Assembly: GCA_017474235.1 (NCBI GenBank)
Contig: JAFVIB010000009.1
Location: 1-64,000 of the forward strand
Length of the DNA stretch: 64,000 nucleotides
From: Alistipes sp.
GTDB taxonomy: Bacteria > Bacteroidota > Bacteroidia > Bacteroidales > Rikenellaceae
Direction of reading: 5' to 3'
Shown here: piece after piece, positions 1 through 64,000 of the stretch
Layout: each line of letters opens with the position of its first letter
Position numbering within the stretch: the stretch's first letter is position 1
Program-made: the position numbers and the translations under genes
Notes under the pieces: model-generated
The model's input: only the letters and a program-made list of their open reading frames with translations
What the model was told of the DNA's origin: nothing
The model's database searches: none

Positions 1-470
1 GCCTGACATCGGTTACTATCCCTGATAGCGTAACTACTTTGGGAACAAATCCATTCGCAGGCTGCTCAAAACTTACTGAGTTTAATGGTAAATTTGCTTC
101 GGCAGATAAGCGTTGCCTTATTGTAGATGGTGTTCTCAACTCGTTTGCTATCGGTTGTGGGCTTACCGAGTATGCTATTCCGAATAGTGTAACAGAGATT
201 GGAGAGAGGGCATTCTGTGCTTGCAGCAGCCTGACATCGGTTACTATCCCTGATAGTGTAACTGAGATTGGATGGTATGCATTCCTGTATTGCAACAGCC
301 TTAAGAGCGTATATTTAACACCTACAACACCGCCACAGGGAGGTGATGATATGTTCTACAACAACGCCACCGGTCGCAAGATTTATGTGCCGAGGGCGTC
401 GGAGAGTGCGTATGAGGCGGCAGAGTATTGGAGCGATTATGCTGCCGATATTGAGCCGTATGACTTTTAG
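1..470 (+). CDS. BspA-type leucine-rich repeat protein, C-terminal part
   Basis: The reading frame is open from base 3, so the gene starts before the window; only the last ~156 residues are seen. It carries LRR_5/BspA-type repeats with the recurrent core LTSVTIPDSVTEIG. The DNA encoding this core is nearly identical at 2-30 and 229-258, so the repeats are recent or kept similar. The end (about the last 45 residues) is a non-repeat cap with YVPRASESAYEAAEYW, common in this family. Such proteins are usually secreted or surface-attached in Bacteroidales and bind host or bacterial ligands; the ligand here is unknown. No sorting domain is visible at the C-terminus. Confidence 0.85.
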   Translation, partial: LTSVTIPDSVTTLGTNPFAGCSKLTEFNGKFASADKRCLIVDGVLNSFAIGCGLTEYAIPNSVTEIGERAFCACSSLTSVTIPDSVTEIGWYAFLYCNSLKSVYLTPTTPPQGGDDMFYNNATGRKIYVPRASESAYEAAEYWSDYAADIEPYDF

Positions 471-488
471 GAGTGATTATAGAGACTT

Positions 489-594
489 AGAGGTTGTTTT
501 GAATTTTATTAAATAAGTATGCGTTGCTGCGAGAAGATGTTTCGGCTTCTTTGAGGCTCTTAAATATACTCGAAATAAAATTCAAACAACTTCT
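489..594 (+). repeat. Imperfect ~105-nt inverted repeat after BspA gene (possible fifth 3'-end element)
   Basis: Two ~20-nt arms around GAATTTTATT (489-510) and AATAAAATTC (574-594) enclose a smaller hairpin with GAGAAG/CTTCT. It starts 18 nt after the LRR gene stop, in the same sense. The inner flanks TGCGTT and GGCTCTTAAA resemble the flanks of the four elements at 22.5, 24.6, 47.2 and 60.7 kb read in the sense of their genes. The apical TACGC..AGTA hairpin is missing, so membership is tentative. Confidence 0.45.
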
Positions 595-648
595 TAGAAA
601 AATATAGGCAAAATAGCGTTTAGGGTAGCAGATATACTTTTTTTTCGC

Positions 649-656
649 TATCTTTG
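649..656 (+). promoter_or_regulatory. Promoter -7 box (TATCTTTG) of aminotransferase gene
   Basis: Exact match to the Bacteroidota consensus TAnnTTTG, 21 nt upstream of the ATG at 678 and preceded by a T-rich stretch. Confidence 0.7.
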
Positions 657-677
657 CACCGCTAACAAGTAAAAAAT

Positions 678-1862
678 ATGGCTAAAGTAGAGATTCAGCG
701 TGCCCACCGTATGGACGGTACGGGCGAATATTACTTCTCGCGTCGTCTGCGTGAGATTGCAGAGATTGAGGCGGCAACAGGTCGTCAGATTATCAAGCTT
801 GCGATGGGTAGTCCCGACCTCCCACCTGCACCGGCTGTGGTAGAGCGTCTTTACAAAGAGGCGCAGCGTCCTGATGTTCACAAGTATATGTCGTTCAAGG
901 GCGAGCCTGTACTGCGCAAGGCGTTTGCAGATTGGTATGCGAAGTGGTATGGCGTAGAGTTGGACTACAACTCTGAGGTACTCCCGCTTATCGGCTCAAA
1001 GGAGGGTATTATGCACATCTGTCAGACCTTTATCAATCCGGGCGACAAGGTGCTTGTGCCAAATCCGGGCTATGCTGCATACAAGGCTGCGGTAAGTATG
1101 ACCGGCGGCGTGATGCTCCCATATTCGCTCAACAAGTCTAACGACTTTATGCCCGACTTTGAGGCTATCGAGGCTGCAGGCGTAGAGGGTGTGAAGATTA
1201 TGTTTGCCAACTTCCCGGGAATGCCGACAGGTAAGACCCCAACACGCGAGTTGTTCGAGAAGATTGTCGCTTTCGGTGCAAAGCACAACATACTTATCAT
1301 CCACGACAACCCTTACAGCTTTATCCGCAATGCCGACAAGCCAATGAGCATCCTCTCTATCCCGGGTGCAAAAGATGTGGCTATGGAGATGAACTCTCTC
1401 TCGAAGGGTCACTCTATGGCGGGCTGGCGTGTAGGTGTTATTGTGGGTAAGAAGGAGTGGATTGACTCTATCCTCACTTTCAAGAGCAATATGGACTCGG
1501 GTATGTTCTACCCTATTCAGGCTGCTGCCGAGACTGCCCTCTCGCTTGGCGAGGAGTGGTTTACAGAGCTTAACGCTATCTACCGCGAGCGCGAGAAGGA
1601 GGGTTTTGCACTGCTCGATGCACTCGGCTGCCACTATCAGCCAAATCAGGCGGGTCTGTTTATCTGGGCTGAGATTCCGGAGGATTACGAGGGCGACTGC
1701 TACGACTTCTCTGACGAGGTTATGGATAAGTGCGATGTATTCCTCACCCCGGGTGGCATCTTCGGCACCGAGGGTAAGCGTTATGTCCGCATCACACTCT
1801 GCTGCCCTGCCGAGCTACTCCGCCGCGCAACAGAGAATGTGAAGAAGAACTTCTCGAAGTAG
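678..1862 (+). CDS. Class I/II PLP-dependent aminotransferase
   Basis: 394 residues, full length for fold-type I aminotransferases. The PLP lysine is K243 in SLSKGHSMAGW. D210 and Y213 in HDNPYS fit the cofactor ring contacts. The usual N-P-T-G stretch reads FPGMPTG (179-185), with Met182 where most members have the Asn that contacts the PLP hydroxyl. I believe this variant is shared by a Bacteroidota group, but I cannot check. The substrate is not predictable from sequence; an amino-acid aminotransferase in Met, Ala or Lys metabolism is likely. It is a single gene with its own promoter and terminator. Confidence 0.85.
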   Translation: MAKVEIQRAHRMDGTGEYYFSRRLREIAEIEAATGRQIIKLAMGSPDLPPAPAVVERLYKEAQRPDVHKYMSFKGEPVLRKAFADWYAKWYGVELDYNSEVLPLIGSKEGIMHICQTFINPGDKVLVPNPGYAAYKAAVSMTGGVMLPYSLNKSNDFMPDFEAIEAAGVEGVKIMFANFPGMPTGKTPTRELFEKIVAFGAKHNILIIHDNPYSFIRNADKPMSILSIPGAKDVAMEMNSLSKGHSMAGWRVGVIVGKKEWIDSILTFKSNMDSGMFYPIQAAAETALSLGEEWFTELNAIYREREKEGFALLDALGCHYQPNQAGLFIWAEIPEDYEGDCYDFSDEVMDKCDVFLTPGGIFGTEGKRYVRITLCCPAELLRRATENVKKNFSK

Positions 1863-1879
1863 AAGTCTTTACAACTATA

Positions 1880-1916
1880 ATACAAGCACAATCGGTTGAT
1901 TGTGCTTGTATTTTTA
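1880..1916 (+). terminator. Rho-independent terminator of aminotransferase gene
   Basis: 14-bp perfect stem (ATACAAGCACAATC and its complement), loop GGTT, followed by TTTTATTAT. It lies between convergent genes and may also end the SDR transcript. Confidence 0.85.
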
Positions 1917-2705
1917 TTATAGTCTATCGAGTATTCTCCGTATAGCCGGTATCTTGACAATAGGCAGAAGTGCCACCGCCGGCAACAGACGACAAATAAC
2001 CACCACGACCTTTGTAAACAGCCCCGGAACGCACCTTCTGCGGCGGCGATTCATAGCCCTCAGACCCTTACGGGCAACGCTCTCTGCCGTGGACATAACA
2101 CCAAATGTGCGCAGCCACTTACGAGCCGATGTGCCGAGGTTATAGAGTGGCGTATCCACAGCCCCCGGGAATACAGTTGTCACGCTCACACCGCACTCGC
2201 GCAGCTCGTACCAAAGCGACTGAGCGAAGTTCTTGAGCAGCACCTTTGTAGAGCCATAGAGAGACATTGTCGGATATGGAGTCCACGCAGTCATCGAACT
2301 CATTATAAGTATCTTGCCGTAGCCTCGGCGCGCCATATCCGCACCAAAAAGGCGGCAGAGTTTCATTGGCGTTGTGCAGTGCAGTGCCGTAATAAAATCT
2401 ATATACTCTGTCGAGGTATTATTAAACTTACCGAAGTGCAGCACGCCTGCATTGGATATCAAACAGTCCACCTCGCCCCAGCCACTTGCTGCATCATACA
2501 CTCTCTGCGCAGCATCACAAGCCGAGAGGTCTATATCAAGACTCTTGACCGTAACGCCGTACTGCTCTGCAAGATTTGCAGATAGCTCCTGCAGTGGCTG
2601 CGGCTGATTACTTACCAAAATAAGATTTTGACCCGCCGCTGCACTCTGTCGGGCATACTGAGCACCTATACCCGAACTTGCGCCTGTAATTAGTGTAAAT
2701 TTCAT
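1917..2705 (-). CDS. Short-chain dehydrogenase/reductase
   Basis: 262 residues, classical SDR. TGASSGIG at 7-14 binds NAD(P), NAG at 85-87, catalytic Ser137, Tyr150 and Lys154 (YGSTK). The C-terminal ~40 residues are Arg-rich then hydrophobic (VVVVICRLLPAVALLPIV), suggesting membrane association as in SDRs acting on lipids or ketoacyl chains. The substrate is unknown. The start is supported by the ATG lying only 4 nt after a -7-like box. The gene is divergent from the DMT gene and convergent with the aminotransferase. Confidence 0.88.
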   Translation of the reverse strand: MKFTLITGASSGIGAQYARQSAAAGQNLILVSNQPQPLQELSANLAEQYGVTVKSLDIDLSACDAAQRVYDAASGWGEVDCLISNAGVLHFGKFNNTSTEYIDFITALHCTTPMKLCRLFGADMARRGYGKILIMSSMTAWTPYPTMSLYGSTKVLLKNFAQSLWYELRECGVSVTTVFPGAVDTPLYNLGTSARKWLRTFGVMSTAESVARKGLRAMNRRRRRCVPGLFTKVVVVICRLLPAVALLPIVKIPAIRRILDRL

Positions 2706-2709
2706 AGTG

Positions 2710-2717
2710 CGAAGGTA
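2710..2717 (-). promoter_or_regulatory. Promoter -7 box (TACCTTCG) of SDR gene
   Basis: Near-consensus box followed by CACT then ATG. With a -7 box this close, transcription should begin at or next to the start codon, so the mRNA may be leaderless. Confidence 0.5.
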
Positions 2718-2738
2718 TCAATTTCTCGATAAAATAAC

Positions 2739-2746
2739 TAATTTTG
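2739..2746 (+). promoter_or_regulatory. Promoter -7 box (TAATTTTG) of DMT gene
   Basis: Exact TAnnTTTG match, 19 nt upstream of the ATG at 2766. Confidence 0.65.
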
Positions 2747-2765
2747 CGACCAAAATAATACAATT

Positions 2766-3134
2766 ATGCTTACACGAGGACTCGGAGCTGTAGCTCTTTT
2801 GATATGTTCAAATCTCTTTATGACCCTTGCTTGGTACGGTCAGGTTATGTTTAAGTCGCGCTTTGAGCGCATCGGCATTTTGGCGGTTATCGGCATCAGT
2901 TGGCTTGTTGCCCTCTTTGAATACTGCTTTATGGTTCCGGCAAACCGTCTCGGCAGCGCAGAGTATGGCGGACCATTCTCTATTTGGGAGTTGAAGGTCA
3001 TTCAAGAGGTTGTTTCGCTAACAGTATTTACCGTTATTGTACTGCTTGTAATGAAAAACGAAGTCCTCCGCTGGAATCATCTCGTGGGCTTCGCCTGCCT
3101 TGTTGCCGCGGTATTCTTCATCTTTAAGAAGTAG
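2766..3134 (+). CDS. DMT-superfamily small membrane protein (DUF486-like)
   Basis: 122 residues with four hydrophobic segments (about 5-25, 37-57, 75-97, 103-120), the size of the DUF486/DMT family. The stretch WLVALFEYCFMVPANRLG with GPF following is the part I recognise. It is an inner-membrane protein, substrate unknown. Single gene; the region after it holds a new promoter rather than a clear terminator. Confidence 0.75.
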   Translation: MLTRGLGAVALLICSNLFMTLAWYGQVMFKSRFERIGILAVIGISWLVALFEYCFMVPANRLGSAEYGGPFSIWELKVIQEVVSLTVFTVIVLLVMKNEVLRWNHLVGFACLVAAVFFIFKK

Positions 3135-3166
3135 CGAAACGGCTTGCAAAATAGCTAAATTTTGAG

Positions 3167-3174
3167 TATATTTG
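3167..3174 (+). promoter_or_regulatory. Promoter -7 box (TATATTTG) ahead of small ORF and AraC gene
   Basis: Exact TAnnTTTG match, 32 nt after the DMT gene stop. The next features downstream are an 11-bp hairpin and a 33-codon ORF. Confidence 0.6.
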
Positions 3175-3179
3175 TATCA

Positions 3180-3204
3180 ATCGAACAGCATATTGCTGTT
3201 CGAT
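3180..3204 (+). promoter_or_regulatory. Perfect 11-bp hairpin in 5' leader
   Basis: ATCGAACAGCA, loop TAT, TGCTGTTCGAT. It sits at the very start of the predicted transcript. It is either an RNA stem or a palindromic operator for a dimeric regulator; no U-run follows, so it is not a terminator. Confidence 0.55.
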
Positions 3205-3223
3205 AATTTTAAATAAACAATAT

Positions 3224-3325
3224 ATGAGAAATTTTAGACCTTTGTCGTACAGGATGACGACTATCAGTTGCAATGCAGATATTGCAGCAGCAAAGTTCCC
3301 GAAAAAAAAAGACAACAACAATTAG
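3224..3325 (+). CDS. Predicted 33-residue small ORF upstream of AraC gene
   Basis: ATG at 3224, stop at 3323. The peptide starts MRNFRPLSYRMTTISC, is basic, and ends KKKDNNN. A run of nine A (3302-3310) encodes the lysines. I do not recognise a family. Loss of one A would join this frame to the AraC frame just downstream, giving a ~305-residue protein. It may therefore be a leader peptide, the real 5' end of the AraC gene broken or switched by slippage, or chance. Nothing but the promoter and the good spacing supports translation. Confidence 0.35.
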   Translation: MRNFRPLSYRMTTISCNADIAAAKFPKKKDNNN

Positions 3326-4142
3326 TATCCCCCAACCGTTAGGTTTTAAACTCCTAAAACGGGCAGAGAACAGCAATAGTACAATATACAATATGACAAT
3401 AACCGACTTTACAGTCGGTTTTATTTTTGCCGGTAATAAAACAATACACACCTCAAGGAGTAGAATCGTACTCCCCAAGGAAACACTCTTTATTCTTCGC
3501 CATGGCAACTACTGCGTCAGTGATACCACAGATTGTAATAACCAATATAGTGAACTGCTTATATCTATACCCGCCCTTACTCTAAAGTACATTATGAGTA
3601 ACTTCTCGGATACAATAGCTCGCCCCAACTACACTCTATACTCTTCAATTATCATTCCTGCTACTGATAACAGGTATCTACACCCTATCACCGAGCTATA
3701 TCAGTGTGATAACCTATCTGACAGCATCTCTTACATAAGGCTTTGTGAGCTTATCTATCTGATGCTTGAAAGCAAAACACCAGAGATATACGATGCTATA
3801 CAGCGTGAAATTACAGCTGAATCTGCCAAGTTCTCAAAGACCATCATGGACAATCTCTACACAGATGCAACCCTCTCTGATCTTGCCAAACTAACAAATA
3901 TGTCACTCACGACATTCAAACAACACTTCAAAGAGATATTTGGATTACCGCCGCACAAGTGGATTGTAGAGCAACATATCGAACATGCACTATTGCTACT
4001 ACTGACCACCGACAAGAGCATTGATCAGATATGTACAGAGTGTCGATTTGCCAATACTTCGCATTTTATAAGGCTCTTCAAACAGAGATTCAACTCTACG
4101 CCCCGCAAATTCCGACAACTCTATATCCGGCAAGGTCTCTAA
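3273..4142 (+). CDS. AraC-family transcriptional regulator
   Basis: 289 residues from the first ATG in frame; an alternative ATG at 3393 gives 249. The C-terminal ~95 residues form the double helix-turn-helix (LSDLAKLTNMSLTTFKQHFK, then DQICTECRFANTSHFIRLFK and STPRKFRQ). The N-terminal half has a cupin-like strand pattern (GFIFAGNKTIH.., LPKETLFILRHGNY) and probably binds a small effector. The true start is uncertain because the frame runs back into a nine-A tract shared with the preceding small ORF. The target genes are unknown. Confidence 0.85.
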   Translation: MQILQQQSSRKKKTTTISIPQPLGFKLLKRAENSNSTIYNMTITDFTVGFIFAGNKTIHTSRSRIVLPKETLFILRHGNYCVSDTTDCNNQYSELLISIPALTLKYIMSNFSDTIARPNYTLYSSIIIPATDNRYLHPITELYQCDNLSDSISYIRLCELIYLMLESKTPEIYDAIQREITAESAKFSKTIMDNLYTDATLSDLAKLTNMSLTTFKQHFKEIFGLPPHKWIVEQHIEHALLLLLTTDKSIDQICTECRFANTSHFIRLFKQRFNSTPRKFRQLYIRQGL

Positions 4143-4233
4143 TTAAAAAAGTACTCCCCCTGCATGCTTTGGAACCAACAGACAGGAGGAGCTTTAAAGA
4201 ACCGCAAAGTCCCTTATCTTTCAACCCAACTAT

Positions 4234-4620
4234 CTATCGAGTTACAAAGCCCTCTGCATAGACCTTCTGAGCATCAACAACTAAGTAGAAGTCTCCACTA
4301 CATAGTGCTGTAGAGAGTGTTACCGTTGCCGGAGCGTCAGTCTCAACAGCTCTTTGATCAACCACTACACCATTAGCATCTACAATACAAACTGTAGCTG
4401 TACCAATCTCGTGCAAATCAACTACAACCTCATCTGTCGATGCGTAGTATGTTGCCTCAACAACAAACATCGCTACAGAGCGTTCAAACTCCTCTGTGTT
4501 GAATTTCTTCTTATAAATCTCAACAAAGACATCCTCGCCCTCATCCTCATTCAGAGTCGCTGCATAAGTATAATTAATACCTACGAGAGCCATAAACATA
4601 AGAATAAAATACTTCTTCAT
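4234..4620 (-). CDS. Small exported DUF3244-like protein
   Basis: 128 residues. A signal peptide (MKKYFILMFMALVGINYTYA, cut near 20) is followed by an acidic linker and a beta-rich domain with VVVDLHEIGTATVCIVDANG and SGDFYLVVDA, which matches my memory of DUF3244. It is periplasmic or secreted, function unknown. It lies next to a membrane TPR regulator gene transcribed the same way, an association I recall in other Bacteroides-type genomes. It has its own promoter; the terminator at 4785-4813 separates the two transcripts. Confidence 0.75.
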   Translation of the reverse strand: MKKYFILMFMALVGINYTYAATLNEDEGEDVFVEIYKKKFNTEEFERSVAMFVVEATYYASTDEVVVDLHEIGTATVCIVDANGVVVDQRAVETDAPATVTLSTALCSGDFYLVVDAQKVYAEGFVTR

Positions 4621-4647
4621 ACGCTTTAATTTAATTGGTTTGTATCA

Positions 4648-4655
4648 CAAAATTA
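4648..4655 (-). promoter_or_regulatory. Promoter of DUF3244 gene (TAATTTTG, with TTTG upstream)
   Basis: Exact -7 box; a TTTG -33-type box lies at 4677-4680, 21 nt further upstream on the minus strand. Confidence 0.7.
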
Positions 4656-4722
4656 CGGCAATATAGTTTCATTTCTCAAATTAAAGTTTCATTTTCGCCC
4701 TCATAACTCATTGATTCTCAAT

Positions 4723-4730
4723 GGGGGGGG
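4723..4730 (+). repeat. Homopolymer G8 tract upstream of DUF3244 promoter
   Basis: Eight consecutive G on the plus strand, ~45 nt upstream of the -33-type box of the DUF3244 promoter, in otherwise AT-rich spacer. Such tracts are prone to slippage; an effect on the promoter is only a possibility. Confidence 0.7.
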
Positions 4731-4784
4731 TAAATTGTTTAATACAAGTACTTAATAATGTTTCATATTGTCCATTTAATAGCA

Positions 4785-4813
4785 CAAAAAAAGAGCCTTT
4801 TGCAAGGCTCTTT
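4785..4813 (-). terminator. Rho-independent terminator of TPR regulator gene
   Basis: Minus strand: AGAGCCTT, loop GCAA, AAGGCTCT, then seven T. Confidence 0.9.
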
Positions 4814-4839
4814 ATCATATCTGTATATAAATTGGCGGG

Positions 4840-6495
4840 CTATGATACTCTATCTAAAAGTTTACGGATATATATACCCAAATTGGTATCTGTCTCGCCC
4901 AAACCAAGTTTCTCTCTAATTTCACTACTGATATTGTAATGGCTGCGCAACTTGATATATGTTCCAACCTCTTTACCTTTCAGTCCCAATGCGTAGAGGC
5001 AACAATACTCAATCTCCCACTCTGTCAGATTATGCTTCTCCAAATATTTTATAAAATCGGGATGACTGCCCGTAAAAGCGAGCCTTGTCGATGACATAAA
5101 GGCATCTTTATTTGCCAACAGCTCCTCTAACTCTTTATCTGCGCTACGATTTATATCGCTATTATTGGTAATATAGACCGCAAAGAACTTATTGAGTAGT
5201 TCTAATCGCTGTGCTACAACCGTTCTTGTCTCCTTATCCAAATCAGAACTCTGCGAGAGTAACTCTGATAGATTCTCCTTCTCATACTCCACCTGCTGAT
5301 AGAGCATTCTGTATCGCTCTGCCTCCTGCTCTGCTAACGACTGCTTCATAGCTCGCTCCCTAAAACGACTTCGGATATACACCGCCACACAGATAATTGT
5401 CACACACAGAATGGCACTTAGCAGTATTGCTATATTCTTGTCCTTGCGCTCATTCATAGCTTGCAACTCCAATATATGTTTATCCTCCATAAATTGGGTA
5501 TCGTCTTTGAATATCGGGGTGATAGAGGCACTATTTAACTTGTTAAATGTAATATAGTGCTGCAATGCCTCTTTATACTTACCCTGCTTTTGGTATATTT
5601 CAGATAGCAAAACATAGTAACGATGTTCCGGCTCGGTATTACGATATCTTCTATAATTAGAGGCTGCCTCAAGAGCGTTGTCAAAATCTTCCAGCTTAAT
5701 ATATGCGTTAGCCAATGTCATATAATCAATATTCTCCTTAGGAACGGACTCTACATAGCCCTTTACAGCCTTAGATATGGTATCTCGATGAAAATTATCG
5801 TATATCAAATATGTTATATAACCCGAGTAGTAATTACCTAAGGTCTTTGCCGGCATCACCTCTATATACTTACTACATCTATCCAAGTATGTTTTTGCGG
5901 TTCCATACTCTTTTTGTTGAATAAAACCACATACAGCCTTCATATTACAATTTATGTAGCTACTTATACGACCAAGACGATAAAATATATCCGCAGCTTG
6001 TAGATTGACATCACATACCTTATCCCACTTCATAAGAGAGTAGTATATATTGCTCTGAGCAACCAATATTCTGGCTTTGGTCACTATATCGTCCGATTTG
6101 ACTCCGCAATCTAAAGCCTTGAGATAACACTCCATAGCAGCTGCGTCATCACCTTGATTGTGATAAATTCGACCCTTGTAGTATAGTGTCCTCTGTTTAT
6201 CTGTCTCCGAGCCATTCTCTTTGTAATAGTCAATAGCCGGCTGCAAAATATCGAAGTCAGTTCGGTCGATATAGTTTTTATCCATTGCCATAGACAAATA
6301 GAGGGCATATTTAGCCCTCTCTTCACCCTCTGACAACTTCCTTGTATTCATACCCTGTAGTACAACAAGTGCGCTATCCGGTCTCTCCTCAATATATGAC
6401 TCCACACTTTTAATCGTATGCCAATATTCCGACCGCTCCACACACGAACAAAAACATACAGCACAAAGAAGCACACTTATTACTCGGATATTCAT
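4840..6495 (-). CDS. Membrane-anchored TPR regulator with C-terminal LuxR-like region
   Basis: 551 residues. The N-terminal signal ends in a lipobox-like CFCSC. TPR-type helices fill ~60-330 (for example YYKGRIYHNQGDDAAAMECYLKAL and YYVLLSEIYQKQGKYKEALQHY). One membrane span lies near 354-374, then a coiled coil (EQEAERYRMLYQQVEYEKENL begins it) and a C-terminal region with WEIEYCCLYALGLKGKEV that looks like a helix-turn-helix. Known Bacteroidales proteins of this design are read as one-piece sensors/regulators. The ligand and target are not visible; the neighbouring DUF3244 gene is a plausible target. Confidence 0.75.
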   Translation of the reverse strand: MNIRVISVLLCAVCFCSCVERSEYWHTIKSVESYIEERPDSALVVLQGMNTRKLSEGEERAKYALYLSMAMDKNYIDRTDFDILQPAIDYYKENGSETDKQRTLYYKGRIYHNQGDDAAAMECYLKALDCGVKSDDIVTKARILVAQSNIYYSLMKWDKVCDVNLQAADIFYRLGRISSYINCNMKAVCGFIQQKEYGTAKTYLDRCSKYIEVMPAKTLGNYYSGYITYLIYDNFHRDTISKAVKGYVESVPKENIDYMTLANAYIKLEDFDNALEAASNYRRYRNTEPEHRYYVLLSEIYQKQGKYKEALQHYITFNKLNSASITPIFKDDTQFMEDKHILELQAMNERKDKNIAILLSAILCVTIICVAVYIRSRFRERAMKQSLAEQEAERYRMLYQQVEYEKENLSELLSQSSDLDKETRTVVAQRLELLNKFFAVYITNNSDINRSADKELEELLANKDAFMSSTRLAFTGSHPDFIKYLEKHNLTEWEIEYCCLYALGLKGKEVGTYIKLRSHYNISSEIREKLGLGETDTNLGIYIRKLLDRVS

Positions 6496-6505
6496 AATGA
6501 TATTT

Positions 6506-6541
6506 TTATAAAAAATAAGTTAGTAGAATTTCTCTACTAAC
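6506..6541 (-). terminator. Rho-independent terminator at end of polysaccharide operon
   Basis: Minus strand: GTTAGTAG, loop AGAAATT, CTACTAAC, then TTATTTTTTA. It lies 45 nt after the last glycosyltransferase and ahead of the TPR regulator. Confidence 0.8.
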
Positions 6542-6585
6542 ATTTAACTAATTAATACTTAAATAGCCATTGTGGCATAACCAAA

Positions 6586-7416
6586 TTATGCTAAACTACT
6601 AAGATCGTTACTAGACGAACAAGCCTCCTTATTAAACTTTCTTCTCTCTCTATCGAATAGCCAACCGTATTTATTAAAATACTTTATTGCACTCTCAATA
6701 GATATCTTTAACAGCGTCTTATTTGTTCTGTGCTCTGCCTTATGAGCATGTATAATAGTTACATAAGGATAAAATACCGTCTTGCTGACTCTATACATTC
6801 TTCTAATAAGATCTGTATCCTCAAAATACATAAAGAAACGATCGTCAAACCCCCCAATTTGTCTCAATACACTATTTCTTAAGAACATAAAACAGCCTGA
6901 CAAATATGGACAATTCCAAATCTTATCGTAACCCATAAAGTGCATTTCAAATCTTCTATTTCTCCTTGCTACCCAAGATTTAGGGAACACTCTACGCGCA
7001 AAAATATCAAAAGGAGTTGGTAACAATTTACACAGTCTCTGAAGTTTTCCATCCGGATATACAACATTTGGCATCACAGAGCCAATATCCGGATGCTTAT
7101 CCATAAATTTGTAAAGAGTCTCTATAGTACCGGCTTCAAATATAATATCCGAATTAAGAATGATATGATAATCAGAGCCTAATTCGAGCGATTTATCGAT
7201 AGCAATATTATGAGCTGCGCCATATCCGATATTCCCCTGCCCGAAGATATACACCAATCTGTCCGATTGATAGTTCTCAATCAACTTCTGCAACTCATTC
7301 GAAGGTGAATTATCAACAATATATATTGTATCAATTGAGCTATTTAATGCACAATCTACAACCGTCTGTAGCTCTAATTCCTGTGTCTTATAAACAACAA
7401 TCGATGCGGTTAACAT
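6586..7416 (-). CDS. Family 2 glycosyltransferase, rhamnosyltransferase-like
   Basis: 276 residues, cytoplasmic GT-A enzyme. It shows SIVVYKTQ at the start, IVDNSPSN, a DxD-type site in ILNSDIIF (~90), and GGFDDRFFMYFEDTDLIRR (~187-206), typical of WbbL-like transferases that use dTDP-rhamnose. That fits the rfb genes in the same operon. The C-terminus is unrelated tail sequence. It is the last gene of the operon, AT-rich like its neighbours. The acceptor sugar is unknown. Confidence 0.85.
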   Translation of the reverse strand: MLTASIVVYKTQELELQTVVDCALNSSIDTIYIVDNSPSNELQKLIENYQSDRLVYIFGQGNIGYGAAHNIAIDKSLELGSDYHIILNSDIIFEAGTIETLYKFMDKHPDIGSVMPNVVYPDGKLQRLCKLLPTPFDIFARRVFPKSWVARRNRRFEMHFMGYDKIWNCPYLSGCFMFLRNSVLRQIGGFDDRFFMYFEDTDLIRRMYRVSKTVFYPYVTIIHAHKAEHRTNKTLLKISIESAIKYFNKYGWLFDRERRKFNKEACSSSNDLSSLA

Positions 7417-7575
7417 GTGTTATAAAATGATTAATTATGGGAGATATCAAAAGAATGACTAATTGTAATCTACTCTCCGAGAAATAAAAGAAATATTATC
7501 ACGCAAAAACTCAAATTAAACATAGTAGCTATAGTTTGCCTGTATATAGTAGTTATTACGAGCAAATCTAGTCAC

Positions 7576-8187
7576 TCAAAGTGTAACCTTCTCCCATTTT
7601 CTAGTTAATTGTGAATACTGTTTTATAACCTTCGCAGGAGCACCCACTGCGATACAATCAGTGGGAATATCTTTATTGACAACACTATGAGCGCCAATAA
7701 CGCAGCCACTACCTATTTCAACGCCCGGCATAACTATAACGCCCTCTCCAAGCCAAACATTATCCCCTATTTTCACTGGTAGCACCTTATACGCTCTATC
7801 TTTTGGAGGTGTTTGTGGAGATGAGTCACAATGACTACCATCATAATAGCCGTGAGAGTTATCAGAAATATAAACATGGCTAGCCATTAGAACATTATTC
7901 CCAATATCAACTTTCTCGATTGCGCTAATATGCACATAATCGTTAATCTGAACATCATTACCGAATATGATTCTTTTATGCTTGCTGTCATTCATTCTAA
8001 AAGCCTCTATTCGGCATCCAACACCCGTTGTAAGTCGCTGACCATAATCGATATACCCCCCCCCGCGAACAATAAAAGGATAGCGAATAAGACGGGCTGA
8101 AGGTACTTGCAGTTTAGTTCGCAAGAGCCACCAAGCAAGTTGAATTTTGTCCTTAAAAGAATACTCATTATTTGTCAATCTACTCAT
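7576..8187 (-). CDS. Hexapeptide-repeat O-acetyltransferase (polysaccharide modification)
   Basis: 203 residues with a left-handed beta-helix: repeats such as IGNNVLMASHVYI, IGDNVWLGEGVIVMPGVEIG and IGAHSVVN. H111 in DNSHG fits the catalytic His of the CAT/WbbJ group. It probably transfers acetyl from acetyl-CoA to a sugar of the repeat unit. A run of nine G in the coding strand (8056-8064) encodes Gly-Gly-Gly near residue 43 and makes the gene a slippage candidate; it is in frame here. It sits between two glycosyltransferases, with a 159-nt AT-rich gap downstream in which I see nothing. Confidence 0.85.
   Translation of the reverse strand: MSRLTNNEYSFKDKIQLAWWLLRTKLQVPSARLIRYPFIVRGGGYIDYGQRLTTGVGCRIEAFRMNDSKHKRIIFGNDVQINDYVHISAIEKVDIGNNVLMASHVYISDNSHGYYDGSHCDSSPQTPPKDRAYKVLPVKIGDNVWLGEGVIVMPGVEIGSGCVIGAHSVVNKDIPTDCIAVGAPAKVIKQYSQLTRKWEKVTL
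8056..8064 (-). repeat. Homopolymer G9 (coding strand) inside acetyltransferase gene
   Basis: Nine C on the plus strand, read as GGG GGG GGG in the gene. Gain or loss of one base would truncate the protein soon after residue 45. Confidence 0.9.
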
Positions 8188-8231
8188 ATTTCAATAGGAA
8201 GTTACGCCTCTAAACTGCAGGCATCGGTAAT

Positions 8232-9284
8232 TTACAACAAATCCTGGCTATTTCTATACTCACCAATGTATCTATCAACCATTATTGATCGTTTTAAGTT
8301 ATTTAAATAATAATGTCGAATATTACGACTAAATTCATCTCTATTGACTAGTACTTGGTTAATAGACCTTACTAAACTTTGAATATTATCTAACTCATAA
8401 AACACAACATTGGGATATTCTATCACATCTTTTAAAATAGGGATATCTGAAAGTACCGTTGGTGTTCCATATGCGGCAGCTTCTATTAGAGCTAAGGGAA
8501 ATCCTTCCGAACGGGTACACATTACGAACACATCAAAATACTTGTGAAATTTATAACCTTCTGGATGATATCCAACCCAATAGCACCTATCATCTACACC
8601 TAAAGTAGATGCCAACATCTTAAGACTTGCGAGTTCCGGTCCATCACCAACAGCACAAAATACACATTTAGGCATTTTTTGTAAAGCATATAACATCTGC
8701 TCTAAACCTTTACGCTTTATTATGCCCGATACTGTTCCTATCACAAAGTATCTACCTTTCAAATTTTGTAATTTTTCATCTTCTATTTTATTATCCATAA
8801 CATCTATATCTCGACCATTAGGTATAACTAATGTATTCGCTCGATTCAACAATATAGTTGTATTTTTTGTAACATTATTCAAATATACAATTTTATCAAA
8901 TGCAGTCAAGGCAATATGCCATAAACACGAGAAAATTAGTGACCGTACAAATCCATATGTTTGATTCAACTCCTTAATTGATATCGGATTATGCTGCGTA
9001 GATATAAATATAGCATCATCCGAGGACCTTTTTAATTGTTTATGTAATCTTACATAAAGATCAGGTTGTAAACAATGAGTATGCACAACATCCCACTCCT
9101 GAAAATTAATAGAATGCCAAAAACTAATTCTTTCGACATCACAAGGCATAGTTAAACCTATTACTTCTTCAAAATAGAATATCTTACATTTATGTCCCAT
9201 TGCTACAAGTTCCTCACATAGGTCTTTAGCAACAATTATGGGACCTTTATTTGCCAATGATGGCACAATCATCGCAATTTTCAT
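8232..9284 (-). CDS. Family 4 glycosyltransferase
   Basis: 350 residues, GT-B fold. The N-terminus KIAMIVPSLANKGP and VVHTHCLQPDLY are donor-lobe features. The C-terminal lobe has the E-x7-E motif in CTRSEGFPLALIEAAAYGTP (~258-277), and GTVSGIIKRKGLEQML for nucleotide-sugar binding. It is cytoplasmic and adds a sugar to the lipid-linked repeat unit; donor unknown. It overlaps the polymerase gene by 4 nt, so the two are translationally linked. Confidence 0.87.
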   Translation of the reverse strand: MKIAMIVPSLANKGPIIVAKDLCEELVAMGHKCKIFYFEEVIGLTMPCDVERISFWHSINFQEWDVVHTHCLQPDLYVRLHKQLKRSSDDAIFISTQHNPISIKELNQTYGFVRSLIFSCLWHIALTAFDKIVYLNNVTKNTTILLNRANTLVIPNGRDIDVMDNKIEDEKLQNLKGRYFVIGTVSGIIKRKGLEQMLYALQKMPKCVFCAVGDGPELASLKMLASTLGVDDRCYWVGYHPEGYKFHKYFDVFVMCTRSEGFPLALIEAAAYGTPTVLSDIPILKDVIEYPNVVFYELDNIQSLVRSINQVLVNRDEFSRNIRHYYLNNLKRSIMVDRYIGEYRNSQDLL

Positions 9285-10342
9285 TGAAAGTAGAATTTAT
9301 AAGGTGTAATTTTATTTGGAGCTATATTTAAATTAAACATTATAATTGCAACTATAATAATAAACAATATATAAAAAATCTTAGAATTCTTGGAGAACAA
9401 TACACAAGGATAAGATAAAAGTATCGATTCTCCACTCATCAGTATATTAGACATTCGTGCTCCAATAATAGCAAAATCATTGAAGCACAACAGCCAACAA
9501 ACTCCTGCGACATATGATAAGAGTATTGGTTTAAACATAATAAATCTCTTAGATAAGGTATCATAATATATCATTAAGCATAAGCAAACGCCTAATGCTT
9601 TTAATGTATTTATATTTGTCCATATACCTAAAGATTGAGCATATTCCGTATCACCATAAAGAACATATGCCATGGCCCGTTCACTATAATCCCCTATATT
9701 AGTAAAATTCTTAATAATTTGTCCTAGAGGATATATAGTTCCGATAATTAAACTTAACACGATAAGACCAATTATATATTTTTTGGTAGGCTTAATATAA
9801 TCGAGAATAAATACTAATCCAAAAACCGAAGATGATGCCTGTATAGATATCGCTAGGAGTAAACACACAAATGCTTTTTTATAACGCTTCTTAGGCAAAT
9901 ATCTTAAAGAATACAAACACAATGCACTTGCCAATCCTGCGCGTATCTGAATCATCTCCTTTAACGCAAAATTATGTACAAAATATAATAAAATACATAA
10001 CCCGATGTATGGAGAATACTTATAAAATGAGTTTAGATTCAAAAATATGCTAAAAAACGCTACAACAATAAACAACAAAATAGGATTTGCCGAAATATAA
10101 TTTAATAATACACATAAGCAACTAAACCCCACATCACTAAATTCTACATACCCATGACCAATATCTTTATATATTTGTTGATAATTATAATAATCTGGAT
10201 CATACGCCCTAAATCCAGCAAAACAACCTAGAACCAGTACAAATAATCCAACGAAAACAAATCTATACTGTCTAAACTCTCTACTTTGTTCTATAACACA
10301 AAATATCGACAATAGTATTATTATGCAGTAATACGGGGTCAT
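9281..10342 (-). CDS. Polysaccharide polymerase, EpsG/Wzy-type membrane protein
   Basis: 353 residues, about ten membrane spans with many Phe, Ile and Leu, and no signal peptide. FRAYDPDYYNYQQIY (~45-60) and EMIQIRAGLASALCLYS (~129-145) are the EpsG-family features I recognise. It should polymerise repeat units at the outer face of the inner membrane. It is very AT-rich. It overlaps the next gene by 4 nt and starts 8 nt after the preceding one. Confidence 0.82.
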   Translation of the reverse strand: MTPYYCIIILLSIFCVIEQSREFRQYRFVFVGLFVLVLGCFAGFRAYDPDYYNYQQIYKDIGHGYVEFSDVGFSCLCVLLNYISANPILLFIVVAFFSIFLNLNSFYKYSPYIGLCILLYFVHNFALKEMIQIRAGLASALCLYSLRYLPKKRYKKAFVCLLLAISIQASSSVFGLVFILDYIKPTKKYIIGLIVLSLIIGTIYPLGQIIKNFTNIGDYSERAMAYVLYGDTEYAQSLGIWTNINTLKALGVCLCLMIYYDTLSKRFIMFKPILLSYVAGVCWLLCFNDFAIIGARMSNILMSGESILLSYPCVLFSKNSKIFYILFIIIVAIIMFNLNIAPNKITPYKFYFQ

Positions 10343-10349
10343 ATATTAT

Positions 10350-11342
10350 TTAGTGAAGAAACTGAACAATTTGTTTAATATAGTACTCTTTAGACCAATA
10401 TTTAGCAAATATTTTTTTATACTCTAGTAAAATATCTTCTTTAATTAATGTTTTACTCTCTAATTCAATAATTTTGTTCACACACTCTTTATTACATAGG
10501 AAAGGCACTGTATATTTTGAGTTAGAAAGCACATCTTGATAATCATAAATAACATCAGAGTACACGGGGATTACACCTGATGCCATATATGAATTCATTT
10601 TTGTTGGCGTTGCTACATTATTTACAGCTATATCATCTCTAACTATAAATCCGTATTTAAATTGTTTAAGTGTATTATTTAAATCTGACAATGGAACAGA
10701 GTATATACAAGCATCTACATTATACTGTTCGCATTTTCGTGTTGCTATATCAGTCTCTTTTGTTAAAATAATTAATTGTGAATTCTTTATAGATTCCTTT
10801 ATTAGTCTATACAGCATTAGCATTTGGTCCACACATTGCCATTGAGACATAGATCCAGCATATACAAAGGTTGGTGTTAAATATTTTTCGTTCACGAAAG
10901 CTTTCGGATCAATCTCTTGATTAAAACAAGGTATAATTAAATAATTTGTTTTATTATAATTATATTTCTTTCTGTAGTGATCCTTCATTGCATGGGATAC
11001 AAACAAATTTTTTTTAGAAAACAAGAGGGTAATTTTCTCAAATAGTCGATATATAATAATCCTTGGTGTCTTTGATAAACGATTATTAAACATCAAAGAA
11101 ATCTCTTCAGGTGCAATACCCTGCCACCAATTTATAATGTATTGATTAGGGTTCTTTAACCACACCATAAAAAAAGCCTTTGATGTAATAGTTAGAACTT
11201 TATCATGACGATCAATGTCTCGTAATTTTGATACAAATGTTACTGGATTACCCATTCTCTCAATAGCCTCTTTTATCATATTGACATAGAAAGAAGTTGC
11301 ATCATTTAGTTCTCCTTTTAGAATATAAAATTTATACATCAT
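10350..11342 (-). CDS. Glycosyltransferase, GT-B type
   Basis: 330 residues. The C-terminal lobe has FVYAGSMSQWQCVDQML and a donor-binding stretch ATPTKMNSYMASGVIPVYSD (~259-278), as in GT4-like enzymes of capsule loci. The N-terminal half is divergent (INWWQGIAPEE). Donor and acceptor are unknown. It overlaps the epimerase stop by 4 nt. Base composition is AT-rich. Confidence 0.72.
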   Translation of the reverse strand: MMYKFYILKGELNDATSFYVNMIKEAIERMGNPVTFVSKLRDIDRHDKVLTITSKAFFMVWLKNPNQYIINWWQGIAPEEISLMFNNRLSKTPRIIIYRLFEKITLLFSKKNLFVSHAMKDHYRKKYNYNKTNYLIIPCFNQEIDPKAFVNEKYLTPTFVYAGSMSQWQCVDQMLMLYRLIKESIKNSQLIILTKETDIATRKCEQYNVDACIYSVPLSDLNNTLKQFKYGFIVRDDIAVNNVATPTKMNSYMASGVIPVYSDVIYDYQDVLSNSKYTVPFLCNKECVNKIIELESKTLIKEDILLEYKKIFAKYWSKEYYIKQIVQFLH

Positions 11343-12484
11343 ATAAATATATTTACGATTCTACTACATGCTTTACCGTCTCCATAAGGGTTAACCGCTT
11401 GAGACATTTTGGTGTATGCCTCAGCATCCTCAAGCAAGGTACTCACCTCGTTCATAATCTTATCATAGTCTGTACCTACAAGATGGACAGTACCACTCTC
11501 TAAAGCTTCTGGACGCTCTGTGGTGTCACGCATTACAAGTACAGGTTTTCCTAAACCTGGTGCTTCTTCCTGAATTCCTCCTGAATCTGTAAGCACAATA
11601 GTCGCTTTAGACATCAAGTGAACAAACTCAAGATACTGAAGTGGCTCAATGAAGAAGAAGTTCGGACGGGTAAGGTCCTCACCAAACACTTCATGAATAG
11701 GCTTACGCACATTAGGATTCAAGTGCATTGGATAAACGAAATCAACTTCTGGATATTTCTCAGACAAATCTTTCATGGCTGTTACCATACGGATGAAACC
11801 ATCACCAAAGTTTTCGCGTCTATGACCTGTGATAAGGATCAATTTCTTACCGTCTGCCAAACGAGTTACATCGTAACCTGCATTAAGAAGAATTGCATCC
11901 TGTTCTTTCGCAATAGTCTCATCGTTCTTCAACTTGTTAACCACATAATGAAGAGCATCAATAACAGTATTACCAGTCACATATATCTCACCCATTGCTT
12001 TCTCTTCAATCAAGTTCTTCTTTGAAAGTGGTGTCGGAGAGAAGTTATAGGTAGCAATACGACCTGTCACTTGTCGATTCATCTCTTCAGGCCATGGACT
12101 ATAGATGTTATGTGTACGAAGACCTGCTTCAACATGACCTACTGGAATCTGTGCATAGAATGCAGCAAGAGCAGCTGCAGTAGAAGTAGTAGTATCACCA
12201 TGAACGAGTACTACATCGGGACGGCACTCTTTGAACACACCCCGCATACCATTAAGAATACGAACTGTCACATCTGTCAAATCCTGACCTTGTTTCATAA
12301 TATTAAGGTCAATATCAGGTGTCACCTCAAAAATCTTGAGTACTTGATCCAACATCTCCCTGTGCTGACCTGTTACACACACAATTGTTTCAAATTTGTC
12401 TGCTCGTTTCTGAAATTCTTTAACGAGTGGGCACATCTTAATTGCTTCTGGTCTTGTACCAAAGACTAGCATGATTTTTTTCAT
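11339..12484 (-). CDS. wecB: UDP-N-acetylglucosamine 2-epimerase, non-hydrolysing
   Basis: About 381 residues from the ATG at 12484 (KKIMLVFGTRPEAIKM); a TTG at 12502 is also open but less likely. Active-site stretches are VHGDTTT, GHVEAGLRT, GHRRENFG and LTDSGGIQEEAP. It interconverts UDP-GlcNAc and UDP-ManNAc, supplying ManNAc for the polysaccharide. The start lies inside the flippase gene (overlap ~47 nt). Its base composition is less AT-rich than the genes around it, so it may have a separate origin. Confidence 0.93.
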   Translation of the reverse strand: MKKIMLVFGTRPEAIKMCPLVKEFQKRADKFETIVCVTGQHREMLDQVLKIFEVTPDIDLNIMKQGQDLTDVTVRILNGMRGVFKECRPDVVLVHGDTTTSTAAALAAFYAQIPVGHVEAGLRTHNIYSPWPEEMNRQVTGRIATYNFSPTPLSKKNLIEEKAMGEIYVTGNTVIDALHYVVNKLKNDETIAKEQDAILLNAGYDVTRLADGKKLILITGHRRENFGDGFIRMVTAMKDLSEKYPEVDFVYPMHLNPNVRKPIHEVFGEDLTRPNFFFIEPLQYLEFVHLMSKATIVLTDSGGIQEEAPGLGKPVLVMRDTTERPEALESGTVHLVGTDYDKIMNEVSTLLEDAEAYTKMSQAVNPYGDGKACSRIVNIFI

Positions 12485-13790
12485 TTTTATAAAATTTTGC
12501 AATTAAATACAATACTTGACCTATAAAGTGGATAAAATAACTACAAGCAATAGCCAATGACAAACCTTCGGCACCATATTTTGCGAATATATTAGTAAAG
12601 AAAATAAGAAATAATGCCCATACCACATTAAACACAAATCCAATCCACATTTTTCCTTGACTAGCAATCACCTGTCCAACGACATTACATATGGACATAC
12701 ACACTGTGGCAATCATCATAAATATTAGTGGCATTTTATTTGAATATTCAGGACCATACATCTTCAGAATATACGGGGATAATATTATTACCACAGCCGA
12801 AACAATTGATGCTACTATGAAATTTGCTATTAGATTTAATTTTACCAGTCTAATATACTTATTACTTTCGCCAGAATAAAGAGTATTAGAAAGTATAGGT
12901 AATGCTATTTGAGCTAATGCATTTGGAATAAATATTACTGACATTGACCATTGATCTGCTACATCAAAAATTGCCATTTGTTCATATCCAGACTCATTAA
13001 TAAGTATCGTCCTTGATAACCATAATACAGGTGTTACCATTAATGATGAAAGCAAAGTTGGAATAGCAAACTTCCATAATACACTAATGGTAGATTTATC
13101 AATATTTTTGATATCACAACTTATATTACTATTTTTAAGTTCTTCTAATATTGATATTTTATTAAGGATACCTAATATAATACACCCTATACCTAAAGCG
13201 ATAACACACCCATTAACTCCGTAATAAAAACCTAAAAGTACAATTAGTATACCTTGAATAATACCCGCTATAATCTGATTTATTGCAGATTTCTTAAATG
13301 CCTCAAACCCATTTAATGCACCACTCTGAATTCCGTTAATAGTAGTAAAAAACAAAACTATAGCACCTAATTTAATTGCTGTTGATAAATGCGGAGCATC
13401 CAATGATGTTTTCGCAATCGTGTTTGATAATAATAATAAACATATAGTACCTATAATTCCTATTATAATGGACAAAGAATTAGATAGAGCATATATATTG
13501 CCAGCAAAACTCGGATTTGTGTTTCTATATTGTGCAATATATTTTGTTGCGGTATACCCCATTCCCATTCCCGTAGCTACTGCAAACATATTTAAAGTAG
13601 ATCTTATAATACCTAACTCTCCATATGATTCTTGGGTTATTACTCTAGCAAGAATTATAAACGATAATAAATTAATTGCTTTAGATATAATACTACCAAA
13701 CATAGACCAAAATGCCCCATGTAATAATCGATGTTTAACCGAATTATTATGTTGGTTAATAATGGATAAAAAAATTGAAAATTTAAACAT
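12438..13790 (-). CDS. Polysaccharide flippase (Wzx/MOP family)
   Basis: 450 residues from the ATG at 13790, which has a rare clear ribosome site (GGAGG, 4 nt before the ATG). The open frame runs further back but there it is only the shadow of rfbB. It has 12 or more membrane spans. FWSMFGSIISKAINLLSFIILARV at the start is typical of oligosaccharide flippases. It should move lipid-linked repeat units across the inner membrane. The C-terminus overlaps the epimerase gene. Confidence 0.88.
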   Translation of the reverse strand: MFKFSIFLSIINQHNNSVKHRLLHGAFWSMFGSIISKAINLLSFIILARVITQESYGELGIIRSTLNMFAVATGMGMGYTATKYIAQYRNTNPSFAGNIYALSNSLSIIIGIIGTICLLLLSNTIAKTSLDAPHLSTAIKLGAIVLFFTTINGIQSGALNGFEAFKKSAINQIIAGIIQGILIVLLGFYYGVNGCVIALGIGCIILGILNKISILEELKNSNISCDIKNIDKSTISVLWKFAIPTLLSSLMVTPVLWLSRTILINESGYEQMAIFDVADQWSMSVIFIPNALAQIALPILSNTLYSGESNKYIRLVKLNLIANFIVASIVSAVVIILSPYILKMYGPEYSNKMPLIFMMIATVCMSICNVVGQVIASQGKMWIGFVFNVVWALFLIFFTNIFAKYGAEGLSLAIACSYFIHFIGQVLYLIAKFYKNEKNHASLWYKTRSN

Positions 13791-13791
13791 T

Positions 13792-14925
13792 TTACCTCCC
13801 CTTATACATCTCCTCGTAGTACTTCTCGTACTCGCCGGAGGTGATGTTGTCCATCCATTCTTGATTATCGAGGTACCAGCGGACGGTCTTCTCGATGCCC
13901 TCCTCGAACTGGAGTGATGGCTCCCAGCCCAGCTCTTTCTGAAGTTTTGTCGAGTCGATAGCGTAGCGCAAATCGTGTCCCGCACGGTCTGTTACATAAG
14001 TAATCAGCTCCTCGCTTGAGCCCTCAGGATTACCCAAAAGTCTATCAACGGTCTTAATCATAACCTTAATAAGGTCGATATTTTTCCACTCGTTAAAACC
14101 ACCGATATTATAGGTCTCGGCGATTTTGCCGTTATGGAAAATTATATCGATTGCTCGTGCGTGGTCCTCAACATAGAGCCAATCGCGAACATTCTCGCCC
14201 TTACCATATACAGGCAGCGGTTTGCGATGGCGTATATTATTTATAAATAAAGGTATCAGCTTCTCAGGGAACTGATATGGTCCGTAGTTATTAGAGCAGT
14301 TTGTCACGATTGTCGGCATACCGTATGTATCATGATAAGCACGAACAAAGTGGTCTGACGATGCCTTTGCTGCCGAGTATGGGCTATGAGGGTTATACTT
14401 TGTTGTCTCATAGAAGAACTCGGTACCATAAGCAAGGTGGTGCTCGGTTGATGATGCGGTAGTAGTAAATGGAGGTTCAACGCCCTCTGGGTGTGTCATC
14501 TCGAGCGCACCATAGACCTCATCTGTAGAGATATGGTAGAAACGCTTACCCTCATACTTCTCCGGCAGGCTCTCCCAATAGAGTTTTGCAGCCTGAAGGA
14601 GGCTCAATGTTCCCATCACATTTGTACGAGCGAATGTGAACGGGTCTTTAATTGAGCGGTCGACATGGCTCTCGGCTGCAAGGTGGATAATGCCATCAAT
14701 CTTCTCATCCTGCATAAGCTGATAGAACGCCTCAAAGTCGCAGATATCCATCTTAACGAACTTATAGTTTGGCTTATTCTCAATATCCTTCAGATTTGCG
14801 AGGTTTCCGGCATAGGTAAGCTTATCGAGGTTGATAATATTATACTCCGGATACTTGTTTACAAAAAGGCGTACTACATGGCTACCGATAAAGCCTGCGC
14901 CACCTGTGATTACTATATTTTTCAT
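13792..14925 (-). CDS. rfbB: dTDP-glucose 4,6-dehydratase
   Basis: 377 residues, full length. GGAGFIG at 8-14 binds NAD, the STDEVYG motif holds the catalytic Asp-Glu pair, and PYSAAKA supplies the Tyr-x3-Lys. It makes dTDP-4-keto-6-deoxyglucose, the second step to dTDP-L-rhamnose. It is followed in one codon step by the flippase and preceded by rfbD. The C-terminal tail (ITSGEYEKYYEEMY) is common in Bacteroidota versions. Confidence 0.96.
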   Translation of the reverse strand: MKNIVITGGAGFIGSHVVRLFVNKYPEYNIINLDKLTYAGNLANLKDIENKPNYKFVKMDICDFEAFYQLMQDEKIDGIIHLAAESHVDRSIKDPFTFARTNVMGTLSLLQAAKLYWESLPEKYEGKRFYHISTDEVYGALEMTHPEGVEPPFTTTASSTEHHLAYGTEFFYETTKYNPHSPYSAAKASSDHFVRAYHDTYGMPTIVTNCSNNYGPYQFPEKLIPLFINNIRHRKPLPVYGKGENVRDWLYVEDHARAIDIIFHNGKIAETYNIGGFNEWKNIDLIKVMIKTVDRLLGNPEGSSEELITYVTDRAGHDLRYAIDSTKLQKELGWEPSLQFEEGIEKTVRWYLDNQEWMDNITSGEYEKYYEEMYKGR

Positions 14926-14930
14926 CTCTT

Positions 14931-15794
14931 CTATTGTTTTAATCTATTAATACAATGGAGCATCGACTCGTGCCAATGCGGAATCTCTACATCAAAGGTC
15001 TTTTTGACCTTACTCTTATCCAACACCGAATATGGAGGACGGGTGACCTTTGATGGGAACTCGTCTGAGTGACAAGGACGGATATTGCACGCTGTATGAC
15101 CCGCTGCAACGGCTATCTGGCAAGCGAAATCATACCAACTGCACACACCCTCATTTGAGAAGTGGTAGATACCCTCATTACCCTCGTAAGTTCCATACTC
15201 TATAATCGAGAAGATTAGCACTGCCAAATCTCCCGCATAGGTAGGAGTACCCACTTGGTCGAAGACCACATTGAGTGCCGGACGCTCTGCCGTAAGACGC
15301 AACATAGTCTTGAGGAAGTTATTACCAAACTCAGAGTAGAGCCACGCTGTGCGGAATATCAGCGACTTACAACCCACCTTAGCTATCGCCTGCTCACCGT
15401 GGAGCTTTGTACGACCGTATGCCCCGAGAGGGTTTGTCGGCATATCTTCACCACGAGGCGTATTTCCCTCTGTTCCAAATACATAGTCGGTAGAGACATG
15501 TATAAGCGTACCATCTACACTCTTTGCAGCCTCTGCCAAGTTCTCAACTGCCGTAGCATTAATCAACTCTGCTGTTGCCTCATCATCCTCCGCCTTATCG
15601 ACATTGGTATATGCAGCACAATTGACAATAACATTTACGCTATTTTCAGTCACAAACTTAAGAACTGCCGACTTATCTGTAATATCCAACTCGGCTACAT
15701 CAGTAAAGATGTAATTGTTTGGAGATACTGCACCCAAGCGACGCATCTCGCTGCCGAGCTGACCATTTGCACCTGTTACAAGAATACTCTTCAT
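14931..15794 (-). CDS. rfbD: dTDP-4-dehydrorhamnose reductase
   Basis: 287 residues from the ATG at 15794 (MKSILVTGANGQLGSEMRRL). The longer frame overlaps rfbC and has no support. It has the NAD(P) site VTGANGQLG, STDYVFGTEG with the active-site Thr-Asp-Tyr, and GRTKLHGE with the Lys. It is the last step of dTDP-L-rhamnose synthesis. It starts 2 nt after rfbC and ends 5 nt before rfbB. Confidence 0.95.
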   Translation of the reverse strand: MKSILVTGANGQLGSEMRRLGAVSPNNYIFTDVAELDITDKSAVLKFVTENSVNVIVNCAAYTNVDKAEDDEATAELINATAVENLAEAAKSVDGTLIHVSTDYVFGTEGNTPRGEDMPTNPLGAYGRTKLHGEQAIAKVGCKSLIFRTAWLYSEFGNNFLKTMLRLTAERPALNVVFDQVGTPTYAGDLAVLIFSIIEYGTYEGNEGIYHFSNEGVCSWYDFACQIAVAAGHTACNIRPCHSDEFPSKVTRPPYSVLDKSKVKKTFDVEIPHWHESMLHCINRLKQ

Positions 15795-15795
15795 A

Positions 15796-16377
15796 CTACT
15801 CAAATTCCGGATAGAGGTTATCGTTATAGTCAAATGGAGAGTCAAAGTCTCTCAAGCACAAGTGGTGAGTATCCTTCTCCGAAAGCAGTGCCTGCTCCAT
15901 AGGTATCTGCCAATCGATGCCCAAACTCTCGTCAGTAATACTTATACCACCATCTGCTTGTGGTGCATAGAAGTTATCACACTTATATTGGAACACCGCT
16001 GTTTGGCTTAACACAACAAAACCATGGGCAAAACCGCGGGGAATAAAGAACTGTCTGTGATTATCCTCCGTAAGTTCTACTGCAACATACTCTCCGTATG
16101 TAGGCGAGCCTTTGCGAATATCTACCGCTACATCCAACACTCGACCCTTCACGCAGCGAACAAGTTTGCTCTGTGCATACGGAGGTCGCTGGAAGTGAAG
16201 ACCGCGCATAACTCCGTAGCTCGACATACTCTCGTTGTCCTGCACGAAGTTTACCTTGCGTACCTTCTCTTCAAACTCTCGCTGTGAGAAGCTCTCAAAG
16301 AAGTATCCGCGGGCATCCTTAAAGACCTTGGGCTCGATAATCACAACCCCATCTATTGCCGTCTTGATTACCTCCAT
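15796..16377 (-). CDS. rfbC: dTDP-4-dehydrorhamnose 3,5-epimerase
   Basis: 193 residues, cupin fold. Signature stretches are DARGYFFESF, NESMSSYGVMRGLHFQRPP with the catalytic His, and FIPRGFAHGFVVLS. It performs the third step to dTDP-L-rhamnose. Tightly packed: 2 nt after rfbA and 1 nt before rfbD. Confidence 0.96.
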   Translation of the reverse strand: MEVIKTAIDGVVIIEPKVFKDARGYFFESFSQREFEEKVRKVNFVQDNESMSSYGVMRGLHFQRPPYAQSKLVRCVKGRVLDVAVDIRKGSPTYGEYVAVELTEDNHRQFFIPRGFAHGFVVLSQTAVFQYKCDNFYAPQADGGISITDESLGIDWQIPMEQALLSEKDTHHLCLRDFDSPFDYNDNLYPEFE

Positions 16378-16379
16378 AG

Positions 16380-17285
16380 TTAATCTAAGTTTGGTTTTCC
16401 GGTCTCCTTAATCTCGTCAATAACCTTCAGTAGATACTGACCATACTGATTCTTCAGCATCGGTTGCGCCAACTCACGCATACGCTCCTCTGTAATCCAT
16501 CCCTGACGATAAGCAATACCCTCAAGACATGCCACCTTAAGACCCTGACGCTTCTCAAGCACCTCAATATATGTCGAAGCCTCTGAAAGAGAGTCATGTG
16601 TGCCGGTATCAAGCCATGCAAAGCCACGACCTAAGGTCTGCACCTTCAACTCGCCATCTGCCAAGAACTGCTGATTGACAGTTGTAATCTCATACTCGCC
16701 ACGAGCCGATGGCTTGATGTTTTTTGCCACCTCAACAACTTTGTTCGGATAGAAGTACAAACCAACAACGGCATAGTTACTCTTCGGATTTGCAGGCTTC
16801 TCCTCAATAGAAAGACAGTTGCCGTCCTTATCAAACTCAGCCACGCCGTAACGCTCAGGGTCGTTTACCCAATAACCAAACACGGTAGCCTTGCTCTCCT
16901 CCTCAGCTGTACGAACAGCCTCCTTGAGCAAACTTGTAAATCCGGCACCGTGGAAGATATTGTCACCCAATACCAGACAAGCACTATCGTCGCCAATAAA
17001 GTCAGCACCAATAGTAAACGCCTGCGCAAGTCCATCCGGACTCGGCTGCTCGGCATACTCAAAGTGTACACCATAGTCACTGCCATCGCCAAGCAGACGC
17101 TTAAATCCAGGCAGATCATACGGTGTAGAGATAATCAGTATATCCCTAATACCGGCTAACATCAACACCGAGATTGGATAATATACCATCGGCTTGTCAT
17201 AAATCGGCATCAACTGCTTACTAATGCCCTTTGTGATAGGATACAAGCGAGTACCACTACCACCTGCAAGTACGATTCCTTTCAT
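16380..17285 (-). CDS. rfbA: Glucose-1-phosphate thymidylyltransferase
   Basis: 301 residues. The nucleotidyltransferase signature [11 protein letters not shown] at 8-18 is followed by [26 protein letters not shown] and [10 protein letters not shown] are further family motifs. It makes dTDP-glucose from dTTP and glucose-1-phosphate, the first step of dTDP-rhamnose synthesis. It lies 3 nt after ugd in the operon. Confidence 0.96.
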
Positions 17286-17288
17286 AAG

Positions 17289-18488
17289 TTAATCTACTTT
17301 AAAAATATCTCTTGTATAAACTTTATCTCTTACATCATCAAGGCTTGCATCATAGCGATTTGACAGAATAACCTGACTCTCGCTCTTAAATTTTGCCAAA
17401 TCATTGACAACAAGACTTCCAAAGAATGTTGTCCCATCTTCAAGGGTCGGCTCATAGATTATTACCTCTGCGCCCCTCGCCTTAATACGCTTCATCACGC
17501 CTTGTATAGAGCTTTGACGGAAGTTATCAGAGCCTGTCTTCATCGTCAATCGATAGACGCCTATTCTCTTTGTACCTATCTGATCTGCCATTGCCAACAC
17601 TCTATCTGCAATAAAGTCCTTTCGAGTACGATTACTCTCAACAATTGCCGACATCATATTCTGTGGCACATCATTATAGTTAGCAAGCAGTTGTTTTGTA
17701 TCTTTCGGCAGGCAGTAACCGCCATAACCGAATGATGGATTATTATAATGAGTACCGATGCGTGGATCAAGACAAACTCCCTCAATAATACTCTTTGCAT
17801 CTAATCCCTTAGTCTCCGCATAAGTGTCAAGCTCATTAAAATAACTTACTCGAAGAGCCAGATATGTATTGGCAAAAAGTTTTACAGCCTCTGCCTCTGT
17901 AGAGCCCATAAATAGAGTCTCAATATCTCTCTTTAATGCACCTTGCTTGAGTAGTTCTGCAAAGGTTCGAGCTGCACTATCAAGTCTCTGATCTCCATCC
18001 GGACGACCCACTATAATACGACTCGGATATAGATTGTCATACAATGCTTTGCTCTCACGCAGAAACTCCGGAGAAAATATTATATTACCTGAGCCGCTCT
18101 TCTGACGAATATTCTCTGTATAGCCTACCGGTACTGTTGATTTAATAATGATTATCGCCTCTGAATTACACCTAGTTACTAACTCTATAACCTCTTCAAC
18201 AGCAGAGGTGTCGAAATGATTCTTGGCACTGTCATAGTTGGTCGGCGTTGCAACAACAACCATCTGCGCCCCTCTGTAAGCCTCCTCTGCATCTAGTGTA
18301 GCCCGCAGATTTAACTCTTTTGTTGCAAAGAAACGCTCTATATATTCATCCTTTATAGGCGATTTTCGCTCATTTATGGCAGCAACCTTCTCCGGAATCA
18401 CATCCACCGCCACAACCTCATTGTGCTGCGCCAGCAGAGTGGCTATCGATAAGCCCACATATCCCGTTCCTGCTACTGCTATTTTCAT
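17289..18488 (-). CDS. ugd: UDP-glucose 6-dehydrogenase
   Basis: 399 residues, very like the enterobacterial Ugd type. [16 protein letters not shown] binds [14 protein letters not shown] and [16 protein letters not shown] are typical, and the catalytic Cys is in [14 protein letters not shown]. It makes UDP-glucuronic acid, so the polysaccharide probably has an acidic sugar. UDP-ManNAc dehydrogenases are relatives, but the close match to Ugd argues for glucose. Co-transcribed with rfbA. Confidence 0.93.
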
Positions 18489-18506
18489 ATTTCGATTATC
18501 TACTTG

Positions 18507-19706
18507 CTAAAGTTCTCTAAGTTCTTCTTTGATACTCTTATCCGCCAATCTCTGCGCAAGAAGCCAAAAACCTTTACGCTCTATATGAGTTGCCCTACCA
18601 ATTCTGTTTAGAATACGATAAAGGACAGTCTCGTGCTTAATTTGTCTTCTTACAAATGGATACATAACAAATGTTACAAATATACCTAACACAACAACAA
18701 TATAGAGTTGTATATCAATAGATAAACCTAACTTATATGCCAAAAACCAACACCCTACTACAAATAAATTTATTAGGATAATTGTTAGAGATGTTCCTAT
18801 GTGTGAATATCCAAGTTCAATAAACAAATGATGCAAATGAGTCTTATCTGGGCTAAATGGAGAATGACCGCGCACAATTCGTACACTCATAACTCTCAAA
18901 GTGTCAAATACAGGTATGCAAAGCACTGCTAAAGTGAATGGGACGAGCCCCAAATTGGAATCAAGTGATACATTCACTGTATTTTCCGACAATATTGTAG
19001 TTACAAACACTGAGAATATAATTCCCAAAGAGAGTGTTCCTGCATCTCCAATGAACATTTTTGAATGCTTGCCGAACACATTGTGTGTAAAGAATGGCAA
19101 CAAAGATGTCGCGACAATAACAGCTAACGCTAACATCTTAACATTCCCCAAAAGATAGAACATTACGCCAAACAAAACACAACTTACTATGCTATATCCC
19201 GAGGAGTAGCCATCAACACCATCTATCAAATTTATAGCATTAATAATTCCCACACATGCAAACACCGTTAAAGGTACAGAGACATAATCTGAAATAGAAT
19301 ATATCCCCCACAGCCCATGGAAATTATCTATTTGGTTTCCTGTTGTGTATACCAAGTATAACACCAAAGCAATCTCTACCAAAAATCTCACTCTTGGAGA
19401 TAATGATATCATATCATCCATAAGCCCGACTATCAAGATGATAATTATTGCTGCAAATACAGGAAATATATCGTAGAAATTACCAAAGAGATTAAATCCC
19501 ATAACCCCTGTAAGCACTCCAAAAATCACAGTTAGCCCGCCCATGATTGGCACAGGCACACGCTGTAATTTTCTTGCATCTGGATTATCCACAATATTTT
19601 TCATCTTTGCCACCTTCAATATGTACGGATGAATCCAACAAGTACAGAATAATGCTATTAGCGCAGAAATAAGTATTGAATTTAGTTCATTTATCATAGG
19701 TTTCAA
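18507..19706 (-). CDS. Undecaprenyl-phosphate sugar-1-phosphate transferase (WecA/MraY family)
   Basis: 399 residues with ~11 membrane spans. Family motifs seen: DNPDARKLQRVPVPIMGG, the Asp pair in VGLMDDMISLSP, the active-site stretch NAINLIDGVDGYSSG, and SPDKTHLHHLFIELGYSH. It loads the first sugar phosphate, usually GlcNAc-1-P, on the lipid carrier and so starts the repeat unit. The start may be Met4 (19697). It is the first enzyme gene after the antiterminator, as in Bacteroides capsule loci. Confidence 0.9.
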   Translation of the reverse strand: MKPMINELNSILISALIALFCTCWIHPYILKVAKMKNIVDNPDARKLQRVPVPIMGGLTVIFGVLTGVMGFNLFGNFYDIFPVFAAIIIILIVGLMDDMISLSPRVRFLVEIALVLYLVYTTGNQIDNFHGLWGIYSISDYVSVPLTVFACVGIINAINLIDGVDGYSSGYSIVSCVLFGVMFYLLGNVKMLALAVIVATSLLPFFTHNVFGKHSKMFIGDAGTLSLGIIFSVFVTTILSENTVNVSLDSNLGLVPFTLAVLCIPVFDTLRVMSVRIVRGHSPFSPDKTHLHHLFIELGYSHIGTSLTIILINLFVVGCWFLAYKLGLSIDIQLYIVVVLGIFVTFVMYPFVRRQIKHETVLYRILNRIGRATHIERKGFWLLAQRLADKSIKEELREL

Positions 19707-19744
19707 CAGTTGGCTTATGTAATTAAACTTTATAACGGTACACT

Positions 19745-20365
19745 CTAAGGCTCTAACACCTGTATATACCCATCCTCGACCTCTGCCAACATGGCAGCAA
19801 TAATCCCTTGGATAAGTACAACTACTCGCTTTTTACGACCATTTTTTACTTTCATAAATAGACCCTCTACTCCATCAAAAGCACTTCCGATAATCTTTAC
19901 CGGAGTACCCTTTGCCAAATCAACTTCGTCCGGAGATAGATAGGTCACACTGTCGTTTTGAATTTGGCAAACTTTGATAAACTGTTGCATCTGATACTCC
20001 GGAACTATAATGGGTACATTTCTACCCTTCTCTGGTCGAGTAAGATATTGCAGGAAGTCAACCTCCGATTTTGCAGATTGTATTTTACTTTTGCTCGCAC
20101 GAACAAATATCAAGTTATTTATCGCCGGAACAAGTTTTCGTACTTTATTTTGAGTTTTCCCACAAAGTAACTCATACTTCATTGGCACAAAGCACTCAAT
20201 GGATTTACTCTCTAAAAAAGTTTTTGCCTTCAGAGCCCTGCCAAATGTAGCACTCATTGCAAACCAAACCAACTCTTGCTCAGAGTTATTATCCAATTTC
20301 CCTTCGCAAAACATTAGGGTTACTCTTGTTGTATATACATTCCCTTGGCTCCCTGAAACGGACAT
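19745..20365 (-). CDS. UpxY-like NusG-family transcription antiterminator
   Basis: 206 residues from 20365; the ATG at 20314 (189 residues) is as likely. The NGN domain begins with VWFAMSATFGRALKAKTFLE. A C-terminal KOW-like part holds VDLAKGTPVKIIGSAFDGVE. In Bacteroides such proteins bind the leader of their own locus and let RNA polymerase read through long polysaccharide operons. Here it is the first gene of a ~14-kb operon, fitting that role. No UpxZ-like gene, which often follows UpxY, is present. Confidence 0.87.
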   Translation of the reverse strand: MSVSGSQGNVYTTRVTLMFCEGKLDNNSEQELVWFAMSATFGRALKAKTFLESKSIECFVPMKYELLCGKTQNKVRKLVPAINNLIFVRASKSKIQSAKSEVDFLQYLTRPEKGRNVPIIVPEYQMQQFIKVCQIQNDSVTYLSPDEVDLAKGTPVKIIGSAFDGVEGLFMKVKNGRKKRVVVLIQGIIAAMLAEVEDGYIQVLEP

Positions 20366-20490
20366 ATTGTCCTATGTTTCAAGCTGTTACACAAACGACG
20401 ACTATAATAAATACAGTTGCGTAGCGTATTTTTCAAAGCAGTGCCCATCTATATACTAAACGGCTATATCTTCTAAAGAAGATGTCACTA
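20366..20490 (-). promoter_or_regulatory. 5' leader of polysaccharide operon with early hairpin
   Basis: About 125-175 nt lie between the promoter and the antiterminator start. Near its 5' end is a hairpin at 20468-20483 (ATCTTCT, two-base loop, AGAAGAT). Leaders of UpxY-controlled loci are where the antiterminator loads, so this hairpin is the first candidate site. No inverted repeats flanking the promoter, as in invertible capsule promoters, were seen. Confidence 0.5.
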
Positions 20491-20495
20491 CCACG

Positions 20496-20503
20496 CAAAG
20501 ATA
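20496..20503 (-). promoter_or_regulatory. Promoter -7 box (TATCTTTG) of polysaccharide operon
   Basis: Exact TAnnTTTG match on the minus strand. The ~220 nt between this box and the terminator at 20727-20758 is very AT-rich and shows no gene. Confidence 0.7.
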
Positions 20504-20726
20504 ATAAAAATATTTTAAACTATAGATTATTTTACTGTAAAAATGAGGCTATTCTCGATAATCAAATTACAAACAATATGATTATAAATATTCATTTATA
20601 GACATTAAGCGTTAAAAATTTCATAAAAATCAAATTTTACATCATTGTTATGCACAGCTTTTTCTAATATTTTTCTATAATCTACACCTTCAAATAATTA
20701 TAATAAGTATTGTGTACTAATAATAA

Positions 20727-20758
20727 AAAGTCTCCATTTAGACAAATGGAGACTTCAA
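20727..20758 (-). terminator. Rho-independent terminator of serine dehydratase gene
   Basis: Minus strand: AAGTCTCCATTT, loop GTCT, AAATGGAGACTT followed by TTTATTA; 12-bp perfect stem. Confidence 0.9.
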
Positions 20759-20807
20759 TTATCCTTATTTATAATGTATATTTGGAGTGCTTGATTATTA
20801 TATCAAT

Positions 20808-22007
20808 CTATCTCTTTACTCGCTTAGCAAGACCGCCCTCGGAGGTTTCGCGGTAGAGGCTCGGCAGGTTGATGCCGGTCTCGTTCATTACCTCGACAAC
20901 CTTATCGAAAGAGACGAGGTGTGAGCCATCGGAGAGTGTTGCGTAGGCATTAGCATCCAAGGCGCGGGCAGCAGCGACGGCATTACGCTCGATACAAGGC
21001 ACTTGAACAAGTCCGCAAACAGGGTCGCAAGTGAGTCCCAAGTGGTGCTCAAGACCCATCTCGGCAGCGTATTCGATTTGTGCCGGTGTGCCACCAAAGA
21101 GTTGGCAAGCGGCAGCGGCAGCCATAGCGCAAGCAACGCCAATCTCGCCCTGACAACCAACCTCTGCACCCGAAATTGAGGCGTTTGTTTTGACGACATT
21201 ACCAAACAATCCAGCAGTAGCAAGGGCTCGCAAGACTCTGATTTTCAAGAACTCTCGAGAGGTTGTCATATGGTACAGCACACCCGGAAGCACTCCGCAA
21301 GAGCCGCATGTAGGGGCTGTAACGACAGTACCTCCTGATGCATTCTCCTCGGCTACAGCGAGTGCATAGGCGTATATCTTTGCGCGAGAGCTGAGCGAGT
21401 CGGTATAGCTCTTCGACTTGACATAATAGGTACTTGCCTTACGGGCAATCTTCAACCCGCCCGGAAGCACTCCATCATTGTTCAAACCGCGCTGTACAGT
21501 GTCGCACATCACAGTCCAAATGTGGTCGAGAAAGTCCCAAATATCCTTACCTTCGCACATCTCTACATACTCCCAAAAGGTTTTACCCTCATCATAGCAC
21601 CACTGTTTAATCTCACTGATTGTGGTCAGCGGATAGATACTCTGCGGAGCCGCTGCAACGGTACTCTCGTTTGCCAACGAGCCACCGCCAACGCTGAATA
21701 TTGTCCAGCTATCATAGACCTCGCCACCCTTCAGAGCCTCGAAGAGCATACCGTTTGGATGAAAATCCAAAACGACATCTGCCTTCCAAATAATCTCTGT
21801 CGGAGCGATAGATTCAAGCACGGAGAGTATCGCGCTATGGGTCAAGTGACCCTTTCCTGTTGCGGCAAGCGAGCCGTAAAGAGTTACTCTATAAGCCTCA
21901 GCACCCTCTGTGCGCTCGGCAAACTGCTCAGCAGCACGCTTAGGTCCCATAGTGTGGCTGCTGGATGGTCCGCAACCAACCTTGTATAATTCTCGTAGTG
22001 ATTCCAT
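20808..22007 (-). CDS. sdaA: L-serine ammonia-lyase, iron-sulfur dependent, one-chain type
   Basis: 399 residues, holding both the beta part (GPSSSHTMGPKRAAE near 13-27) and the alpha part (ENASGGTVVTAPTCGSCGVLPG, then CDPVCGLVQVPCIERNA). Conserved Cys residues there should bind the [4Fe-4S] cluster. It deaminates serine to pyruvate and ammonia in the cytoplasm. The ATG is fixed by the family's usual start and lies just 4 nt after the -7 box, so the mRNA may be leaderless. Single-gene transcript with its own terminator. Confidence 0.95.
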   Translation of the reverse strand: MESLRELYKVGCGPSSSHTMGPKRAAEQFAERTEGAEAYRVTLYGSLAATGKGHLTHSAILSVLESIAPTEIIWKADVVLDFHPNGMLFEALKGGEVYDSWTIFSVGGGSLANESTVAAAPQSIYPLTTISEIKQWCYDEGKTFWEYVEMCEGKDIWDFLDHIWTVMCDTVQRGLNNDGVLPGGLKIARKASTYYVKSKSYTDSLSSRAKIYAYALAVAEENASGGTVVTAPTCGSCGVLPGVLYHMTTSREFLKIRVLRALATAGLFGNVVKTNASISGAEVGCQGEIGVACAMAAAAACQLFGGTPAQIEYAAEMGLEHHLGLTCDPVCGLVQVPCIERNAVAAARALDANAYATLSDGSHLVSFDKVVEVMNETGINLPSLYRETSEGGLAKRVKR

Positions 22008-22011
22008 AGTG

Positions 22012-22019
22012 CAAATATA
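22012..22019 (-). promoter_or_regulatory. Promoter -7 box (TATATTTG) of sdaA
   Basis: Exact match, followed by CACT and the ATG; the same spacer sequence as at the SDR gene (2710-2717). Confidence 0.6.
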
Positions 22020-22177
22020 GATATTTTTTTGTACAATCGTAAAAATAAAAAGGCTTATGTGTATGCGTAACGGTATAACAGGTAGAGTTTCCTTTGAAAT
22101 AGAGTAAAAAATGTGACATTTTTTGAGATTTGTTCAAAAAAGTGGTGCGCAAATTTGGATGTAACAAAAATCTGTAT

Positions 22178-22185
22178 TACTTTTG
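22178..22185 (+). promoter_or_regulatory. Promoter of tRNA-His (TACTTTTG, with TTTG upstream)
   Basis: Exact -7 box 25 nt before the tRNA; TTTG at 22154-22157 is spaced 20 nt upstream as a -33 box. Confidence 0.7.
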
Positions 22186-22210
22186 TCCCCGATTCGGAAA
22201 CGAATTATAT

Positions 22211-22285
22211 GGTGGATGTAGCTCAGCTGGTTAGAGTGACGGATTGTGGTTCCGAAGGTCGTGGGTTCGAATCCCATCTTCCACC
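22211..22285 (+). tRNA. tRNA-His (GTG)
   Basis: Cloverleaf read by eye: acceptor GTGGATG with CTTCCAC (one T-T mismatch), D arm GCTCAGCTGGTTAGAGT, anticodon loop TTGTGGT, T arm GTGGGTTCGAATCCCAT. The extra G at position -1 (22211) faces C73, the mark of tRNA-His. CCA is not encoded. Confidence 0.95.
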
Positions 22286-22400
22286 CAAAGTTTGAAAGTC
22301 TTGCAAAGCAAGACTTTTTTTATTTGTATAGCCGTGCAAACTTGTTTGTAAACGGCTATACAAATAAAAAAGGAGTGTCTGTGACACTTTCAAACTTTGG
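22285..22400 (+). repeat. Nested ~116-bp palindrome directly after tRNA-His
   Basis: The outer arms at 22285-22299 and 22386-22400 are a perfect 15-bp inverted repeat. The inner arms at 22316-22335 and 22352-22371 are a perfect 20-bp inverted repeat around CAAACTTGTTTG. The first outer arm begins at the last base of the tRNA. The core resembles the palindromes in the 34.3-34.6 kb repeats next to tRNA-Thr. Confidence 0.85.
22295..22321 (+). terminator. Terminator of tRNA-His
   Basis: AAAGTCTTGC, loop AAA, GCAAGACTTT, then a T-run. It is nested in the left arm of the larger palindrome. Confidence 0.8.
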
Positions 22401-22416
22401 AGGTGCCCCCGCGGCG

Positions 22417-22486
22417 AGCGGTAGGGATGGGCGTAACGGAGCAAGCTTTGCTTGCGCAGTAGCCAATCCCATCTTCCACTCCCGCT
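22417..22486 (+). repeat. Second copy of the tRNA-His 3' end inside a stem-loop
   Basis: 22465-22479 (AATCCCATCTTCCAC) repeats 22270-22284 of the tRNA exactly, in the same direction, ~195 nt downstream. GATGGG at 22426-22431 pairs with CCCATC of the copy, as the T stem does. Where the T loop would be there is a ~36-nt insert with GCAAGC/GCTTGC. AGCGG/CCGCT closes the outside. Confidence 0.75.
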
Positions 22487-22490
22487 AAAC

Positions 22491-22512
22491 AAAAAAAAGG
22501 AGCTGCGCTCCT
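22491..22512 (-). terminator. Terminator downstream of the GGGtGRT gene
   Basis: Minus strand: AGGAGC, loop GCA, GCTCCT, then eight T. It follows the structured element at 22542-22667, so that element is part of the 3' UTR. Confidence 0.75.
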
Positions 22513-22541
22513 CCTGCTTTCAAGGGTAGGACATATCACCT

Positions 22542-22667
22542 AATAAGTCGTTTTAAGCAGATAGTTACAAGGCATACAAGAAACCGAGTCCGCAGCATAC
22601 TAAAGCGTATGTGAGGAACTCGGTTATTGATGTATAACGCAGTAAATACTGCTTAAAACGGCTTATT
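22542..22667 (-). repeat. Structured 3'-end element, copy C
   Basis: 19-bp outer stem (22542-22560 with 22649-22667, one G-T pair) whose right arm covers the stop codon of the GGGtGRT gene. Inside are ACCGAGT/ACTCGGT and the apical hairpin CATAC-TAAAGC-GTATG (22596-22611). The flanks CAAGGC (left) and AACGCAG (right) are shared with copy D at 47.2 kb. Strand is given as that of the gene it follows. Confidence 0.8.
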
Positions 22668-23661
22668 TCATTGCCTGCTGGATTGCAACAGCCACTGCCA
22701 CAGTAGCACCTACCATTGGGTTGTTACCCATACCAAGGAAGCCCATCATCTCAACATGTGCTGGTACTGATGATGATCCTGCAAACTGTGCGTCTGAGTG
22801 CATACGACCAAGGGTATCGGTCATACCGTATGATGCAGGACCTGCGCCCATATTATCTGGGTGGAGGGTACGACCGGTACCACCACCTGATGCTACTGAG
22901 AAGTACTTCTTGCCTGCAAGAACGCGCTCCTTCTTATATGTACCTGCTACAGGGTGCTGGAAACGGGTTGGGTTAGTAGAGTTACCTGTGATAGATACAT
23001 CTACATCCTCCTTCCACATAACTGCTACGCCCTCGCGTACATCATCTACACCGTAGCAACGAACCTTTGAGCGAAGACCATCAGAGTAAGCGATAGTCTC
23101 TACCTCGTGAACCTCACCTGTGTAGTAGTCAAACTGAGTCTGAACATAGGTAAAGCCGTTGATACGAGAGATAATCTTTGCAGCATCCTTACCAAGACCG
23201 TTAAGGATAACGCGGAGTGGGTTCTTACGAACCTTATTTGCCATCTCGGCAATCTTAATTGCACCCTCAGCAGCTGCGAAAGACTCGTGACCTGCAAGGA
23301 ATGCGAAGCACTGAGTCTCCTCACGAAGAAGACGAGCAGCGAGGTTACCGTGACCAAGACCTACCAGACGATCGTCTGCAACAGAGCCTGGGATACAGAA
23401 TGCCTGCAAGCCCTCGCCGATAGCCTCGGCAGCATCTGCAGCGTTTGTGCAACCCTTCTTAATAGCGATTGCAGCACCCACTACATAAGCCCACTTTGCA
23501 TTCTCAAAGCAGATTGGCTGAGTCTCCTCACACATTGTGTAAGGGTCAATGCCCTTTGCATCGCAGATAGCCTTTGCATCCTCGATGCCGTTGATACCAT
23601 ATTGTGCAAGCACAGCGTTAATCTTATCTATTCTGCGCTCATAGCTCTCAAATAATGCCAT
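22663..23661 (-). CDS. GGGtGRT protein (conserved, function unknown)
   Basis: 332 residues. The name-giving motif GGGTGRT lies at 259-265, in a very conserved-looking Gly/Met-rich C-terminal third (MGAGPASYGMTDTLGRMHSD begins there). No signal peptide or membrane span, so cytoplasmic. No catalytic fold is obvious. It follows a NifU/IscU-like scaffold gene after 34 nt with no promoter between, so the pair is co-expressed. I recall the pair from other anaerobes, always uncharacterised. A link to Fe-S metabolism is inference from the neighbour. Confidence 0.88.
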   Translation of the reverse strand: MALFESYERRIDKINAVLAQYGINGIEDAKAICDAKGIDPYTMCEETQPICFENAKWAYVVGAAIAIKKGCTNAADAAEAIGEGLQAFCIPGSVADDRLVGLGHGNLAARLLREETQCFAFLAGHESFAAAEGAIKIAEMANKVRKNPLRVILNGLGKDAAKIISRINGFTYVQTQFDYYTGEVHEVETIAYSDGLRSKVRCYGVDDVREGVAVMWKEDVDVSITGNSTNPTRFQHPVAGTYKKERVLAGKKYFSVASGGGTGRTLHPDNMGAGPASYGMTDTLGRMHSDAQFAGSSSVPAHVEMMGFLGMGNNPMVGATVAVAVAIQQAMK

Positions 23662-23695
23662 AATTCAATAATGTTTAAGGGTTTAACAATATGGT

Positions 23696-24388
23696 TTACT
23701 CGTGACGAGGGTCAATGTACTTAACTGCGTCCTTAAAGCGACCGTAAGAGCCCTTTGCCTTCTCAAGTGCCTCTACAGGCTCGATGCCCTTCTTTACGAA
23801 GTCCATAAACTTGCCGAGGTGAACGAACTCGTAACCGATAATCTCGTCGTTTGCGTCGAGACCCATACGAGTACAGTAGCCCTCTGCCATCTCAAGGTAG
23901 CGAGCGCCCTTTGCAAGAGTACCGAACATAGTACCTACCTGTGAACGAAGACCCTTACCGAGGTCCTCAAGAGATGCACCGATAACAAGACCGCCCTCTG
24001 AGAAAGCTGACTGAGTACGACCGTAAACAATCTGCTTGAACAGCTCACGCATTGCTGTATTGATAGCATCGCAAACAAGGTCAGTATTAAGAGCCTCGAG
24101 GATAGTCTTACCCGGAAGAATCTCTGAAGCCATAGCAGCAGAGTGAGTCATACCAGAGCAACCGATAGTCTCAACAAGAGCCTCCTGAATAATACCGTCC
24201 TTAACATTGAGGGTCAGCTTACAAGCACCCTGCTGTGGTGCACACCAACCAATACCGTGAGTAAGACCGGAAATGTCCTTAATCTCCTTGGCGCGAACCC
24301 ACTTGCCCTCCTCAGGAATAGGAGCAGACTCGTGATTTGCACCCTTCTTTACGCAGCACATCTGCTGCACTTCGTGTGAATAAATCAT
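23696..24388 (-). CDS. NifU/IscU-like iron-sulfur scaffold protein (GGGtGRT partner)
   Basis: 230 residues from the ATG at 24388 (MIYSHEVQQMCCVKKG). The earlier start at 24433 lies in the promoter. Cysteines at 11, 12, 49, 56, 77 and 106. The stretch ETIGCSGMTHSAAMASEILP then GKTILEAL matches the Cys-containing loop of IscU/NifU scaffolds. The protein is longer than IscU (~130), with an extra C-terminal half, so it is a variant. First gene of a two-gene operon. Confidence 0.85.
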   Translation of the reverse strand: MIYSHEVQQMCCVKKGANHESAPIPEEGKWVRAKEIKDISGLTHGIGWCAPQQGACKLTLNVKDGIIQEALVETIGCSGMTHSAAMASEILPGKTILEALNTDLVCDAINTAMRELFKQIVYGRTQSAFSEGGLVIGASLEDLGKGLRSQVGTMFGTLAKGARYLEMAEGYCTRMGLDANDEIIGYEFVHLGKFMDFVKKGIEPVEALEKAKGSYGRFKDAVKYIDPRHE

Positions 24389-24430
24389 AGAGCTTTTTAT
24401 TATTAAAAAATGTTTGTACACAATCTGTGA

Positions 24431-24438
24431 CAAAGATA
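24431..24438 (-). promoter_or_regulatory. Promoter -7 box (TATCTTTG) of scaffold/GGGtGRT operon
   Basis: Exact match, 42 nt before the ATG at 24388. Between 24439 and 24561 I see no other feature. Confidence 0.7.
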
Positions 24439-24561
24439 ATAATTTTTAGCGATAATTATGCCAATTACCACAAATTATTTTTTTTACATTTAAGAGATAA
24501 CTTTTAATAGCGCTCAATATTTGTTATAATCCATTATAGCAATACGGACTTTGGGAGCGCC

Positions 24562-24705
24562 AATTTTGTGATTAGAAGGTATTAGATACAACGCTCGGCA
24601 AAAAATGCTGACGATGGATAGTACTAAAGCGTACAGCCATTGTCAGCATTTTTTGTTAGCGGAAGCAGGTGCGCTCTTATATGCGCAAATACTCACAACA
24701 AAATT
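24562..24705 (-). repeat. Structured 3'-end element, copy A
   Basis: Outer arms AATTTTGT and ACAAAATT, the right one ending on the stop codon of the SRPBCC gene. A perfect 14-bp inner stem joins 24599-24612 to 24642-24655, with A-run and T-run at its base. Inside are ATGG/CCAT and the apical hairpin GTAC-TAAAGC-GTAC. The flanks CAACGCTCGGC and GTTAGCGGAAGCAGGTGC recur almost unchanged in copy B at 60.7 kb. The A/T runs could make it act as a terminator in either direction. Confidence 0.85.
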
Positions 24706-25112
24706 TAGATTTGATTAAAAGCCTGCGCAAACCCCTCCGCCGCCTGATCAAGACCTTTCTGAATCTTGCTGCCGACCATCATACGCATCATCATATTGAG
24801 TTCAGCGTGGAGGACCATTCGCATACGGGTATCGGTTGGGGTGACCTCGTGGAGTTGAATCCAAAAGGCAAAATCGATAGGCACGCCGCCGTCATCGCCC
24901 GTAATTTTGACATACTTACCCTCCTCCTTGGCAATCATACGGAGTTTAACGGTAAAGCCCTTAACCTTAAATGAGCAGGTATCCTCCGTAGCCTGCCACT
25001 GTTCGACCTTATCTGCCACGGCGGGTGTAAGGAGCGAAAAGTTTGATATAAACGGGAATATCTGCGATGCCGACTTAAAAATCTGACACTGTTTAGACTC
25101 GTACTTCTCCAT
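24705..25112 (-). CDS. SRPBCC-like small protein, conserved in Bacteroidota
   Basis: 135 residues, no signal peptide. It begins with a START/SRPBCC-like pattern: SKQCQIFKSASQIFPFISNF, then alternating beta strands (CSFKVKGFTVKLRMI, KYVKITGD) and a long C-terminal helix (KIQKGLDQAAEGFAQAFNQI). The fold usually binds a hydrophobic ligand; none is known here. Single gene with its own promoter, ending at the structured element. Confidence 0.65.
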   Translation of the reverse strand: MEKYESKQCQIFKSASQIFPFISNFSLLTPAVADKVEQWQATEDTCSFKVKGFTVKLRMIAKEEGKYVKITGDDGGVPIDFAFWIQLHEVTPTDTRMRMVLHAELNMMMRMMVGSKIQKGLDQAAEGFAQAFNQI

Positions 25113-25129
25113 AGTTGCTCAATTTTGTG

Positions 25130-25137
25130 CAAAGGTA
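25130..25137 (-). promoter_or_regulatory. Promoter -7 box (TACCTTTG) of SRPBCC gene
   Basis: Exact match, 17 nt before the ATG at 25112. Confidence 0.7.
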
Positions 25138-25184
25138 GTAAAAAAATGGAAAGTTTACTTTACTATTTAAGTATATTCTAAAAA

Positions 25185-26006
25185 TTAGTAAATATTTTTT
25201 ACAACCTCATACTTCTCTTTGAGCAGTTCGACCACAGCCTCTGTTGCTTTTGGGAAGACTTTTCGCAAATCTATCTCGTCTGTTGTAGTCAGGATACCCT
25301 TCAGATTGCGCATAAATGTATCCTTAATCTCGGTGGCGAGGTTTACCTTGACTATACCGTTTGATATAGCCTGCTGCACCATAGGGTGAGGTATGCCCGA
25401 GCTACCGTGAAGCACAAGAGCCACAGGGGTTGCTGCGTGAATCTGTGCAAGTCGCTCTATATCGAGCTTTGGAGCCTGCTTATAGAAGCCGTGTGCAGAG
25501 CCGATAGATACTGCCAAAGCATCTACACCGGTCTGCTCAACAAAGAGTTTTGCCTCTTCGGCTGTTGTAAAACCGCCACCCTGCTGTTGTCCGAGTTTTG
25601 CGACATAGCCCAACTCTGCCTCAACATTGACACCATAGGGAGCAGCGAGTTCAACAACGCGACGAGTAGTCTCCACATTCTTCTCAAAAGGCTCTTCACT
25701 TGCATCTATCATCACAGAGTCGAAACCTGCATCGAGGCATCGCTCGACAAGCTCAACGCTGCCACCGTGGTCGAGATGAATCCAGCCGTTCACGCCATAG
25801 TCTGCAATAGCTTGGCGAGCCATAGCCACAGACTGTTTCAGACCCATATAGTCGATGCTCGAGCGTGTGAGTTGCAACAACACAGGCGAAGAGGTTGCAG
25901 ATGCAGCACGCATAACACCCTGAAGGGTCTCAAGATTATAGAAATTTGTTGCCAACACGGCGCAGTGACGCTCTTGGCAATCTTTAAGAAGCTCTTTTAC
26001 ATTCAT
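25185..26006 (-). CDS. Class II fructose/tagatose-bisphosphate-type aldolase
   Basis: 273 residues, the size of GatY/KbaY and small FbaA enzymes. The catalytic Asp and zinc His are in WIHLDHGGS (~76-84), zinc ligands also in SIGSAHGFYK and LVLHGSSGIP, and the phosphate site near VNLATEIK. All active residues look intact. It cleaves or forms a ketose 1,6-bisphosphate; which one is not clear. Last gene of a phosphodiesterase-permease-aldolase operon, overlapping the permease by 4 nt. Confidence 0.85.
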   Translation of the reverse strand: MNVKELLKDCQERHCAVLATNFYNLETLQGVMRAASATSSPVLLQLTRSSIDYMGLKQSVAMARQAIADYGVNGWIHLDHGGSVELVERCLDAGFDSVMIDASEEPFEKNVETTRRVVELAAPYGVNVEAELGYVAKLGQQQGGGFTTAEEAKLFVEQTGVDALAVSIGSAHGFYKQAPKLDIERLAQIHAATPVALVLHGSSGIPHPMVQQAISNGIVKVNLATEIKDTFMRNLKGILTTTDEIDLRKVFPKATEAVVELLKEKYEVVKNIY

Positions 26007-27259
26007 TGTTTTTTATCCTTTAAGAAGAGGTGTTCGAGTAACATTATAATTATAATACCCATCACAAAGCCATTACCGACAATCGGGCGGAGCAGTGACG
26101 GAATAGTCTGCATTGCCGACTGCGGAGCAAAGGAGAGTACAATTGTAAACATAATCGGTATGGCGAGTGTCAGACCATCCTTAAAGCTCATTACAGCCGA
26201 TGTAGTCTGCATCATATGCAGTCCCGCAGCAATCTGTGTCGCCATAAGGTAGAGCAGCACAACGCCCATAACAGGCTGCGGAATTGTCAGCAACACCGAG
26301 ACAGCCTCCGGAATAAAAGCGAGGACAATCATCGCCACAGCTGCCGGCAGAACCGTATAGCGCGAAGCACACGATGTAGATGCTACAACGCCCGGGGAGA
26401 GCGAATAATCTACCGGACCTACAACGCCCATACTTCCACTGACAACATTCATAATACCCTGCACAATCATACCCCTCTTTTGGCGCGAGTCCATAGCATC
26501 TGCACCTACAAACTCGCCTAAAGATTGAACAGAGCCTATCTGATTGATAAACAGTGCTATATAGCAGAACACAAATGCTATTACAATACCCGCATCTATC
26601 TCTACCCCACTCAAAAAGAGCGTTGGAGCAACGCTATCGGTAACAAACTGAGTCGGGAAACCTGTAAAGCAGTAGTATATCAGCGAGCCTACGAGCATCG
26701 CCACAATAACCACCATAGACTTCCAAACCCCTTTAAGCAAACTATTTGCTACCGCCATAGAGATAACCGCCACCACAGCAAAGACCATTGCCAGCAGTTG
26801 GTGATTTTCGTCAGAGAATATCATCCCTACAATAGGTTTTGCCATTGTAAATGAGATAAGAACAACAATTGACACCACTATACGCGGAGTAAAAATGCGC
26901 TGCACCTTACGCATCAGACCAACGGCTGCCAGCAGGGCTATAATCACACCGCCGATGGCAATAGATGGATATATCGCCTCACTGCTACCTCCGTGTTGCG
27001 ATGCTGCGAGAATACCCATAAGCAGCACCGCCGCAGGACCTGCAACAAGAGGCAGACGATGACCCCATAGAGAGTTTACAATCATCGTCACGCCCATTAT
27101 GGCAAACAATTTCTGTGTAAAAATCAGCGTCTGACCCTCCGGAGCGATAAAGGTACTTGTCAGCACCACCGGAATAGATATCATCAGCCACTGAAGACCA
27201 TAGAGTAACATCGCCCCAAAGGCGGGGCGATCGTTTACATTATATCTGAACTGCATCAC
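26003..27259 (-). CDS. NCS2-family nucleobase (uracil/xanthine-type) permease
   Basis: 418 residues with 12-14 membrane spans. Family features: WLMISIPVVLTSTF at the start, LWGHRLPLVAGPAAVLL, the substrate region SVQSLGEFVGAD (~244-255), and GPVDYSLSPGVVASTSCASR. The QSLGEF stretch is atypical against the usual Glu-containing motif, so the substrate could differ from uracil or xanthine. Overlaps its neighbours by 4 nt on each side. Confidence 0.78.
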   Translation of the reverse strand: MMQFRYNVNDRPAFGAMLLYGLQWLMISIPVVLTSTFIAPEGQTLIFTQKLFAIMGVTMIVNSLWGHRLPLVAGPAAVLLMGILAASQHGGSSEAIYPSIAIGGVIIALLAAVGLMRKVQRIFTPRIVVSIVVLISFTMAKPIVGMIFSDENHQLLAMVFAVVAVISMAVANSLLKGVWKSMVVIVAMLVGSLIYYCFTGFPTQFVTDSVAPTLFLSGVEIDAGIVIAFVFCYIALFINQIGSVQSLGEFVGADAMDSRQKRGMIVQGIMNVVSGSMGVVGPVDYSLSPGVVASTSCASRYTVLPAAVAMIVLAFIPEAVSVLLTIPQPVMGVVLLYLMATQIAAGLHMMQTTSAVMSFKDGLTLAIPIMFTIVLSFAPQSAMQTIPSLLRPIVGNGFVMGIIIIMLLEHLFLKDKKQ

Positions 27260-28062
27260 TTACAAATCTCCTTTATCAGTTTTGTTGCAAGTACCGGATT
27301 ATCTGTTGTGATATAATCCACACCCTGCTCAATCACCCAGCGCAACTGCTGCTCGTCATCTACTGTCCAAACATTTACAGTAAGACCCAAATCGTGGCAC
27401 TGCTTAATCCAATGAGGCTTCTTCTTGAGTACATCATACTTATAGTCGATGCCCGAAAGGTGCATACCATATACATACTCAGGGTCGTAGTCACCATTTA
27501 GGTAGGCAATGGCTGTACCCTGCGGTGCAAGACGCTTCAGCTCGGTACATACCCACGGACGGAAGGCGATATACTCTACCATATCGTTAAGACCATACTT
27601 GGCAACCATATCGACCGTGCGCTGGACAATCTCACTCTCCTTTGCCGGTGTATAGTGGCTCTTAATCTCGATAATAAGCTTTGTCTTTTTACTCTTCTTG
27701 AGCTGCTCCAAGTACTGCTCCAAAGTTGGGATAGTCTCGCCATTCTCAAGCGGAATAGCTTTCAGCTCCTCGTATGTACTACGCTGAATATCAAGACGCT
27801 TGATATTCTCACCGCGCTTATATATCTTATCGGGATGCAGACCACCGTGAGCCACCACAATCACGCCGTCTGCCGTAAGGTTAATATCACACTCCGAACC
27901 GTAAAGACCCATCTTCTGCGCCTGCTTGAGAGCCTCGATAGAGTTACGACAAGAGCCGTCTATTGCGTGATAACCGCGATGTGCAACAACTTTAGGCTGA
28001 GCCAAAGCAGATACCGACACCATTGCGGCAACTGCTACTGTAACAATCTTTTTCATAAACAT
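27256..28062 (-). CDS. Glycerophosphodiester phosphodiesterase, exported
   Basis: 268 residues from the ATG at 28062. A longer frame to 28122 crosses the promoter and is rejected. The signal peptide KKIVTVAVAAMVSVSALA is followed by VVAHRGYH with the first catalytic His. GSECDINLTADGVIVVAHGG holds the metal Glu and Asp and the second His (Gly follows where Asp is usual). It hydrolyses glycerophosphodiesters in the periplasm. First gene of the operon with the permease and aldolase, which hints at use of lipid-derived or nucleotide-type substrates. Confidence 0.85.
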   Translation of the reverse strand: MFMKKIVTVAVAAMVSVSALAQPKVVAHRGYHAIDGSCRNSIEALKQAQKMGLYGSECDINLTADGVIVVAHGGLHPDKIYKRGENIKRLDIQRSTYEELKAIPLENGETIPTLEQYLEQLKKSKKTKLIIEIKSHYTPAKESEIVQRTVDMVAKYGLNDMVEYIAFRPWVCTELKRLAPQGTAIAYLNGDYDPEYVYGMHLSGIDYKYDVLKKKPHWIKQCHDLGLTVNVWTVDDEQQLRWVIEQGVDYITTDNPVLATKLIKEICK

Positions 28063-28079
28063 AGTCTTTATTTTGCTAA

Positions 28080-28087
28080 CAAAATTA
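28080..28087 (-). promoter_or_regulatory. Promoter -7 box (TAATTTTG) of phosphodiesterase operon
   Basis: Exact match, 17 nt before the chosen ATG. It decides the start of the gene. Confidence 0.7.
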
Positions 28088-28129
28088 GAAATTTTCCGTA
28101 AAACATACAATTTATTCTCCAAAAAATAT

Positions 28130-28137
28130 TATCTTTG
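28130..28137 (+). promoter_or_regulatory. Promoter -7 box (TATCTTTG) of epimerase gene
   Basis: Exact match, 33 nt before the ATG at 28171. Confidence 0.7.
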
Positions 28138-28170
28138 CGAGAGTAGAACATAATTTAACACACTAATAAT

Positions 28171-28839
28171 ATGGCTAATAAAATTTCAGTATCGGTAATG
28201 TGCTCAGATCTTATGAATCTCGAGCGCGACATTAAGACCCTTGAGCGCAACGGCATCGATTGGTTGCATATCGATGTTATGGATGGTCACTTTGTTCCAA
28301 ATATGACATTTGGTCCCGACTTCCCTAACGCTATGCACAAGGTTACAAATATGCCTCTCGACATCCACCTTATGTGCGAGGAGCCTGAGTTTATCTGCTC
28401 AAAGATTGATGTTCACGAGGGCGACATCGTCTCTACACATGTTGAGCTTGACAAGGATTTGAGCGATTTTGCTGCCGATATTCACTCTAAGGGTGCTATG
28501 TTTGGCGTTGTAGTAAATCCGGACACCCCTGTCGAGGCTGTAGCTCCACACATGGCATATACAGACATGGTTACTCTGATGCTCGTTCATCCGGGTTTCT
28601 CAGGTGCAAAGCTCGTAGATGGTATTCTTGATAAGGTTGCACAGATGCGCCAGTGGCTCGACAGCAATGGCTATGAGAAGGTACTTATCAGTGTTGATGG
28701 CTCAGTATCTTGCGAGCGTGCAGAGCTTATGGCAGGTATGGGTGCAAATGTATTTGTGGGTGGTACTGCCGGCGTATATCGCAAGGGTATGACCCTCGAT
28801 GAGTCTATTCCACAGCTGCGTGCTGCTATATCAAAGTAG
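28171..28839 (+). CDS. Ribulose-phosphate 3-epimerase-family protein
   Basis: 222 residues, TIM barrel. WLHIDVMDGHFVPNMTFGPD (~31-50) carries a metal His and catalytic Asp, DIHLMCEEPE follows, LVHPGFSGAKLVDGIL is the phosphate-side loop, and VDGSVS holds the second Asp. Metal and catalytic residues are in place. Sequence details differ enough from housekeeping Rpe that allulose-6-phosphate or another ketose phosphate could be the substrate. It starts a two-gene operon with the YbaK-like gene. Confidence 0.85.
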   Translation: MANKISVSVMCSDLMNLERDIKTLERNGIDWLHIDVMDGHFVPNMTFGPDFPNAMHKVTNMPLDIHLMCEEPEFICSKIDVHEGDIVSTHVELDKDLSDFAADIHSKGAMFGVVVNPDTPVEAVAPHMAYTDMVTLMLVHPGFSGAKLVDGILDKVAQMRQWLDSNGYEKVLISVDGSVSCERAELMAGMGANVFVGGTAGVYRKGMTLDESIPQLRAAISK

Positions 28840-28840
28840 T

Positions 28841-29335
28841 ATGAGCGAAAGACAAGAGCGTGTGTTCGATTTTCTGCAACAGCAGGGAATCGAATACACT
28901 TTTTATACACACCCCGAGGCTCCAACTATCGAGATTGCCCGCCAATATTGGCACAACGACGGCTCAAAGCACTGCAAAAACCTCTTTTTTCGCAACCATA
29001 AGGGTAACCGTCACTACCTTGTAGTCTTTGATAGTGAGCAGACACTCGCCATTCACGACCTTGAGCACCGACTCAAGCAGGGCAAGCTCTCTTTTGCTTC
29101 CGAGCAGCGTATGGAGCGATACCTCGGTCTAAAGCCAGGGTCTGTCTCCCCATTTGGACTGATAAACGACACAGAGAATCACACACACCTTTTTCTCGAC
29201 AAGAAGTTGCTTGACTACCCCTCTCTGAGCTTTCATCCAAACGACAACACTGCCACGGTGGTTATCTCGCAGCAGATGTTTGCAAAGTATCTTGCAGCAG
29301 TGGGAAATAGTTACGAGTATATTGAATTGTATTAA
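28841..29335 (+). CDS. YbaK/ProX-type aminoacyl-tRNA deacylase domain protein
   Basis: 164 residues from the ATG at 28841, one base after the epimerase stop. Matches PrdX/ProXp-type editing proteins: YTFYTHPEAPTIEIARQYW, KNLFFRNHKGNRHYLVVF, and GSVSPFGLINDTENHTHLFL. These hydrolyse mischarged tRNA-Pro (Ala- or Cys-tRNA-Pro) in the cytoplasm. The link with the epimerase seems one of convenience. Confidence 0.87.
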   Translation: MSERQERVFDFLQQQGIEYTFYTHPEAPTIEIARQYWHNDGSKHCKNLFFRNHKGNRHYLVVFDSEQTLAIHDLEHRLKQGKLSFASEQRMERYLGLKPGSVSPFGLINDTENHTHLFLDKKLLDYPSLSFHPNDNTATVVISQQMFAKYLAAVGNSYEYIELY

Positions 29336-29343
29336 CAAAAAAA

Positions 29344-29368
29344 ACGAGGCAAATGCCTCGTTTTTTTT
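29344..29368 (+). terminator. Bidirectional terminator between convergent genes
   Basis: ACGAGGCA, loop AA, TGCCTCGT with an A-run before and eight T after; works on both strands. Confidence 0.9.
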
Positions 29369-29801
29369 ATTCTGCTAACTGAAGTTGCTCCTTCTCCACA
29401 GCCCCCTCAATCACTGACGCTGCCGGAGTGACAGGTATTTCGTGAGTGATGATACTATCGACAATAAACTTCGTGAAGCCTCTCCACGGCAGTGCGCCGA
29501 AGTACTCCTTATAGCGCAACTCGACAACCTTACCACCCTCAAGCATCAGACGCTCAGCGAGTTTTGCATTCTCCACAGAGAACTCGAACTCATAAGATTG
29601 TATAGAGCCGGCAGCCTTTGAGCGGATACCGGACTGGATAAGTTTACCCTCGTATGTCTTGAATATAACGCCCTTTTTGACCACATAGTTCAGCTCGCCA
29701 CTCTTCACGCCCTCGCCAAAGACGAAGTAGAAACGGAAGTAGAAAGCACCTGCACCAACTGCCAAAAGCAGCAACAGTATTACAACCCAAAATTTCTTCA
29801 T
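29367..29801 (-). CDS. Membrane-anchored hypothetical protein
   Basis: 144 residues from the ATG at 29801, 2 nt after the acyltransferase stop. One N-terminal membrane span (VVILLLLLAVGAGAFYF) and a beta-rich outer part (GELNYVVKKGVIFKTYEGKL, VVELRYKEYFGALPWRG). I do not recognise a named domain, though proteins like it seem common in Bacteroidales. Translationally coupled to the acyltransferase, so a role in lipid or envelope work is possible. Confidence 0.7.
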   Translation of the reverse strand: MKKFWVVILLLLLAVGAGAFYFRFYFVFGEGVKSGELNYVVKKGVIFKTYEGKLIQSGIRSKAAGSIQSYEFEFSVENAKLAERLMLEGGKVVELRYKEYFGALPWRGFTKFIVDSIITHEIPVTPAASVIEGAVEKEQLQLAE

Positions 29802-29802
29802 A

Positions 29803-30975
29803 CTAATCAAGATTTATCCCCATATTTAACTTAGCTTCAACCGGATTTGCATATATACCGAGCAAAATCTCTCGAGCCACATCCTTATCTACGCCCATAA
29901 CCTCAAACTGAGCATTTGAGCGGACAAGATAGATAGCAAACTGCTGCTCCATAGACTTAGAGTAGTACTTTGCAAATCGACGAGTACCGTGCTTGATATC
30001 GTATGCAATATAGTTGGTATCAAAGAGCTTGTACTCCGAGATTATACGGCGATCGACAACCTCTGCCAAAGCCTTGCACTGCTCGGCACGCGGCAGCTGT
30101 GCAATCTGCTCCAACTCCTGAGTGGTAATCGGCTCACAGAATGTCAGATTTGCATCTCCCTTATAAGCCTTGATACCTGTCAGGATGCTGAGGAAGTCCT
30201 CATTCTCAGCCTTATGATATGGAGCGCCACTCTGACGACGGCACAACTCCACAGCCTTAAAGACATCGCACGGCTCATACTGATAGCTGATAGCCACAGG
30301 TGCGATATGGAGCTGCGAGAAGTTCTCCACAAAGTCAGCAGAGCCACTGAGTCCGAACATCTTGATAATTCCGGGCTCGGTCATATCGTTACCATCCTTA
30401 GTTCTACCGTTACGCTGTGCAATCCAAACCGAGCGACCCGCCTCATTAATTCGCAGACGGATATACTCTGACAGGTGACGCGAATTCTCCAAAAACTCAC
30501 GCATAGAGACATCATCCTTGCGGATAACCTTAATCATATAGTTTGCCTTGCAAAGCTCAAAGACAAGCGGTGTACGCAGCAGATTATCGCCCAATGAAAT
30601 ATCGGTAGTAGGCAGATTGTTACCAAACAGTGCGTACTGCATCAACATTGCGTCAAGAGTAATATCGCGGTGATTTGAGATAAAGAGCCAGCCGTTTGTC
30701 GGTGGAACTTGCTCACAACCTGAGGTGGTAAAGCGGCGCATTGTGCGGTGGATAATACCGCCAATAGCCGGATACATAATCTTGCGCTGAATATCGTCAG
30801 TAGTGCGACAAGAGCTGATAAGGTTGCGCACCTGCTCAATATCCAAATTAGGGAATACAAACTGTGCCGCCGGAATAAGCAGCGGGTCAGAAGCAATCTT
30901 CTCTACGACAGCCGGTATCTCCTCATCGTGATAAGCGCGGATATCATCAAAAAATGATTGAGTATTTTCTTCCAT
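29803..30975 (-). CDS. PlsC-like phospholipid/glycerol acyltransferase
   Basis: 390 residues. The acyltransferase motif is FISNHRDITLDAMLM (~107-121), with one residue more between His and the last Asp than the usual H-x4-D, a form I associate with Bacteroidota. The second block VWIAQRNGRTKDGND (~188-202) contains the conserved Gly-rich acceptor site. Probably transfers acyl groups in lipid synthesis at the inner membrane. The following small membrane protein gene starts at its stop. Confidence 0.82.
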   Translation of the reverse strand: MEENTQSFFDDIRAYHDEEIPAVVEKIASDPLLIPAAQFVFPNLDIEQVRNLISSCRTTDDIQRKIMYPAIGGIIHRTMRRFTTSGCEQVPPTNGWLFISNHRDITLDAMLMQYALFGNNLPTTDISLGDNLLRTPLVFELCKANYMIKVIRKDDVSMREFLENSRHLSEYIRLRINEAGRSVWIAQRNGRTKDGNDMTEPGIIKMFGLSGSADFVENFSQLHIAPVAISYQYEPCDVFKAVELCRRQSGAPYHKAENEDFLSILTGIKAYKGDANLTFCEPITTQELEQIAQLPRAEQCKALAEVVDRRIISEYKLFDTNYIAYDIKHGTRRFAKYYSKSMEQQFAIYLVRSNAQFEVMGVDKDVAREILLGIYANPVEAKLNMGINLD

Positions 30976-31049
30976 ATAAACAATGTTCTATAAATTGCGC
31001 CGGATGGTTTGACGGGCATCTTGCGCAATTTTGTGTGCAATATACTTCG

Positions 31050-31057
31050 CAAAGATA
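31050..31057 (-). promoter_or_regulatory. Promoter -7 box (TATCTTTG) of acyltransferase operon
   Basis: Exact match on the minus strand, ~75 nt before the ATG at 30975. Confidence 0.65.
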
Positions 31058-31100
31058 ATAAAATTTTCACAAATCGTGCAAAATTCTCCAAAAAAGTGAT

Positions 31101-31108
31101 TACCTTTG
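31101..31108 (+). promoter_or_regulatory. Promoter -7 box (TACCTTTG) of GatZ-like gene
   Basis: Exact match; leaves a ~105-nt leader before the ATG at 31220 that shows no clear hairpin. Confidence 0.65.
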
Positions 31109-31219
31109 CGTGTCGTTAAGGGGATTAAATTTTATTTTCCATCACTCTTAGGTTTTTCTTCTTGAGGTGTTATTACAGATAACAAATAGGTTTTACTAAC
31201 AATCTAACATAATAAAAAC

Positions 31220-32446
31220 ATGGCTAAAACAGAAAGACTTTTAAAGCGTATGGCAGAGCTTGAGGCTCAGACAGGCGTTAAGCGCACTATTTTTGCTGCT
31301 TGTCCTAACTCATCTGCTGTAATTCGTGCATCTATTCGCTCTGCAAAGCGTAATAATGCTCCAATCTACTTCGCTGCAACACTCAATCAGATTGACACTG
31401 ACGGTGGTTATACAGGTATGACCCCTGCCGATTTTGTCAAGGTTTGCCGTATGGAGTGCGAGGCTATCAACTTCACAGGCGACTGCATCATCGCTGTTGA
31501 CCACGGTGGTCCATGGCTCAAGGATAAGCAGAATACTGAGCGTTGGGAGACAGAGCGTGCAATGAACGCAGTAAAGGCATCTTTCGAGGCTGCTATCGCT
31601 GCCGGCTTTGACCTTATCCATGTCGATCCGACTGTAGATATCAATGTTCCAAAGGGTGAGGTTATCGACATTCACCTCGTTGTTCGTCGTACAGTAGAGC
31701 TTATCGAGCACTGCGAGAAGTTCCGTCGCGCAAACAACTACCCTGAGATCTCTTATGAGGTTGGTACCGAGGAGGTACACGGTGGTCTTGCAGATGATAC
31801 TACATTCGACACATTCCTCGTTGAGCTTAAGGAGGGTCTTGCAGCAGTTGGTCTTTCTGATGTATGGCCTTGCTTTATCGTTGGTAAGGTTGGTACAGAC
31901 CTCCACACCACTCTCTTTGACGGTGAGGTTGCAAAGAAGCTCACTGCAAAGGTTCGTCCACTTGGCAGCTACATCAAGGGTCACTACACTGACGGCGTAA
32001 GCAACCCTCAGGACTACCCTCTCTGCGGTATGGGTGGTGCAAATGTAGGTCCGGAGTTTACAATCAGCGAGTATGAGGCTCTTGAGGAGCTTGAGGCTAA
32101 GGAGGTTGAGTACTACAACGCAGGTCGCGTAGCTATGCTCTCTCATATCACCGAGGTTCTTACCCGCCTTGTATATGAGTCAAACCGTTGGAAGAAGTGG
32201 TTGCTTGAGAGCGAGAAGGGCGTTGATTTCTACGAGATTGACCCTGAGCGTCGCGCTTGGCTTGTTAAGACCGGTTGCCGTTATATCTGGCAGAAGCCTG
32301 AGGCTCTTGTTGCTCGTAACACCCTCAATGAGAACCTTAAGCGTGTAGGTATGGACCCTGAAAATATCGTTCTCGACCGCATTGAGCACGATATGGACAA
32401 GTACTTCTACGCATTCAACATTGTAGATTTGAACAAGATGCTCTAA
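31220..32446 (+). CDS. GatZ/KbaZ-like D-tagatose-bisphosphate aldolase family protein
   Basis: 408 residues, near the ~420 of GatZ/KbaZ. The best match is ATLNQIDTDGGYTGMTPADF (~53-72), which parallels the NQ..GGYTGMTPADF signature, followed by CIIAVDHGGPWL and FDLIHVDPTVDI. GatZ/KbaZ are the non-catalytic partners that support GatY/KbaY aldolases. Here no GatY is adjacent; a catalytic class II aldolase lies 5 kb away on the other strand. The long leader and codon use suggest high expression. It could be a stand-alone aldolase; uncertain. Confidence 0.75.
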   Translation: MAKTERLLKRMAELEAQTGVKRTIFAACPNSSAVIRASIRSAKRNNAPIYFAATLNQIDTDGGYTGMTPADFVKVCRMECEAINFTGDCIIAVDHGGPWLKDKQNTERWETERAMNAVKASFEAAIAAGFDLIHVDPTVDINVPKGEVIDIHLVVRRTVELIEHCEKFRRANNYPEISYEVGTEEVHGGLADDTTFDTFLVELKEGLAAVGLSDVWPCFIVGKVGTDLHTTLFDGEVAKKLTAKVRPLGSYIKGHYTDGVSNPQDYPLCGMGGANVGPEFTISEYEALEELEAKEVEYYNAGRVAMLSHITEVLTRLVYESNRWKKWLLESEKGVDFYEIDPERRAWLVKTGCRYIWQKPEALVARNTLNENLKRVGMDPENIVLDRIEHDMDKYFYAFNIVDLNKML

Positions 32447-32466
32447 GCCTTGTTTCAATATAACAG

Positions 32467-32503
32467 AGGTGTGCCCAAGTCTATCTTGAGGCACACCTTT
32501 TTA
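32467..32503 (+). terminator. Terminator of GatZ-like gene
   Basis: AGGTGTGCC and GGCACACCT form a 9-bp stem with a 14-nt loop, followed by TTTTATA. Confidence 0.85.
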
Positions 32504-32509
32504 TATAAC

Positions 32510-33226
32510 TTATATTTTATCCACTCGCTTAAAGAACTTATTCAGATAGTACTTAATCGGATGTGAGTATTTCAGCTGTTTCCACGGACGCGAGCCGTGT
32601 GGACGATGTGTTACGGGCAGATTACAGAACAGATAGTTATTCAGACCCAAGTCCTGCGAGATATGGGAGATATGGACATCAAACCAATGTTTATCGGGGT
32701 CTAACTTAGTAAAGTTGTAGGCGTTAAGCAGACGATTTGTCAGCAGTGAGCAGCAGAAACTACAATGTTTATCCACTGCATACGCCTCGCCCTCACGACC
32801 TTTGGCATAGTTATAAGGATAGTTTATCTCGCCCTGCTCATCTACCGTTACAGCCGCTGCAATACCGCAATCCTCACGCTCCTCAGCACCCTCAACAAGG
32901 CTTTGGACTGTATAGTCATTCACAACTACATCACTCTCGACAATAAGCAGATCTGCACCATCCTCAACAGCCCTCTTTTGCGCCATCTGTAATACTAACA
33001 GATAGTTAGGCGACGGGTGGTCGGTAATCTCAGCAAGATTAACCAGCTCAAACTCTAATTCACGAGAGTATATCTCAAGCAGAGCCGTATTCTCGGGGGT
33101 ACTGAAATCGTTATAGACAGTATAGGTATAAGGCACACCTATACTCGATGATAGCAGAGCACGAATAGTCTGAATCGTAGATTCAATAGAGTCTTTTACC
33201 GGCGTAATAATGTGCAGGTTTTTCAT
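32510..33226 (-). CDS. Glycosyltransferase family 2-like protein
   Basis: 238 residues, no membrane span. HIITPVKDSIESTIQTIRAL and YTVYNDFSTPENTAL give the nucleotide-sugar part, and LLIVESDVVVNDYTV the DxD-like site (~94-108). The C-terminal part is basic (KYYLNKFFKRVDKI). Donor and acceptor are unknown; it is not in a polysaccharide cluster. Single gene, divergent from the glucosaminidase gene. Confidence 0.72.
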   Translation of the reverse strand: MKNLHIITPVKDSIESTIQTIRALLSSSIGVPYTYTVYNDFSTPENTALLEIYSRELEFELVNLAEITDHPSPNYLLVLQMAQKRAVEDGADLLIVESDVVVNDYTVQSLVEGAEEREDCGIAAAVTVDEQGEINYPYNYAKGREGEAYAVDKHCSFCCSLLTNRLLNAYNFTKLDPDKHWFDVHISHISQDLGLNNYLFCNLPVTHRPHGSRPWKQLKYSHPIKYYLNKFFKRVDKI

Positions 33227-33256
33227 CTCTCTGTTGATTATTCCTGAAAAATAATT

Positions 33257-33264
33257 TACCTTTG
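33257..33264 (+). promoter_or_regulatory. Promoter -7 box (TACCTTTG) of glucosaminidase gene
   Basis: Exact match, 35 nt before the ATG at 33300. Confidence 0.65.
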
Positions 33265-33290
33265 CTGAAACAAACCGTTCTAAAGCAAGA

Positions 33291-33298
33291 CAAAGATA
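33291..33298 (-). promoter_or_regulatory. Promoter -7 box (TATCTTTG) of GT2 gene
   Basis: Exact match on the minus strand, immediately before the opposite gene's ATG. The two divergent transcripts overlap here by about 20-30 nt. Confidence 0.6.
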
Positions 33299-33299
33299 T

Positions 33300-34286
33300 A
33301 TGAAAAATTTCAGATTTACAATATTTTATGCCTATTTTGCGATATTCGCAACACTATCGGCTATTGCAGAGGTGCGCCAAACACGCGAAGAGTACATAGA
33401 AAAGTATAAATCTATCGCCGTTGCACATATGGAGCGTTACGGTATTCCGGCAAGTATCACTATGGCTCAGGGTATCCTCGAGTCTGATGCCGGCAACAGC
33501 AACCTCTCGCGCTCATCAAACAACCACTTCGGCATAAAGTGTAAGAAGAATTGGACAGGCAGAAAGGTCTATCACGACGACGATGCCAAGGGCGAGTGTT
33601 TCCGAGCCTACCCGACAGTGGAAGAGTCATATCTCGACCACGCAGAGTTTCTCGACTCCTCTCCGCGCTATGACTCACTGTTTGCCTACCCGTCAAACGA
33701 CTATCGCAGTTGGGCTCGCGGTCTTAAGGCGGCAGGTTATGCCACAGCCCCCGACTATGCCGAGCGACTTATCAAGATTATCGAGAACTATAACCTCCAC
33801 CTGCTCGACCAGCAAGATGGCGAAGCTATATACTCCTCCGGCAAGGATGCTAAACAAAATGCCGAGTGGTTTGCAACCCATAGCAATATCGAGCGTGAGC
33901 CGGCTGTAGGTATCGACCCATTCCGTGTCAGCTCAAGCCAACATAAGGGTTATAGCGTCTATCGAATCAACCACACCTGCTATATTATCGCCAAGAGTGG
34001 CGACACATACGCCTCTTTAGGCAAGATATTCGCTATCTCGGAGCGCAACCTCCGCAAATTCAACGACGCAACAAAGACTGCAACCCTTGCCGAGGGGGAT
34101 ATGGTCTATATAGAGCGTAAAAAGGAGCGTTGGCTGGGCGATGCATTGCTCCACGAGGTTGCCGCCGGCGAGACACTCCACTCTCTAAGTCAGCAATTCG
34201 GTATTCGCACCCGCTGCCTTGCCCGCCTCAACCGACTCACCTTCTCCCGCGAAGTTGAGACAGGTCAGACGATTAGATTGAGATAA
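33300..34286 (+). CDS. Exported glucosaminidase (GH73) with two LysM domains
   Basis: 328 residues. The signal peptide (about 1-23) is followed by the glucosaminidase domain: EEYIEKYKSIAVAHMERYGI, ITMAQGILESDAGNSNLS with the catalytic Glu, NHFGIKCK, and FRAYPTVEESYLDHAEFL. Two LysM peptidoglycan-binding domains fill the C-terminus (IIAKSGDTYASLGKIFAIS and HEVAAGETLHSLSQQFGI). It cuts peptidoglycan glycan strands in the periplasm, for growth or daughter separation. The gene end runs into the 145-bp repeats. Confidence 0.93.
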   Translation: MKNFRFTIFYAYFAIFATLSAIAEVRQTREEYIEKYKSIAVAHMERYGIPASITMAQGILESDAGNSNLSRSSNNHFGIKCKKNWTGRKVYHDDDAKGECFRAYPTVEESYLDHAEFLDSSPRYDSLFAYPSNDYRSWARGLKAAGYATAPDYAERLIKIIENYNLHLLDQQDGEAIYSSGKDAKQNAEWFATHSNIEREPAVGIDPFRVSSSQHKGYSVYRINHTCYIIAKSGDTYASLGKIFAISERNLRKFNDATKTATLAEGDMVYIERKKERWLGDALLHEVAAGETLHSLSQQFGIRTRCLARLNRLTFSREVETGQTIRLR

Positions 34287-34640
34287 TACAAAGTATTGTT
34301 TTTGTTGTTTATAGGATAGCCCAAACTTGTTTGAAGGCTACCCTATAAATATATTTGGAATTGACGAGACTTGACTTCCGCTACGCTCCGTCGAGCCTCG
34401 TAGCGCGAAGGCAGACAATGCAGACAGATAATACAAAGTATTGTTTTTGTTGTTTATAGGGTAGCCTTCAAACGAGTTTGGGCTACCCTATAAATGTATT
34501 TGGAATTGACGAGACTTGACTTCCGCTGCGCTCCGTCGAGCCTCGTGGCGCGAAGGCAGACAATGCAGACAGATAATACAAAGTATTGTTTTTGTTGTTT
34601 ATAGGGTAGCCCTCAAACAGGTTTGGGCTACCCTATAAAC
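34281..34640 (+). repeat. 145-bp tandem repeat, two full units and a partial third
   Basis: Units start at 34281, 34426 and 34571 with AGATAATACAAAGTATTG and are nearly identical over 145 bp; the third stops after ~70 bp. Each has a palindrome (TTTATAGG..AGCC, CAAAC..GTTTG, GGCTACCCTATAAA) and, in full units, the stretch TTGACGAGACTTGACTTC that copies the 3' end of the adjacent tRNA-Thr. It begins 6 nt before the glucosaminidase gene ends. Confidence 0.95.
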
Positions 34641-34646
34641 AACAAA
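34591..34646 (+). repeat. Perfect 22-bp-arm palindrome in third repeat unit
   Basis: Arms 34591-34612 and 34625-34646 are exact inverted repeats, with CAAAC/GTTTG inside the loop. A hairpin GCCACC/GGTGGC (34648-34664) follows towards the tRNA. Confidence 0.9.
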
Positions 34647-34687
34647 CGCCACCCCTTAGGTGGCATCTGTCTGCATTATCTGCGCTG

Positions 34688-34759
<72 letters not shown>

Positions 34760-34780
34760 ATTAGTGCTTAAAAGCGGTTG

Positions 34781-34788
34781 CAAAGATA
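34781..34788 (-). promoter_or_regulatory. Promoter -7 box (TATCTTTG) of tRNA-Thr
   Basis: Exact match, 21 nt upstream of the tRNA 5' end. Confidence 0.7.
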
Positions 34789-34819
34789 GGGATAAAAATT
34801 GACTTTGCAAATTTTTCAA

Positions 34820-35959
34820 TTAAAAAATAGCGCGATAGCGGGCAACTATCTCTGCAACAGTATCTTCGTCGTAAATATCACATATCTTCTTAACACAATA
34901 CTCTACACCATTTTGGGAGATAATATCTCCTATTTGCAGGCTCTGAGGGTCGTTATCCGAGCGAAAGCGTAGCACAGCGGCGACAGCTGTCGCAAGGTAG
35001 TGAACACGATGTCCGAGTTGCAGAGCCAACGATATCGGACGACTGAAATAGAGTTGTGGCGAGAGTTTTCGCATAGGGTCTCGAGAGACACGGCTGACAG
35101 TATCGCCCAATGCCGAGTTAGAGAACCGCTGCAAAATCTTACTGCAATAGTTCGCCTGCTCCTCTGCCGAGAAGTGGTACATCTCCACAACCATTCGACT
35201 ACACTCCTCCATTACCCCATCAACAACAGAGCGAATATCAGCATCGACAACTGCCTCGTGGATATACTTATACCCCTTCAATGCCCCCAAGTAGGCAATT
35301 GTGCAGTGTGCTGTATTGAGTGTAAAGAGTTTACGGTATATATAGGCATCAATATTATCGACAAGTCGCACACCGGAGATATTCTTTATCTCTCCCTTAA
35401 TTGCGCTACTATCCAAACACCACTCATAGAATGGCTCAACAGCGACATCAAGAGGATTTTCGAGGGTTACCACAGGTACAATTCTATCTACGCAACAATC
35501 CACAAAACCGATATATCTATCCACCCAATCGCAGAGCGCACTATCGAGCCTCTGAACAACCATAGACTTAAAAGATGAGGTTGCGCGGATGCCGTTTTCG
35601 CAACAAATAATATTCAGAGGCTCAACAACCCCCGCCTTATATCGTGCAGCAAGACCGCGCGCCACTATCGGAGCAAGAGCTAGCAAAGCATTCATACTCA
35701 CAGCCGTAGTAACAATATCTGCCGAGATAAAGCTATCAACACAGTGCTGCGAATCTGCCACAACTGCCTGAACGCCCTCAACTTTCTGCACAGAATGACT
35801 TTCGCCCAAAATATGGACATCGTAGCTTTTATTGCGATTTATAGCCTCAACAACAGATATCTCGGTATCGGCAAAAGTGACCTTAAAGCCCGCTTGCGAG
35901 AGCTGCGCCCCGATAAATCCGCGACCAATTTTTCCTGCGCCAAAGTGAAGTGAGTTCAT
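34820..35959 (-). CDS. mtlD: Mannitol-1-phosphate 5-dehydrogenase
   Basis: 379 residues, full length. FGAGKIGRGFIG (6-17) binds NAD; NIICCENGIRAT, TLENPLDVAVEPFYEW and NIDAYIYRKLFTLNTAHCTI (with the active Lys-x4-Asn-x2-His) match the family. It interconverts mannitol-1-P and fructose-6-P. No mannitol transporter or PTS gene is near. Single gene, divergent from the threonine dehydrogenase, whose promoter lies back to back with it. Confidence 0.92.
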   Translation of the reverse strand: MNSLHFGAGKIGRGFIGAQLSQAGFKVTFADTEISVVEAINRNKSYDVHILGESHSVQKVEGVQAVVADSQHCVDSFISADIVTTAVSMNALLALAPIVARGLAARYKAGVVEPLNIICCENGIRATSSFKSMVVQRLDSALCDWVDRYIGFVDCCVDRIVPVVTLENPLDVAVEPFYEWCLDSSAIKGEIKNISGVRLVDNIDAYIYRKLFTLNTAHCTIAYLGALKGYKYIHEAVVDADIRSVVDGVMEECSRMVVEMYHFSAEEQANYCSKILQRFSNSALGDTVSRVSRDPMRKLSPQLYFSRPISLALQLGHRVHYLATAVAAVLRFRSDNDPQSLQIGDIISQNGVEYCVKKICDIYDEDTVAEIVARYRAIF

Positions 35960-35988
35960 ATTTTTTCGTTTGAATCAAAAAAACCGTA

Positions 35989-35996
35989 CAAAATTA
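35989..35996 (-). promoter_or_regulatory. Promoter -7 box (TAATTTTG) of mtlD
   Basis: Exact match, 29 nt before the ATG at 35959. Confidence 0.65.
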
Positions 35997-36008
35997 GATT
36001 TTTTTTAC

Positions 36009-36016
36009 TATCTTTC
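36009..36016 (+). promoter_or_regulatory. Promoter -7-like box (TATCTTTC) of threonine dehydrogenase operon
   Basis: One base off the consensus, 22 nt before the ATG at 36039 and after an A/T-rich stretch. Confidence 0.5.
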
Positions 36017-36038
36017 GGAAAATTATTTCAAATAAAAT

Positions 36039-36989
36039 ATGAAGAAGATACTTGTTGTTGGTGCCGGCGGACAGATTGGTTCGGAGTTGGTACCTTATTT
36101 GCGTTCAGTTTATGGTGCTCACAATGTTGTTGCAACAGATGTGCGCGAGTGTAAGAGCCTTGCCGACGATGGTCCGTTTGAGGTTCTCGATGCTCTTAAC
36201 CCTACAAATATGGCTTCGGTAGTTGCCCGCCACAACATCGACACCATCTTCAACCTCGTTGCTCTGCTCTCTGCCGTAGGTGAGCGTAACCCGCAGATGG
36301 CGTGGGGTGTGAATATGGGCGCGCTGCTCAACGCTTTGGAGGTTGCTCGTCAGCACCATTGCGCAGTCTTTACACCATCATCTATCGGTGCTTTTGGTCC
36401 TACATCTCCAAAAGACGGCACTCCGCAGGATACCATCATGCAGCCTACAACTATCTACGGCATCTGTAAGGTTACAGGCGAGTTGTTGAGCAACTACTAC
36501 ACTCAGAAGTACGGCATTGACACCCGCTCTCTACGCTTCCCGGGCATTATCTCAAACAAGACCCTGCCGGGTGGTGGAACTACAGACTATGCAGTAGAGA
36601 TATTCTACGAGGCTATCCGTAGTGGCAAATATACTTGCGCCGTACCGAGCGATGTATATATGGATATGATATATATGCCGGATGCTCTGCGTGCCATTGT
36701 CGAGTTGATGGAGGCAGACCCTGCAAAGCTTGTACACAGAAATAGTTTCAATGTGGCATCTATGAGCTTCACTCCGGAGATTATCGCTGCCGAGATTAAG
36801 AAGCATATCCCTTCATTTACTATGGACTATGACATCGACCCTGTGAAGGATCAAATCTCTCGCAGCTGGCCTAACTATCTTGACGACAGTTGCGCTCGTG
36901 AGGAGTGGGGCTGGAAGCCGAAGTGGGATTTGAGCCTTACCGTAGCAGATATGCTTGATGCTATCCGATACAAGCTTGGTCACCAATAA
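36039..36989 (+). CDS. L-threonine 3-dehydrogenase, SDR type
   Basis: 316 residues. VVGAGGQIGSELV (6-18) binds NAD; LVALLSAVGERNP, TPSSIGAFGPTSP and the Tyr140-x3-Lys144 pair in IYGICKVTGEL match the short-chain threonine dehydrogenases. FPGIISNKTLPGGGTTDYAV holds substrate loop residues. It oxidises threonine to 2-amino-3-ketobutyrate. First of three close genes with 37008 and the DPP-IV gene. Confidence 0.9.
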   Translation: MKKILVVGAGGQIGSELVPYLRSVYGAHNVVATDVRECKSLADDGPFEVLDALNPTNMASVVARHNIDTIFNLVALLSAVGERNPQMAWGVNMGALLNALEVARQHHCAVFTPSSIGAFGPTSPKDGTPQDTIMQPTTIYGICKVTGELLSNYYTQKYGIDTRSLRFPGIISNKTLPGGGTTDYAVEIFYEAIRSGKYTCAVPSDVYMDMIYMPDALRAIVELMEADPAKLVHRNSFNVASMSFTPEIIAAEIKKHIPSFTMDYDIDPVKDQISRSWPNYLDDSCAREEWGWKPKWDLSLTVADMLDAIRYKLGHQ

Positions 36990-37007
36990 AAAAACTGTTT
37001 ACCGACT

Positions 37008-37694
37008 ATGACAACACTACCTCTTCGTGATAAAATACTCGGTACCATTATCGAGAAGTCGATGCTCAAGCAGAGAGTATTTGACAACACTTTTGCTGTG
37101 TTTAATCTGCTCAAAGATACACTCTTTGAGATGGCATCTGAGATGGAGGATGCCCTTGAGGGTAAGGTAGATAGACGCGTGAGATTGGAGTACCGCGACC
37201 GTGGCAAGCACGAGGCTCAGTTACAGATTGCCTCCGACCTTCTTATCTTCAAGATGCACACAGATATTTTCCAGTTTGACTCAAACCATATCATTTGGCA
37301 GAACAGCTACGCACAGAGCGACAGAGCCAACTGCTACTGCGGTATGATTGAGATATACGACTTCCTCTCCGACTCTTTTAAGGAGAAGCGTTCAGCAGAT
37401 GAGGGTTATCTTATCGGTCGCATTTTTATCAATCGTGAGCGTATGTTCTTTGTCGAGGGCAAGCGTCAGACCTCTATGCGTGCCATTAACTTTGGCAAGG
37501 AGGAGATAGACCGCGAGCAACTTATCCGTATTCTCGAGTCGGCGATACACTATGCGATTAATTTTGATCTGCTCACACCTCCATACGAGCAGAGCCAAAG
37601 GGTTACGGTTGATCAGTTCAACAACAAGTTTGACAGCTCGACCTTTGTTACCGGTAAACGATTAAACTACGAGTTTAATGTTGATGACATTTAA
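37008..37694 (+). CDS. Conserved hypothetical protein
   Basis: 228 residues, soluble, no signal peptide, acidic and basic in balance. I do not recognise a named domain. Visible features are a helical N-terminus (KILGTIIEKSMLKQRVFDNT), a middle with FQFDSNHIIWQNSYAQSDRA, and a C-terminus rich in charged residues. It lies 18 nt after threonine dehydrogenase, and its last codons overlap the DPP-IV start, so the three are likely one operon. Confidence 0.7.
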   Translation: MTTLPLRDKILGTIIEKSMLKQRVFDNTFAVFNLLKDTLFEMASEMEDALEGKVDRRVRLEYRDRGKHEAQLQIASDLLIFKMHTDIFQFDSNHIIWQNSYAQSDRANCYCGMIEIYDFLSDSFKEKRSADEGYLIGRIFINRERMFFVEGKRQTSMRAINFGKEEIDREQLIRILESAIHYAINFDLLTPPYEQSQRVTVDQFNNKFDSSTFVTGKRLNYEFNVDDI

Positions 37695-39792
37695 GAGATT
37701 TGCAGCGGTGGTAACAGTTATCATCGCTGCCGCTTTTACCGCGCAAGCGCGTTACGCAGATATTTTGAAGATTCGCCGAGCCAATAGTGGCATTGCAGCC
37801 TTGCGTTCTATGTCAGATGGCGAGCACTACACAACTCTTGAGGGGAAGAGCATTGTTCGTACAGCCTACGCTGACCGCAACGACCGCACAACACTCTTTA
37901 CAGCCCCTTTTGCTGTTGCCGACTATATCTTTTCGGCAGATAACTCTATGGTGCTGTTGGCTCAAGCCTCAACCGTAAAGCCGATATATCGCCACTCCTT
38001 TACTGCCGACTACCTGCTTATGGGCGGCTCTAAGGAGGTGACATTCAACGCTGTGCGCGATATAACATTTTCAAACAACAACCGCACTATTGCCTACTGC
38101 AAGCAGAATAACCTATATCTCTACGATTTGGAGAGTGAGCAGACTACAGCTGTCACTGATGACGGATGTTGGAACAGAGTTATCAACGCCACCTCGGATT
38201 GGGTATATGAGGAGGAGTACGGATTTACAAAGGCGTATGCCTTCTCAAACGACGGTAGCAAGATTGCCTATCTGCGTTTTGACGAGAGCGCAGTGCCTAC
38301 ATTTGAGATGATGCGCTTTGACGACAAGCTCTACAACAAAGCCTACTCGTTTAAGTATCCAAAGGCGGGCGACAGTAACTCGACCGTTGAGTTGTGGCTC
38401 TATGATATCCCTTCAGCTACAAAGCAGAAGATTGATGTTGGTCAGCAGAGTGACCAATATATCTTCAACATCAGTTGGACACCTGCCGGTGAGCTCTACT
38501 TCTATCGTGTCAATCGCCTTCAGAACCACTTTGAGGTTGTTCTCTGCCGCGCAAATGGCGAGCAGCGCGTTATCTATAGTGAGTCATCACCTCGCTATGT
38601 AGAGCGTCCAAGCAGCTCGACTGTAACATTTATTGACGGCAAACGCTTTATTGTCCGCGAGGAGACCACTACGGGCTGGATGCACCTCTATCTACACTCA
38701 ACAGATAAGGGTCGTATCGGTGCAATTACCTCTGGTCGTTGGGAGGTTACCTCTCTTGAGGGATTTGATGGCAAATGTCTCTATTATACCTCTACCGAGC
38801 GTTCTGAGCTTGAGCGTGACCTCTACTCTGTGCGCCTGAATGGCAAGGGCAAAAGGCTACTTACAGATCAGAACGGTTTTAATACAATCTCGCCATCGGT
38901 GGGTATGAAGTACTATGTACGCACCTTTACCAATGCCGACACGCCAAATATTATTACTGTACATAGTGCCGACGGCAGAACAATCGACACCCTTGCAGAC
39001 CGCCGAGCAGCGGTTTCCGCAGCCGGAGCGTTGGCAAAAAGGGAGTTCCGCAAATTTGTTACCGAGCGTGGCGACACACTGAACTACTACATACAGCTGC
39101 CAATAGACTACGACCCGTCAAAGCTCTACCCTGTTCTGCTCACGCAGTACTCAGGTCCGGGCTCACAGTCGGTACGCAACCGCTGGGGTGCAGATTGGGA
39201 GGATGCACTATCTCGCCACGGTTATATTGTTGCCTGCTGTGATGGTCGCGGTACAGGTTTCCGCGGAGAGGAGTTTAAGAAGTGTACATACGCCGATTTA
39301 GGTCATCTCGAGTATGAGGACCAACTATCGTTTGCCCGCTATTTGGCAACACTACCTTATGTAGATAGGGAGCGCATAGGTATTTATGGTTGGTCTTATG
39401 GCGGCTTTATGGCTCTCAATTGCGCGCTACACGGAGAGGGTCTCTTTAAGATGGCTATTGCCGTTGCACCTGTGACCTCGTGGAGATACTACGACACGAT
39501 ATACACAGAGATATACAACGGTCTGCCACAAGACAATCCGCAAGGTTATGACGACAACTCGCCACTGCAACACGCCGAGAAACTCTCTCCACGCACTCGT
39601 CTGCTCATTATCCACGGTACGGCAGACGACAATGTCCACTTCCAGAACAGTATGGAGATGGCTCGTCGCCTCAATGCTGCCGGCAAGCAGTATGATATGA
39701 TGGTCTATCCCGACCAAAACCACTCTATGATGCCGTCTGCAACCTCGCTTGTACGAGAAAAGATGGTCGATTACACTATCGAGAATTTATAA
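37678..39792 (+). CDS. Dipeptidyl-peptidase IV, S9 family
   Basis: 704 residues; the start may be Met3 (37684). A signal peptide (~1-24) and a beta-propeller (~40-440, with SDWVYEEEYGF carrying the Glu pair that binds the substrate N-terminus) precede the alpha/beta hydrolase domain. Ser573 is in GWSYGG, Asp650 in HGTADD, His682 in DQNHSM. It removes Xaa-Pro dipeptides in the periplasm, as expected of peptide users. Overlaps the gene before it. Confidence 0.95.
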   Translation: MLMTFKRFAAVVTVIIAAAFTAQARYADILKIRRANSGIAALRSMSDGEHYTTLEGKSIVRTAYADRNDRTTLFTAPFAVADYIFSADNSMVLLAQASTVKPIYRHSFTADYLLMGGSKEVTFNAVRDITFSNNNRTIAYCKQNNLYLYDLESEQTTAVTDDGCWNRVINATSDWVYEEEYGFTKAYAFSNDGSKIAYLRFDESAVPTFEMMRFDDKLYNKAYSFKYPKAGDSNSTVELWLYDIPSATKQKIDVGQQSDQYIFNISWTPAGELYFYRVNRLQNHFEVVLCRANGEQRVIYSESSPRYVERPSSSTVTFIDGKRFIVREETTTGWMHLYLHSTDKGRIGAITSGRWEVTSLEGFDGKCLYYTSTERSELERDLYSVRLNGKGKRLLTDQNGFNTISPSVGMKYYVRTFTNADTPNIITVHSADGRTIDTLADRRAAVSAAGALAKREFRKFVTERGDTLNYYIQLPIDYDPSKLYPVLLTQYSGPGSQSVRNRWGADWEDALSRHGYIVACCDGRGTGFRGEEFKKCTYADLGHLEYEDQLSFARYLATLPYVDRERIGIYGWSYGGFMALNCALHGEGLFKMAIAVAPVTSWRYYDTIYTEIYNGLPQDNPQGYDDNSPLQHAEKLSPRTRLLIIHGTADDNVHFQNSMEMARRLNAAGKQYDMMVYPDQNHSMMPSATSLVREKMVDYTIENL

Positions 39793-39807
39793 CTTTCGTC
39801 TTTGTAC

Positions 39808-39853
39808 AAATAGTCCTGAATGGCAAAAAACAGCCATTCAGGACTATTTTTTT
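39808..39853 (+). terminator. Terminator of DPP-IV operon
   Basis: A 17-bp stem (AAATAGTCCTGAATGGC and its complement) with an 8-nt A-rich loop and a T-run. Confidence 0.9.
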
Positions 39854-39886
39854 GACTTTTTGAGAACAACGACAGCGTTTTGGTGT

Positions 39887-39894
39887 TACCTTTG
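39887..39894 (+). promoter_or_regulatory. Promoter -7 box (TACCTTTG) of antiporter gene
   Basis: Exact match, 38 nt before the ATG at 39933. Confidence 0.65.
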
Positions 39895-39932
39895 CACGGT
39901 TTTTTGGGGTTAATTTATCAAATTCATATTAT

Positions 39933-41231
39933 ATGGAGAGTGTATCTGCATGGTTGCTTATACCATTTGTTGTAATGCTGCTCACTATCGCCATTGCGCC
40001 ACTTGTGGCTGCCGATTGGTGGGAGAAGAACAGCAATAAGTTCTTCTATGTACTCTGTCTGTCTATACCTACATCTATTATACTTATGGTATGCGGACTG
40101 GGCGAGAACTTAGCACATCAAATGCTCTATGACTATATACCGTTTATTGTACTACTTTGCGCACTCTTTGTTGTTACGGGCGGAATAAAGCTCTCGTGCG
40201 ACTCTGTTGCAACCCCGACTGTAAATACGACTATGCTCTTTTTGGGCTACGCTATGGCATCTTTTGTCGGCACTACGGGAGCTGCAATGCTGATGGTGCG
40301 CCCACTGCTTGAGATGAACCGCGACAGAGCCCATAAGGTACACACTTTTGTCGTATTTATAATCCTGGTAGCCAACTGCGGAGGTATTCTTACGCCACTT
40401 GGTGATCCTCCACTCTTTTTGCTCTACCTGCGTGGCACACCATTTACTTGGTTTATGGAGATGTATCCTCAGTGGGTATTTGTAGGTGCAGTGCTGCTTG
40501 CCGGCTACTTTATCTACGATAGCTGGCGATACCATCGTTGCGAGACTATCGGTGTAAGACCTCACTACCACTATCAGGATGAGGAGGGCTTTACAATCAA
40601 TGTGCGCGGAGCAAAGAACTTCGTTCTGCTCCTCGGCATTGTGCTTAGCGTGGCATTTATCAACCCATCGTACATCCCAGCTATGGGCGAAGATGATGCA
40701 CCGATATACATCAAGTTCCTGCGCGAGATTGTTCTTGTTGCAATAATTCTGTTATCTCTTCGCTTTACAAAGCGTAAAATCAGGGAGGATAACCACTTCA
40801 GTTGGGAACCGATTACAGAGGTTGCTATCATATTTATTGGCATCTTCGTCACTATGACTCCGGCACTTCTCTACCTCAATCAGAATGCCGATATGTTCGG
40901 ACTTACAGCTGCTCGAGACTTCTTCTACGCCACAGGAGCCCTCTCGTCATTCCTCGATAATGCTCCAACAGCCGTAGCCTTCTACACCGTTGCGCAGGGT
41001 ATAGCAGAGACCGGTCAGACCGTCGCCGGCGTATCTCCGGAGATTCTTCAGGCTATATCTATGGGTGCAGTCTATTTCGGAGCAATGACTTATATAGGCA
41101 ATGGACCAAACTTTATGGTCAAAGCCATTGCAGAGAAGGAGGGTGTAAATATGCCGTCATTCTTTGCCTATATAGGCATAACGCTCATCACCCTGCTTCC
41201 GGTATATGCACTTGTGGAGTATCTGTTTTAG
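39933..41231 (+). CDS. Sodium:proton antiporter, NhaD/CitT-like (IT superfamily)
   Basis: 432 residues, ~11 membrane spans. Key stretches are FVGTTGAAMLMVRPLL (~111-126), NCGGILTPLGDPPLFL (~149-164), SSFLDNAPTAVAFY (~337-350) and GAMTYIGNGPNFMVKA (~385-400), the two paired signature regions of NhaD-type exchangers. It probably exports Na+ for protons across the inner membrane. The stop overlaps the radical SAM gene by 4 nt, tail to tail. Confidence 0.88.
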   Translation: MESVSAWLLIPFVVMLLTIAIAPLVAADWWEKNSNKFFYVLCLSIPTSIILMVCGLGENLAHQMLYDYIPFIVLLCALFVVTGGIKLSCDSVATPTVNTTMLFLGYAMASFVGTTGAAMLMVRPLLEMNRDRAHKVHTFVVFIILVANCGGILTPLGDPPLFLLYLRGTPFTWFMEMYPQWVFVGAVLLAGYFIYDSWRYHRCETIGVRPHYHYQDEEGFTINVRGAKNFVLLLGIVLSVAFINPSYIPAMGEDDAPIYIKFLREIVLVAIILLSLRFTKRKIREDNHFSWEPITEVAIIFIGIFVTMTPALLYLNQNADMFGLTAARDFFYATGALSSFLDNAPTAVAFYTVAQGIAETGQTVAGVSPEILQAISMGAVYFGAMTYIGNGPNFMVKAIAEKEGVNMPSFFAYIGITLITLLPVYALVEYLF

Positions 41232-41998
41232 CAGCTCGTACACTCTATACCCAACGCTCTGACTCTTTGGGCAATCTGCTCAAGCTCCTCTTTCTCGACC
41301 TTTACAAGGCTCTTGCAAGGGGTATCTCGTGCTATTGAATAGACCATAACCGACTGTGGAGCAATCTGTTGCAGAGCCTCTAACCAAAGGGCAATCTGCT
41401 CCTCTGTGGTATTGTCCACCACTTTGCCCTCATACTCTCCTCGCAAAAACATCGTCTGAACTATCAGCTCTCCGTCAAACTGCTTGAGCTGCTCGAGCAC
41501 CTCTGCTACAGAGTAGTTGCAGCACGGCTTATTTATCAGACGCGCCACATCCTCAACAAGAGAGTCTATCTTAAGAATATTATTATCCACACGCTTCAGC
41601 GCACGCACCACATCTGCCCTATGCAGTTGCGTAGCATTGCTCAGCACAGAGATTTTTGCCGTCGGAGCATACTCATCCCTCAGAGCCAAAGTATCCTCTA
41701 TAATCTGCTCAAAGTCGGGATGCATCGTAGGCTCTCCATTACCGGCAAAGGTAATCACATCGGGCAGCTGACCCTCCTCTGCCATAGCCATAAGCGCACT
41801 CTGAAGGGCAGCATAGACCTGCTCACGAGGATTAAAACGGCGAGAGCCGCTATTGTCGCCATTCCAACCACACTCACAATAGATGCAGTCGAAAGTACAG
41901 AGTTTAGCCTCAAGAGGCAGTAGATTTACACCAAGCGACAGACCAAGTCGGCGTGAACGAACCGGTCCATAGACAATCTGAGGATATAGTGCTGTCAT
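41228..41998 (-). CDS. Radical SAM protein
   Basis: 256 residues from the ATG at 41998. A longer frame to 42019 lies in the promoter. The [4Fe-4S] site is CTFDCIYCECG (C-x3-C-x2-C, ~34-44), followed by ITFAGNGEPTMHPDF as the GEP-type SAM-binding motif. It starts YPQIVYGPVRSRRLGLSLGVN, a form I know from uncharacterised Fe-S oxidoreductases. C-terminal TSC end. The substrate is unknown. Confidence 0.87.
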   Translation of the reverse strand: MTALYPQIVYGPVRSRRLGLSLGVNLLPLEAKLCTFDCIYCECGWNGDNSGSRRFNPREQVYAALQSALMAMAEEGQLPDVITFAGNGEPTMHPDFEQIIEDTLALRDEYAPTAKISVLSNATQLHRADVVRALKRVDNNILKIDSLVEDVARLINKPCCNYSVAEVLEQLKQFDGELIVQTMFLRGEYEGKVVDNTTEEQIALWLEALQQIAPQSVMVYSIARDTPCKSLVKVEKEELEQIAQRVRALGIECTSC

Positions 41999-42018
41999 AA
42001 TTGCAAAAATTTCTATCA

Positions 42019-42026
42019 CAAATGTA
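42019..42026 (-). promoter_or_regulatory. Promoter -7 box (TACATTTG) of radical SAM gene
   Basis: Exact match; it fixes the start at 41998. Confidence 0.65.
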
Positions 42027-42047
42027 CAAAAAATCTCTTAAAAATAG

Positions 42048-42055
42048 TATATTTG
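42048..42055 (+). promoter_or_regulatory. Promoter -7 box (TATATTTG) of nucleoside hydrolase gene
   Basis: Exact match, 21 nt before the ATG at 42077. Confidence 0.65.
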
Positions 42056-42076
42056 TAGCAAACAAACACCGTACCT

Positions 42077-43084
42077 ATGAAAAAATCTTTCTCCACACTC
42101 TTCGCCCTACTATGCGCAGTTATTACTATCAGTGCAGCCGAGCCTGTCAAGGTCATCTTCGATACCGATATGGGTAACGATGTCGATGATGTTGTTGCAC
42201 TCGATATGTTCTACAAATATCTCGACGAGGGCAGTGTCGAGCTGCTCGGCATTATCTCAAGCAAGCGAGAGGTGGGCAGTATCAAGCTGATAGATGCGAT
42301 GAATACCCTCTACGGCTACCCAAATATTCCGATAGGTATTGCAAAGAGCTATCCGGAGGAGAACTACACCTGCACCGACAGCAAGCTCAACTATGCCGAC
42401 TATACAGTTGGTGCCCACAAGTATAACCATACAATCACCGATTGGGATGCCGTTGAAGATGGATACAAACTTATCCGCAAACTGCTTGCATCACAGCCGG
42501 ATAAGAGCGTCACTTTTGTCACCGTAGGTTTTTCGACCAATATGGCACGCCTGCTTGCATCTCAAGGCGACGAGTACTCTCCACTTGACGGCAAGAGCCT
42601 TATAGCTAAAAAGGCAGATAAGGTTGTAATTATGGCGGGCAACTTCCACGAGGCAAAAAAGGAGTATAATATATATAAGGACCACTTTGCAGCTGTCAGA
42701 TTTATTGCAGAGTGCCCCGTGCCGATGTACTTTACCGATTATACCCTTGGCAAGAGTACCCTCTACCCATATCAGACAGTCGAAGAGGGCTTTAAGTATG
42801 TTGAAAACCACCCACTTGTAGTCTCATACTATTACTACGCCCAAATGCCTTATAACCGCCCGCTGTGGGATCCTACCGCAGTGCTGTTTGCCGTAGAGGG
42901 TCATAAAGGCTATGCATCTTTGTCAAAATCGGGCTATGTCACTGTAAATCAAAAAGATATAACAGACTTCACAGAGGATAAACACTCAAATCGCTACTAC
43001 TATAAGGTCAATGACAAGCAGCGCGCAGCTATTGTTCGCCGAATTGTCGAGCTGACTCTTCGCACTCCAAAAAAATTTCAGTAA
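42077..43084 (+). CDS. Exported nucleoside hydrolase-like protein
   Basis: 335 residues with a signal peptide (1-21). FDTDMGNDVDDVVALDMF (28-45) is the calcium-binding Asp cluster of inosine-uridine hydrolases, slightly varied from DTDxxxDDD. TVGFSTNMARLL and VIMAGNFHEAKKEYNI are further family stretches. It should split ribonucleosides, or a related N-glycoside, in the periplasm. Single gene; no clear terminator follows. Confidence 0.85.
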   Translation: MKKSFSTLFALLCAVITISAAEPVKVIFDTDMGNDVDDVVALDMFYKYLDEGSVELLGIISSKREVGSIKLIDAMNTLYGYPNIPIGIAKSYPEENYTCTDSKLNYADYTVGAHKYNHTITDWDAVEDGYKLIRKLLASQPDKSVTFVTVGFSTNMARLLASQGDEYSPLDGKSLIAKKADKVVIMAGNFHEAKKEYNIYKDHFAAVRFIAECPVPMYFTDYTLGKSTLYPYQTVEEGFKYVENHPLVVSYYYYAQMPYNRPLWDPTAVLFAVEGHKGYASLSKSGYVTVNQKDITDFTEDKHSNRYYYKVNDKQRAAIVRRIVELTLRTPKKFQ

Positions 43085-43188
43085 CAAAAAACAGCCTACA
43101 CGACCCTCTACCCTATCTTTTTCAAAAGTGTTAATAACTTGTCAAAAAGTATAGGCTCTAAAATTTGGAGAATTGAGTATAAAATCCA

Positions 43189-43196
43189 TACATTTG
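43189..43196 (+). promoter_or_regulatory. Promoter -7 box (TACATTTG) of nrdJ
   Basis: Exact match, 86 nt before the ATG, leaving a leader with one hairpin. Confidence 0.65.
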
Positions 43197-43220
43197 TGGT
43201 AGAAAATATCAAAATTAATT

Positions 43221-43241
43221 AGCCCCCTCCGTGGGGCTGTT
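43221..43241 (+). promoter_or_regulatory. GC-rich hairpin in nrdJ leader
   Basis: AGCCCC, loop CTCCGT, GGGGCT, then GTTTTC. It is either a weak attenuator or a terminator of upstream transcription. It is too small for a cobalamin riboswitch. Confidence 0.55.
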
Positions 43242-43282
43242 TTCGCCTAAATACGATATTTACTAAATAAATTTGATATATT

Positions 43283-45820
43283 ATGAATAAAACACCAAAA
43301 AAGGTAGAGTATGCAGATGCTGTAGCCGCCGCAAAAGAGTATTTTGCAGGTGACGAGTTGGCTGCTACCGTATGGGTTAGCAAGTACGCTCTCAAGGACT
43401 CTTACGGCAACATCTACGAATCTACACCTGCTCAGATGCACGAGCGCATCGCTGCGGAGTTGGAGCGTATTGAAAATAAATATGCTAATCCGCTGACAAA
43501 GGCTCAGATTTTCGAGTTGCTCGACCACTTCCGCTATGTTATTCCACAGGGTGGTCCGATGACCGGTATTGGTAACAACTTTCAGGTAGCTTCGCTGTCA
43601 AACTGCTTTGTTATCGGTCATAAGAATCCGGCAGACTCTTACGGAGGTATCTTCCGTATGGATGAGGAGCAGGTACAGCTTATGAAGCGTCGTGGTGGCG
43701 TAGGTCACGACCTGTCACACATCCGCCCTGCCGGCAGTCCGGTACTCAACTCTGCGCTCACATCAACAGGTATTGTTCCATTTATGGAGCGTTACTCAAA
43801 CTCTACCCGCGAGGTGGCTCAGGATGGTCGTCGCGGTGCGTTGATGCTCTCGCTCTCGATTAAGCACCCTGACGCCGAGAAGTTTATCGATGCTAAGCTC
43901 GATACAAATAAGGTTACAGGTGCAAATGTATCTATCAAGATTGACGACGAGTTTATGCGCGCTGCAATCGAGGGTCGTACATACCAGCAGCAGTTTCCTA
44001 TCAACGCTGTAACTCCAAAGTATATTCAGCACATCGACGCTCGCAAGTTGTGGGGCAAGATTATCCACAATGCGTGGAAGTCTGCTGAGCCGGGAGTACT
44101 CTTCTGGGATACCATTATCCGTGAGTCTGTGCCTGATTGTTATGCAGATCAGGGTTTTACAACTGTATCTACAAACCCTTGTGGCGAGATTCCGCTCTGT
44201 CCTTACGACAGCTGCCGTCTGCTGGCAATCAACCTGTTCAGCTATGTAGAAAATCCGTTTACAAAGGAGGCTACATTCAACTTCGAGCTGTTCAAGGAGC
44301 ATATTCACAAGGCTATGCACCTTATGGACGATATTATCGACCTTGAGTTGGAGAAGATTGACCTTATTCTGAAGAAGATTCAGTCCGACCCTGAGGATAG
44401 TGATGTCCGTCAGGTAGAGATTAACCTTTGGAAGAAGATTCAGGATATGGCTCTCAAGGGTCGTCGTACAGGCTTGGGTATTACTGCCGAGGGCGATATG
44501 CTTGCAGCACTCGGTCTGCGTTACGGCTCTGAGAAGGCTCTCAAGTTTGCAGTAGAGGTACACAAGACCCTTGCAGTAGAGGCTTACCGTGCATCTGTAA
44601 TGATGGCTCGTGACCGTGGAGCATTCGGTGTATTTGATGCCGAGAAGGAGAAGAACAATCCGATGATTGCTCGTCTGCGCGAGGCTGACAAGTCACTCTA
44701 TGAGGATATGCTCAAGTATGGTCGTCGTAATATCGCAATGCTTACAATCGCCCCTACCGGCACAACATCGCTTATGTCACAGACCACTTCAGGTATCGAG
44801 CCTGTATTCCGCCCTGTATATAAGCGTCGTCGTAAGATTAACCCATCTGACCACAATGTTGTTGCTACATTTATCGACGAGCAGGGCAACGCATTTGAGG
44901 AGTACAATGTATATCACCACAAGTTTGTCGATTGGCTTACAATCAACGGCTATGACACTACTCGCTTGCAGACAATCTCTGACGAGGAGTTAGAGAAGTG
45001 GGTTGCAGCATCGCCTTACCACCGCGCAACTGCAAACGATATCGATTGGGTAGCAAAGGTGCGTATGCAGGGTGCTATTCAGAAGTGGGTTGACCACTCA
45101 ATCTCTGTAACTGTAAACCTTCCGAACAATGTCTCTGAGGAGCTTGTAGCCGATGTATATCGCACAGCTTGGGAGTGTGGCTGTAAGGGTGTTACTGTAT
45201 ATCGTGACGGTTGCCGTGCAGGTGTGCTTGTAGATAAGAAGTCGAAGAAGGAGCAGCCAAAGTGCGAGGAGCCTACACAGTCAAATCGCCGACCAAAGTC
45301 TATTCCGGCAGAGGTTGTCCGCTTCAAGAACGGTAAGGAGGATTGGATTGCATTTGTAGGTATGCTCGAGGGTCATCCATACGAGATTTTCACAGGTAAG
45401 ATTGAGGATGACGCAATGTACATCCCGCCAAAGATTACTAAGGGAAATATCCTCAAGGTACGCGAGGAGGATGGCACAAAGCGTTATGACTTCCAATATA
45501 CCGACCGCTACGGTTATACAAACACTATCGGCGGCATCTCGCGTCTGTTTGACGAGAGCTTCTGGAACTACGCAAAGCTTATCTCAGGTGTTCTGCGCTA
45601 CAATATGCCTATCGACAAGGTTGTATCGCTCATCGACGGTCTGCACCTTGACGACGAGAATATCAACACTTGGAAGAACGGTGTCAAGCGCGCGCTGAAG
45701 CAGTATATCGAGGATGGTACACGCTCAAAGGGCAAGTGCCCACAGTGTGGTCAGGAGAATATGGCATACCAGAACGGTTGTCTTACCTGTATGAGCTGTG
45801 GCTACTCAAAGTGCGGTTAG
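43283..45820 (+). CDS. nrdJ: Adenosylcobalamin-dependent (class II) ribonucleotide reductase
   Basis: 845 residues. The active-site set is visible: N298-P-C300-G-E302 in TNPCGEIPL, SLSNCFVIG with the first redox Cys, and APTGTTSLMSQTTSGIEPVF. The C-terminal tail is a zinc-ribbon-like CPQCG.. CMSCGYSKCG that also provides the shuttle cysteines. It makes deoxyribonucleotides without oxygen and needs B12, so the cell must make or import cobalamin. Single gene with a hairpin leader and strong terminator. Confidence 0.95.
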   Translation: MNKTPKKVEYADAVAAAKEYFAGDELAATVWVSKYALKDSYGNIYESTPAQMHERIAAELERIENKYANPLTKAQIFELLDHFRYVIPQGGPMTGIGNNFQVASLSNCFVIGHKNPADSYGGIFRMDEEQVQLMKRRGGVGHDLSHIRPAGSPVLNSALTSTGIVPFMERYSNSTREVAQDGRRGALMLSLSIKHPDAEKFIDAKLDTNKVTGANVSIKIDDEFMRAAIEGRTYQQQFPINAVTPKYIQHIDARKLWGKIIHNAWKSAEPGVLFWDTIIRESVPDCYADQGFTTVSTNPCGEIPLCPYDSCRLLAINLFSYVENPFTKEATFNFELFKEHIHKAMHLMDDIIDLELEKIDLILKKIQSDPEDSDVRQVEINLWKKIQDMALKGRRTGLGITAEGDMLAALGLRYGSEKALKFAVEVHKTLAVEAYRASVMMARDRGAFGVFDAEKEKNNPMIARLREADKSLYEDMLKYGRRNIAMLTIAPTGTTSLMSQTTSGIEPVFRPVYKRRRKINPSDHNVVATFIDEQGNAFEEYNVYHHKFVDWLTINGYDTTRLQTISDEELEKWVAASPYHRATANDIDWVAKVRMQGAIQKWVDHSISVTVNLPNNVSEELVADVYRTAWECGCKGVTVYRDGCRAGVLVDKKSKKEQPKCEEPTQSNRRPKSIPAEVVRFKNGKEDWIAFVGMLEGHPYEIFTGKIEDDAMYIPPKITKGNILKVREEDGTKRYDFQYTDRYGYTNTIGGISRLFDESFWNYAKLISGVLRYNMPIDKVVSLIDGLHLDDENINTWKNGVKRALKQYIEDGTRSKGKCPQCGQENMAYQNGCLTCMSCGYSKCG

Positions 45821-45841
45821 TAGATACCATATCTATAATAG

Positions 45842-45879
45842 CAGCGCGGTAACAGAGATGTTGCCGCGCTGTTGTTTTT
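45842..45879 (+). terminator. Terminator of nrdJ
   Basis: CAGCGCGG and CCGCGCTG, 8-bp stem extended by AAC/GTT, followed by TTGTTTTT. Confidence 0.85.
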
Positions 45880-45901
45880 GGTCTTTTTTATAGTCTGCGC
45901 A

Positions 45902-45909
45902 TAGTTTTG
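45902..45909 (+). promoter_or_regulatory. Promoter of OmpA-like gene (TAGTTTTG)
   Basis: Exact -7 box; TTTG at 45877-45880 lies 21 nt upstream. The -33 box falls inside the terminator T-run. Confidence 0.65.
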
Positions 45910-45951
45910 CACAATTCGTGTATAAAGATAGGCATCTAACATTTGATGCTT

Positions 45952-47169
45952 ATGAAAAAATTATTCTCACTTATTGCGGTTATCGGTACATTTACTGCTA
46001 CCGCACAACAGGTTACAGTAATCGAAGAGCAGCCCAATACGCATGTCGCGGGTTTTGTAACCAACCGTTTTTGGGACAATTGGGAGATTCAAGGAGGTGC
46101 CGGTATGTCATTCACTCTCGGCACAGGCAGTAAGATTGGCGATGCTTGGCAAGGCATAGGCTATGCAGCCGTAGGTAAGTGGTTACACCCCGTCTTTGGT
46201 ATGCGTATGGCAGTGGAGGGTGGAAAGATAGACTACCTGAGCGGCATAGATAACAGCCACACAAAGACCTCATTCCTCTTTGCCCACCCTGACCTTACAA
46301 TCAACCTGAGCAATTGGATTGGCGGCTATCGTGATGACCGCGTATATAACGCCATCCTTACAACCGGTGCGGGTATTGCAGGCACAAGTCTTAACCATAG
46401 TGCCACCCGCAAGTTTGAGTTTGCAGCCAGCGTAGGTATGCAGAACAGATTTAATGTTTGCCGTTTTCTCTCTGTCGATCTTACGGTAAACTATACCCTC
46501 GCCCGCTCTACACTCTATCCCGTTCCGACAATCAAAACCCCGCGTTTCAACGCTCTGAGTTGCTATGTAGGCGTCACCTACCGCTTCAATAAGCGTAATT
46601 TCGACCGTGTAGGAGCATCCGATGCCGAGGTGGCAGCTATGCTTGCGATGATTGCCACAACCGAGAACAAGCTCGCCGAGGTAAATGCCGAGAATCAGAA
46701 GCTGATGCAGCAGAATGCCGAGCAGGCACGAGAACTCGAGCAGGCGACCGTCAAGATTACCGAATATACCACAACCATACAAGAGATTGAGCAGGTTGAG
46801 AGCAGTTATAACCACACCCCTGCCGCCAACGCCAAGGAGGCTATTGCTACGGGAAACTATAACGAAATTCTCTTCTATCTCTATGGCTACGGCATCTTGA
46901 GCGCAGATAATAAGGCTCGCCTTGACCTACTTGCAGAGCATATTAAAAAGTGTGATAGCGACCATAAATTCCGCATCGAGGGCTTTGCAGACCCACAGAC
47001 CGGTAGTGAGCAGAACAACATCCGTCTTGCAGCTAAACGAGCTCGTCTTGCATACGACTACCTCGTCTCAAAGGGTGTCAATCCCGACAAACTCGAATGG
47101 ATAAATGGCGGCACAAAGAATCTGCCGTTTGACCATCCTGAGCAGAATCGTGTAGTAGTAATCTTCTAA
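45952..47169 (+). CDS. OmpA-family outer membrane protein
   Basis: 405 residues from the ATG at 45952. The signal peptide (KKLFSLIAVIGTFTATA) is followed by a beta-barrel-like region (~25-215) ending in YVGVTYRFNKRNF. A coiled coil with NAEQARELEQATVKITEYTT follows, then a C-terminal OmpA-like domain: FRIEGFADPQTGSEQNNIRL, AKRARLAYDYLVSKGV. The OmpA domain should bind peptidoglycan. Single gene. Confidence 0.88.
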   Translation: MKKLFSLIAVIGTFTATAQQVTVIEEQPNTHVAGFVTNRFWDNWEIQGGAGMSFTLGTGSKIGDAWQGIGYAAVGKWLHPVFGMRMAVEGGKIDYLSGIDNSHTKTSFLFAHPDLTINLSNWIGGYRDDRVYNAILTTGAGIAGTSLNHSATRKFEFAASVGMQNRFNVCRFLSVDLTVNYTLARSTLYPVPTIKTPRFNALSCYVGVTYRFNKRNFDRVGASDAEVAAMLAMIATTENKLAEVNAENQKLMQQNAEQARELEQATVKITEYTTTIQEIEQVESSYNHTPAANAKEAIATGNYNEILFYLYGYGILSADNKARLDLLAEHIKKCDSDHKFRIEGFADPQTGSEQNNIRLAAKRARLAYDYLVSKGVNPDKLEWINGGTKNLPFDHPEQNRVVVIF

Positions 47170-47190
47170 CATAAAAATAAGAAAAGAAAT

Positions 47191-47220
47191 AGGCTGTCGC
47201 AACTTTTTGTTGGACAGCCT
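47191..47220 (-). terminator. Hairpin terminator between convergent genes
   Basis: AGGCTGTC/GACAGCCT with GCAAC/GTTG inside. The U-rich tail is better on the minus strand (ATTTCTTTTCTTATTTTT), so it mainly ends the lumazine-synthase-like gene transcript after element D, and may end ompA too. Confidence 0.7.
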
Positions 47221-47229
47221 ATTGTTGTA

Positions 47230-47332
47230 TAACAAGAGAGATTTCAAGGCTTGCAAAGCCCGAAAAAGCAGAGTTTACTTAAGCGTAAATGAGCATTTTG
47301 AGGGCAAGCGTAACGCAGAAATCACCTTGTTA
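47230..47332 (-). repeat. Structured 3'-end element, copy D
   Basis: Outer stems TAACAAG/CTTGTTA and GATTTC/GAAATC, then GCTTGC/GCAAGC and GCCC/GGGC. The apical hairpin is TTTAC-TTAAGC-GTAAA. Flanks CAAGGC and GTAACGCAG match copy C. It lies 17 nt after the stop of the gene at 47350 (minus strand) and before the terminator. Confidence 0.8.
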
Positions 47333-47349
47333 GGCAGCTTCTTTGTGTA

Positions 47350-47733
47350 CTATGCAAGTTTCTGTGGCTTCCGATCCGTCATCCCATTAGCCTCTTCTGC
47401 CATCGAACTTTGCAGTTGTACCATTCTTATAACCGCGTCACAGTCGAGTGCAGGAGCCACAGTATAGTCTATCGGCATATTCCACTGAATCTGTAAATCG
47501 AGCAGTGATGAGGCAATTTGTGCATTATACTCACGGCTGATGACAATAGTACAATCCACATCGGTATATTCGGCAAAGAAGAGTGCGCCGAGGGCGAGCT
47601 GAAACGATGGTACATATTTAACAACGACATTCTCGTCCGCGCAACCACTCTGCTTAAGGCAAGTGAGTGCAGACCAAATATCGAGTCCCTGCTCGGCAAC
47701 AATACCGACTTTTATCTCCGATGGTGATATCAT
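47350..47733 (-). CDS. Degenerate lumazine synthase (RibH)-like protein
   Basis: 127 residues from the ATG at 47733, against ~155-165 for RibH. The order of strands fits RibH: KVGIVAEQG, then NVVVKYVPSFQLALGALFFA (matching the VPG.FE region), then DCTIVISREYN. The loop with the N-terminal aromatic substrate contact is shortened, and the block that holds the catalytic His (G.TPHFDYV in true RibH) is absent. It should not make lumazine; perhaps structural or a relic. I recall ribH beside a TPR gene and recF in other Bacteroidales. Confidence 0.6.
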   Translation of the reverse strand: MISPSEIKVGIVAEQGLDIWSALTCLKQSGCADENVVVKYVPSFQLALGALFFAEYTDVDCTIVISREYNAQIASSLLDLQIQWNMPIDYTVAPALDCDAVIRMVQLQSSMAEEANGMTDRKPQKLA

Positions 47734-47796
47734 AACTTGTAAAAAGAGAGTCGAGAGTACTACTCCCAACTCTCTACTTATTTGATAGTCTGTAAA

Positions 47797-48477
47797 TTAC
47801 AAAGTACCCATAACCTTCTCAGCCTCACGAGCCTCTACAGACATAGGATACTGTGCCTGAAGAGTATCGTAGCACTTCTGAGCCTCAGCCTTATTACCAA
47901 GAGCTACATAAGCAAGAAGCTGCTTGTAGAGGAAAAGAGGAGCTGTATATACATTCTCTGAAGCAGCAACAGCCTTCTTGTAGAGGGCAACAGCAGCCTC
48001 GTACTCACCTCTCTCAACAGCGATATCGCCACGAAGACCGAGGTTCTGCGCATTTACAACCTCTGCACCGAGCTCATTAACGCTCTTATACATAGACAGA
48101 TACTTCTCTGCATTCTCCAAATCGCCAAGACGAAGATAGCAAATACCTGCGTAGTGCTTTGCAAGATTACCGGCAGCTGTAGAGCCATACTGCTCAACTA
48201 CATCGAGGAAACCTGCGCCATTCTCGTCGCCATTAAGAGCCAAAGCGAAGTCCGGATTCTGAACGCCGAAACGATCCTGAGCCTCAATGATAAGCTCTGA
48301 AGCCTTCTCTGCATTTGCATCAACAACAAGGCTCTTGTAGAGGTAACCTGCTACTGCTACAACAACGATAGCGACAACAGCAATAACTACCTTCTTGCCA
48401 TTCTCCTGAAAAAACTGTTCTGTTTTGCTTACAGCCTCGGCAACTGCTGCCTCCTGCTGATTCTGAATTTTTGCCAT
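47797..48477 (-). CDS. Membrane-anchored TPR protein (YfgM-like)
   Basis: 226 residues. One membrane span near 29-47 (KVVIAVVAIVVVAVAGYLY), then TPR-like helices in the outer part: HYAGICYLRLGDLENAEKYL, LRGDIAVERGEYEAAVALYK, LAYVALGNKAEAQKCYDTLQ. It resembles YfgM, which works with periplasmic chaperones. It starts an operon with the RibH-like gene (63-nt gap) and is divergent from recF. Confidence 0.8.
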   Translation of the reverse strand: MAKIQNQQEAAVAEAVSKTEQFFQENGKKVVIAVVAIVVVAVAGYLYKSLVVDANAEKASELIIEAQDRFGVQNPDFALALNGDENGAGFLDVVEQYGSTAAGNLAKHYAGICYLRLGDLENAEKYLSMYKSVNELGAEVVNAQNLGLRGDIAVERGEYEAAVALYKKAVAASENVYTAPLFLYKQLLAYVALGNKAEAQKCYDTLQAQYPMSVEAREAEKVMGTL

Positions 48478-48518
48478 AGTGTTTCTATTATTTATTTGTT
48501 ATTTTTCTCTTCAAACCG

Positions 48519-48526
48519 CAAAATTA
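48519..48526 (-). promoter_or_regulatory. Promoter -7 box (TAATTTTG) of TPR gene
   Basis: Exact match, 41 nt before the ATG at 48477. Confidence 0.65.
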
Positions 48527-48598
48527 AGATTTTTTAATCAATAATCCACCTTTTGCACACTTTTTTTTCAAAAATATCGATTGTTCAATAGAATTTAG

Positions 48599-48606
48599 TA
48601 ACTTTG
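48599..48606 (+). promoter_or_regulatory. Promoter -7 box (TAACTTTG) of recF
   Basis: Exact match, 18 nt before the ATG at 48625. It rules out the earlier in-frame start at 48604. Confidence 0.65.
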
Positions 48607-48624
48607 AGCAGACAAAATTGCGAT

Positions 48625-49713
48625 ATGAGACTAAAAAAGCTATCTCTTATAAACTTCAAGAACCTTGCACAGCAAGAGATTGTGTTCGGACAGAGTATAA
48701 ACTGCTTTGTGGGCGACAATGGCACCTGCAAGACAAATATTGTCGATGCCATACACTACCTCTCGCTCTGCAAATCTGCACTCGGAATGAGCGACTCACA
48801 GTGTGTACTACACGGCGAAGATGCCTTTGTCATTGACGGAACTTACGAGAATGACGAGGGACGACGCGAGCAGATTGTATGTACATATAATCGTGGTAAT
48901 CAGAAGATTATCAAGCGTAACGGCAAGGCTTACGAGCGTTTTTCGGACCACTTGGGTCTTATTCCGGTAGTCATCGTCTCGCCTGCCGACTCGATGCTTA
49001 TCAGCGAGAGTGCCGAGGAGCGACGAAGGTATATCAACGCCTTCATTTCGCAATTTGACCACGACTATCTCCACCAGATGATTCGCTATAATGCAGCCCT
49101 TGCCGAGCGTAATAAGTACCTCAAAATCGGCTCTGACGAGCAGATGTTGCAGATTTACGATATGCAACTTGCCGCCACTTCAAAGGGTATCTACGAGCGT
49201 CGTAAGGAGATGATTGAGATGCTGCAACCTATCGTGGCAAAATACTACGGTATGCTGTCGGGCGATAGAGAGAGTGTTGCTCTTGCATACCGCTCCGACC
49301 TCCAAAACGGAGAGCTGACAGAGCTGCTTACAGATGCCCGTCAGAAGGATATAATTTTGGGTCACACAACAGTCGGCATACACCGTGACGAGATACTCTT
49401 TACAATAGGCGATGTACCACTTCGCAAGTATGGCTCTCAGGGGCAGCAGAAGTCCTTTATCATTGCGCTAAAACTTGCTCAGTATCAGATAATTGCCGAG
49501 CAGACAGGACGCGCCCCGATACTCCTGCTCGACGATGTGTTTGACAAGCTCGACGAGAGCCGTGTGGCAGAACTTATTGCCATTGTTGCAAGCGACGCTT
49601 TCAGTCAGATTGTAATCACCGATTGCAGCTATGAGCGTATGGAGCGACTGCTCTCTGGTAGCAATGCCGACTACAAACTATTCAATGTCACATACGGAAA
49701 AGTTCTTGACTGA
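48625..49713 (+). CDS. recF: DNA replication and repair protein RecF
   Basis: 362 residues from the ATG at 48625. SMC-like ATPase: Walker A is GDNGTCKTN (30-38), in which Cys35 stands where the P-loop Gly before Lys is nearly invariant. The signature region is KYGSQGQQKSFIIALKLAQY, Walker B ILLLDDVFDKLDESR. It loads RecA at gaps with RecO and RecR. The stop overlaps the DUF721 gene start by 1 nt, a common arrangement. Confidence 0.93.
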   Translation: MRLKKLSLINFKNLAQQEIVFGQSINCFVGDNGTCKTNIVDAIHYLSLCKSALGMSDSQCVLHGEDAFVIDGTYENDEGRREQIVCTYNRGNQKIIKRNGKAYERFSDHLGLIPVVIVSPADSMLISESAEERRRYINAFISQFDHDYLHQMIRYNAALAERNKYLKIGSDEQMLQIYDMQLAATSKGIYERRKEMIEMLQPIVAKYYGMLSGDRESVALAYRSDLQNGELTELLTDARQKDIILGHTTVGIHRDEILFTIGDVPLRKYGSQGQQKSFIIALKLAQYQIIAEQTGRAPILLLDDVFDKLDESRVAELIAIVASDAFSQIVITDCSYERMERLLSGSNADYKLFNVTYGKVLD

Positions 49714-50003
49714 TGAAACGCACAGACCCAAAACCTATCGGAGACCTCTTTGACCAACTCTTCAAAAGCCCCGATATAGCGGCAAAAATCGCCGAGGGCG
49801 GGCTACCAAACAGCTGGCGAAAAGTTGTCGGACCAATCATTGCCGAATATACCCGTCAGGTACGCTTTGTCGGCGGTACTCTCTATGTGCATGTCACCTC
49901 ATCGGTCATCCGAACAGAGCTTATGATGCAGCGAGATGCCCTTGTAAAGGCTATAAATGCAGAAGCCGGAATAGATATTGTCAAGCAGGTGACAATCCAA
50001 TAA
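49713..50003 (+). CDS. DUF721 domain protein
   Basis: 96 residues. Family features: LFDQLFKSPDIAAKIAEG, SWRKVVGPIIAEYTRQVRFV, GTLYVHVTSSVIRTELMMQ. DUF721 proteins usually sit after recF and are thought to bind nucleic acid; function unproven. The ATG shares bases with the recF stop, so the genes are translationally coupled. Confidence 0.88.
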   Translation: MKRTDPKPIGDLFDQLFKSPDIAAKIAEGGLPNSWRKVVGPIIAEYTRQVRFVGGTLYVHVTSSVIRTELMMQRDALVKAINAEAGIDIVKQVTIQ

Positions 50004-50162
50004 ATTTACCGCCATAAATATCTGATTTACAAATATTTATCACGCGCGCGAGGAATAGAACATAAATTTTTATCTGTTTTATCGCTATAAAATGGATTTT
50101 TTATCGTATCTTGCACCGTTAAAAGGAAATAACAACTTAATAAACAATCTAATATAATTTTT

Positions 50163-52958
50163 ATGAAAAAGTTTTTCTACATTCTGTCGCAGTTGGCGAT
50201 AGTTTTTGCTGTTATGGTAATGGCAGCTTGTCAGCCTACACCAAACACAGGTACAGATGAGCCGGATCCAGGACCGGATGTTCCAACTCCACCGGTAGTA
50301 GAACTCGATGTTAAGTTCGAGGCGTCACTCGTGAGCGTAAATTCTTCTTCTGCCGAGATTAAGCTCGTTACAAATGATGTTGCCAAGTTTGCCTATGTTG
50401 TCGAGACTAAGGACGCAACCCTTACTCCGGACATCATATTCGCAACCGGCATAAGCGAGACTTGTAAGGATGGCGAGACCACTGTTGTCGTATCAGGTCT
50501 CTCTCCTGCGACAAACTATGTGGTTATCTTTGCTGCTGCCACTGTTGCAGACGAGTTCCACACAGAGCTTGCTAAGGTATCTCTCTCTACAAGTGCATTT
50601 ACCGAGGAGCTGACAATCTATGATGTTGGCTATGATGGTTTCTCTGCACATCTTAACTTCCCTAAGGATAAAGTCCAGCCGGGTAATGTTTTGAAGTGGG
50701 GTCTTACAGAGCTTCCTCAGTACTACACAAACTATATGAGTTTGGCAGATGCAGATATGATTAACCTCAATGACGGAGCATATCACAATTACTTCTCAGA
50801 GTCTAAGACTTGGGTTTTCAACGAGAAGAACAGCTTTATTGGAGATCCGGCAGATGACGATACACTGTACAGCCCAATGGTTCCGGGTCAGCCTATGTAC
50901 CTGATGATTGGCGAGTTCTCTTGGGATACAAATAACCACTGGGGTTGGGGCGATGGCTATTATGCTCCGCTCTTCGACCATCAGAACTACTGGACAGATT
51001 TCCAAATGACAGGCAAACAGCCAGACCAGTCTAAGTATTGGAGTGGCTACTATCGTCGTGAGTATGTAGAGACTAAGTCTCCTGCAAAGATGAGTGCAAA
51101 GCCAACAGTTACCATGAATCTTACACCTCGTGGCGGTACTATTACCATCACCCCTACCGACAAGATTTACGGTATGTGTTTTGCAGTTATCCCGCCTGCT
51201 CTTCAGATGGAGATTAATGCAGTTCTCAACAACCAAAGCAAGTATATGCAGTGGTATCTGACCTCTTACCATGCATTTATGAGTGGCGTCTCTATGACAG
51301 CTTTCACAGAGACTACAATTCAGTTGGAGGATCTCTTCTGGGATGGTATGAAGCAGAATACTCAGTACACACTTCACATCGTATCTTTGGGAGATGATCT
51401 TGGTTCAAAGCAGTCGTATATAACTCAGAGCTTCACCCTTCCAAAGCCTACAAAGGCTGCTTCAACAGTAGAGGTTAAGGGTGTTAAGAACCCTACAGGC
51501 GATGATCAGTGGGATCAGGTTTGGTTCAACATCAAGTGTACTTCAAAAGATGCTTACAAGGTTAAGTATGTTGCAAACTATGAGCGCGAATGGATGGCTC
51601 TCTATAACAGTTTTATCAAGACCGGTTATACAGAGGCTGAGGCGCACGACTATATTATCAGCAACTATGGTGCAGAGTTCTCTGCTGAGGAGGTAGCCCT
51701 TATCAACTCCGATCAGGGTCTTAATTTGAGCTTCGACAGCCGCGCAGATGCTACAACATTCCTTGGTGTACGAGTAATGAACGATGAGGGTCTTATCACC
51801 TCTAAGGTCGGCTCAAGGCGTTCTGTTAAGGAGCCTGCTGCTACACCTGTAAACTCAACTCTCTTTGAGGATTTGAAGGGCGAGTGGACAGCATCTACTA
51901 CTATCCAATACACCCACTATCACTTCCGCGAGAATCCTGCAGAAGGCGAGGAGCACAACTATCAAATTACTACCGAGGAGCCATTGAGCTGTAAGGTTGT
52001 TATCGGCGATGTTGGTTATGAGAAGACTCTCCCAGAGGAGGTATATCAGCTCTTCTTCTCTTCATCTTCACTCAAGACTAAGGCAGAGGTAGATGCTGTA
52101 TATGATCAGTTTAAGACTACCGTTGATGACTTTAATGCTCACACTCGCGGTCAGAACCGTATCCTCTGTCAGGGCTTCGACCTTGAGTATGACTACGACC
52201 TGCTCCCTTGTCCAAGTCCGGACCACAAAAAGGATATTGACGGTACAACCTATGCTAAGTATGCATCTCCATACGACCTCTTTATTGCTGATGCAGATAC
52301 ATACTCGGCTTACAACTATGAGTCACCTGTATTTGACTTCGGTCCAAAGTGGTTCCTTGAGATTGCAGCAGACGGCACTGTTACCGCTCCGTTCAATACA
52401 TCATACTTTGCACCTATGTCACAGTGGTTTAAGAATCAGTACTACTTTATCGGTGCAAGTGACAAGTACTCTCTCCCTTACATCTCTGTTAAGGATGGCG
52501 ACGAGACTAAGGCTACAAATGGTCACTTCCCTGTAACCGTTTCTGCAGATAAGAACACTATTACTATCCTCCCTCTGGAGCATACATACACAACTACCAA
52601 CAATGCAGGTGCAACTATAACAGAGAAGGGTATGTTCTATCCAAACATCGCTCGTGGTTACAACGGAACATACCAGTTCTACAGCCGCATTATCGCACCT
52701 ATCGTTCTTACTCGTAATGGAGCTAAGGCTGCAGCTGTTCAGAGTTCTGTAACAGAGTCAAAGGTTGTTAAGAGTGCAAACACAGAGATTAAGTCGTTGG
52801 CTAAGTTCTCTGTTCGTCAGGCACCTAAGAGCCGTACTGCTCTGCCTACAAACAAGGTTGTAACCGCTCGCAACAAGGTTTCATACAGTGTTCTCTCAAC
52901 TGAGCAGTTCAAGGCTAATTGTGAGAAGTTTAACCAAACTCGTTACGGTCGTAACTAA
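50163..52958 (+). CDS. Large surface lipoprotein with fibronectin-like repeats
   Basis: 931 residues. The signal peptide ends in a lipobox (VMAAC, Cys~23), then an acidic Pro-rich linker (TDEPDPGPDVPTPPVV) typical of surface lipoproteins. A fibronectin III-like domain (~50-145, SSSAEIKL.., GLSPATNYVVIFAAATV) follows. The long middle is rich in Tyr, Trp and Asn, and a second FN3-like part lies near 340-430. The rest is not recognised. No T9SS tail. The promoter is weak by eye (TATCTTGC at 50107). The gene ends at a terminator, but the functionally linked genes follow. Confidence 0.78.
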   Translation: MKKFFYILSQLAIVFAVMVMAACQPTPNTGTDEPDPGPDVPTPPVVELDVKFEASLVSVNSSSAEIKLVTNDVAKFAYVVETKDATLTPDIIFATGISETCKDGETTVVVSGLSPATNYVVIFAAATVADEFHTELAKVSLSTSAFTEELTIYDVGYDGFSAHLNFPKDKVQPGNVLKWGLTELPQYYTNYMSLADADMINLNDGAYHNYFSESKTWVFNEKNSFIGDPADDDTLYSPMVPGQPMYLMIGEFSWDTNNHWGWGDGYYAPLFDHQNYWTDFQMTGKQPDQSKYWSGYYRREYVETKSPAKMSAKPTVTMNLTPRGGTITITPTDKIYGMCFAVIPPALQMEINAVLNNQSKYMQWYLTSYHAFMSGVSMTAFTETTIQLEDLFWDGMKQNTQYTLHIVSLGDDLGSKQSYITQSFTLPKPTKAASTVEVKGVKNPTGDDQWDQVWFNIKCTSKDAYKVKYVANYEREWMALYNSFIKTGYTEAEAHDYIISNYGAEFSAEEVALINSDQGLNLSFDSRADATTFLGVRVMNDEGLITSKVGSRRSVKEPAATPVNSTLFEDLKGEWTASTTIQYTHYHFRENPAEGEEHNYQITTEEPLSCKVVIGDVGYEKTLPEEVYQLFFSSSSLKTKAEVDAVYDQFKTTVDDFNAHTRGQNRILCQGFDLEYDYDLLPCPSPDHKKDIDGTTYAKYASPYDLFIADADTYSAYNYESPVFDFGPKWFLEIAADGTVTAPFNTSYFAPMSQWFKNQYYFIGASDKYSLPYISVKDGDETKATNGHFPVTVSADKNTITILPLEHTYTTTNNAGATITEKGMFYPNIARGYNGTYQFYSRIIAPIVLTRNGAKAAAVQSSVTESKVVKSANTEIKSLAKFSVRQAPKSRTALPTNKVVTARNKVSYSVLSTEQFKANCEKFNQTRYGRN

Positions 52959-52976
52959 TATTTGACTATCCTCTGT

Positions 52977-53013
52977 CATTGGCTCTCCACTATGAAGAGC
53001 CAATGGCATTTTT
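52977..53013 (+). terminator. Terminator after the large lipoprotein gene
   Basis: CATTGGCTCT and AGAGCCAATG, 10-bp stem, 9-nt loop, then GCATTTTTAAT. It may be partial so that downstream genes get some read-through. Confidence 0.8.
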
Positions 53014-53033
53014 AATCTAAGAAGCTAACCATT

Positions 53034-53519
53034 ATGAAAAAACTTTTATCTCTTATTTTGGCACTTTTTGCTGTAGCAACTGCTACTGCACAGCAGCTGC
53101 CCGATGTAAAGGTTGAAAATGCAGAGGGTAAGATTATCTCTGCTCGAGAGTTGGTAGGCAAGCCACTGATTATCTGCTATTGGTCTATCACCTGCAAGCC
53201 TTGTATTCAGGAGCTGATGACAATCCTTGACCAGATTGAGGATTGGAAGGCAGAGGCAGATTTTGAGGTCGTTGCCGTATCTGTAGATGATGCCCGCCTC
53301 AAGGCAACAGCAAAGGCGAAGGCAAAGGCATTTAGCAATGACTTTATCTGTCTTTTTGACAGCAATCAGGACCTTAAGCGCGCAATGAATGTCTCTCTGA
53401 CACCACAGAGCTTTGTTGTCGATAGCAAGGGTAATATAGTCTATTCTCACACAGGTTATACACCGGGTAGTGAGCAGGAACTGATTGACAAGGTTATCGC
53501 TATTTCAAAGAAGAAGTAA
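53034..53519 (+). CDS. Exported TlpA/thioredoxin-like protein
   Basis: 161 residues: signal peptide (1-19), then thioredoxin fold with redox site CKPC in YWSITCKPCIQELM (~50-63) and VSLTPQSFVVDSKG with the cis-Pro. Periplasmic thiol chemistry, either reduction or disulfide handling. Followed in 19 nt by a DUF6029-like protein and then an Omp28-like protein that itself has a CGYC motif, so they may work on the same thiols. Confidence 0.85.
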   Translation: MKKLLSLILALFAVATATAQQLPDVKVENAEGKIISARELVGKPLIICYWSITCKPCIQELMTILDQIEDWKAEADFEVVAVSVDDARLKATAKAKAKAFSNDFICLFDSNQDLKRAMNVSLTPQSFVVDSKGNIVYSHTGYTPGSEQELIDKVIAISKKK

Positions 53520-53538
53520 CAAACTGTTTTCTAACACA

Positions 53539-55131
53539 ATGAAGAGACTAATTTTTTCGGTTGTAGCCCTCTGTTCGCTCCTCTCAGCCTCGGCACAGAT
53601 AACCCTTGGCGAGAAGGGTGGTGTAATCTCGGGCAGTATCGAGAGTAACAATATCGTCTATTTCAACGATAAGGCACTCTCTACCCCTGCGCCTGATACA
53701 CACTTCGGCTCAAACGACTATATCAAGGTCGATTATGCTATCGACCGCTTCTCGGCAGGTATCCAACTTGAGACCTACCTGCCAGCCCTTCAGGGTTACG
53801 AGATTGGCAACTACGGTAAGCAATTTAAGGTTCTTACCCCTATGGTCTATGCACAGTGGCAGGACAAGAGCTACTCTGTAACTGTAGGTAATCTCTACGA
53901 CCAATTTGGTAACGGACTGATTTTCCGTACATTCGAGGACCGTCAGCTCGGTTTTAACAACACTCTGCTCGGTGTTCGCGCAACGGCTAATATCGGCAAC
54001 TATGTCGCAGTAAAGGCACTCTACGGTCGCCCACGCCTATATACAAACTATAAGAGTTGTTGGGCAGGTGGCGCAGATTTGAGCCTCTCGCTTGGCGATA
54101 TGTTCGGTATGAAGCAGGGCTCACTCTTTATCGAGGGTAGCTATGCCAACAGAATGGATGATCAGATTGGCAAGGCGACTGACAACCTCCTTAATATGTA
54201 CTCGGCTCGCCTGAATATGGATATTGCAGGTGTTACCCTCCGCGGAGAGTATGCCGGCAAGGGTATTGATAAGTCAAATGCCTCTAATTCATCAGATAAG
54301 GGCAAGGCTATCTATGGAGAGTTGGGTTACTCTGTTGGTAACTTCAGCTTTACCGCTATGGGTCGTGTGCTGGACAAGATGGGTACACCTCTCTGTGCAA
54401 CAGGTAACGGCACGGGCAATACCCTTAACTACCTCCCTGCACTTACTCGCCAATATACCTATATGCTTGCAAACCTCAACCCTTATCAGGTAAATGTCGA
54501 GGGCGAGGTTGGTGGTCAAGCAGACTTCTACTACTCATACCGTAGCAAGACAAACCGTTACCGCTATTGGAATATCCACGCAAACTACTCTACCTACTAC
54601 ACTCTTCGTAAGAGTCAGAGTAAGAGCGGTAACCGTGAGCGTCTGTGGCAGGATATAAATGTAGATGTAGAGCGTCAGTGGGGCAAGAAGCTCAAAACTA
54701 CGCTCCTCTACTCTTTCCAAGAGTGGAATCCATACCACGGTTATCACCACCGCACCTATGTATCGAACATCTTTGTTGCCGATGTGCAGTACAAGTTCAA
54801 CCGCAAGACCTCTATGCGCGTAGAGGCTCAGTATCTGCTTTCAGGCGAGTACGAGGGCGATTGGGTAGCAGGTTTGGTCGAGTTTAACCTCGCGCCAAAG
54901 TGGAGTTTCTTTGTGAGCGATATGTACAATATCGGTCGAACAGACAGAAATGGCGAGTACAAAGGCACAAAGAAGAACTACTACTCTGTTGGCGGTAGCT
55001 ACACAATCAAGCGTACACGCATACAGCTGAGCTATGGCAGAAACCGTGCAGGATTTATCTGCTCGGGCGGTGTATGTCGCTACTCTCCTGAGTATAACGG
55101 AATCAACATTGCTGTAACCTCTTCATTCTAA
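53539..55131 (+). CDS. DUF6029-like outer membrane beta-barrel protein
   Basis: 530 residues from the ATG at 53539 (signal peptide KRLIFSVVALCSLLSASA). The body is built of amphipathic beta strands with Tyr at the ends (KYVLLS-like pattern: TVGNLYDQFGNGLIFRTFED, YSFQEWNPYHGYHHRTYVSN), and ends in Phe, as outer membrane barrels do. I place it in the DUF6029 family from memory. It may carry or export the lipoprotein partners. Starts 19 nt after the TlpA gene, ends 5 nt before the Omp28 gene. Confidence 0.75.
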   Translation: MKRLIFSVVALCSLLSASAQITLGEKGGVISGSIESNNIVYFNDKALSTPAPDTHFGSNDYIKVDYAIDRFSAGIQLETYLPALQGYEIGNYGKQFKVLTPMVYAQWQDKSYSVTVGNLYDQFGNGLIFRTFEDRQLGFNNTLLGVRATANIGNYVAVKALYGRPRLYTNYKSCWAGGADLSLSLGDMFGMKQGSLFIEGSYANRMDDQIGKATDNLLNMYSARLNMDIAGVTLRGEYAGKGIDKSNASNSSDKGKAIYGELGYSVGNFSFTAMGRVLDKMGTPLCATGNGTGNTLNYLPALTRQYTYMLANLNPYQVNVEGEVGGQADFYYSYRSKTNRYRYWNIHANYSTYYTLRKSQSKSGNRERLWQDINVDVERQWGKKLKTTLLYSFQEWNPYHGYHHRTYVSNIFVADVQYKFNRKTSMRVEAQYLLSGEYEGDWVAGLVEFNLAPKWSFFVSDMYNIGRTDRNGEYKGTKKNYYSVGGSYTIKRTRIQLSYGRNRAGFICSGGVCRYSPEYNGINIAVTSSF

Positions 55132-55136
55132 AGGCT

Positions 55137-56582
55137 ATGAGAAAGTTTTTATATACACTAATCGCTATTGCAGCGACACTCTTGACAACATCTTGTCTAT
55201 ACGGTTTAGGTAGTGACGATGGTCTTGAGATTGAGGATACTTCGGGCTTTAAGGTAGAGGTTTCGTCAAATGTTATCTCGGCAGATGGCGAGGATATAGC
55301 TGTATTCCGCGCATTTTACAATGGCGAGGAGGTTACCTCTGAGTGTACTCTCTACAACACCACAGCAAACGAGACTATGGAGGATATGAGCTTCTCGACC
55401 TATGTGCCGGGTATGTATATGTTCTATGTCAAGTATCAGGATTATCAGAGTGAGAGTATTACCGTCACAGCCGTTGTAGATATCGACTTCAGCGACAAGG
55501 AGGAGAGCGGACTGAGTGTTACCCTCTCGACAAACTTGGTACAGGTAAGTCAGGGCTATGCTGCATTTATAGTTCGCTACAATGGTAAGGTAATTCTTCC
55601 TGATGAGATTGAGAAGGTCAAGTTCTACGATGCCGAGACTGACAGTCCGATTACTGTCGATTACACAGCCTTTGTATCAGAGTCGGGAACAGAGTATGTT
55701 CTGCCTGCATATGTAGCAATAGAGGTGGGCACAAAGAGTTTTTGGGCAAGTTATAAGACCTCTAATACACGCGAGACTCCGGTATCTATCATCTCTGTAA
55801 ACTCCAAAATTCCGGCTCGTCCTGCCGATGCAGAGCCTAATAATCTCGACTTTAAGCACCGCGCACTCTTCACTCAGCTTACAGGTACTTGGTGCGGATA
55901 CTGCCCTAATATGATTGCAGCATTCCACTATATGTTTGAGGAGGCAAACTATAAGGATAAGTTTGTACACACAGCAGTTCACGGTGGCGACAAGTTTGCT
56001 ACCACGCTGCCTGACGGTCGTGATTTGGCAAGCATCCTCAACACATCGGGAGGCTACCCTTACACTATCGCAAATCTCTCTTATGGTCTTTCGACAAATA
56101 ATAGCCTTGAGAACAATATCGGTGCTATTATGGGTGCTATTGAGGGTACTATGAAGAGCGAGGCGCGCGCAGGTATTGCAGCCCGTACAGAGCTGAAAGA
56201 CAATATGTTGCTTATCCGTGCATCTGTCAAGGCTTCGCACGCGGGCGAGTACTATATCGGTGCTTGGTTGGTGGAGAGTAACCTTCAGGCAGCGCAGAGT
56301 AACTATACAGATATTAAGGAGGACTTTCTTGATATTCACGAGAATGTTGTTCGTATTGCAGATAGCAACACAACCAACTTCTTGGGTCATCCACTCGGAA
56401 ATATCGGCAAGGGAGAGCGTGCAGACCACCTCTTCATTATGGAGCTTGACCCATCGTGGAAGGTAGAAAACTGCCACTTGGTGCTCTTCGCCTCAACTGT
56501 GCAGTTTAACTCGCTGACTATGACAAATGCAGTTAAGACTACATCTCTTACTTCGGGTGTCGATTTCGAGTACAAGAAGTAA
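55137..56582 (+). CDS. Omp28-related lipoprotein with thioredoxin-like CxxC
   Basis: 481 residues. The lipobox is LTTSC (Cys20). Ig-like beta segments (~30-130, 130-230) precede the Omp28 region with FTQLTGTWCGYCPNMIAAF (~248-266), where CGYC is a thioredoxin-type site. The C-terminal domain has EYYIGAWLVESNLQA and HENVVRIADSNTT. Surface-exposed in related bacteria. Last gene of the module, followed by a strong terminator. Confidence 0.85.
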   Translation: MRKFLYTLIAIAATLLTTSCLYGLGSDDGLEIEDTSGFKVEVSSNVISADGEDIAVFRAFYNGEEVTSECTLYNTTANETMEDMSFSTYVPGMYMFYVKYQDYQSESITVTAVVDIDFSDKEESGLSVTLSTNLVQVSQGYAAFIVRYNGKVILPDEIEKVKFYDAETDSPITVDYTAFVSESGTEYVLPAYVAIEVGTKSFWASYKTSNTRETPVSIISVNSKIPARPADAEPNNLDFKHRALFTQLTGTWCGYCPNMIAAFHYMFEEANYKDKFVHTAVHGGDKFATTLPDGRDLASILNTSGGYPYTIANLSYGLSTNNSLENNIGAIMGAIEGTMKSEARAGIAARTELKDNMLLIRASVKASHAGEYYIGAWLVESNLQAAQSNYTDIKEDFLDIHENVVRIADSNTTNFLGHPLGNIGKGERADHLFIMELDPSWKVENCHLVLFASTVQFNSLTMTNAVKTTSLTSGVDFEYKK

Positions 56583-56600
56583 CAGAACATAATCTATCGA

Positions 56601-56637
56601 AATAGGGGTTTTATTTGAAAAATCCCTATTTTTATTT
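56601..56637 (+). terminator. Terminator of the Omp28 operon
   Basis: AATAGGGGTTTT pairs with AAAATCCCTATT over 12 bp (one G-T), 6-nt loop, then TTTATTT. The coaD promoter begins at its tail. Confidence 0.85.
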
Positions 56638-56644
56638 ACCTTTG
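56637..56644 (+). promoter_or_regulatory. Promoter -7 box (TACCTTTG) of coaD-lpxD operon
   Basis: Exact match, only 8 nt before the coaD ATG, so the leader is at most a few bases. Confidence 0.65.
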
Positions 56645-56652
56645 TAGCTAAT

Positions 56653-57123
56653 ATGAAGAGAATTGCACTTTTCCCGGGTTCGTTTGACCCATTTACTCGC
56701 GGTCACGAGTCACTTGTCGAGGGGGCTTTAAGGCTCTTTGACGAGGTTGTTATCGCTGTGGGCGAGAATGTCTCAAAGCGAGGTCTGCTCACTGTCGAGC
56801 AGCGTCAGAGGCTCATCTCTGACCGCTATGCCGGCGAGGAGAGGGTCAAAGTAACATCGTACAGCTGCCTTACAGGCGACTTTGCTCGTCAGGTGGGTGC
56901 TGTGGCGATGATTAGAGGTATCAGAAATACTACCGACTTCAACTTTGAACGCTCTATAGAGGCTACAAACCGACGCATATTTCCGGAGATTACAACCGTG
57001 ATGCTCGTAACACCCGATGAGTATGCACATATCTCGTCAAGCATCGTCAGGGAGCTTCTCAGCTTCGGTCACGATGTGGCTGAGTTTATGCCCGAAGGCA
57101 TTGATATTAAGAACTATTTGTAA
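56653..57123 (+). CDS. coaD: Phosphopantetheine adenylyltransferase
   Basis: 156 residues. GSFDPFTRGHESL (9-21) holds the T/HxGH nucleotide site, MIRGIRNTTDFNFE the substrate loop, and SSSIVRELLSFG the ISSTxVR-like motif (here SSSIVR). It makes dephospho-CoA from phosphopantetheine and ATP. First gene of a four-gene operon with lpxD and two exported proteins. Confidence 0.95.
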   Translation: MKRIALFPGSFDPFTRGHESLVEGALRLFDEVVIAVGENVSKRGLLTVEQRQRLISDRYAGEERVKVTSYSCLTGDFARQVGAVAMIRGIRNTTDFNFERSIEATNRRIFPEITTVMLVTPDEYAHISSSIVRELLSFGHDVAEFMPEGIDIKNYL

Positions 57124-57141
57124 TTTTATAGGATAGATAAC

Positions 57142-58179
57142 ATGCAATTTACAGCTGAAATGATTGCCGGACTTATCTCCGGCGAAGTAGTTGGCGACAA
57201 GAACGCTACAGTACATACAGTATCTTCGATAGAGGATGGCAAAGAGGGAGGTCTTGCCTATCTGTCTAATCCTAAATATGAGCAGTATCTATACACTACT
57301 CGTTGCTCTATCGTGCTGGTGGATAAGGCTTTCGAGCCGAAGAGCGAGGTTGCAGCTACCCTTATTAAGGTCGAGAATGTGGGTGCTTGTGTACTCCAAC
57401 TGCTTCAGATGTATCAGGCAATGAAGCCACAGAAGAGCGGCATCTCCCCTCGCGCATCTATCTCCGAGAAGGCGACTATTGGTCAGAACTGCTATATCGG
57501 CGACTTCGCCGTTATTGAGGCTGGTGCTGTTGTGGGCAATGGCGTAAAGATATATCCACAGTGCTATGTGGGCGACAATGTGAAGGTGGGCGATAATACC
57601 ACTCTCTACCCTCGCGTGACTATCTATGAGGGCTGCTCTGTGGGTAACCGCTGCATTATCCACGCAGGCGCAGTTATCGGTGCTGACGGCTTCGGCTTTG
57701 CTCCAAATGCGGCAGGTGGTTTCGACAAGATTCCGCAGCTGGGTAATGTGATTATCGAGGACGATGTAGAGATTGGTGCAAACACCTGTATCGACCGTGC
57801 AAAGACCGACTCGACAATTATCCGTCGTGGTGTGAAGCTGGACAACCTTATTCAGGTGGGTCACAATGTACAGATTGGCGAGAATACCGTATCTTCAGCG
57901 CAGATGGGTATTGCCGGTACATCCAAAGTTGGTAAAAACTGCTTCCTCGCAGGTCAGGTGGGCATTGCCGACCATATTACCGTGGGCGACAATGTAAAGA
58001 TTGGTTCACAGAGTGGTATCGACCGCGATGTTCCTTCGGGTGAGGTACGCTTCGGTTCACCTGCACTCAAGGGTATGGGCTACTACCGCAGTTTTGCAGT
58101 CTTTAAGGAGCTTCCTGAGATGGCACGACAGCTCCGAGCTTTGGAGAAAAAGGTTGCCGAACTTACAAAGGAGGAGTAA
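57142..58179 (+). CDS. lpxD: UDP-3-O-acyl-glucosamine N-acyltransferase
   Basis: 345 residues. The N-terminal uridine-binding domain (1-100) is followed by hexapeptide repeats ([20 protein letters not shown] onwards) and the C-terminal helices. The catalytic His241 is in [18 protein letters not shown] is also conserved. It adds the N-linked acyl chain in lipid A synthesis, so the cell is a true Gram-negative. Lies 18 nt after coaD; the DUF4369 gene begins 2 nt later. Confidence 0.96.
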
Positions 58180-58181
58180 CG

Positions 58182-58811
58182 ATGATTTTAGCACTTATCC
58201 TTACACTACTCTTCGGAGGCTGCAACAGAGACGCTGACAGCTATCTGATTGAGGGTACTACAGCCAAGCAGAGTGGCTACTACTATCTGCTTGAGGGGTA
58301 CAACATTGTCGATTCGGCAGAAGTCGTAAATGGTCACTATCGCTTTGAAGGTCAGATAGATGCCCGCGTACCGGTACGCAACATCGCCAGCGCATCGAGT
58401 GCAATTGAGGTTGTGGGCAATACACGCTTTGCGCAGGTTATCCTTGAGGGTGGCACTATAGAGGTGTCGGAAGATGACTACAGCCCGACAGGAGGTCTGA
58501 AGGTTGTCGGCACAAAGGGTAATGAGGCGATGTACAACTTCGCTGTTGAGGCTATGGCTCTGCAAGAGCAGATTAGAGATTGTTTCGACAACACTACCCG
58601 CAAGCGTCTGATGACTCGCTACGAGAAGTTGGTCGATAGAACGATAAGGCGAAACCTTGACAACTACGCCGGCGTCAATCTGCTTATGGCAAGCGGTGGC
58701 AGATACAGCGCAGAGCAGCGCAGAGAGTTTATTGAGCGAATGAGCAGCAGTATGCGTCAGACAGAGGCTGTAGAGAGTATGATTGAAAATTTAAACACAA
58801 ATAATAACTAA
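58182..58811 (+). CDS. DUF4369-like lipoprotein
   Basis: 209 residues. A short signal with lipobox FGGC (Cys14). The beta-rich first half (YLIEGTTAKQSGYYYLLEGY, NGHYRFEGQI) fits DUF4369, which is usually found before a thioredoxin domain; here the protein stops after a helical part with no thioredoxin. It looks like a truncated paralogue of the next gene, which has the same N-terminal layout. Coupled to lpxD. Confidence 0.75.
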   Translation: MILALILTLLFGGCNRDADSYLIEGTTAKQSGYYYLLEGYNIVDSAEVVNGHYRFEGQIDARVPVRNIASASSAIEVVGNTRFAQVILEGGTIEVSEDDYSPTGGLKVVGTKGNEAMYNFAVEAMALQEQIRDCFDNTTRKRLMTRYEKLVDRTIRRNLDNYAGVNLLMASGGRYSAEQRREFIERMSSSMRQTEAVESMIENLNTNNN

Positions 58812-58812
58812 T

Positions 58813-59877
58813 ATGAAGAAGATTTTTGCAATTTTGGCAGTAGCAGCAGTGGCTGTAGGCTGCAATAACCACCGCTCAACAATCAGCGGTAATGTCCTCG
58901 GCATTGAGGATGGCACTATCTACTTGGCAGAGGCAGGTCGTAACGGTGCTTTGGTAGATTCTACAGAGATTAAGGGCGGCAAGTTCGTCTTTAATATTGA
59001 CGATGCAGCACAGTTGCTCACCCTGCGTACAGCAGAGGAGGGCGTGGCTGCCGTATTTACAGAGGATGGTAATATTACTGTCGAGGGTAACCTTGCAGAT
59101 AACTCTGTGAAGGCTGTAGGTACACCTGCAAACGATGCATTCAACGCCTACAACGAGGCTATGACATCAATCAACCAGCGTTATGCCGAGGCTGAGGATG
59201 CAGAGGCGCGTAAGGCTATCTATGAGGAGTATAACACATTTGTCGAGCAGACTATCGAGAGCAATATGGGCAATATCTTCGGTGTCTTCATGTTCATAGA
59301 GAACAAGAGCTACGAGCTGTCTGCAGCAGAGATGGTGAAGAGCCTCAACTCCCTGAGCGAGGAGCTTAAGAGCCTGCCATTGGTGACTAAAACTATCGAG
59401 AAGGCTACACGCAAGATGCGCACAGAGCCAAAGAGAGAGGGTAGCGACTTTATCCCTACATACATCAACATCGAGCAGCCAAATGTCGATGGTACAGCAG
59501 TATCTCTTCAGAGCGTTGTCGAGAAGCAGGGCAACAAGTATGTACTGCTCGACTTCTGGGCTTCTTGGTGCAATCCTTGCATGGGCGAGATGCCATATCT
59601 GAGAGCTGCTTACGCGAAGTACCACAAGAAGGGCTTTGAGATTTACGGTGTCTCTTTCGATAGCAAAGCCGAGGCTTGGAAGAGTGCAATCGAGAAGCAG
59701 GAGATGAAGTGGGTCAATGTTAGCATCCTCCAGAGCTTCAATAACCCTGCAGCTGAGGATTATGTTGTCGAGAGCATCCCTACAAACTTCCTTATCGACT
59801 GCTCAAATGGCGAGATTATCGCTAAAAATCTCCGTGGCGAGGCTGTAGCAGAGAAGCTTGCTGAGCTGCTGAAGTAA
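58813..59877 (+). CDS. Lipoprotein thiol-disulfide reductase (DUF4369-TlpA)
   Basis: 354 residues. The lipobox is AVGC (Cys17). DUF4369 (~20-115), helical linker, then a TlpA domain from ~215 with FWASWCNPCMGEMPYL (redox CNPC) and SIPTNFLIDCSNGEII. Periplasmic, inner- or outer-membrane-anchored redox protein. It starts 1 nt after the truncated sister gene. Ends at a terminator shared with ruvC. Confidence 0.9.
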   Translation: MKKIFAILAVAAVAVGCNNHRSTISGNVLGIEDGTIYLAEAGRNGALVDSTEIKGGKFVFNIDDAAQLLTLRTAEEGVAAVFTEDGNITVEGNLADNSVKAVGTPANDAFNAYNEAMTSINQRYAEAEDAEARKAIYEEYNTFVEQTIESNMGNIFGVFMFIENKSYELSAAEMVKSLNSLSEELKSLPLVTKTIEKATRKMRTEPKREGSDFIPTYINIEQPNVDGTAVSLQSVVEKQGNKYVLLDFWASWCNPCMGEMPYLRAAYAKYHKKGFEIYGVSFDSKAEAWKSAIEKQEMKWVNVSILQSFNNPAAEDYVVESIPTNFLIDCSNGEIIAKNLRGEAVAEKLAELLK

Positions 59878-59895
59878 GAGTAAATCACAAGATAG

Positions 59896-59929
59896 AAAAA
59901 GAGAGTTTTTAAATAAACTCTCTTTTTTT
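59896..59929 (+). terminator. Bidirectional terminator
   Basis: GAGAGTTT/AAACTCTC flanked by an A-run and a T-run, between convergent TlpA and ruvC genes. Confidence 0.88.
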
Positions 59930-60536
59930 ATTGAATCACCTTTTTTGGATTCTCCGCCACAAACTGCTCCCACGACTTCGTACCACGCTTTCGAGCGGTC
60001 TTTTCGCCACCAAGACCCTTAATGCGAGAAGAGCCGAGTGCCTGATTTATAGGGCTTGAGATGCTATAATAGTGGGTTAGAGCCACAGCCATACCATCTG
60101 TAGCATCCAAACGACGCGGAGGGTCGGCAAACTTCAATGTTCGAAGAACAATCGATGCTACTTGCTCTTTTGAGGCTGCACCACTACCTGTAATCGACTG
60201 CTTTATGCGCGTAGGGGCATACTCGGCAACACTCTTATTACAGCTCAACGCAGCTGCCATAGCCACACCCTGCGCACGACCGAGCTTGAGCATACTCTGC
60301 ACATTTTGCCCAAAGAATGGCGACTCAAGAGCCACCTCTCGCGGAGAGTAATTATCTATCAACTCTCTTACACGCTCAAAGATATAACGCAACTTGTCAT
60401 ACGGGTCGGCAATCTTGTGCAGGTCAATATCTCCCATAACCACAGCCCGAAGCTGATTTCCCTCAACCTCAAGTACGCCATAACCCATATAATTAGTTCC
60501 CGGGTCAATGCCAAGAATACGAAACGGTCTATCCAT
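59928..60536 (-). CDS. ruvC: Holliday junction endonuclease RuvC
   Basis: 202 residues. The four acidic residues are Asp11 (GIDPGTNYMGYG), Glu71 (VALESPFFG), Asp144 and Asp147 (RLDATDGMAVALTH). It cuts Holliday junctions after RuvAB migration. The C-terminus is extended by a basic tail (KGLGGEKTARKRGTKSWEQF) compared with the ~173 residues of E. coli RuvC. Single gene. Confidence 0.95.
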   Translation of the reverse strand: MDRPFRILGIDPGTNYMGYGVLEVEGNQLRAVVMGDIDLHKIADPYDKLRYIFERVRELIDNYSPREVALESPFFGQNVQSMLKLGRAQGVAMAAALSCNKSVAEYAPTRIKQSITGSGAASKEQVASIVLRTLKFADPPRRLDATDGMAVALTHYYSISSPINQALGSSRIKGLGGEKTARKRGTKSWEQFVAENPKKVIQ

Positions 60537-60552
60537 TGTTATATTGTTTTCA

Positions 60553-60560
60553 CAAAGATA
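60553..60560 (-). promoter_or_regulatory. Promoter -7 box (TATCTTTG) of ruvC
   Basis: Exact match, 16 nt before the ATG. Between 60561 and 60667 I see no other feature. Confidence 0.65.
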
Positions 60561-60667
60561 GTGATTTTTATCAACACTACCCTTTTTGTTGTTATAACTT
60601 TCGTATTCAGCTTATAGTTCGCACCGATTTTATCGTCAGAATTTGTACTCCGCTCACACTCTGCACC

Positions 60668-60795
60668 ATTTTGTTGTCAAAATACGGTAGATGCAACGCT
60701 CGGCAAAAATACCCGCGAAGGGTAGTACTGTGCGTACGACCCTTTGCGGGTACTTTTTGTTAGCGGCAGCAGGTGCCGTATTTTCACAACAAAAT
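60668..60795 (-). repeat. Structured 3'-end element, copy B
   Basis: Outer arms ATTTTGTTGT/ACAACAAAAT and AAAATACGG/CCGTATTTT with one mismatch; the right end touches the stop codon of the 108-residue gene. Inside are TACCCGC/GCGGGTA, AAGGGT/ACCCTT and the apical hairpin GTAC-TGTGC-GTAC. Flanks CAACGCTCGGC and GTTAGCGGCAGCAGGTGC match copy A at 24.6 kb, while the stem sequences differ and stay paired. Confidence 0.85.
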
Positions 60796-61121
60796 TAGCC
60801 TTTAGAGGCAATCTGTACTTGCAACCTAAACTCCGCCCCCTCAATATCGGTCTTAAGTCGAATATAGTTGCCGAAGTGGGTAACTTTTACGAAGTGTAAG
60901 CCCTTTTCGGTGATTGGGTTAAAAACTGTACCTTCGTCTGCCCAATGGATGCCGTCGAGGGAGATTTGCACGCGGGCGTTTAGTGTTCCAGAGCCGATAA
61001 TATCTTCAACAAGGATAAAGAAGATGACTTCATCTGCCCAGCCGACCTCGTATGGGTGTGTCTCAAAGCCCTCAGAGAAGGACTTTTTTATCTCTAAGTG
61101 TGCTGCATTAAACTGTTTCAT
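60795..61121 (-). CDS. Small beta-rich hypothetical protein
   Basis: 108 residues, no signal peptide. Strand-like pattern: DEVIFFILVEDIIGSGTLNA, VQISLDGIHWADEG, HFVKVTHFGNYIRLK. Resembles a carbohydrate- or ligand-binding sandwich but I do not recognise a family. Last gene of an operon with the 313-residue protein, an FAD oxidoreductase and a symporter; gap of 24 nt. Confidence 0.65.
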   Translation of the reverse strand: MKQFNAAHLEIKKSFSEGFETHPYEVGWADEVIFFILVEDIIGSGTLNARVQISLDGIHWADEGTVFNPITEKGLHFVKVTHFGNYIRLKTDIEGAEFRLQVQIASKG

Positions 61122-61145
61122 AGTAAGGTATATTCTATAAATTTA

Positions 61146-62087
61146 TTACTCCTGGGATACTACAAATGAATCTATATATAGGAATACTCGTCGATTAGTA
61201 TCTGTTTCGAGCCATATCACAGGATTAATAAGACCATCTATACGGCGATACTTATCCACAGCGGTAATCTTATGTCCGCGCAGGTCGAAAATCTTATTTT
61301 GGCACTGCATCTCGACATACTCTTTATCGATAATATCGACCTTCAAGCGCAAATACTGCCAATTGATTTTGCAGTCGGTCTCGTTATAGATAAGGTTTTG
61401 AGTACCATTTGGTACATCTTTATATCCTGCGTGGTAACCATCAGGGCGACGCTCGCCAAACCACCAGCAGTCCACGCCCCACTTGCACCAATCGCCATCA
61501 AGACCGAAAGCCCAATCTTTATCGGTGCCGGGTGTAGCCTGAATATACTGCCACTTGCGCATAGGCTTGCCATCGACCGTATTAAGGTAGCGAATACCCC
61601 AGAAGAATCTATTTCCGTCGTCCTGCGTATCTGAGCCTATACCGAAGGCGCGAATAGAGTCCTCGTGCAGACCGGGTTGTTCGCCTGTACCATCGACAGC
61701 GTTCTGCTCGCCCGTATAGGCAAACCAGCACTCAAGTTGCAGGTAGCGGGCATTTGGGTCCATATTTGACAGACGCTTAATGGCGTGACCCATAGAGCCC
61801 GGGGCTGGCGGCATAGAATAAGGATTTGCCACGGGGCGTGTAGAGAGTTTAAGCGAGTAGGTACCCGAGAATGAGCCGTGCGTACCCGGAAAACGGTATG
61901 TAGCCGAGCTGAGCATTACAGGGGGCCACTGGTCTTTATTGACCTTTGTTGGTGGCACATCAAAGTCGGGATGCTCGGTAAAGTTTGGCAACAGCACCAT
62001 CCAACCGTTAAAGCCACGGTCAAAAATATCATAGCACAACACCCTCTTAAGCGGGTTGAAACGGCTATAAAGCATAATTTTATCCAT
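61146..62087 (-). CDS. Conserved hypothetical protein, jelly-roll-like
   Basis: 313 residues, no signal peptide. It begins SRFNPLKRVLCYDIFDRGFN; the middle has FPGTHGSFSGTYSLKLSTRP and YLQLECWFAYTG, a pattern of beta-sandwich sugar-binding modules, and many Trp and Tyr. The C-terminal part has LKVDIIDKEYVEMQCQNK. I cannot name a family. It overlaps the FAD oxidoreductase by 8 nt, so it is part of that catabolic or biosynthetic unit. Confidence 0.68.
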   Translation of the reverse strand: MDKIMLYSRFNPLKRVLCYDIFDRGFNGWMVLLPNFTEHPDFDVPPTKVNKDQWPPVMLSSATYRFPGTHGSFSGTYSLKLSTRPVANPYSMPPAPGSMGHAIKRLSNMDPNARYLQLECWFAYTGEQNAVDGTGEQPGLHEDSIRAFGIGSDTQDDGNRFFWGIRYLNTVDGKPMRKWQYIQATPGTDKDWAFGLDGDWCKWGVDCWWFGERRPDGYHAGYKDVPNGTQNLIYNETDCKINWQYLRLKVDIIDKEYVEMQCQNKIFDLRGHKITAVDKYRRIDGLINPVIWLETDTNRRVFLYIDSFVVSQE

Positions 62088-63381
62088 ACAACTCTATACC
62101 TTTATCTGTTAAACGATTTTGTAATCTCTTCACATCGAGTTCTCTTGGTGTACAACCCTCTGCTGCACACATTGCCGCTGCCGTACCCACAGCCTCTCCC
62201 ATAGCCATACAGATACTCATCACGCGGTATGATGCGTGTGCGCGATGCGTTCCAGAGATGCAACGACCTGCTGTATAGAGGTTTTCGACACCCTTTGGTG
62301 TAAAGCAACGGTATGGCAAGTCGTACGGGTCGCAATACTGTATATGCTCCTCGGCTTGACCCGACCCTGCCGGATTGTGTATATCGACAATAAACTCTGC
62401 GCGGTGTACAATAACATCCTCAAAGCGACAGCCTGCAGCCATCTCCTCGGCAGTGATGACATAGTCGCCCATAACTCGTCGCGTCTCCCTCACACCCGTA
62501 GTCGTTCCGCTCGAAATCACGCGGCACTGCTCATAGCCCGGGATATGCTTATGGAAGAAATCGACAAGTGTAAACATCTGCTCACGCAACTCAAGGTCGG
62601 CACTGAAAATCTGCTCTACGCGGGTCATATCCACGCCATTGACCTGCGTAGTATTTACCTGTCGGCAACCCTTATGTACCGTAGGATGGAGTCGTACGGC
62701 AGCAAGACGCTCCGGCAGCTCTCCCTCAAGGCTCAGACGCTTGCAGTAGTCCAAAAAACGCTCGTCGCCAAGGCGAACATCATCCACATCGCCAATGCAA
62801 ATCACACCCTTCTCTTCATCCACGCCCGAGATAGTAAACTCAAGTGTTACGGGCTGCATCAGCCCATCCTCACGACCCTTTTCGGTCGGCGCACCGGCAA
62901 GATAGCTGACAAGACCATCTCCTGTAGCATCTACCGTAACGGCACCAAGTAGTGCGAAAGTACCCTCGCCGGCTGTAACAATCACACCACGAAGTGTATC
63001 GCCCTCCTTTACCACATCGGCAACCGTAGTCTGCAGAAAGACATCTATATTAGGGTGATTTACAAACTGTGCAAGGGTCATCTTTGCCCTCTCAAAGTCG
63101 TGTGCAAAACCTGTACGACCAATCATATCGTTCTGTGGCACACCCAGCAGTTCGACCAGCTCGTCACGCATCGTACCCTTGCCGACCATACCGAGTATAG
63201 GACCTACATAGCCCGCTGTAAGGTTACCACCCACAACGCCATAACGCTCCACCAAAGCCACCTTTGCGCCTTCGCGTGCCGCAGCCACTGCTGCACATAT
63301 TCCCGCAGGACCCGAGCCGGCAACGATAACATCGTAGCGACCCCGCACCTCAACTGTTTTTGTATAGTTAATTCTCTCCAT
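62080..63381 (-). CDS. FAD-dependent oxidoreductase
   Basis: 433 residues. The dinucleotide motif VIVAGSGPAGICAAVAAARE (~19-38) is followed by VVGGNLTAGYVGPILGMVGK, VTVDATGDGLVSYLAGA, and near the C-terminus NLYTAGRCISGTHRAHASYR with MSICMAMGEAVGTAAAM. This is the layout of the FAD_oxidored (PF12831) group. No signal peptide; cytoplasmic. The substrate is unknown. Overlaps the symporter gene by 14 nt and the hypothetical protein by 8 nt. Confidence 0.88.
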   Translation of the reverse strand: MERINYTKTVEVRGRYDVIVAGSGPAGICAAVAAAREGAKVALVERYGVVGGNLTAGYVGPILGMVGKGTMRDELVELLGVPQNDMIGRTGFAHDFERAKMTLAQFVNHPNIDVFLQTTVADVVKEGDTLRGVIVTAGEGTFALLGAVTVDATGDGLVSYLAGAPTEKGREDGLMQPVTLEFTISGVDEEKGVICIGDVDDVRLGDERFLDYCKRLSLEGELPERLAAVRLHPTVHKGCRQVNTTQVNGVDMTRVEQIFSADLELREQMFTLVDFFHKHIPGYEQCRVISSGTTTGVRETRRVMGDYVITAEEMAAGCRFEDVIVHRAEFIVDIHNPAGSGQAEEHIQYCDPYDLPYRCFTPKGVENLYTAGRCISGTHRAHASYRVMSICMAMGEAVGTAAAMCAAEGCTPRELDVKRLQNRLTDKGIELYG

Positions 63382-64000
63382 CTCTCTTTGAATCTATATA
63401 CCTATAAATAGCATACACCACAGCAATACCCACCATAACAGCCACGCCTCGGACCATTATGCTCTCCACAGCAGGGGTATGGGTATCGGTAAAGAGCTGC
63501 ACCACCAACAGAACTGCAATGGCAAGCAGAGTTACCACGAAGCAGGTTACTGCCATCTGCGAATATCGCTTTGTTGCCCGTTTCATCTCTGCACTCGGCT
63601 CTAAGTCTGCCTCGGGGTCGAGAATAGCCTGCACCCTCTCGTAACCCGGGTCGGTAGTACCCTTCCACTTTGCCCATAGCTCCATAATGGCGAGCAGGAT
63701 TACCGGCACAACCGTACCGATTACAGACTCAAGCACATTCGGATTTATCCACTCAAAACTCTCTTTTACAGCGTCACTAAACTTAAATGCCAAGCCAAAA
63801 ATTCCGCAGGCGTATGTTATAACCATAGCCGTAAGCAGATGCTTCTGCGTAAGTCGCTTTGAGAACACTCCCCACACAGACGGTATGTAGAGAGGACCGA
63901 TAATCATTGTCAGCACCGTAACCACAACCTTCTCTGCACCACCTGCATACGGGATAAGCAGTGCCAAAAGTACTATCGCAGCACCAAAGGCGAAGGTAAA
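63368..64000 (-). CDS. Sodium:solute symporter, C-terminal part (runs off window)
   Basis: The frame is open to the window end; at least 210 C-terminal residues are seen. Membrane spans include VVVTVLTMIIGPLYIPSVWG, then GVFSKRLTQKHLLTAMVITY, VIGTVVPVILLAIMEL, and two near the end. The PSVWGVFSKR loop fits SSS-family symporters. It may import the substrate of the FAD oxidoreductase. Start and the first sodium-binding part lie outside the window. Confidence 0.82.
   Translation of the reverse strand, partial: FTFAFGAAIVLLALLIPYAGGAEKVVVTVLTMIIGPLYIPSVWGVFSKRLTQKHLLTAMVITYACGIFGLAFKFSDAVKESFEWINPNVLESVIGTVVPVILLAIMELWAKWKGTTDPGYERVQAILDPEADLEPSAEMKRATKRYSQMAVTCFVVTLLAIAVLLVVQLFTDTHTPAVESIMVRGVAVMVGIAVVYAIYRYIDSKRDGEN

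Follow-up and report, generated by a model that had tools for sequence, protein, structure and literature searches.

Probable ERIC/IRU-type palindromic repeats with a stop-codon bias in Alistipes and other Bacteroidota

Four Structured Elements in One Contig

What are the four long hairpins found at gene ends along 64,000 nucleotides of an Alistipes contig (this whole stretch being called the window), and how did they come to lie there? The initial annotation described them as a family of structured 3'-end elements. All four are present at the places that it gave, and all lie on the same strand (Table 1). It should be noted that its letters did not follow the order of the coordinates: its "A and B" are the copies at 24562 and 60668, and its "C and D" those at 22542 and 47230. 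The four copies belong to one superfamily with two related subtypes and are not chance hairpins. We consider that they are quite probably ERIC/IRU-type palindromic repeats, i.e., short, non-coding, non-autonomous and mobile elements, each folding into a single long hairpin with interruptions. Type I would be a form widespread in Bacteroidota and a relative of the enterobacterial ERIC, and type II a derivative so far found only in the genus of the window (Alistipes-like MAGs); this probability applies to the whole reading.

Table 1. Elements, apical motifs and adjoining genes in the window (R1, type II model; R2, type I model)
Feature	Position	Strand	Remarks
Copy A	22542..22667	+	Type I; R2 97.9 bits; R2 training sequence
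Copy B	24562..24707	+	Type II; R1 135.1 bits at 24560-24696; R1 training sequence
Copy C	47223..47341	+	Type I; R2 123.2 bits; R2 training sequence
Copy D	60666..60797	+	Type II; R1 128.2 bits; R1 training sequence
Apical motif TACTnnnGCGTA of copy A	22598..22609	+	Pattern match
Apical motif of copy B	24622..24633	+	Pattern match
Apical motif of copy C	47276..47287	+	Pattern match
Gene with copy A at its 3' end	22663..23661	-	Pfam GGGtGRT
Gene with copy B at its 3' end	24705..25112	-	Weak CoxG-like match, just below cut-off
Gene with 3' end adjoining copy C	47350..47769	-	No Pfam match at E 0.001
Gene with copy D at its 3' end	60795..61121	-	Weak DUF6385 match, below cut-off

The elements of the window are about 105-146 nt long. 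Each consists of a single main hairpin, long and interrupted, on the + strand, to which the fold of copy B adds a side hairpin. The fold z-scores of copies A to D are -8.8, -7.7, -3.2 and -12.0, and 0, 0, 1 and 0 of 200 shuffles, respectively, fold as well. The core of copy A reads CAAGGC ... CGCAGCATACTAAAGCGTATGTGAGG ... TAACGCAG between long outer arms, the right one reaching with its end into the stop codon of the GGGtGRT-family gene at 22663-22665. Copy B is separated from the stop codon of its gene (24705-24707) by an older remnant of an arm. Copy C sits between convergent genes, one of which ends just past its right arm; with a stop codon about 10-17 nt beyond this arm, it has the loosest placement of the four. 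Copy D, the most regular, overlaps a stop codon (60795-60797) with its right end; its apical motif is one base shorter and is not matched by the motif pattern.

Two Subtypes and Their Distribution

The models R1 (type II, including copies B and D) and R2 (type I, including copies A and C, and built from Bacteroidota sequences only) were used to search genomes, and all resulting copy numbers are lower bounds. R1 finds at least 108 places in the genome of the window, 105 of them at E<1e-6, a count in which a few copies are type I or chimeric; all 134 rows give 109 by rule, two of these being both strands of one 50-nt place. R2 matches occur in at least 46 of the 61 genomes of the genus, at least 64 of 247 genomes of the order and at least 36 of the 296 genomes sampled from the phylum, the window's own genome being included each time. 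Among the candidates scored, 15 of the 61 genus genomes have no R2 match, and copy numbers within the genus range from no match to about a hundred. The pattern of the apical motif has 30 matches in the own genome vs 4 for the reversed pattern. Once folded, 18 of the 30 were judged by eye to be hairpin elements, and the other 12 were discarded. These 18 underlie two alignments, A1 with 12 rows including copy D and A2 with 7 rows.

Type II shares the apical motif of type I and has changed link segments. The two are bridged by this common apex and by chimeric copies that combine type II arms with a type I core (L012, L029). At E<=1, R1 has no match in five ERIC, four other proteobacterial, eight other Bacteroidales and four other Bacteroidota fragments, so that type II joins ERIC only via type I. 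Furthermore, tandem arrays and truncated copies occur, and cores are nearly identical between unrelated genes of one genome (e.g., L006, L010 and L019).

Covariation and the Folded Strand

The stems quoted in the initial annotation exist, and the paired changes that it had noticed run through the whole family. Both sides have changed in 38 of 43 pairs of type II (121 matches, taken from 99 sources with a cut-off of E<=1e-13 that leaves out weaker copies) and in 30 of 35 pairs of type I (67 matches, taken from 74 sources with a cut-off of E<=1e-6). The covariation count that it had proposed gives 928 doubly changed cells for type II vs 230 in shuffles, and 454 vs 118 for type I. Such covariation points to an RNA or single-stranded DNA structure open to compensatory mutation. 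Moreover, G·T exceeds A·C in both types (273:56 for type II, 59:11 for type I), and therefore one strand is the folded one. The fold energies likewise mark one preferred strand. A conserved and strand-specific structure, as opposed to chance hairpins, is thus confirmed. The folded strand is antisense to the abutted gene.

Alternatively, replication could have produced the paired changes by correcting quasi-palindromes through template switching, without selection on a folded strand. The outer arms are near-perfect while changing freely, and remnants of arms suggest that copies exchange sequence, both of which would suit this process. However, it predicts neither an excess of G·T over A·C nor the phylum-wide conservation of particular unpaired segments. 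It is quite unlikely to account for the family, and could act as a secondary force.

Placement Behind Stop Codons

The label of 3'-end element holds, since the copies directly adjoin stop codons of genes encoded on the other strand. In 100 of 146 cases from the genus, the distance from a stop to the start of the hairpin is 0-2 nt, as counted on open reading frames rather than annotated genes and at loci mostly fetched for holding an element. This is found for only 4 of 129 intrinsic terminators; in this comparison, 974 gene ends had no called element, and 42 of them were excluded because of an apex-like pattern. This placement is a strong clue to the mechanism. When type I hits from all groups are pooled, only 19 of 74 have a stop codon at most 6 nt from the right end of the stem, and 5 of 74 from its left end; this measure is coarse, as the fold runs into the flanks.

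Orthologous genes can carry different core sequences. The probability that a site is occupied when its orthologous partner is occupied is 0.62 vs 0.18; this contrast is probably underestimated because the occupancy classifier calls several true elements "empty" (e.g., L010, L022 and L058). At some orthologous sites the same gene stands without element, and several of the empty sites hold an ordinary terminator instead (by eye). The folded strand is the C-rich strand in 131 of 170 cases, and 14 of the 18 own-genome contigs with at least two R1 places have all of them on one strand.

Relationship with ERIC/IRU and Other Palindromic Repeats

The initial annotation could not match the elements to a named family and had taken membership in a known repeat as telling against its reading. 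The first statement stands for Rfam: only two tRNAs reach the gathering score over the window, three matches of a loose scan around copy D are all far under theirs, and 15 type I loci have no match at E<=1. It does not stand for type I, which matches ERIC/IRU in architecture, loop segments and strand; through it, the link to a known repeat exists in part. ERIC (also IRU or RU-1) is reported as a 127 bp repeat of Enterobacteriaceae and Vibrionaceae (PMC2759123, PMC10969869). R2 matches ERIC over the full length in all five fragments fetched, which represent four distinct sites, with E values of 7e-5 to 1.3e-3 as against 0.5 for the next match. These matches lie opposite to the published reading direction of ERIC, which is the expected strand, and all five ERIC fragments fold better on it. 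The scores of the E. coli and Klebsiella ERIC/IRU are modest, 19.8-24.3 bits vs a background of at most 11.9 (four ERIC fragments and 50 kb of E. coli; L290 was left out as it repeats the ybhI site of L289).

ERIC and type I have in common the segments AAGGC and AACGCAG and the succession GGAG, stem, TAC..GTA, stem, TGA, and TAACGCAG of type I is present in the Klebsiella pneumoniae copy. Like ERIC, the elements are single intergenic imperfect palindromes of similar length (about 130 nt), long and interrupted, non-coding and without transposase of their own. The geometry relative to the gene is also the same at ybhI of E. coli, one base from ERIC (the same site in two strains), and at potI of Klebsiella aerogenes, six bases from ERIC. 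By contrast, two of the four ERIC sites fetched lack the stop geometry, psuT ending 54 nt away and sgrR having another orientation. The elements of Bacteroidota belong to another phylum, form tandem arrays and are tightly placed at stops within the genus. The link segments of type II differ, the conserved core segments of ERIC being found in type I and not in type II alone. By eye, type II begins with ATTTTG, ends with CAAAAT and lacks a regular TA at its left end, whereas ERIC has 5'-TA-3' termini and duplicates a TA target; the claim is thus limited to ERIC-type repeats, not ERIC proper. Among the matches listed in open-licence PubMed Central, no report of ERIC-type repeats in Bacteroidota was found. 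Their preference for stop codons is unusual, and they have no known mobiliser.

An unannotated chromosomal repeat of E. coli between rlmKL and ycbX and a relative from Aeromonas score 47.6 and 35.5 bits with R2. The repeat has longer outer arms, and in E. coli it is flanked by divergent genes, without stop geometry; it may be one already named in older literature. YPAL (RU-2, 168 bp) of Yersinia is another long palindromic repeat, whose targets adjoin dyad symmetry according to PMC2229807. Its identity with the elements was rejected, as the printed RU-2 sequence has none of the shared segments by eye.

Mobilisation and Alternative Explanations

The own genome has no match to any of the four transposase or reverse transcriptase families tested. 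Y1_Tnp (Pfam) is found in 0 of 61 genus genomes. DDE_3 (PF13358), considered for an IS630-derived MITE, has weak matches in 2 of 61, none over the cut-off and none in the own genome; a DDE enzyme may still have mobilised the elements in the past. RVT_1 occurs in 20 and Transposase_20 in 2 of the 61 genomes, neither in the own one.

These searches weigh against the idea that a Y1 (HUH) transposase moved the elements, as REP-like palindromes, on lagging-strand single-stranded DNA. Y1 transposases are linked to REPs, and the fixed strand asymmetry, the hairpins, the dispersed and tandem copies, the C-rich-strand bias and the one-strand contigs would all suit it. However, Y1_Tnp is missing even from many-copy genomes, the skew and strand bias may merely follow gene orientation, and the elements are several times longer than the 20-40 bp given for REP or GTAG- and CGTC-tagged palindromes. 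This reading is very unlikely. REP-type palindromes are reported sometimes to supply stop codons to flanking ORFs (PMC3733652). In integron-type cassettes, the R box of attC sites has an invariant GTT. The conserved unpaired bases of the hairpin, its position immediately after stops, and the GTTAGGC and TAAC boxes of copy C recall such recombination sites, but by eye this GTT is kept neither among type I copies nor in type II. The copies are also scattered, with some orthologous genes lacking them. An attC identity is thus largely refuted on sequence and scarcely credible.

The family might also be a conserved, non-mobile RNA element of the 3' UTR that belongs to the host, acts as a terminator, as a protector of the 3' end or as a binding site for a protein, and has multiplied by ordinary duplication under selection for its function. 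This would explain the location and orientation behind stops, the sharing between orthologues and the strong covariation. It fits poorly with the genus genomes lacking R2 matches, the ordinary terminators at empty orthologous sites, the near-identical cores at unrelated genes, the tandem arrays and truncated copies, and the lack of a U-tract after the four hairpins of the window; we regard it as unlikely.

If the elements are instead mobile ERIC-type repeats, their folded strand would form a single-stranded hairpin, either DNA or RNA, as the intermediate of spread, and some enzyme would insert it at gene 3' ends and into older copies. Once in place, an element would be transcribed as the first part of the 3' UTR of the gene and fold. 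By analogy with Yersinia, where ERIC is reported to affect mRNA (PMC2229807, PMC10969869), it could alter the stability of the mRNA 3' end. The mechanism of ERIC transfer had not been elucidated as of 2007 (PMC2759123). A more speculative proposal, possible but doubtful, is that ERIC belongs, as one branch, to an ancient class of hairpins spanning several phyla, whose mobilising machinery reads the folded strand and inserts beside stops and into older copies, perhaps via a translation- or mRNA-coupled step. The partner of the class may be a conserved host enzyme; if true, this would account for the lack of a known partner alongside ERIC. As the Bacteroidota relatives range from none to about a hundred per genome within one genus, the missing mobiliser could be searched for by co-occurrence.

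Concerning other replicons, neither copy D nor a Bacteroidales copy was found by blastn in phages and plasmids. Among viral contigs, the exact pattern of the Bacteroidales form has no match and that of the other form three. Locus L275 matches 5375 of 5426 E. coli genomes, partially (50-60 nt) and not always at rlmKL/ycbX, and has partial blastn matches in 24 plasmid records. A related element abuts a stop codon on a Comamonas plasmid.

Structure, subtypes and folded strand

All four structured elements that the initial annotation had reported in the window were found in place (see the table below). On the + strand, copies A to D form long interrupted hairpins of -54.1, -52.8, -32.4 and -72.7 kcal/mol, and among 200 dinucleotide shuffles of each, 0, 0, 1 and 0 folded equally well. 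The minus strand folds more weakly in all four (-50.5, -48.2, -28.9 and -66.1 kcal/mol). An Rfam scan of the whole window at gathering scores retrieved two tRNAs and nothing else, and no credible family emerged around copy D at loose thresholds.

Location of the window copies and of related or similar hairpins in fetched stretches (L numbers)
Feature	Location	Context	Annotation
Copy A, type I	window, from 22542		
Copy B, type II	window, from 24562		
Copy C, type I	window, from 47230		
Copy D, type II	window, from 60668		
Palindromic repeat related to type I	L282:565-680	E. coli, between rlmKL and ycbX	unannotated
Hairpin with apex like the type II apical stem	L151	past stop 4773 (-)	
Hairpin with apex like the type II apical stem	L219:18318-18439		

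The link segments are CAAGGC and AACGCAG in type I, and CAACGCTCGGC and GTTAGCGG..GCAGGTGC in type II. The 1.97 Mb genome that contains the window (hereafter the own genome) yields 30 matches to the apical pattern TACTnnnGCGTA versus 4 to the reversed pattern, and 18 of the 30 were judged by eye to be hairpin centres.

The paired stem changes claimed initially are borne out by covariance models of type II (R1) and type I (R2, built from Bacteroidota sequences), doubly changed cells being far more numerous than in shuffles. Among the 121 distinct type II copies analysed, pairing holds in 93.2% of cells versus 73.1% in shuffles, with 928 doubly changed cells versus 230 +/- 15 and double changes in 38 of 43 pairs; in 67 type I copies, the corresponding values are 95.0% versus 72.3% and 454 versus 118 (the alignments were fitted to the models and thus lean toward them, but the margin is still large). 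Sliding the type II partner by 1-3 columns lowers pairing to 34-47%.

In columns dominated by Watson-Crick pairs, there are 273 G·T cells to 56 A·C cells in type II and 59 to 11 in type I, counts that may be somewhat biased by models built on the TACTnnnGCGTA strand. G·T is also the commonest pair in three further type II columns and one further type I column. Since these G·T pairs would be A·C mismatches on the opposite strand, the TACTnnnGCGTA-bearing strand is the folding one, in agreement with the single-copy fold energies. These data support a single-stranded folded form of the elements, either RNA or DNA.

Probable relationship with ERIC

The initial annotation could not match the family to a named one. 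The R2 search relates type I to ERIC/IRU, an enterobacterial palindromic repeat. When used as a blastn query, a type I copy from elsewhere in the phylum (L275) matched 5375 of 5426 E. coli genomes (median four places, 50-60 nt core), which brought the enterobacterial repeats into view. Read on its other strand, the ERIC/IRU consensus printed in PMC2759123 has the same segment order as type I. Trained with no proteobacterial sequence, R2 gave ERIC as best match in all five ERIC-bearing stretches tested (four sites, that of ybhI coming from two strains), over the full length and on the predicted strand (E 7e-5 to 1.3e-3, next match E 0.5). With a 50 kb E. coli background, the ERICs of four stretches score 19.8-24.3 bits and the background at most 11.9. 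As in the family described here, the equivalent strand of ERIC folds better in 5/5 cases, by 9.7 to 16.9 kcal/mol.

Other relatives reach 35.5-47.6 bits with R2. In E. coli these are the rlmKL/ycbX repeat, uncovered with the L275 query, and a similar copy from a second record; the rest come from Aeromonas and from a Comamonas plasmid. An R1 search of 21 fragments matched neither ERIC nor the type I copies from outside the genus; type II is connected to ERIC via type I. The hosts of ERIC are given as Enterobacteriaceae and Vibrionaceae in a review (PMC10969869), and none of the matches listed for the open-licence literature describes ERIC-type elements from Bacteroidota. The elements described here extend this known kind by a wider host range, a divergent subtype, arrays and, within one genus, a sharp rule of placement at stop codons.

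Placement at gene 3' ends

The right end of the folded strand adjoins a gene of opposite direction: of the 102 copies with enough flank, 94 have the right-hand open frame on the other strand. A stop lies 30-110 nt from the centre in 122 copies, and in 61 of these the distance is 65-68 nt, approximately that to the arm end. In the fetched loci, 146 of 1120 gene 3' ends bear a hairpin element, which directly follows the stop (0 nt) in 67 cases and begins 0-2 nt past it in 100, versus 4 of 129 simple intrinsic terminators in the 0-2 nt class (Fisher p 4.6e-33; the simple rule gave no terminator at 803 further ends, and 42 ends were excluded). As the stops at element-bearing ends are TAA (93), TAG (41) and TGA (12), the common feature is the stop codon and not one fixed triplet. 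The folded strand is the C-rich one at 131 of 170 sites, a bias that may merely reflect gene direction.

In a coarse count of 74 type I matches from all groups, the right end has a stop nearby in 46 and the left end in 19 (within 6 nt, 19 and 5, respectively). The tight stop rule is established for the genus, and type I elsewhere follows it only loosely. The match of the Comamonas plasmid element extends to one base short of the stop codon of an opposite-strand gene. The ERICs at ybhI and potI lie one and six bases from the gene, oriented as in the family described here, whereas this stop geometry does not hold at psuT and sgrR.

Distribution

R1 matches 13 of 41 genomes, namely 13 of 25 genus genomes (own included) and 0 of 16 others. 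R2 matches 46 of 61 genomes in the genus, 64 of 247 in the order (55 of 174 genera) and 36 of 296 in the phylum sample (8 of 140 genera), always including the own genome; 30 of these last 36 belong to one family with two genera. Since genome G001 has zero R1 matches yet carries type I copies, an R1-negative genome need not be element-free. Each of the 89 stretches retrieved by a pattern scan of named genomes belongs to Alistipes sp. or Rikenellaceae MAGs; where the title states a source, it is cattle, goat or deer hindgut.

Copies are found at contig starts or ends (G001:C17, C34 and C38; G111:C4, C16 and C94), and these repeats may therefore break metagenome assemblies. Three IMG/VR contigs filed as viral (L279, L280 and L281) carry elements with R2 scores of 24-39 bits, which may be either true phage carriage or misfiled bacterial DNA.

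In the own genome, R1 matches at least 108 distinct places, including a few type I or chimeric copies; 105 have E<1e-6, and one of those above this value is only 50 nt long. All places are on one strand in 14 of the 18 contigs having two or more, and neighbouring copies are arranged head to tail in arrays that repeat every ~122-134 bp. Two own-genome loci (L012 and L029) combine a type I core with type II arms, indicating that the two types swap modules.

Proposed mobility and turnover

The elements are best read as mobile, non-autonomous hairpins of ERIC type. The strand asymmetry suggests that copies could spread through a single-stranded folded form. Four enzyme families tried in 61 genus genomes gave no candidate mobilising enzyme: Y1 transposases were found in none and IS630-type DDE in none above the cut-off, and reverse transcriptases (20 genomes) and IS110-type (2 genomes) were both absent from the own genome, which carries about a hundred copies. 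Yersinia ERICs at gene 3' ends alter mRNA stability via an RNase E site, according to PMC2229807 and PMC10969869; by analogy, the elements described here might affect host mRNA stability likewise.

Orthologous gene ends with <96% identity form 33 pairs occupied on both sides, 40 on one side and 92 on neither. The probability of occupation is 0.62 given an occupied partner versus 0.18 otherwise, a contrast probably too low because several pairs counted as one-sided are occupied on both sides. Cores at shared sites are often unlike between species, and near-identical cores can occur at unrelated genes of the own genome. By eye, several element-free orthologues have an ordinary terminator ~15-45 nt past the stop.

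Short arm remnants (such as TTTTATCGTG or TTTTGTTGTGATAACGCGGC) often separate the stop from a complete element (e.g., L024, L062, L101, L115, L125 and L140), and far-side remnants occur in own-genome flanks (e.g., L024). Judging from examples rather than from a count, newer copies thus appear to insert into older ones. Mini-units of ~42 bp (ATTTTGTTGTCAGAGTTTGCACTC...TGCACY), apparently remnants of old copies, lie beside full elements in the left flanks of L024, L022 and L041. In genus members other than the own genome, several elements have in their left flanks (L084, L153, L154, L162 and L168) a short tandem-like repeat with the form GGCTAATGGCTAACGGCTAAC next to them. The hairpins of L151 and L219, with apex GGGCTGTAC..GTACAGCCC, are possible reduced derivatives or products of exchange with terminators; one of them resembles an ordinary terminator.
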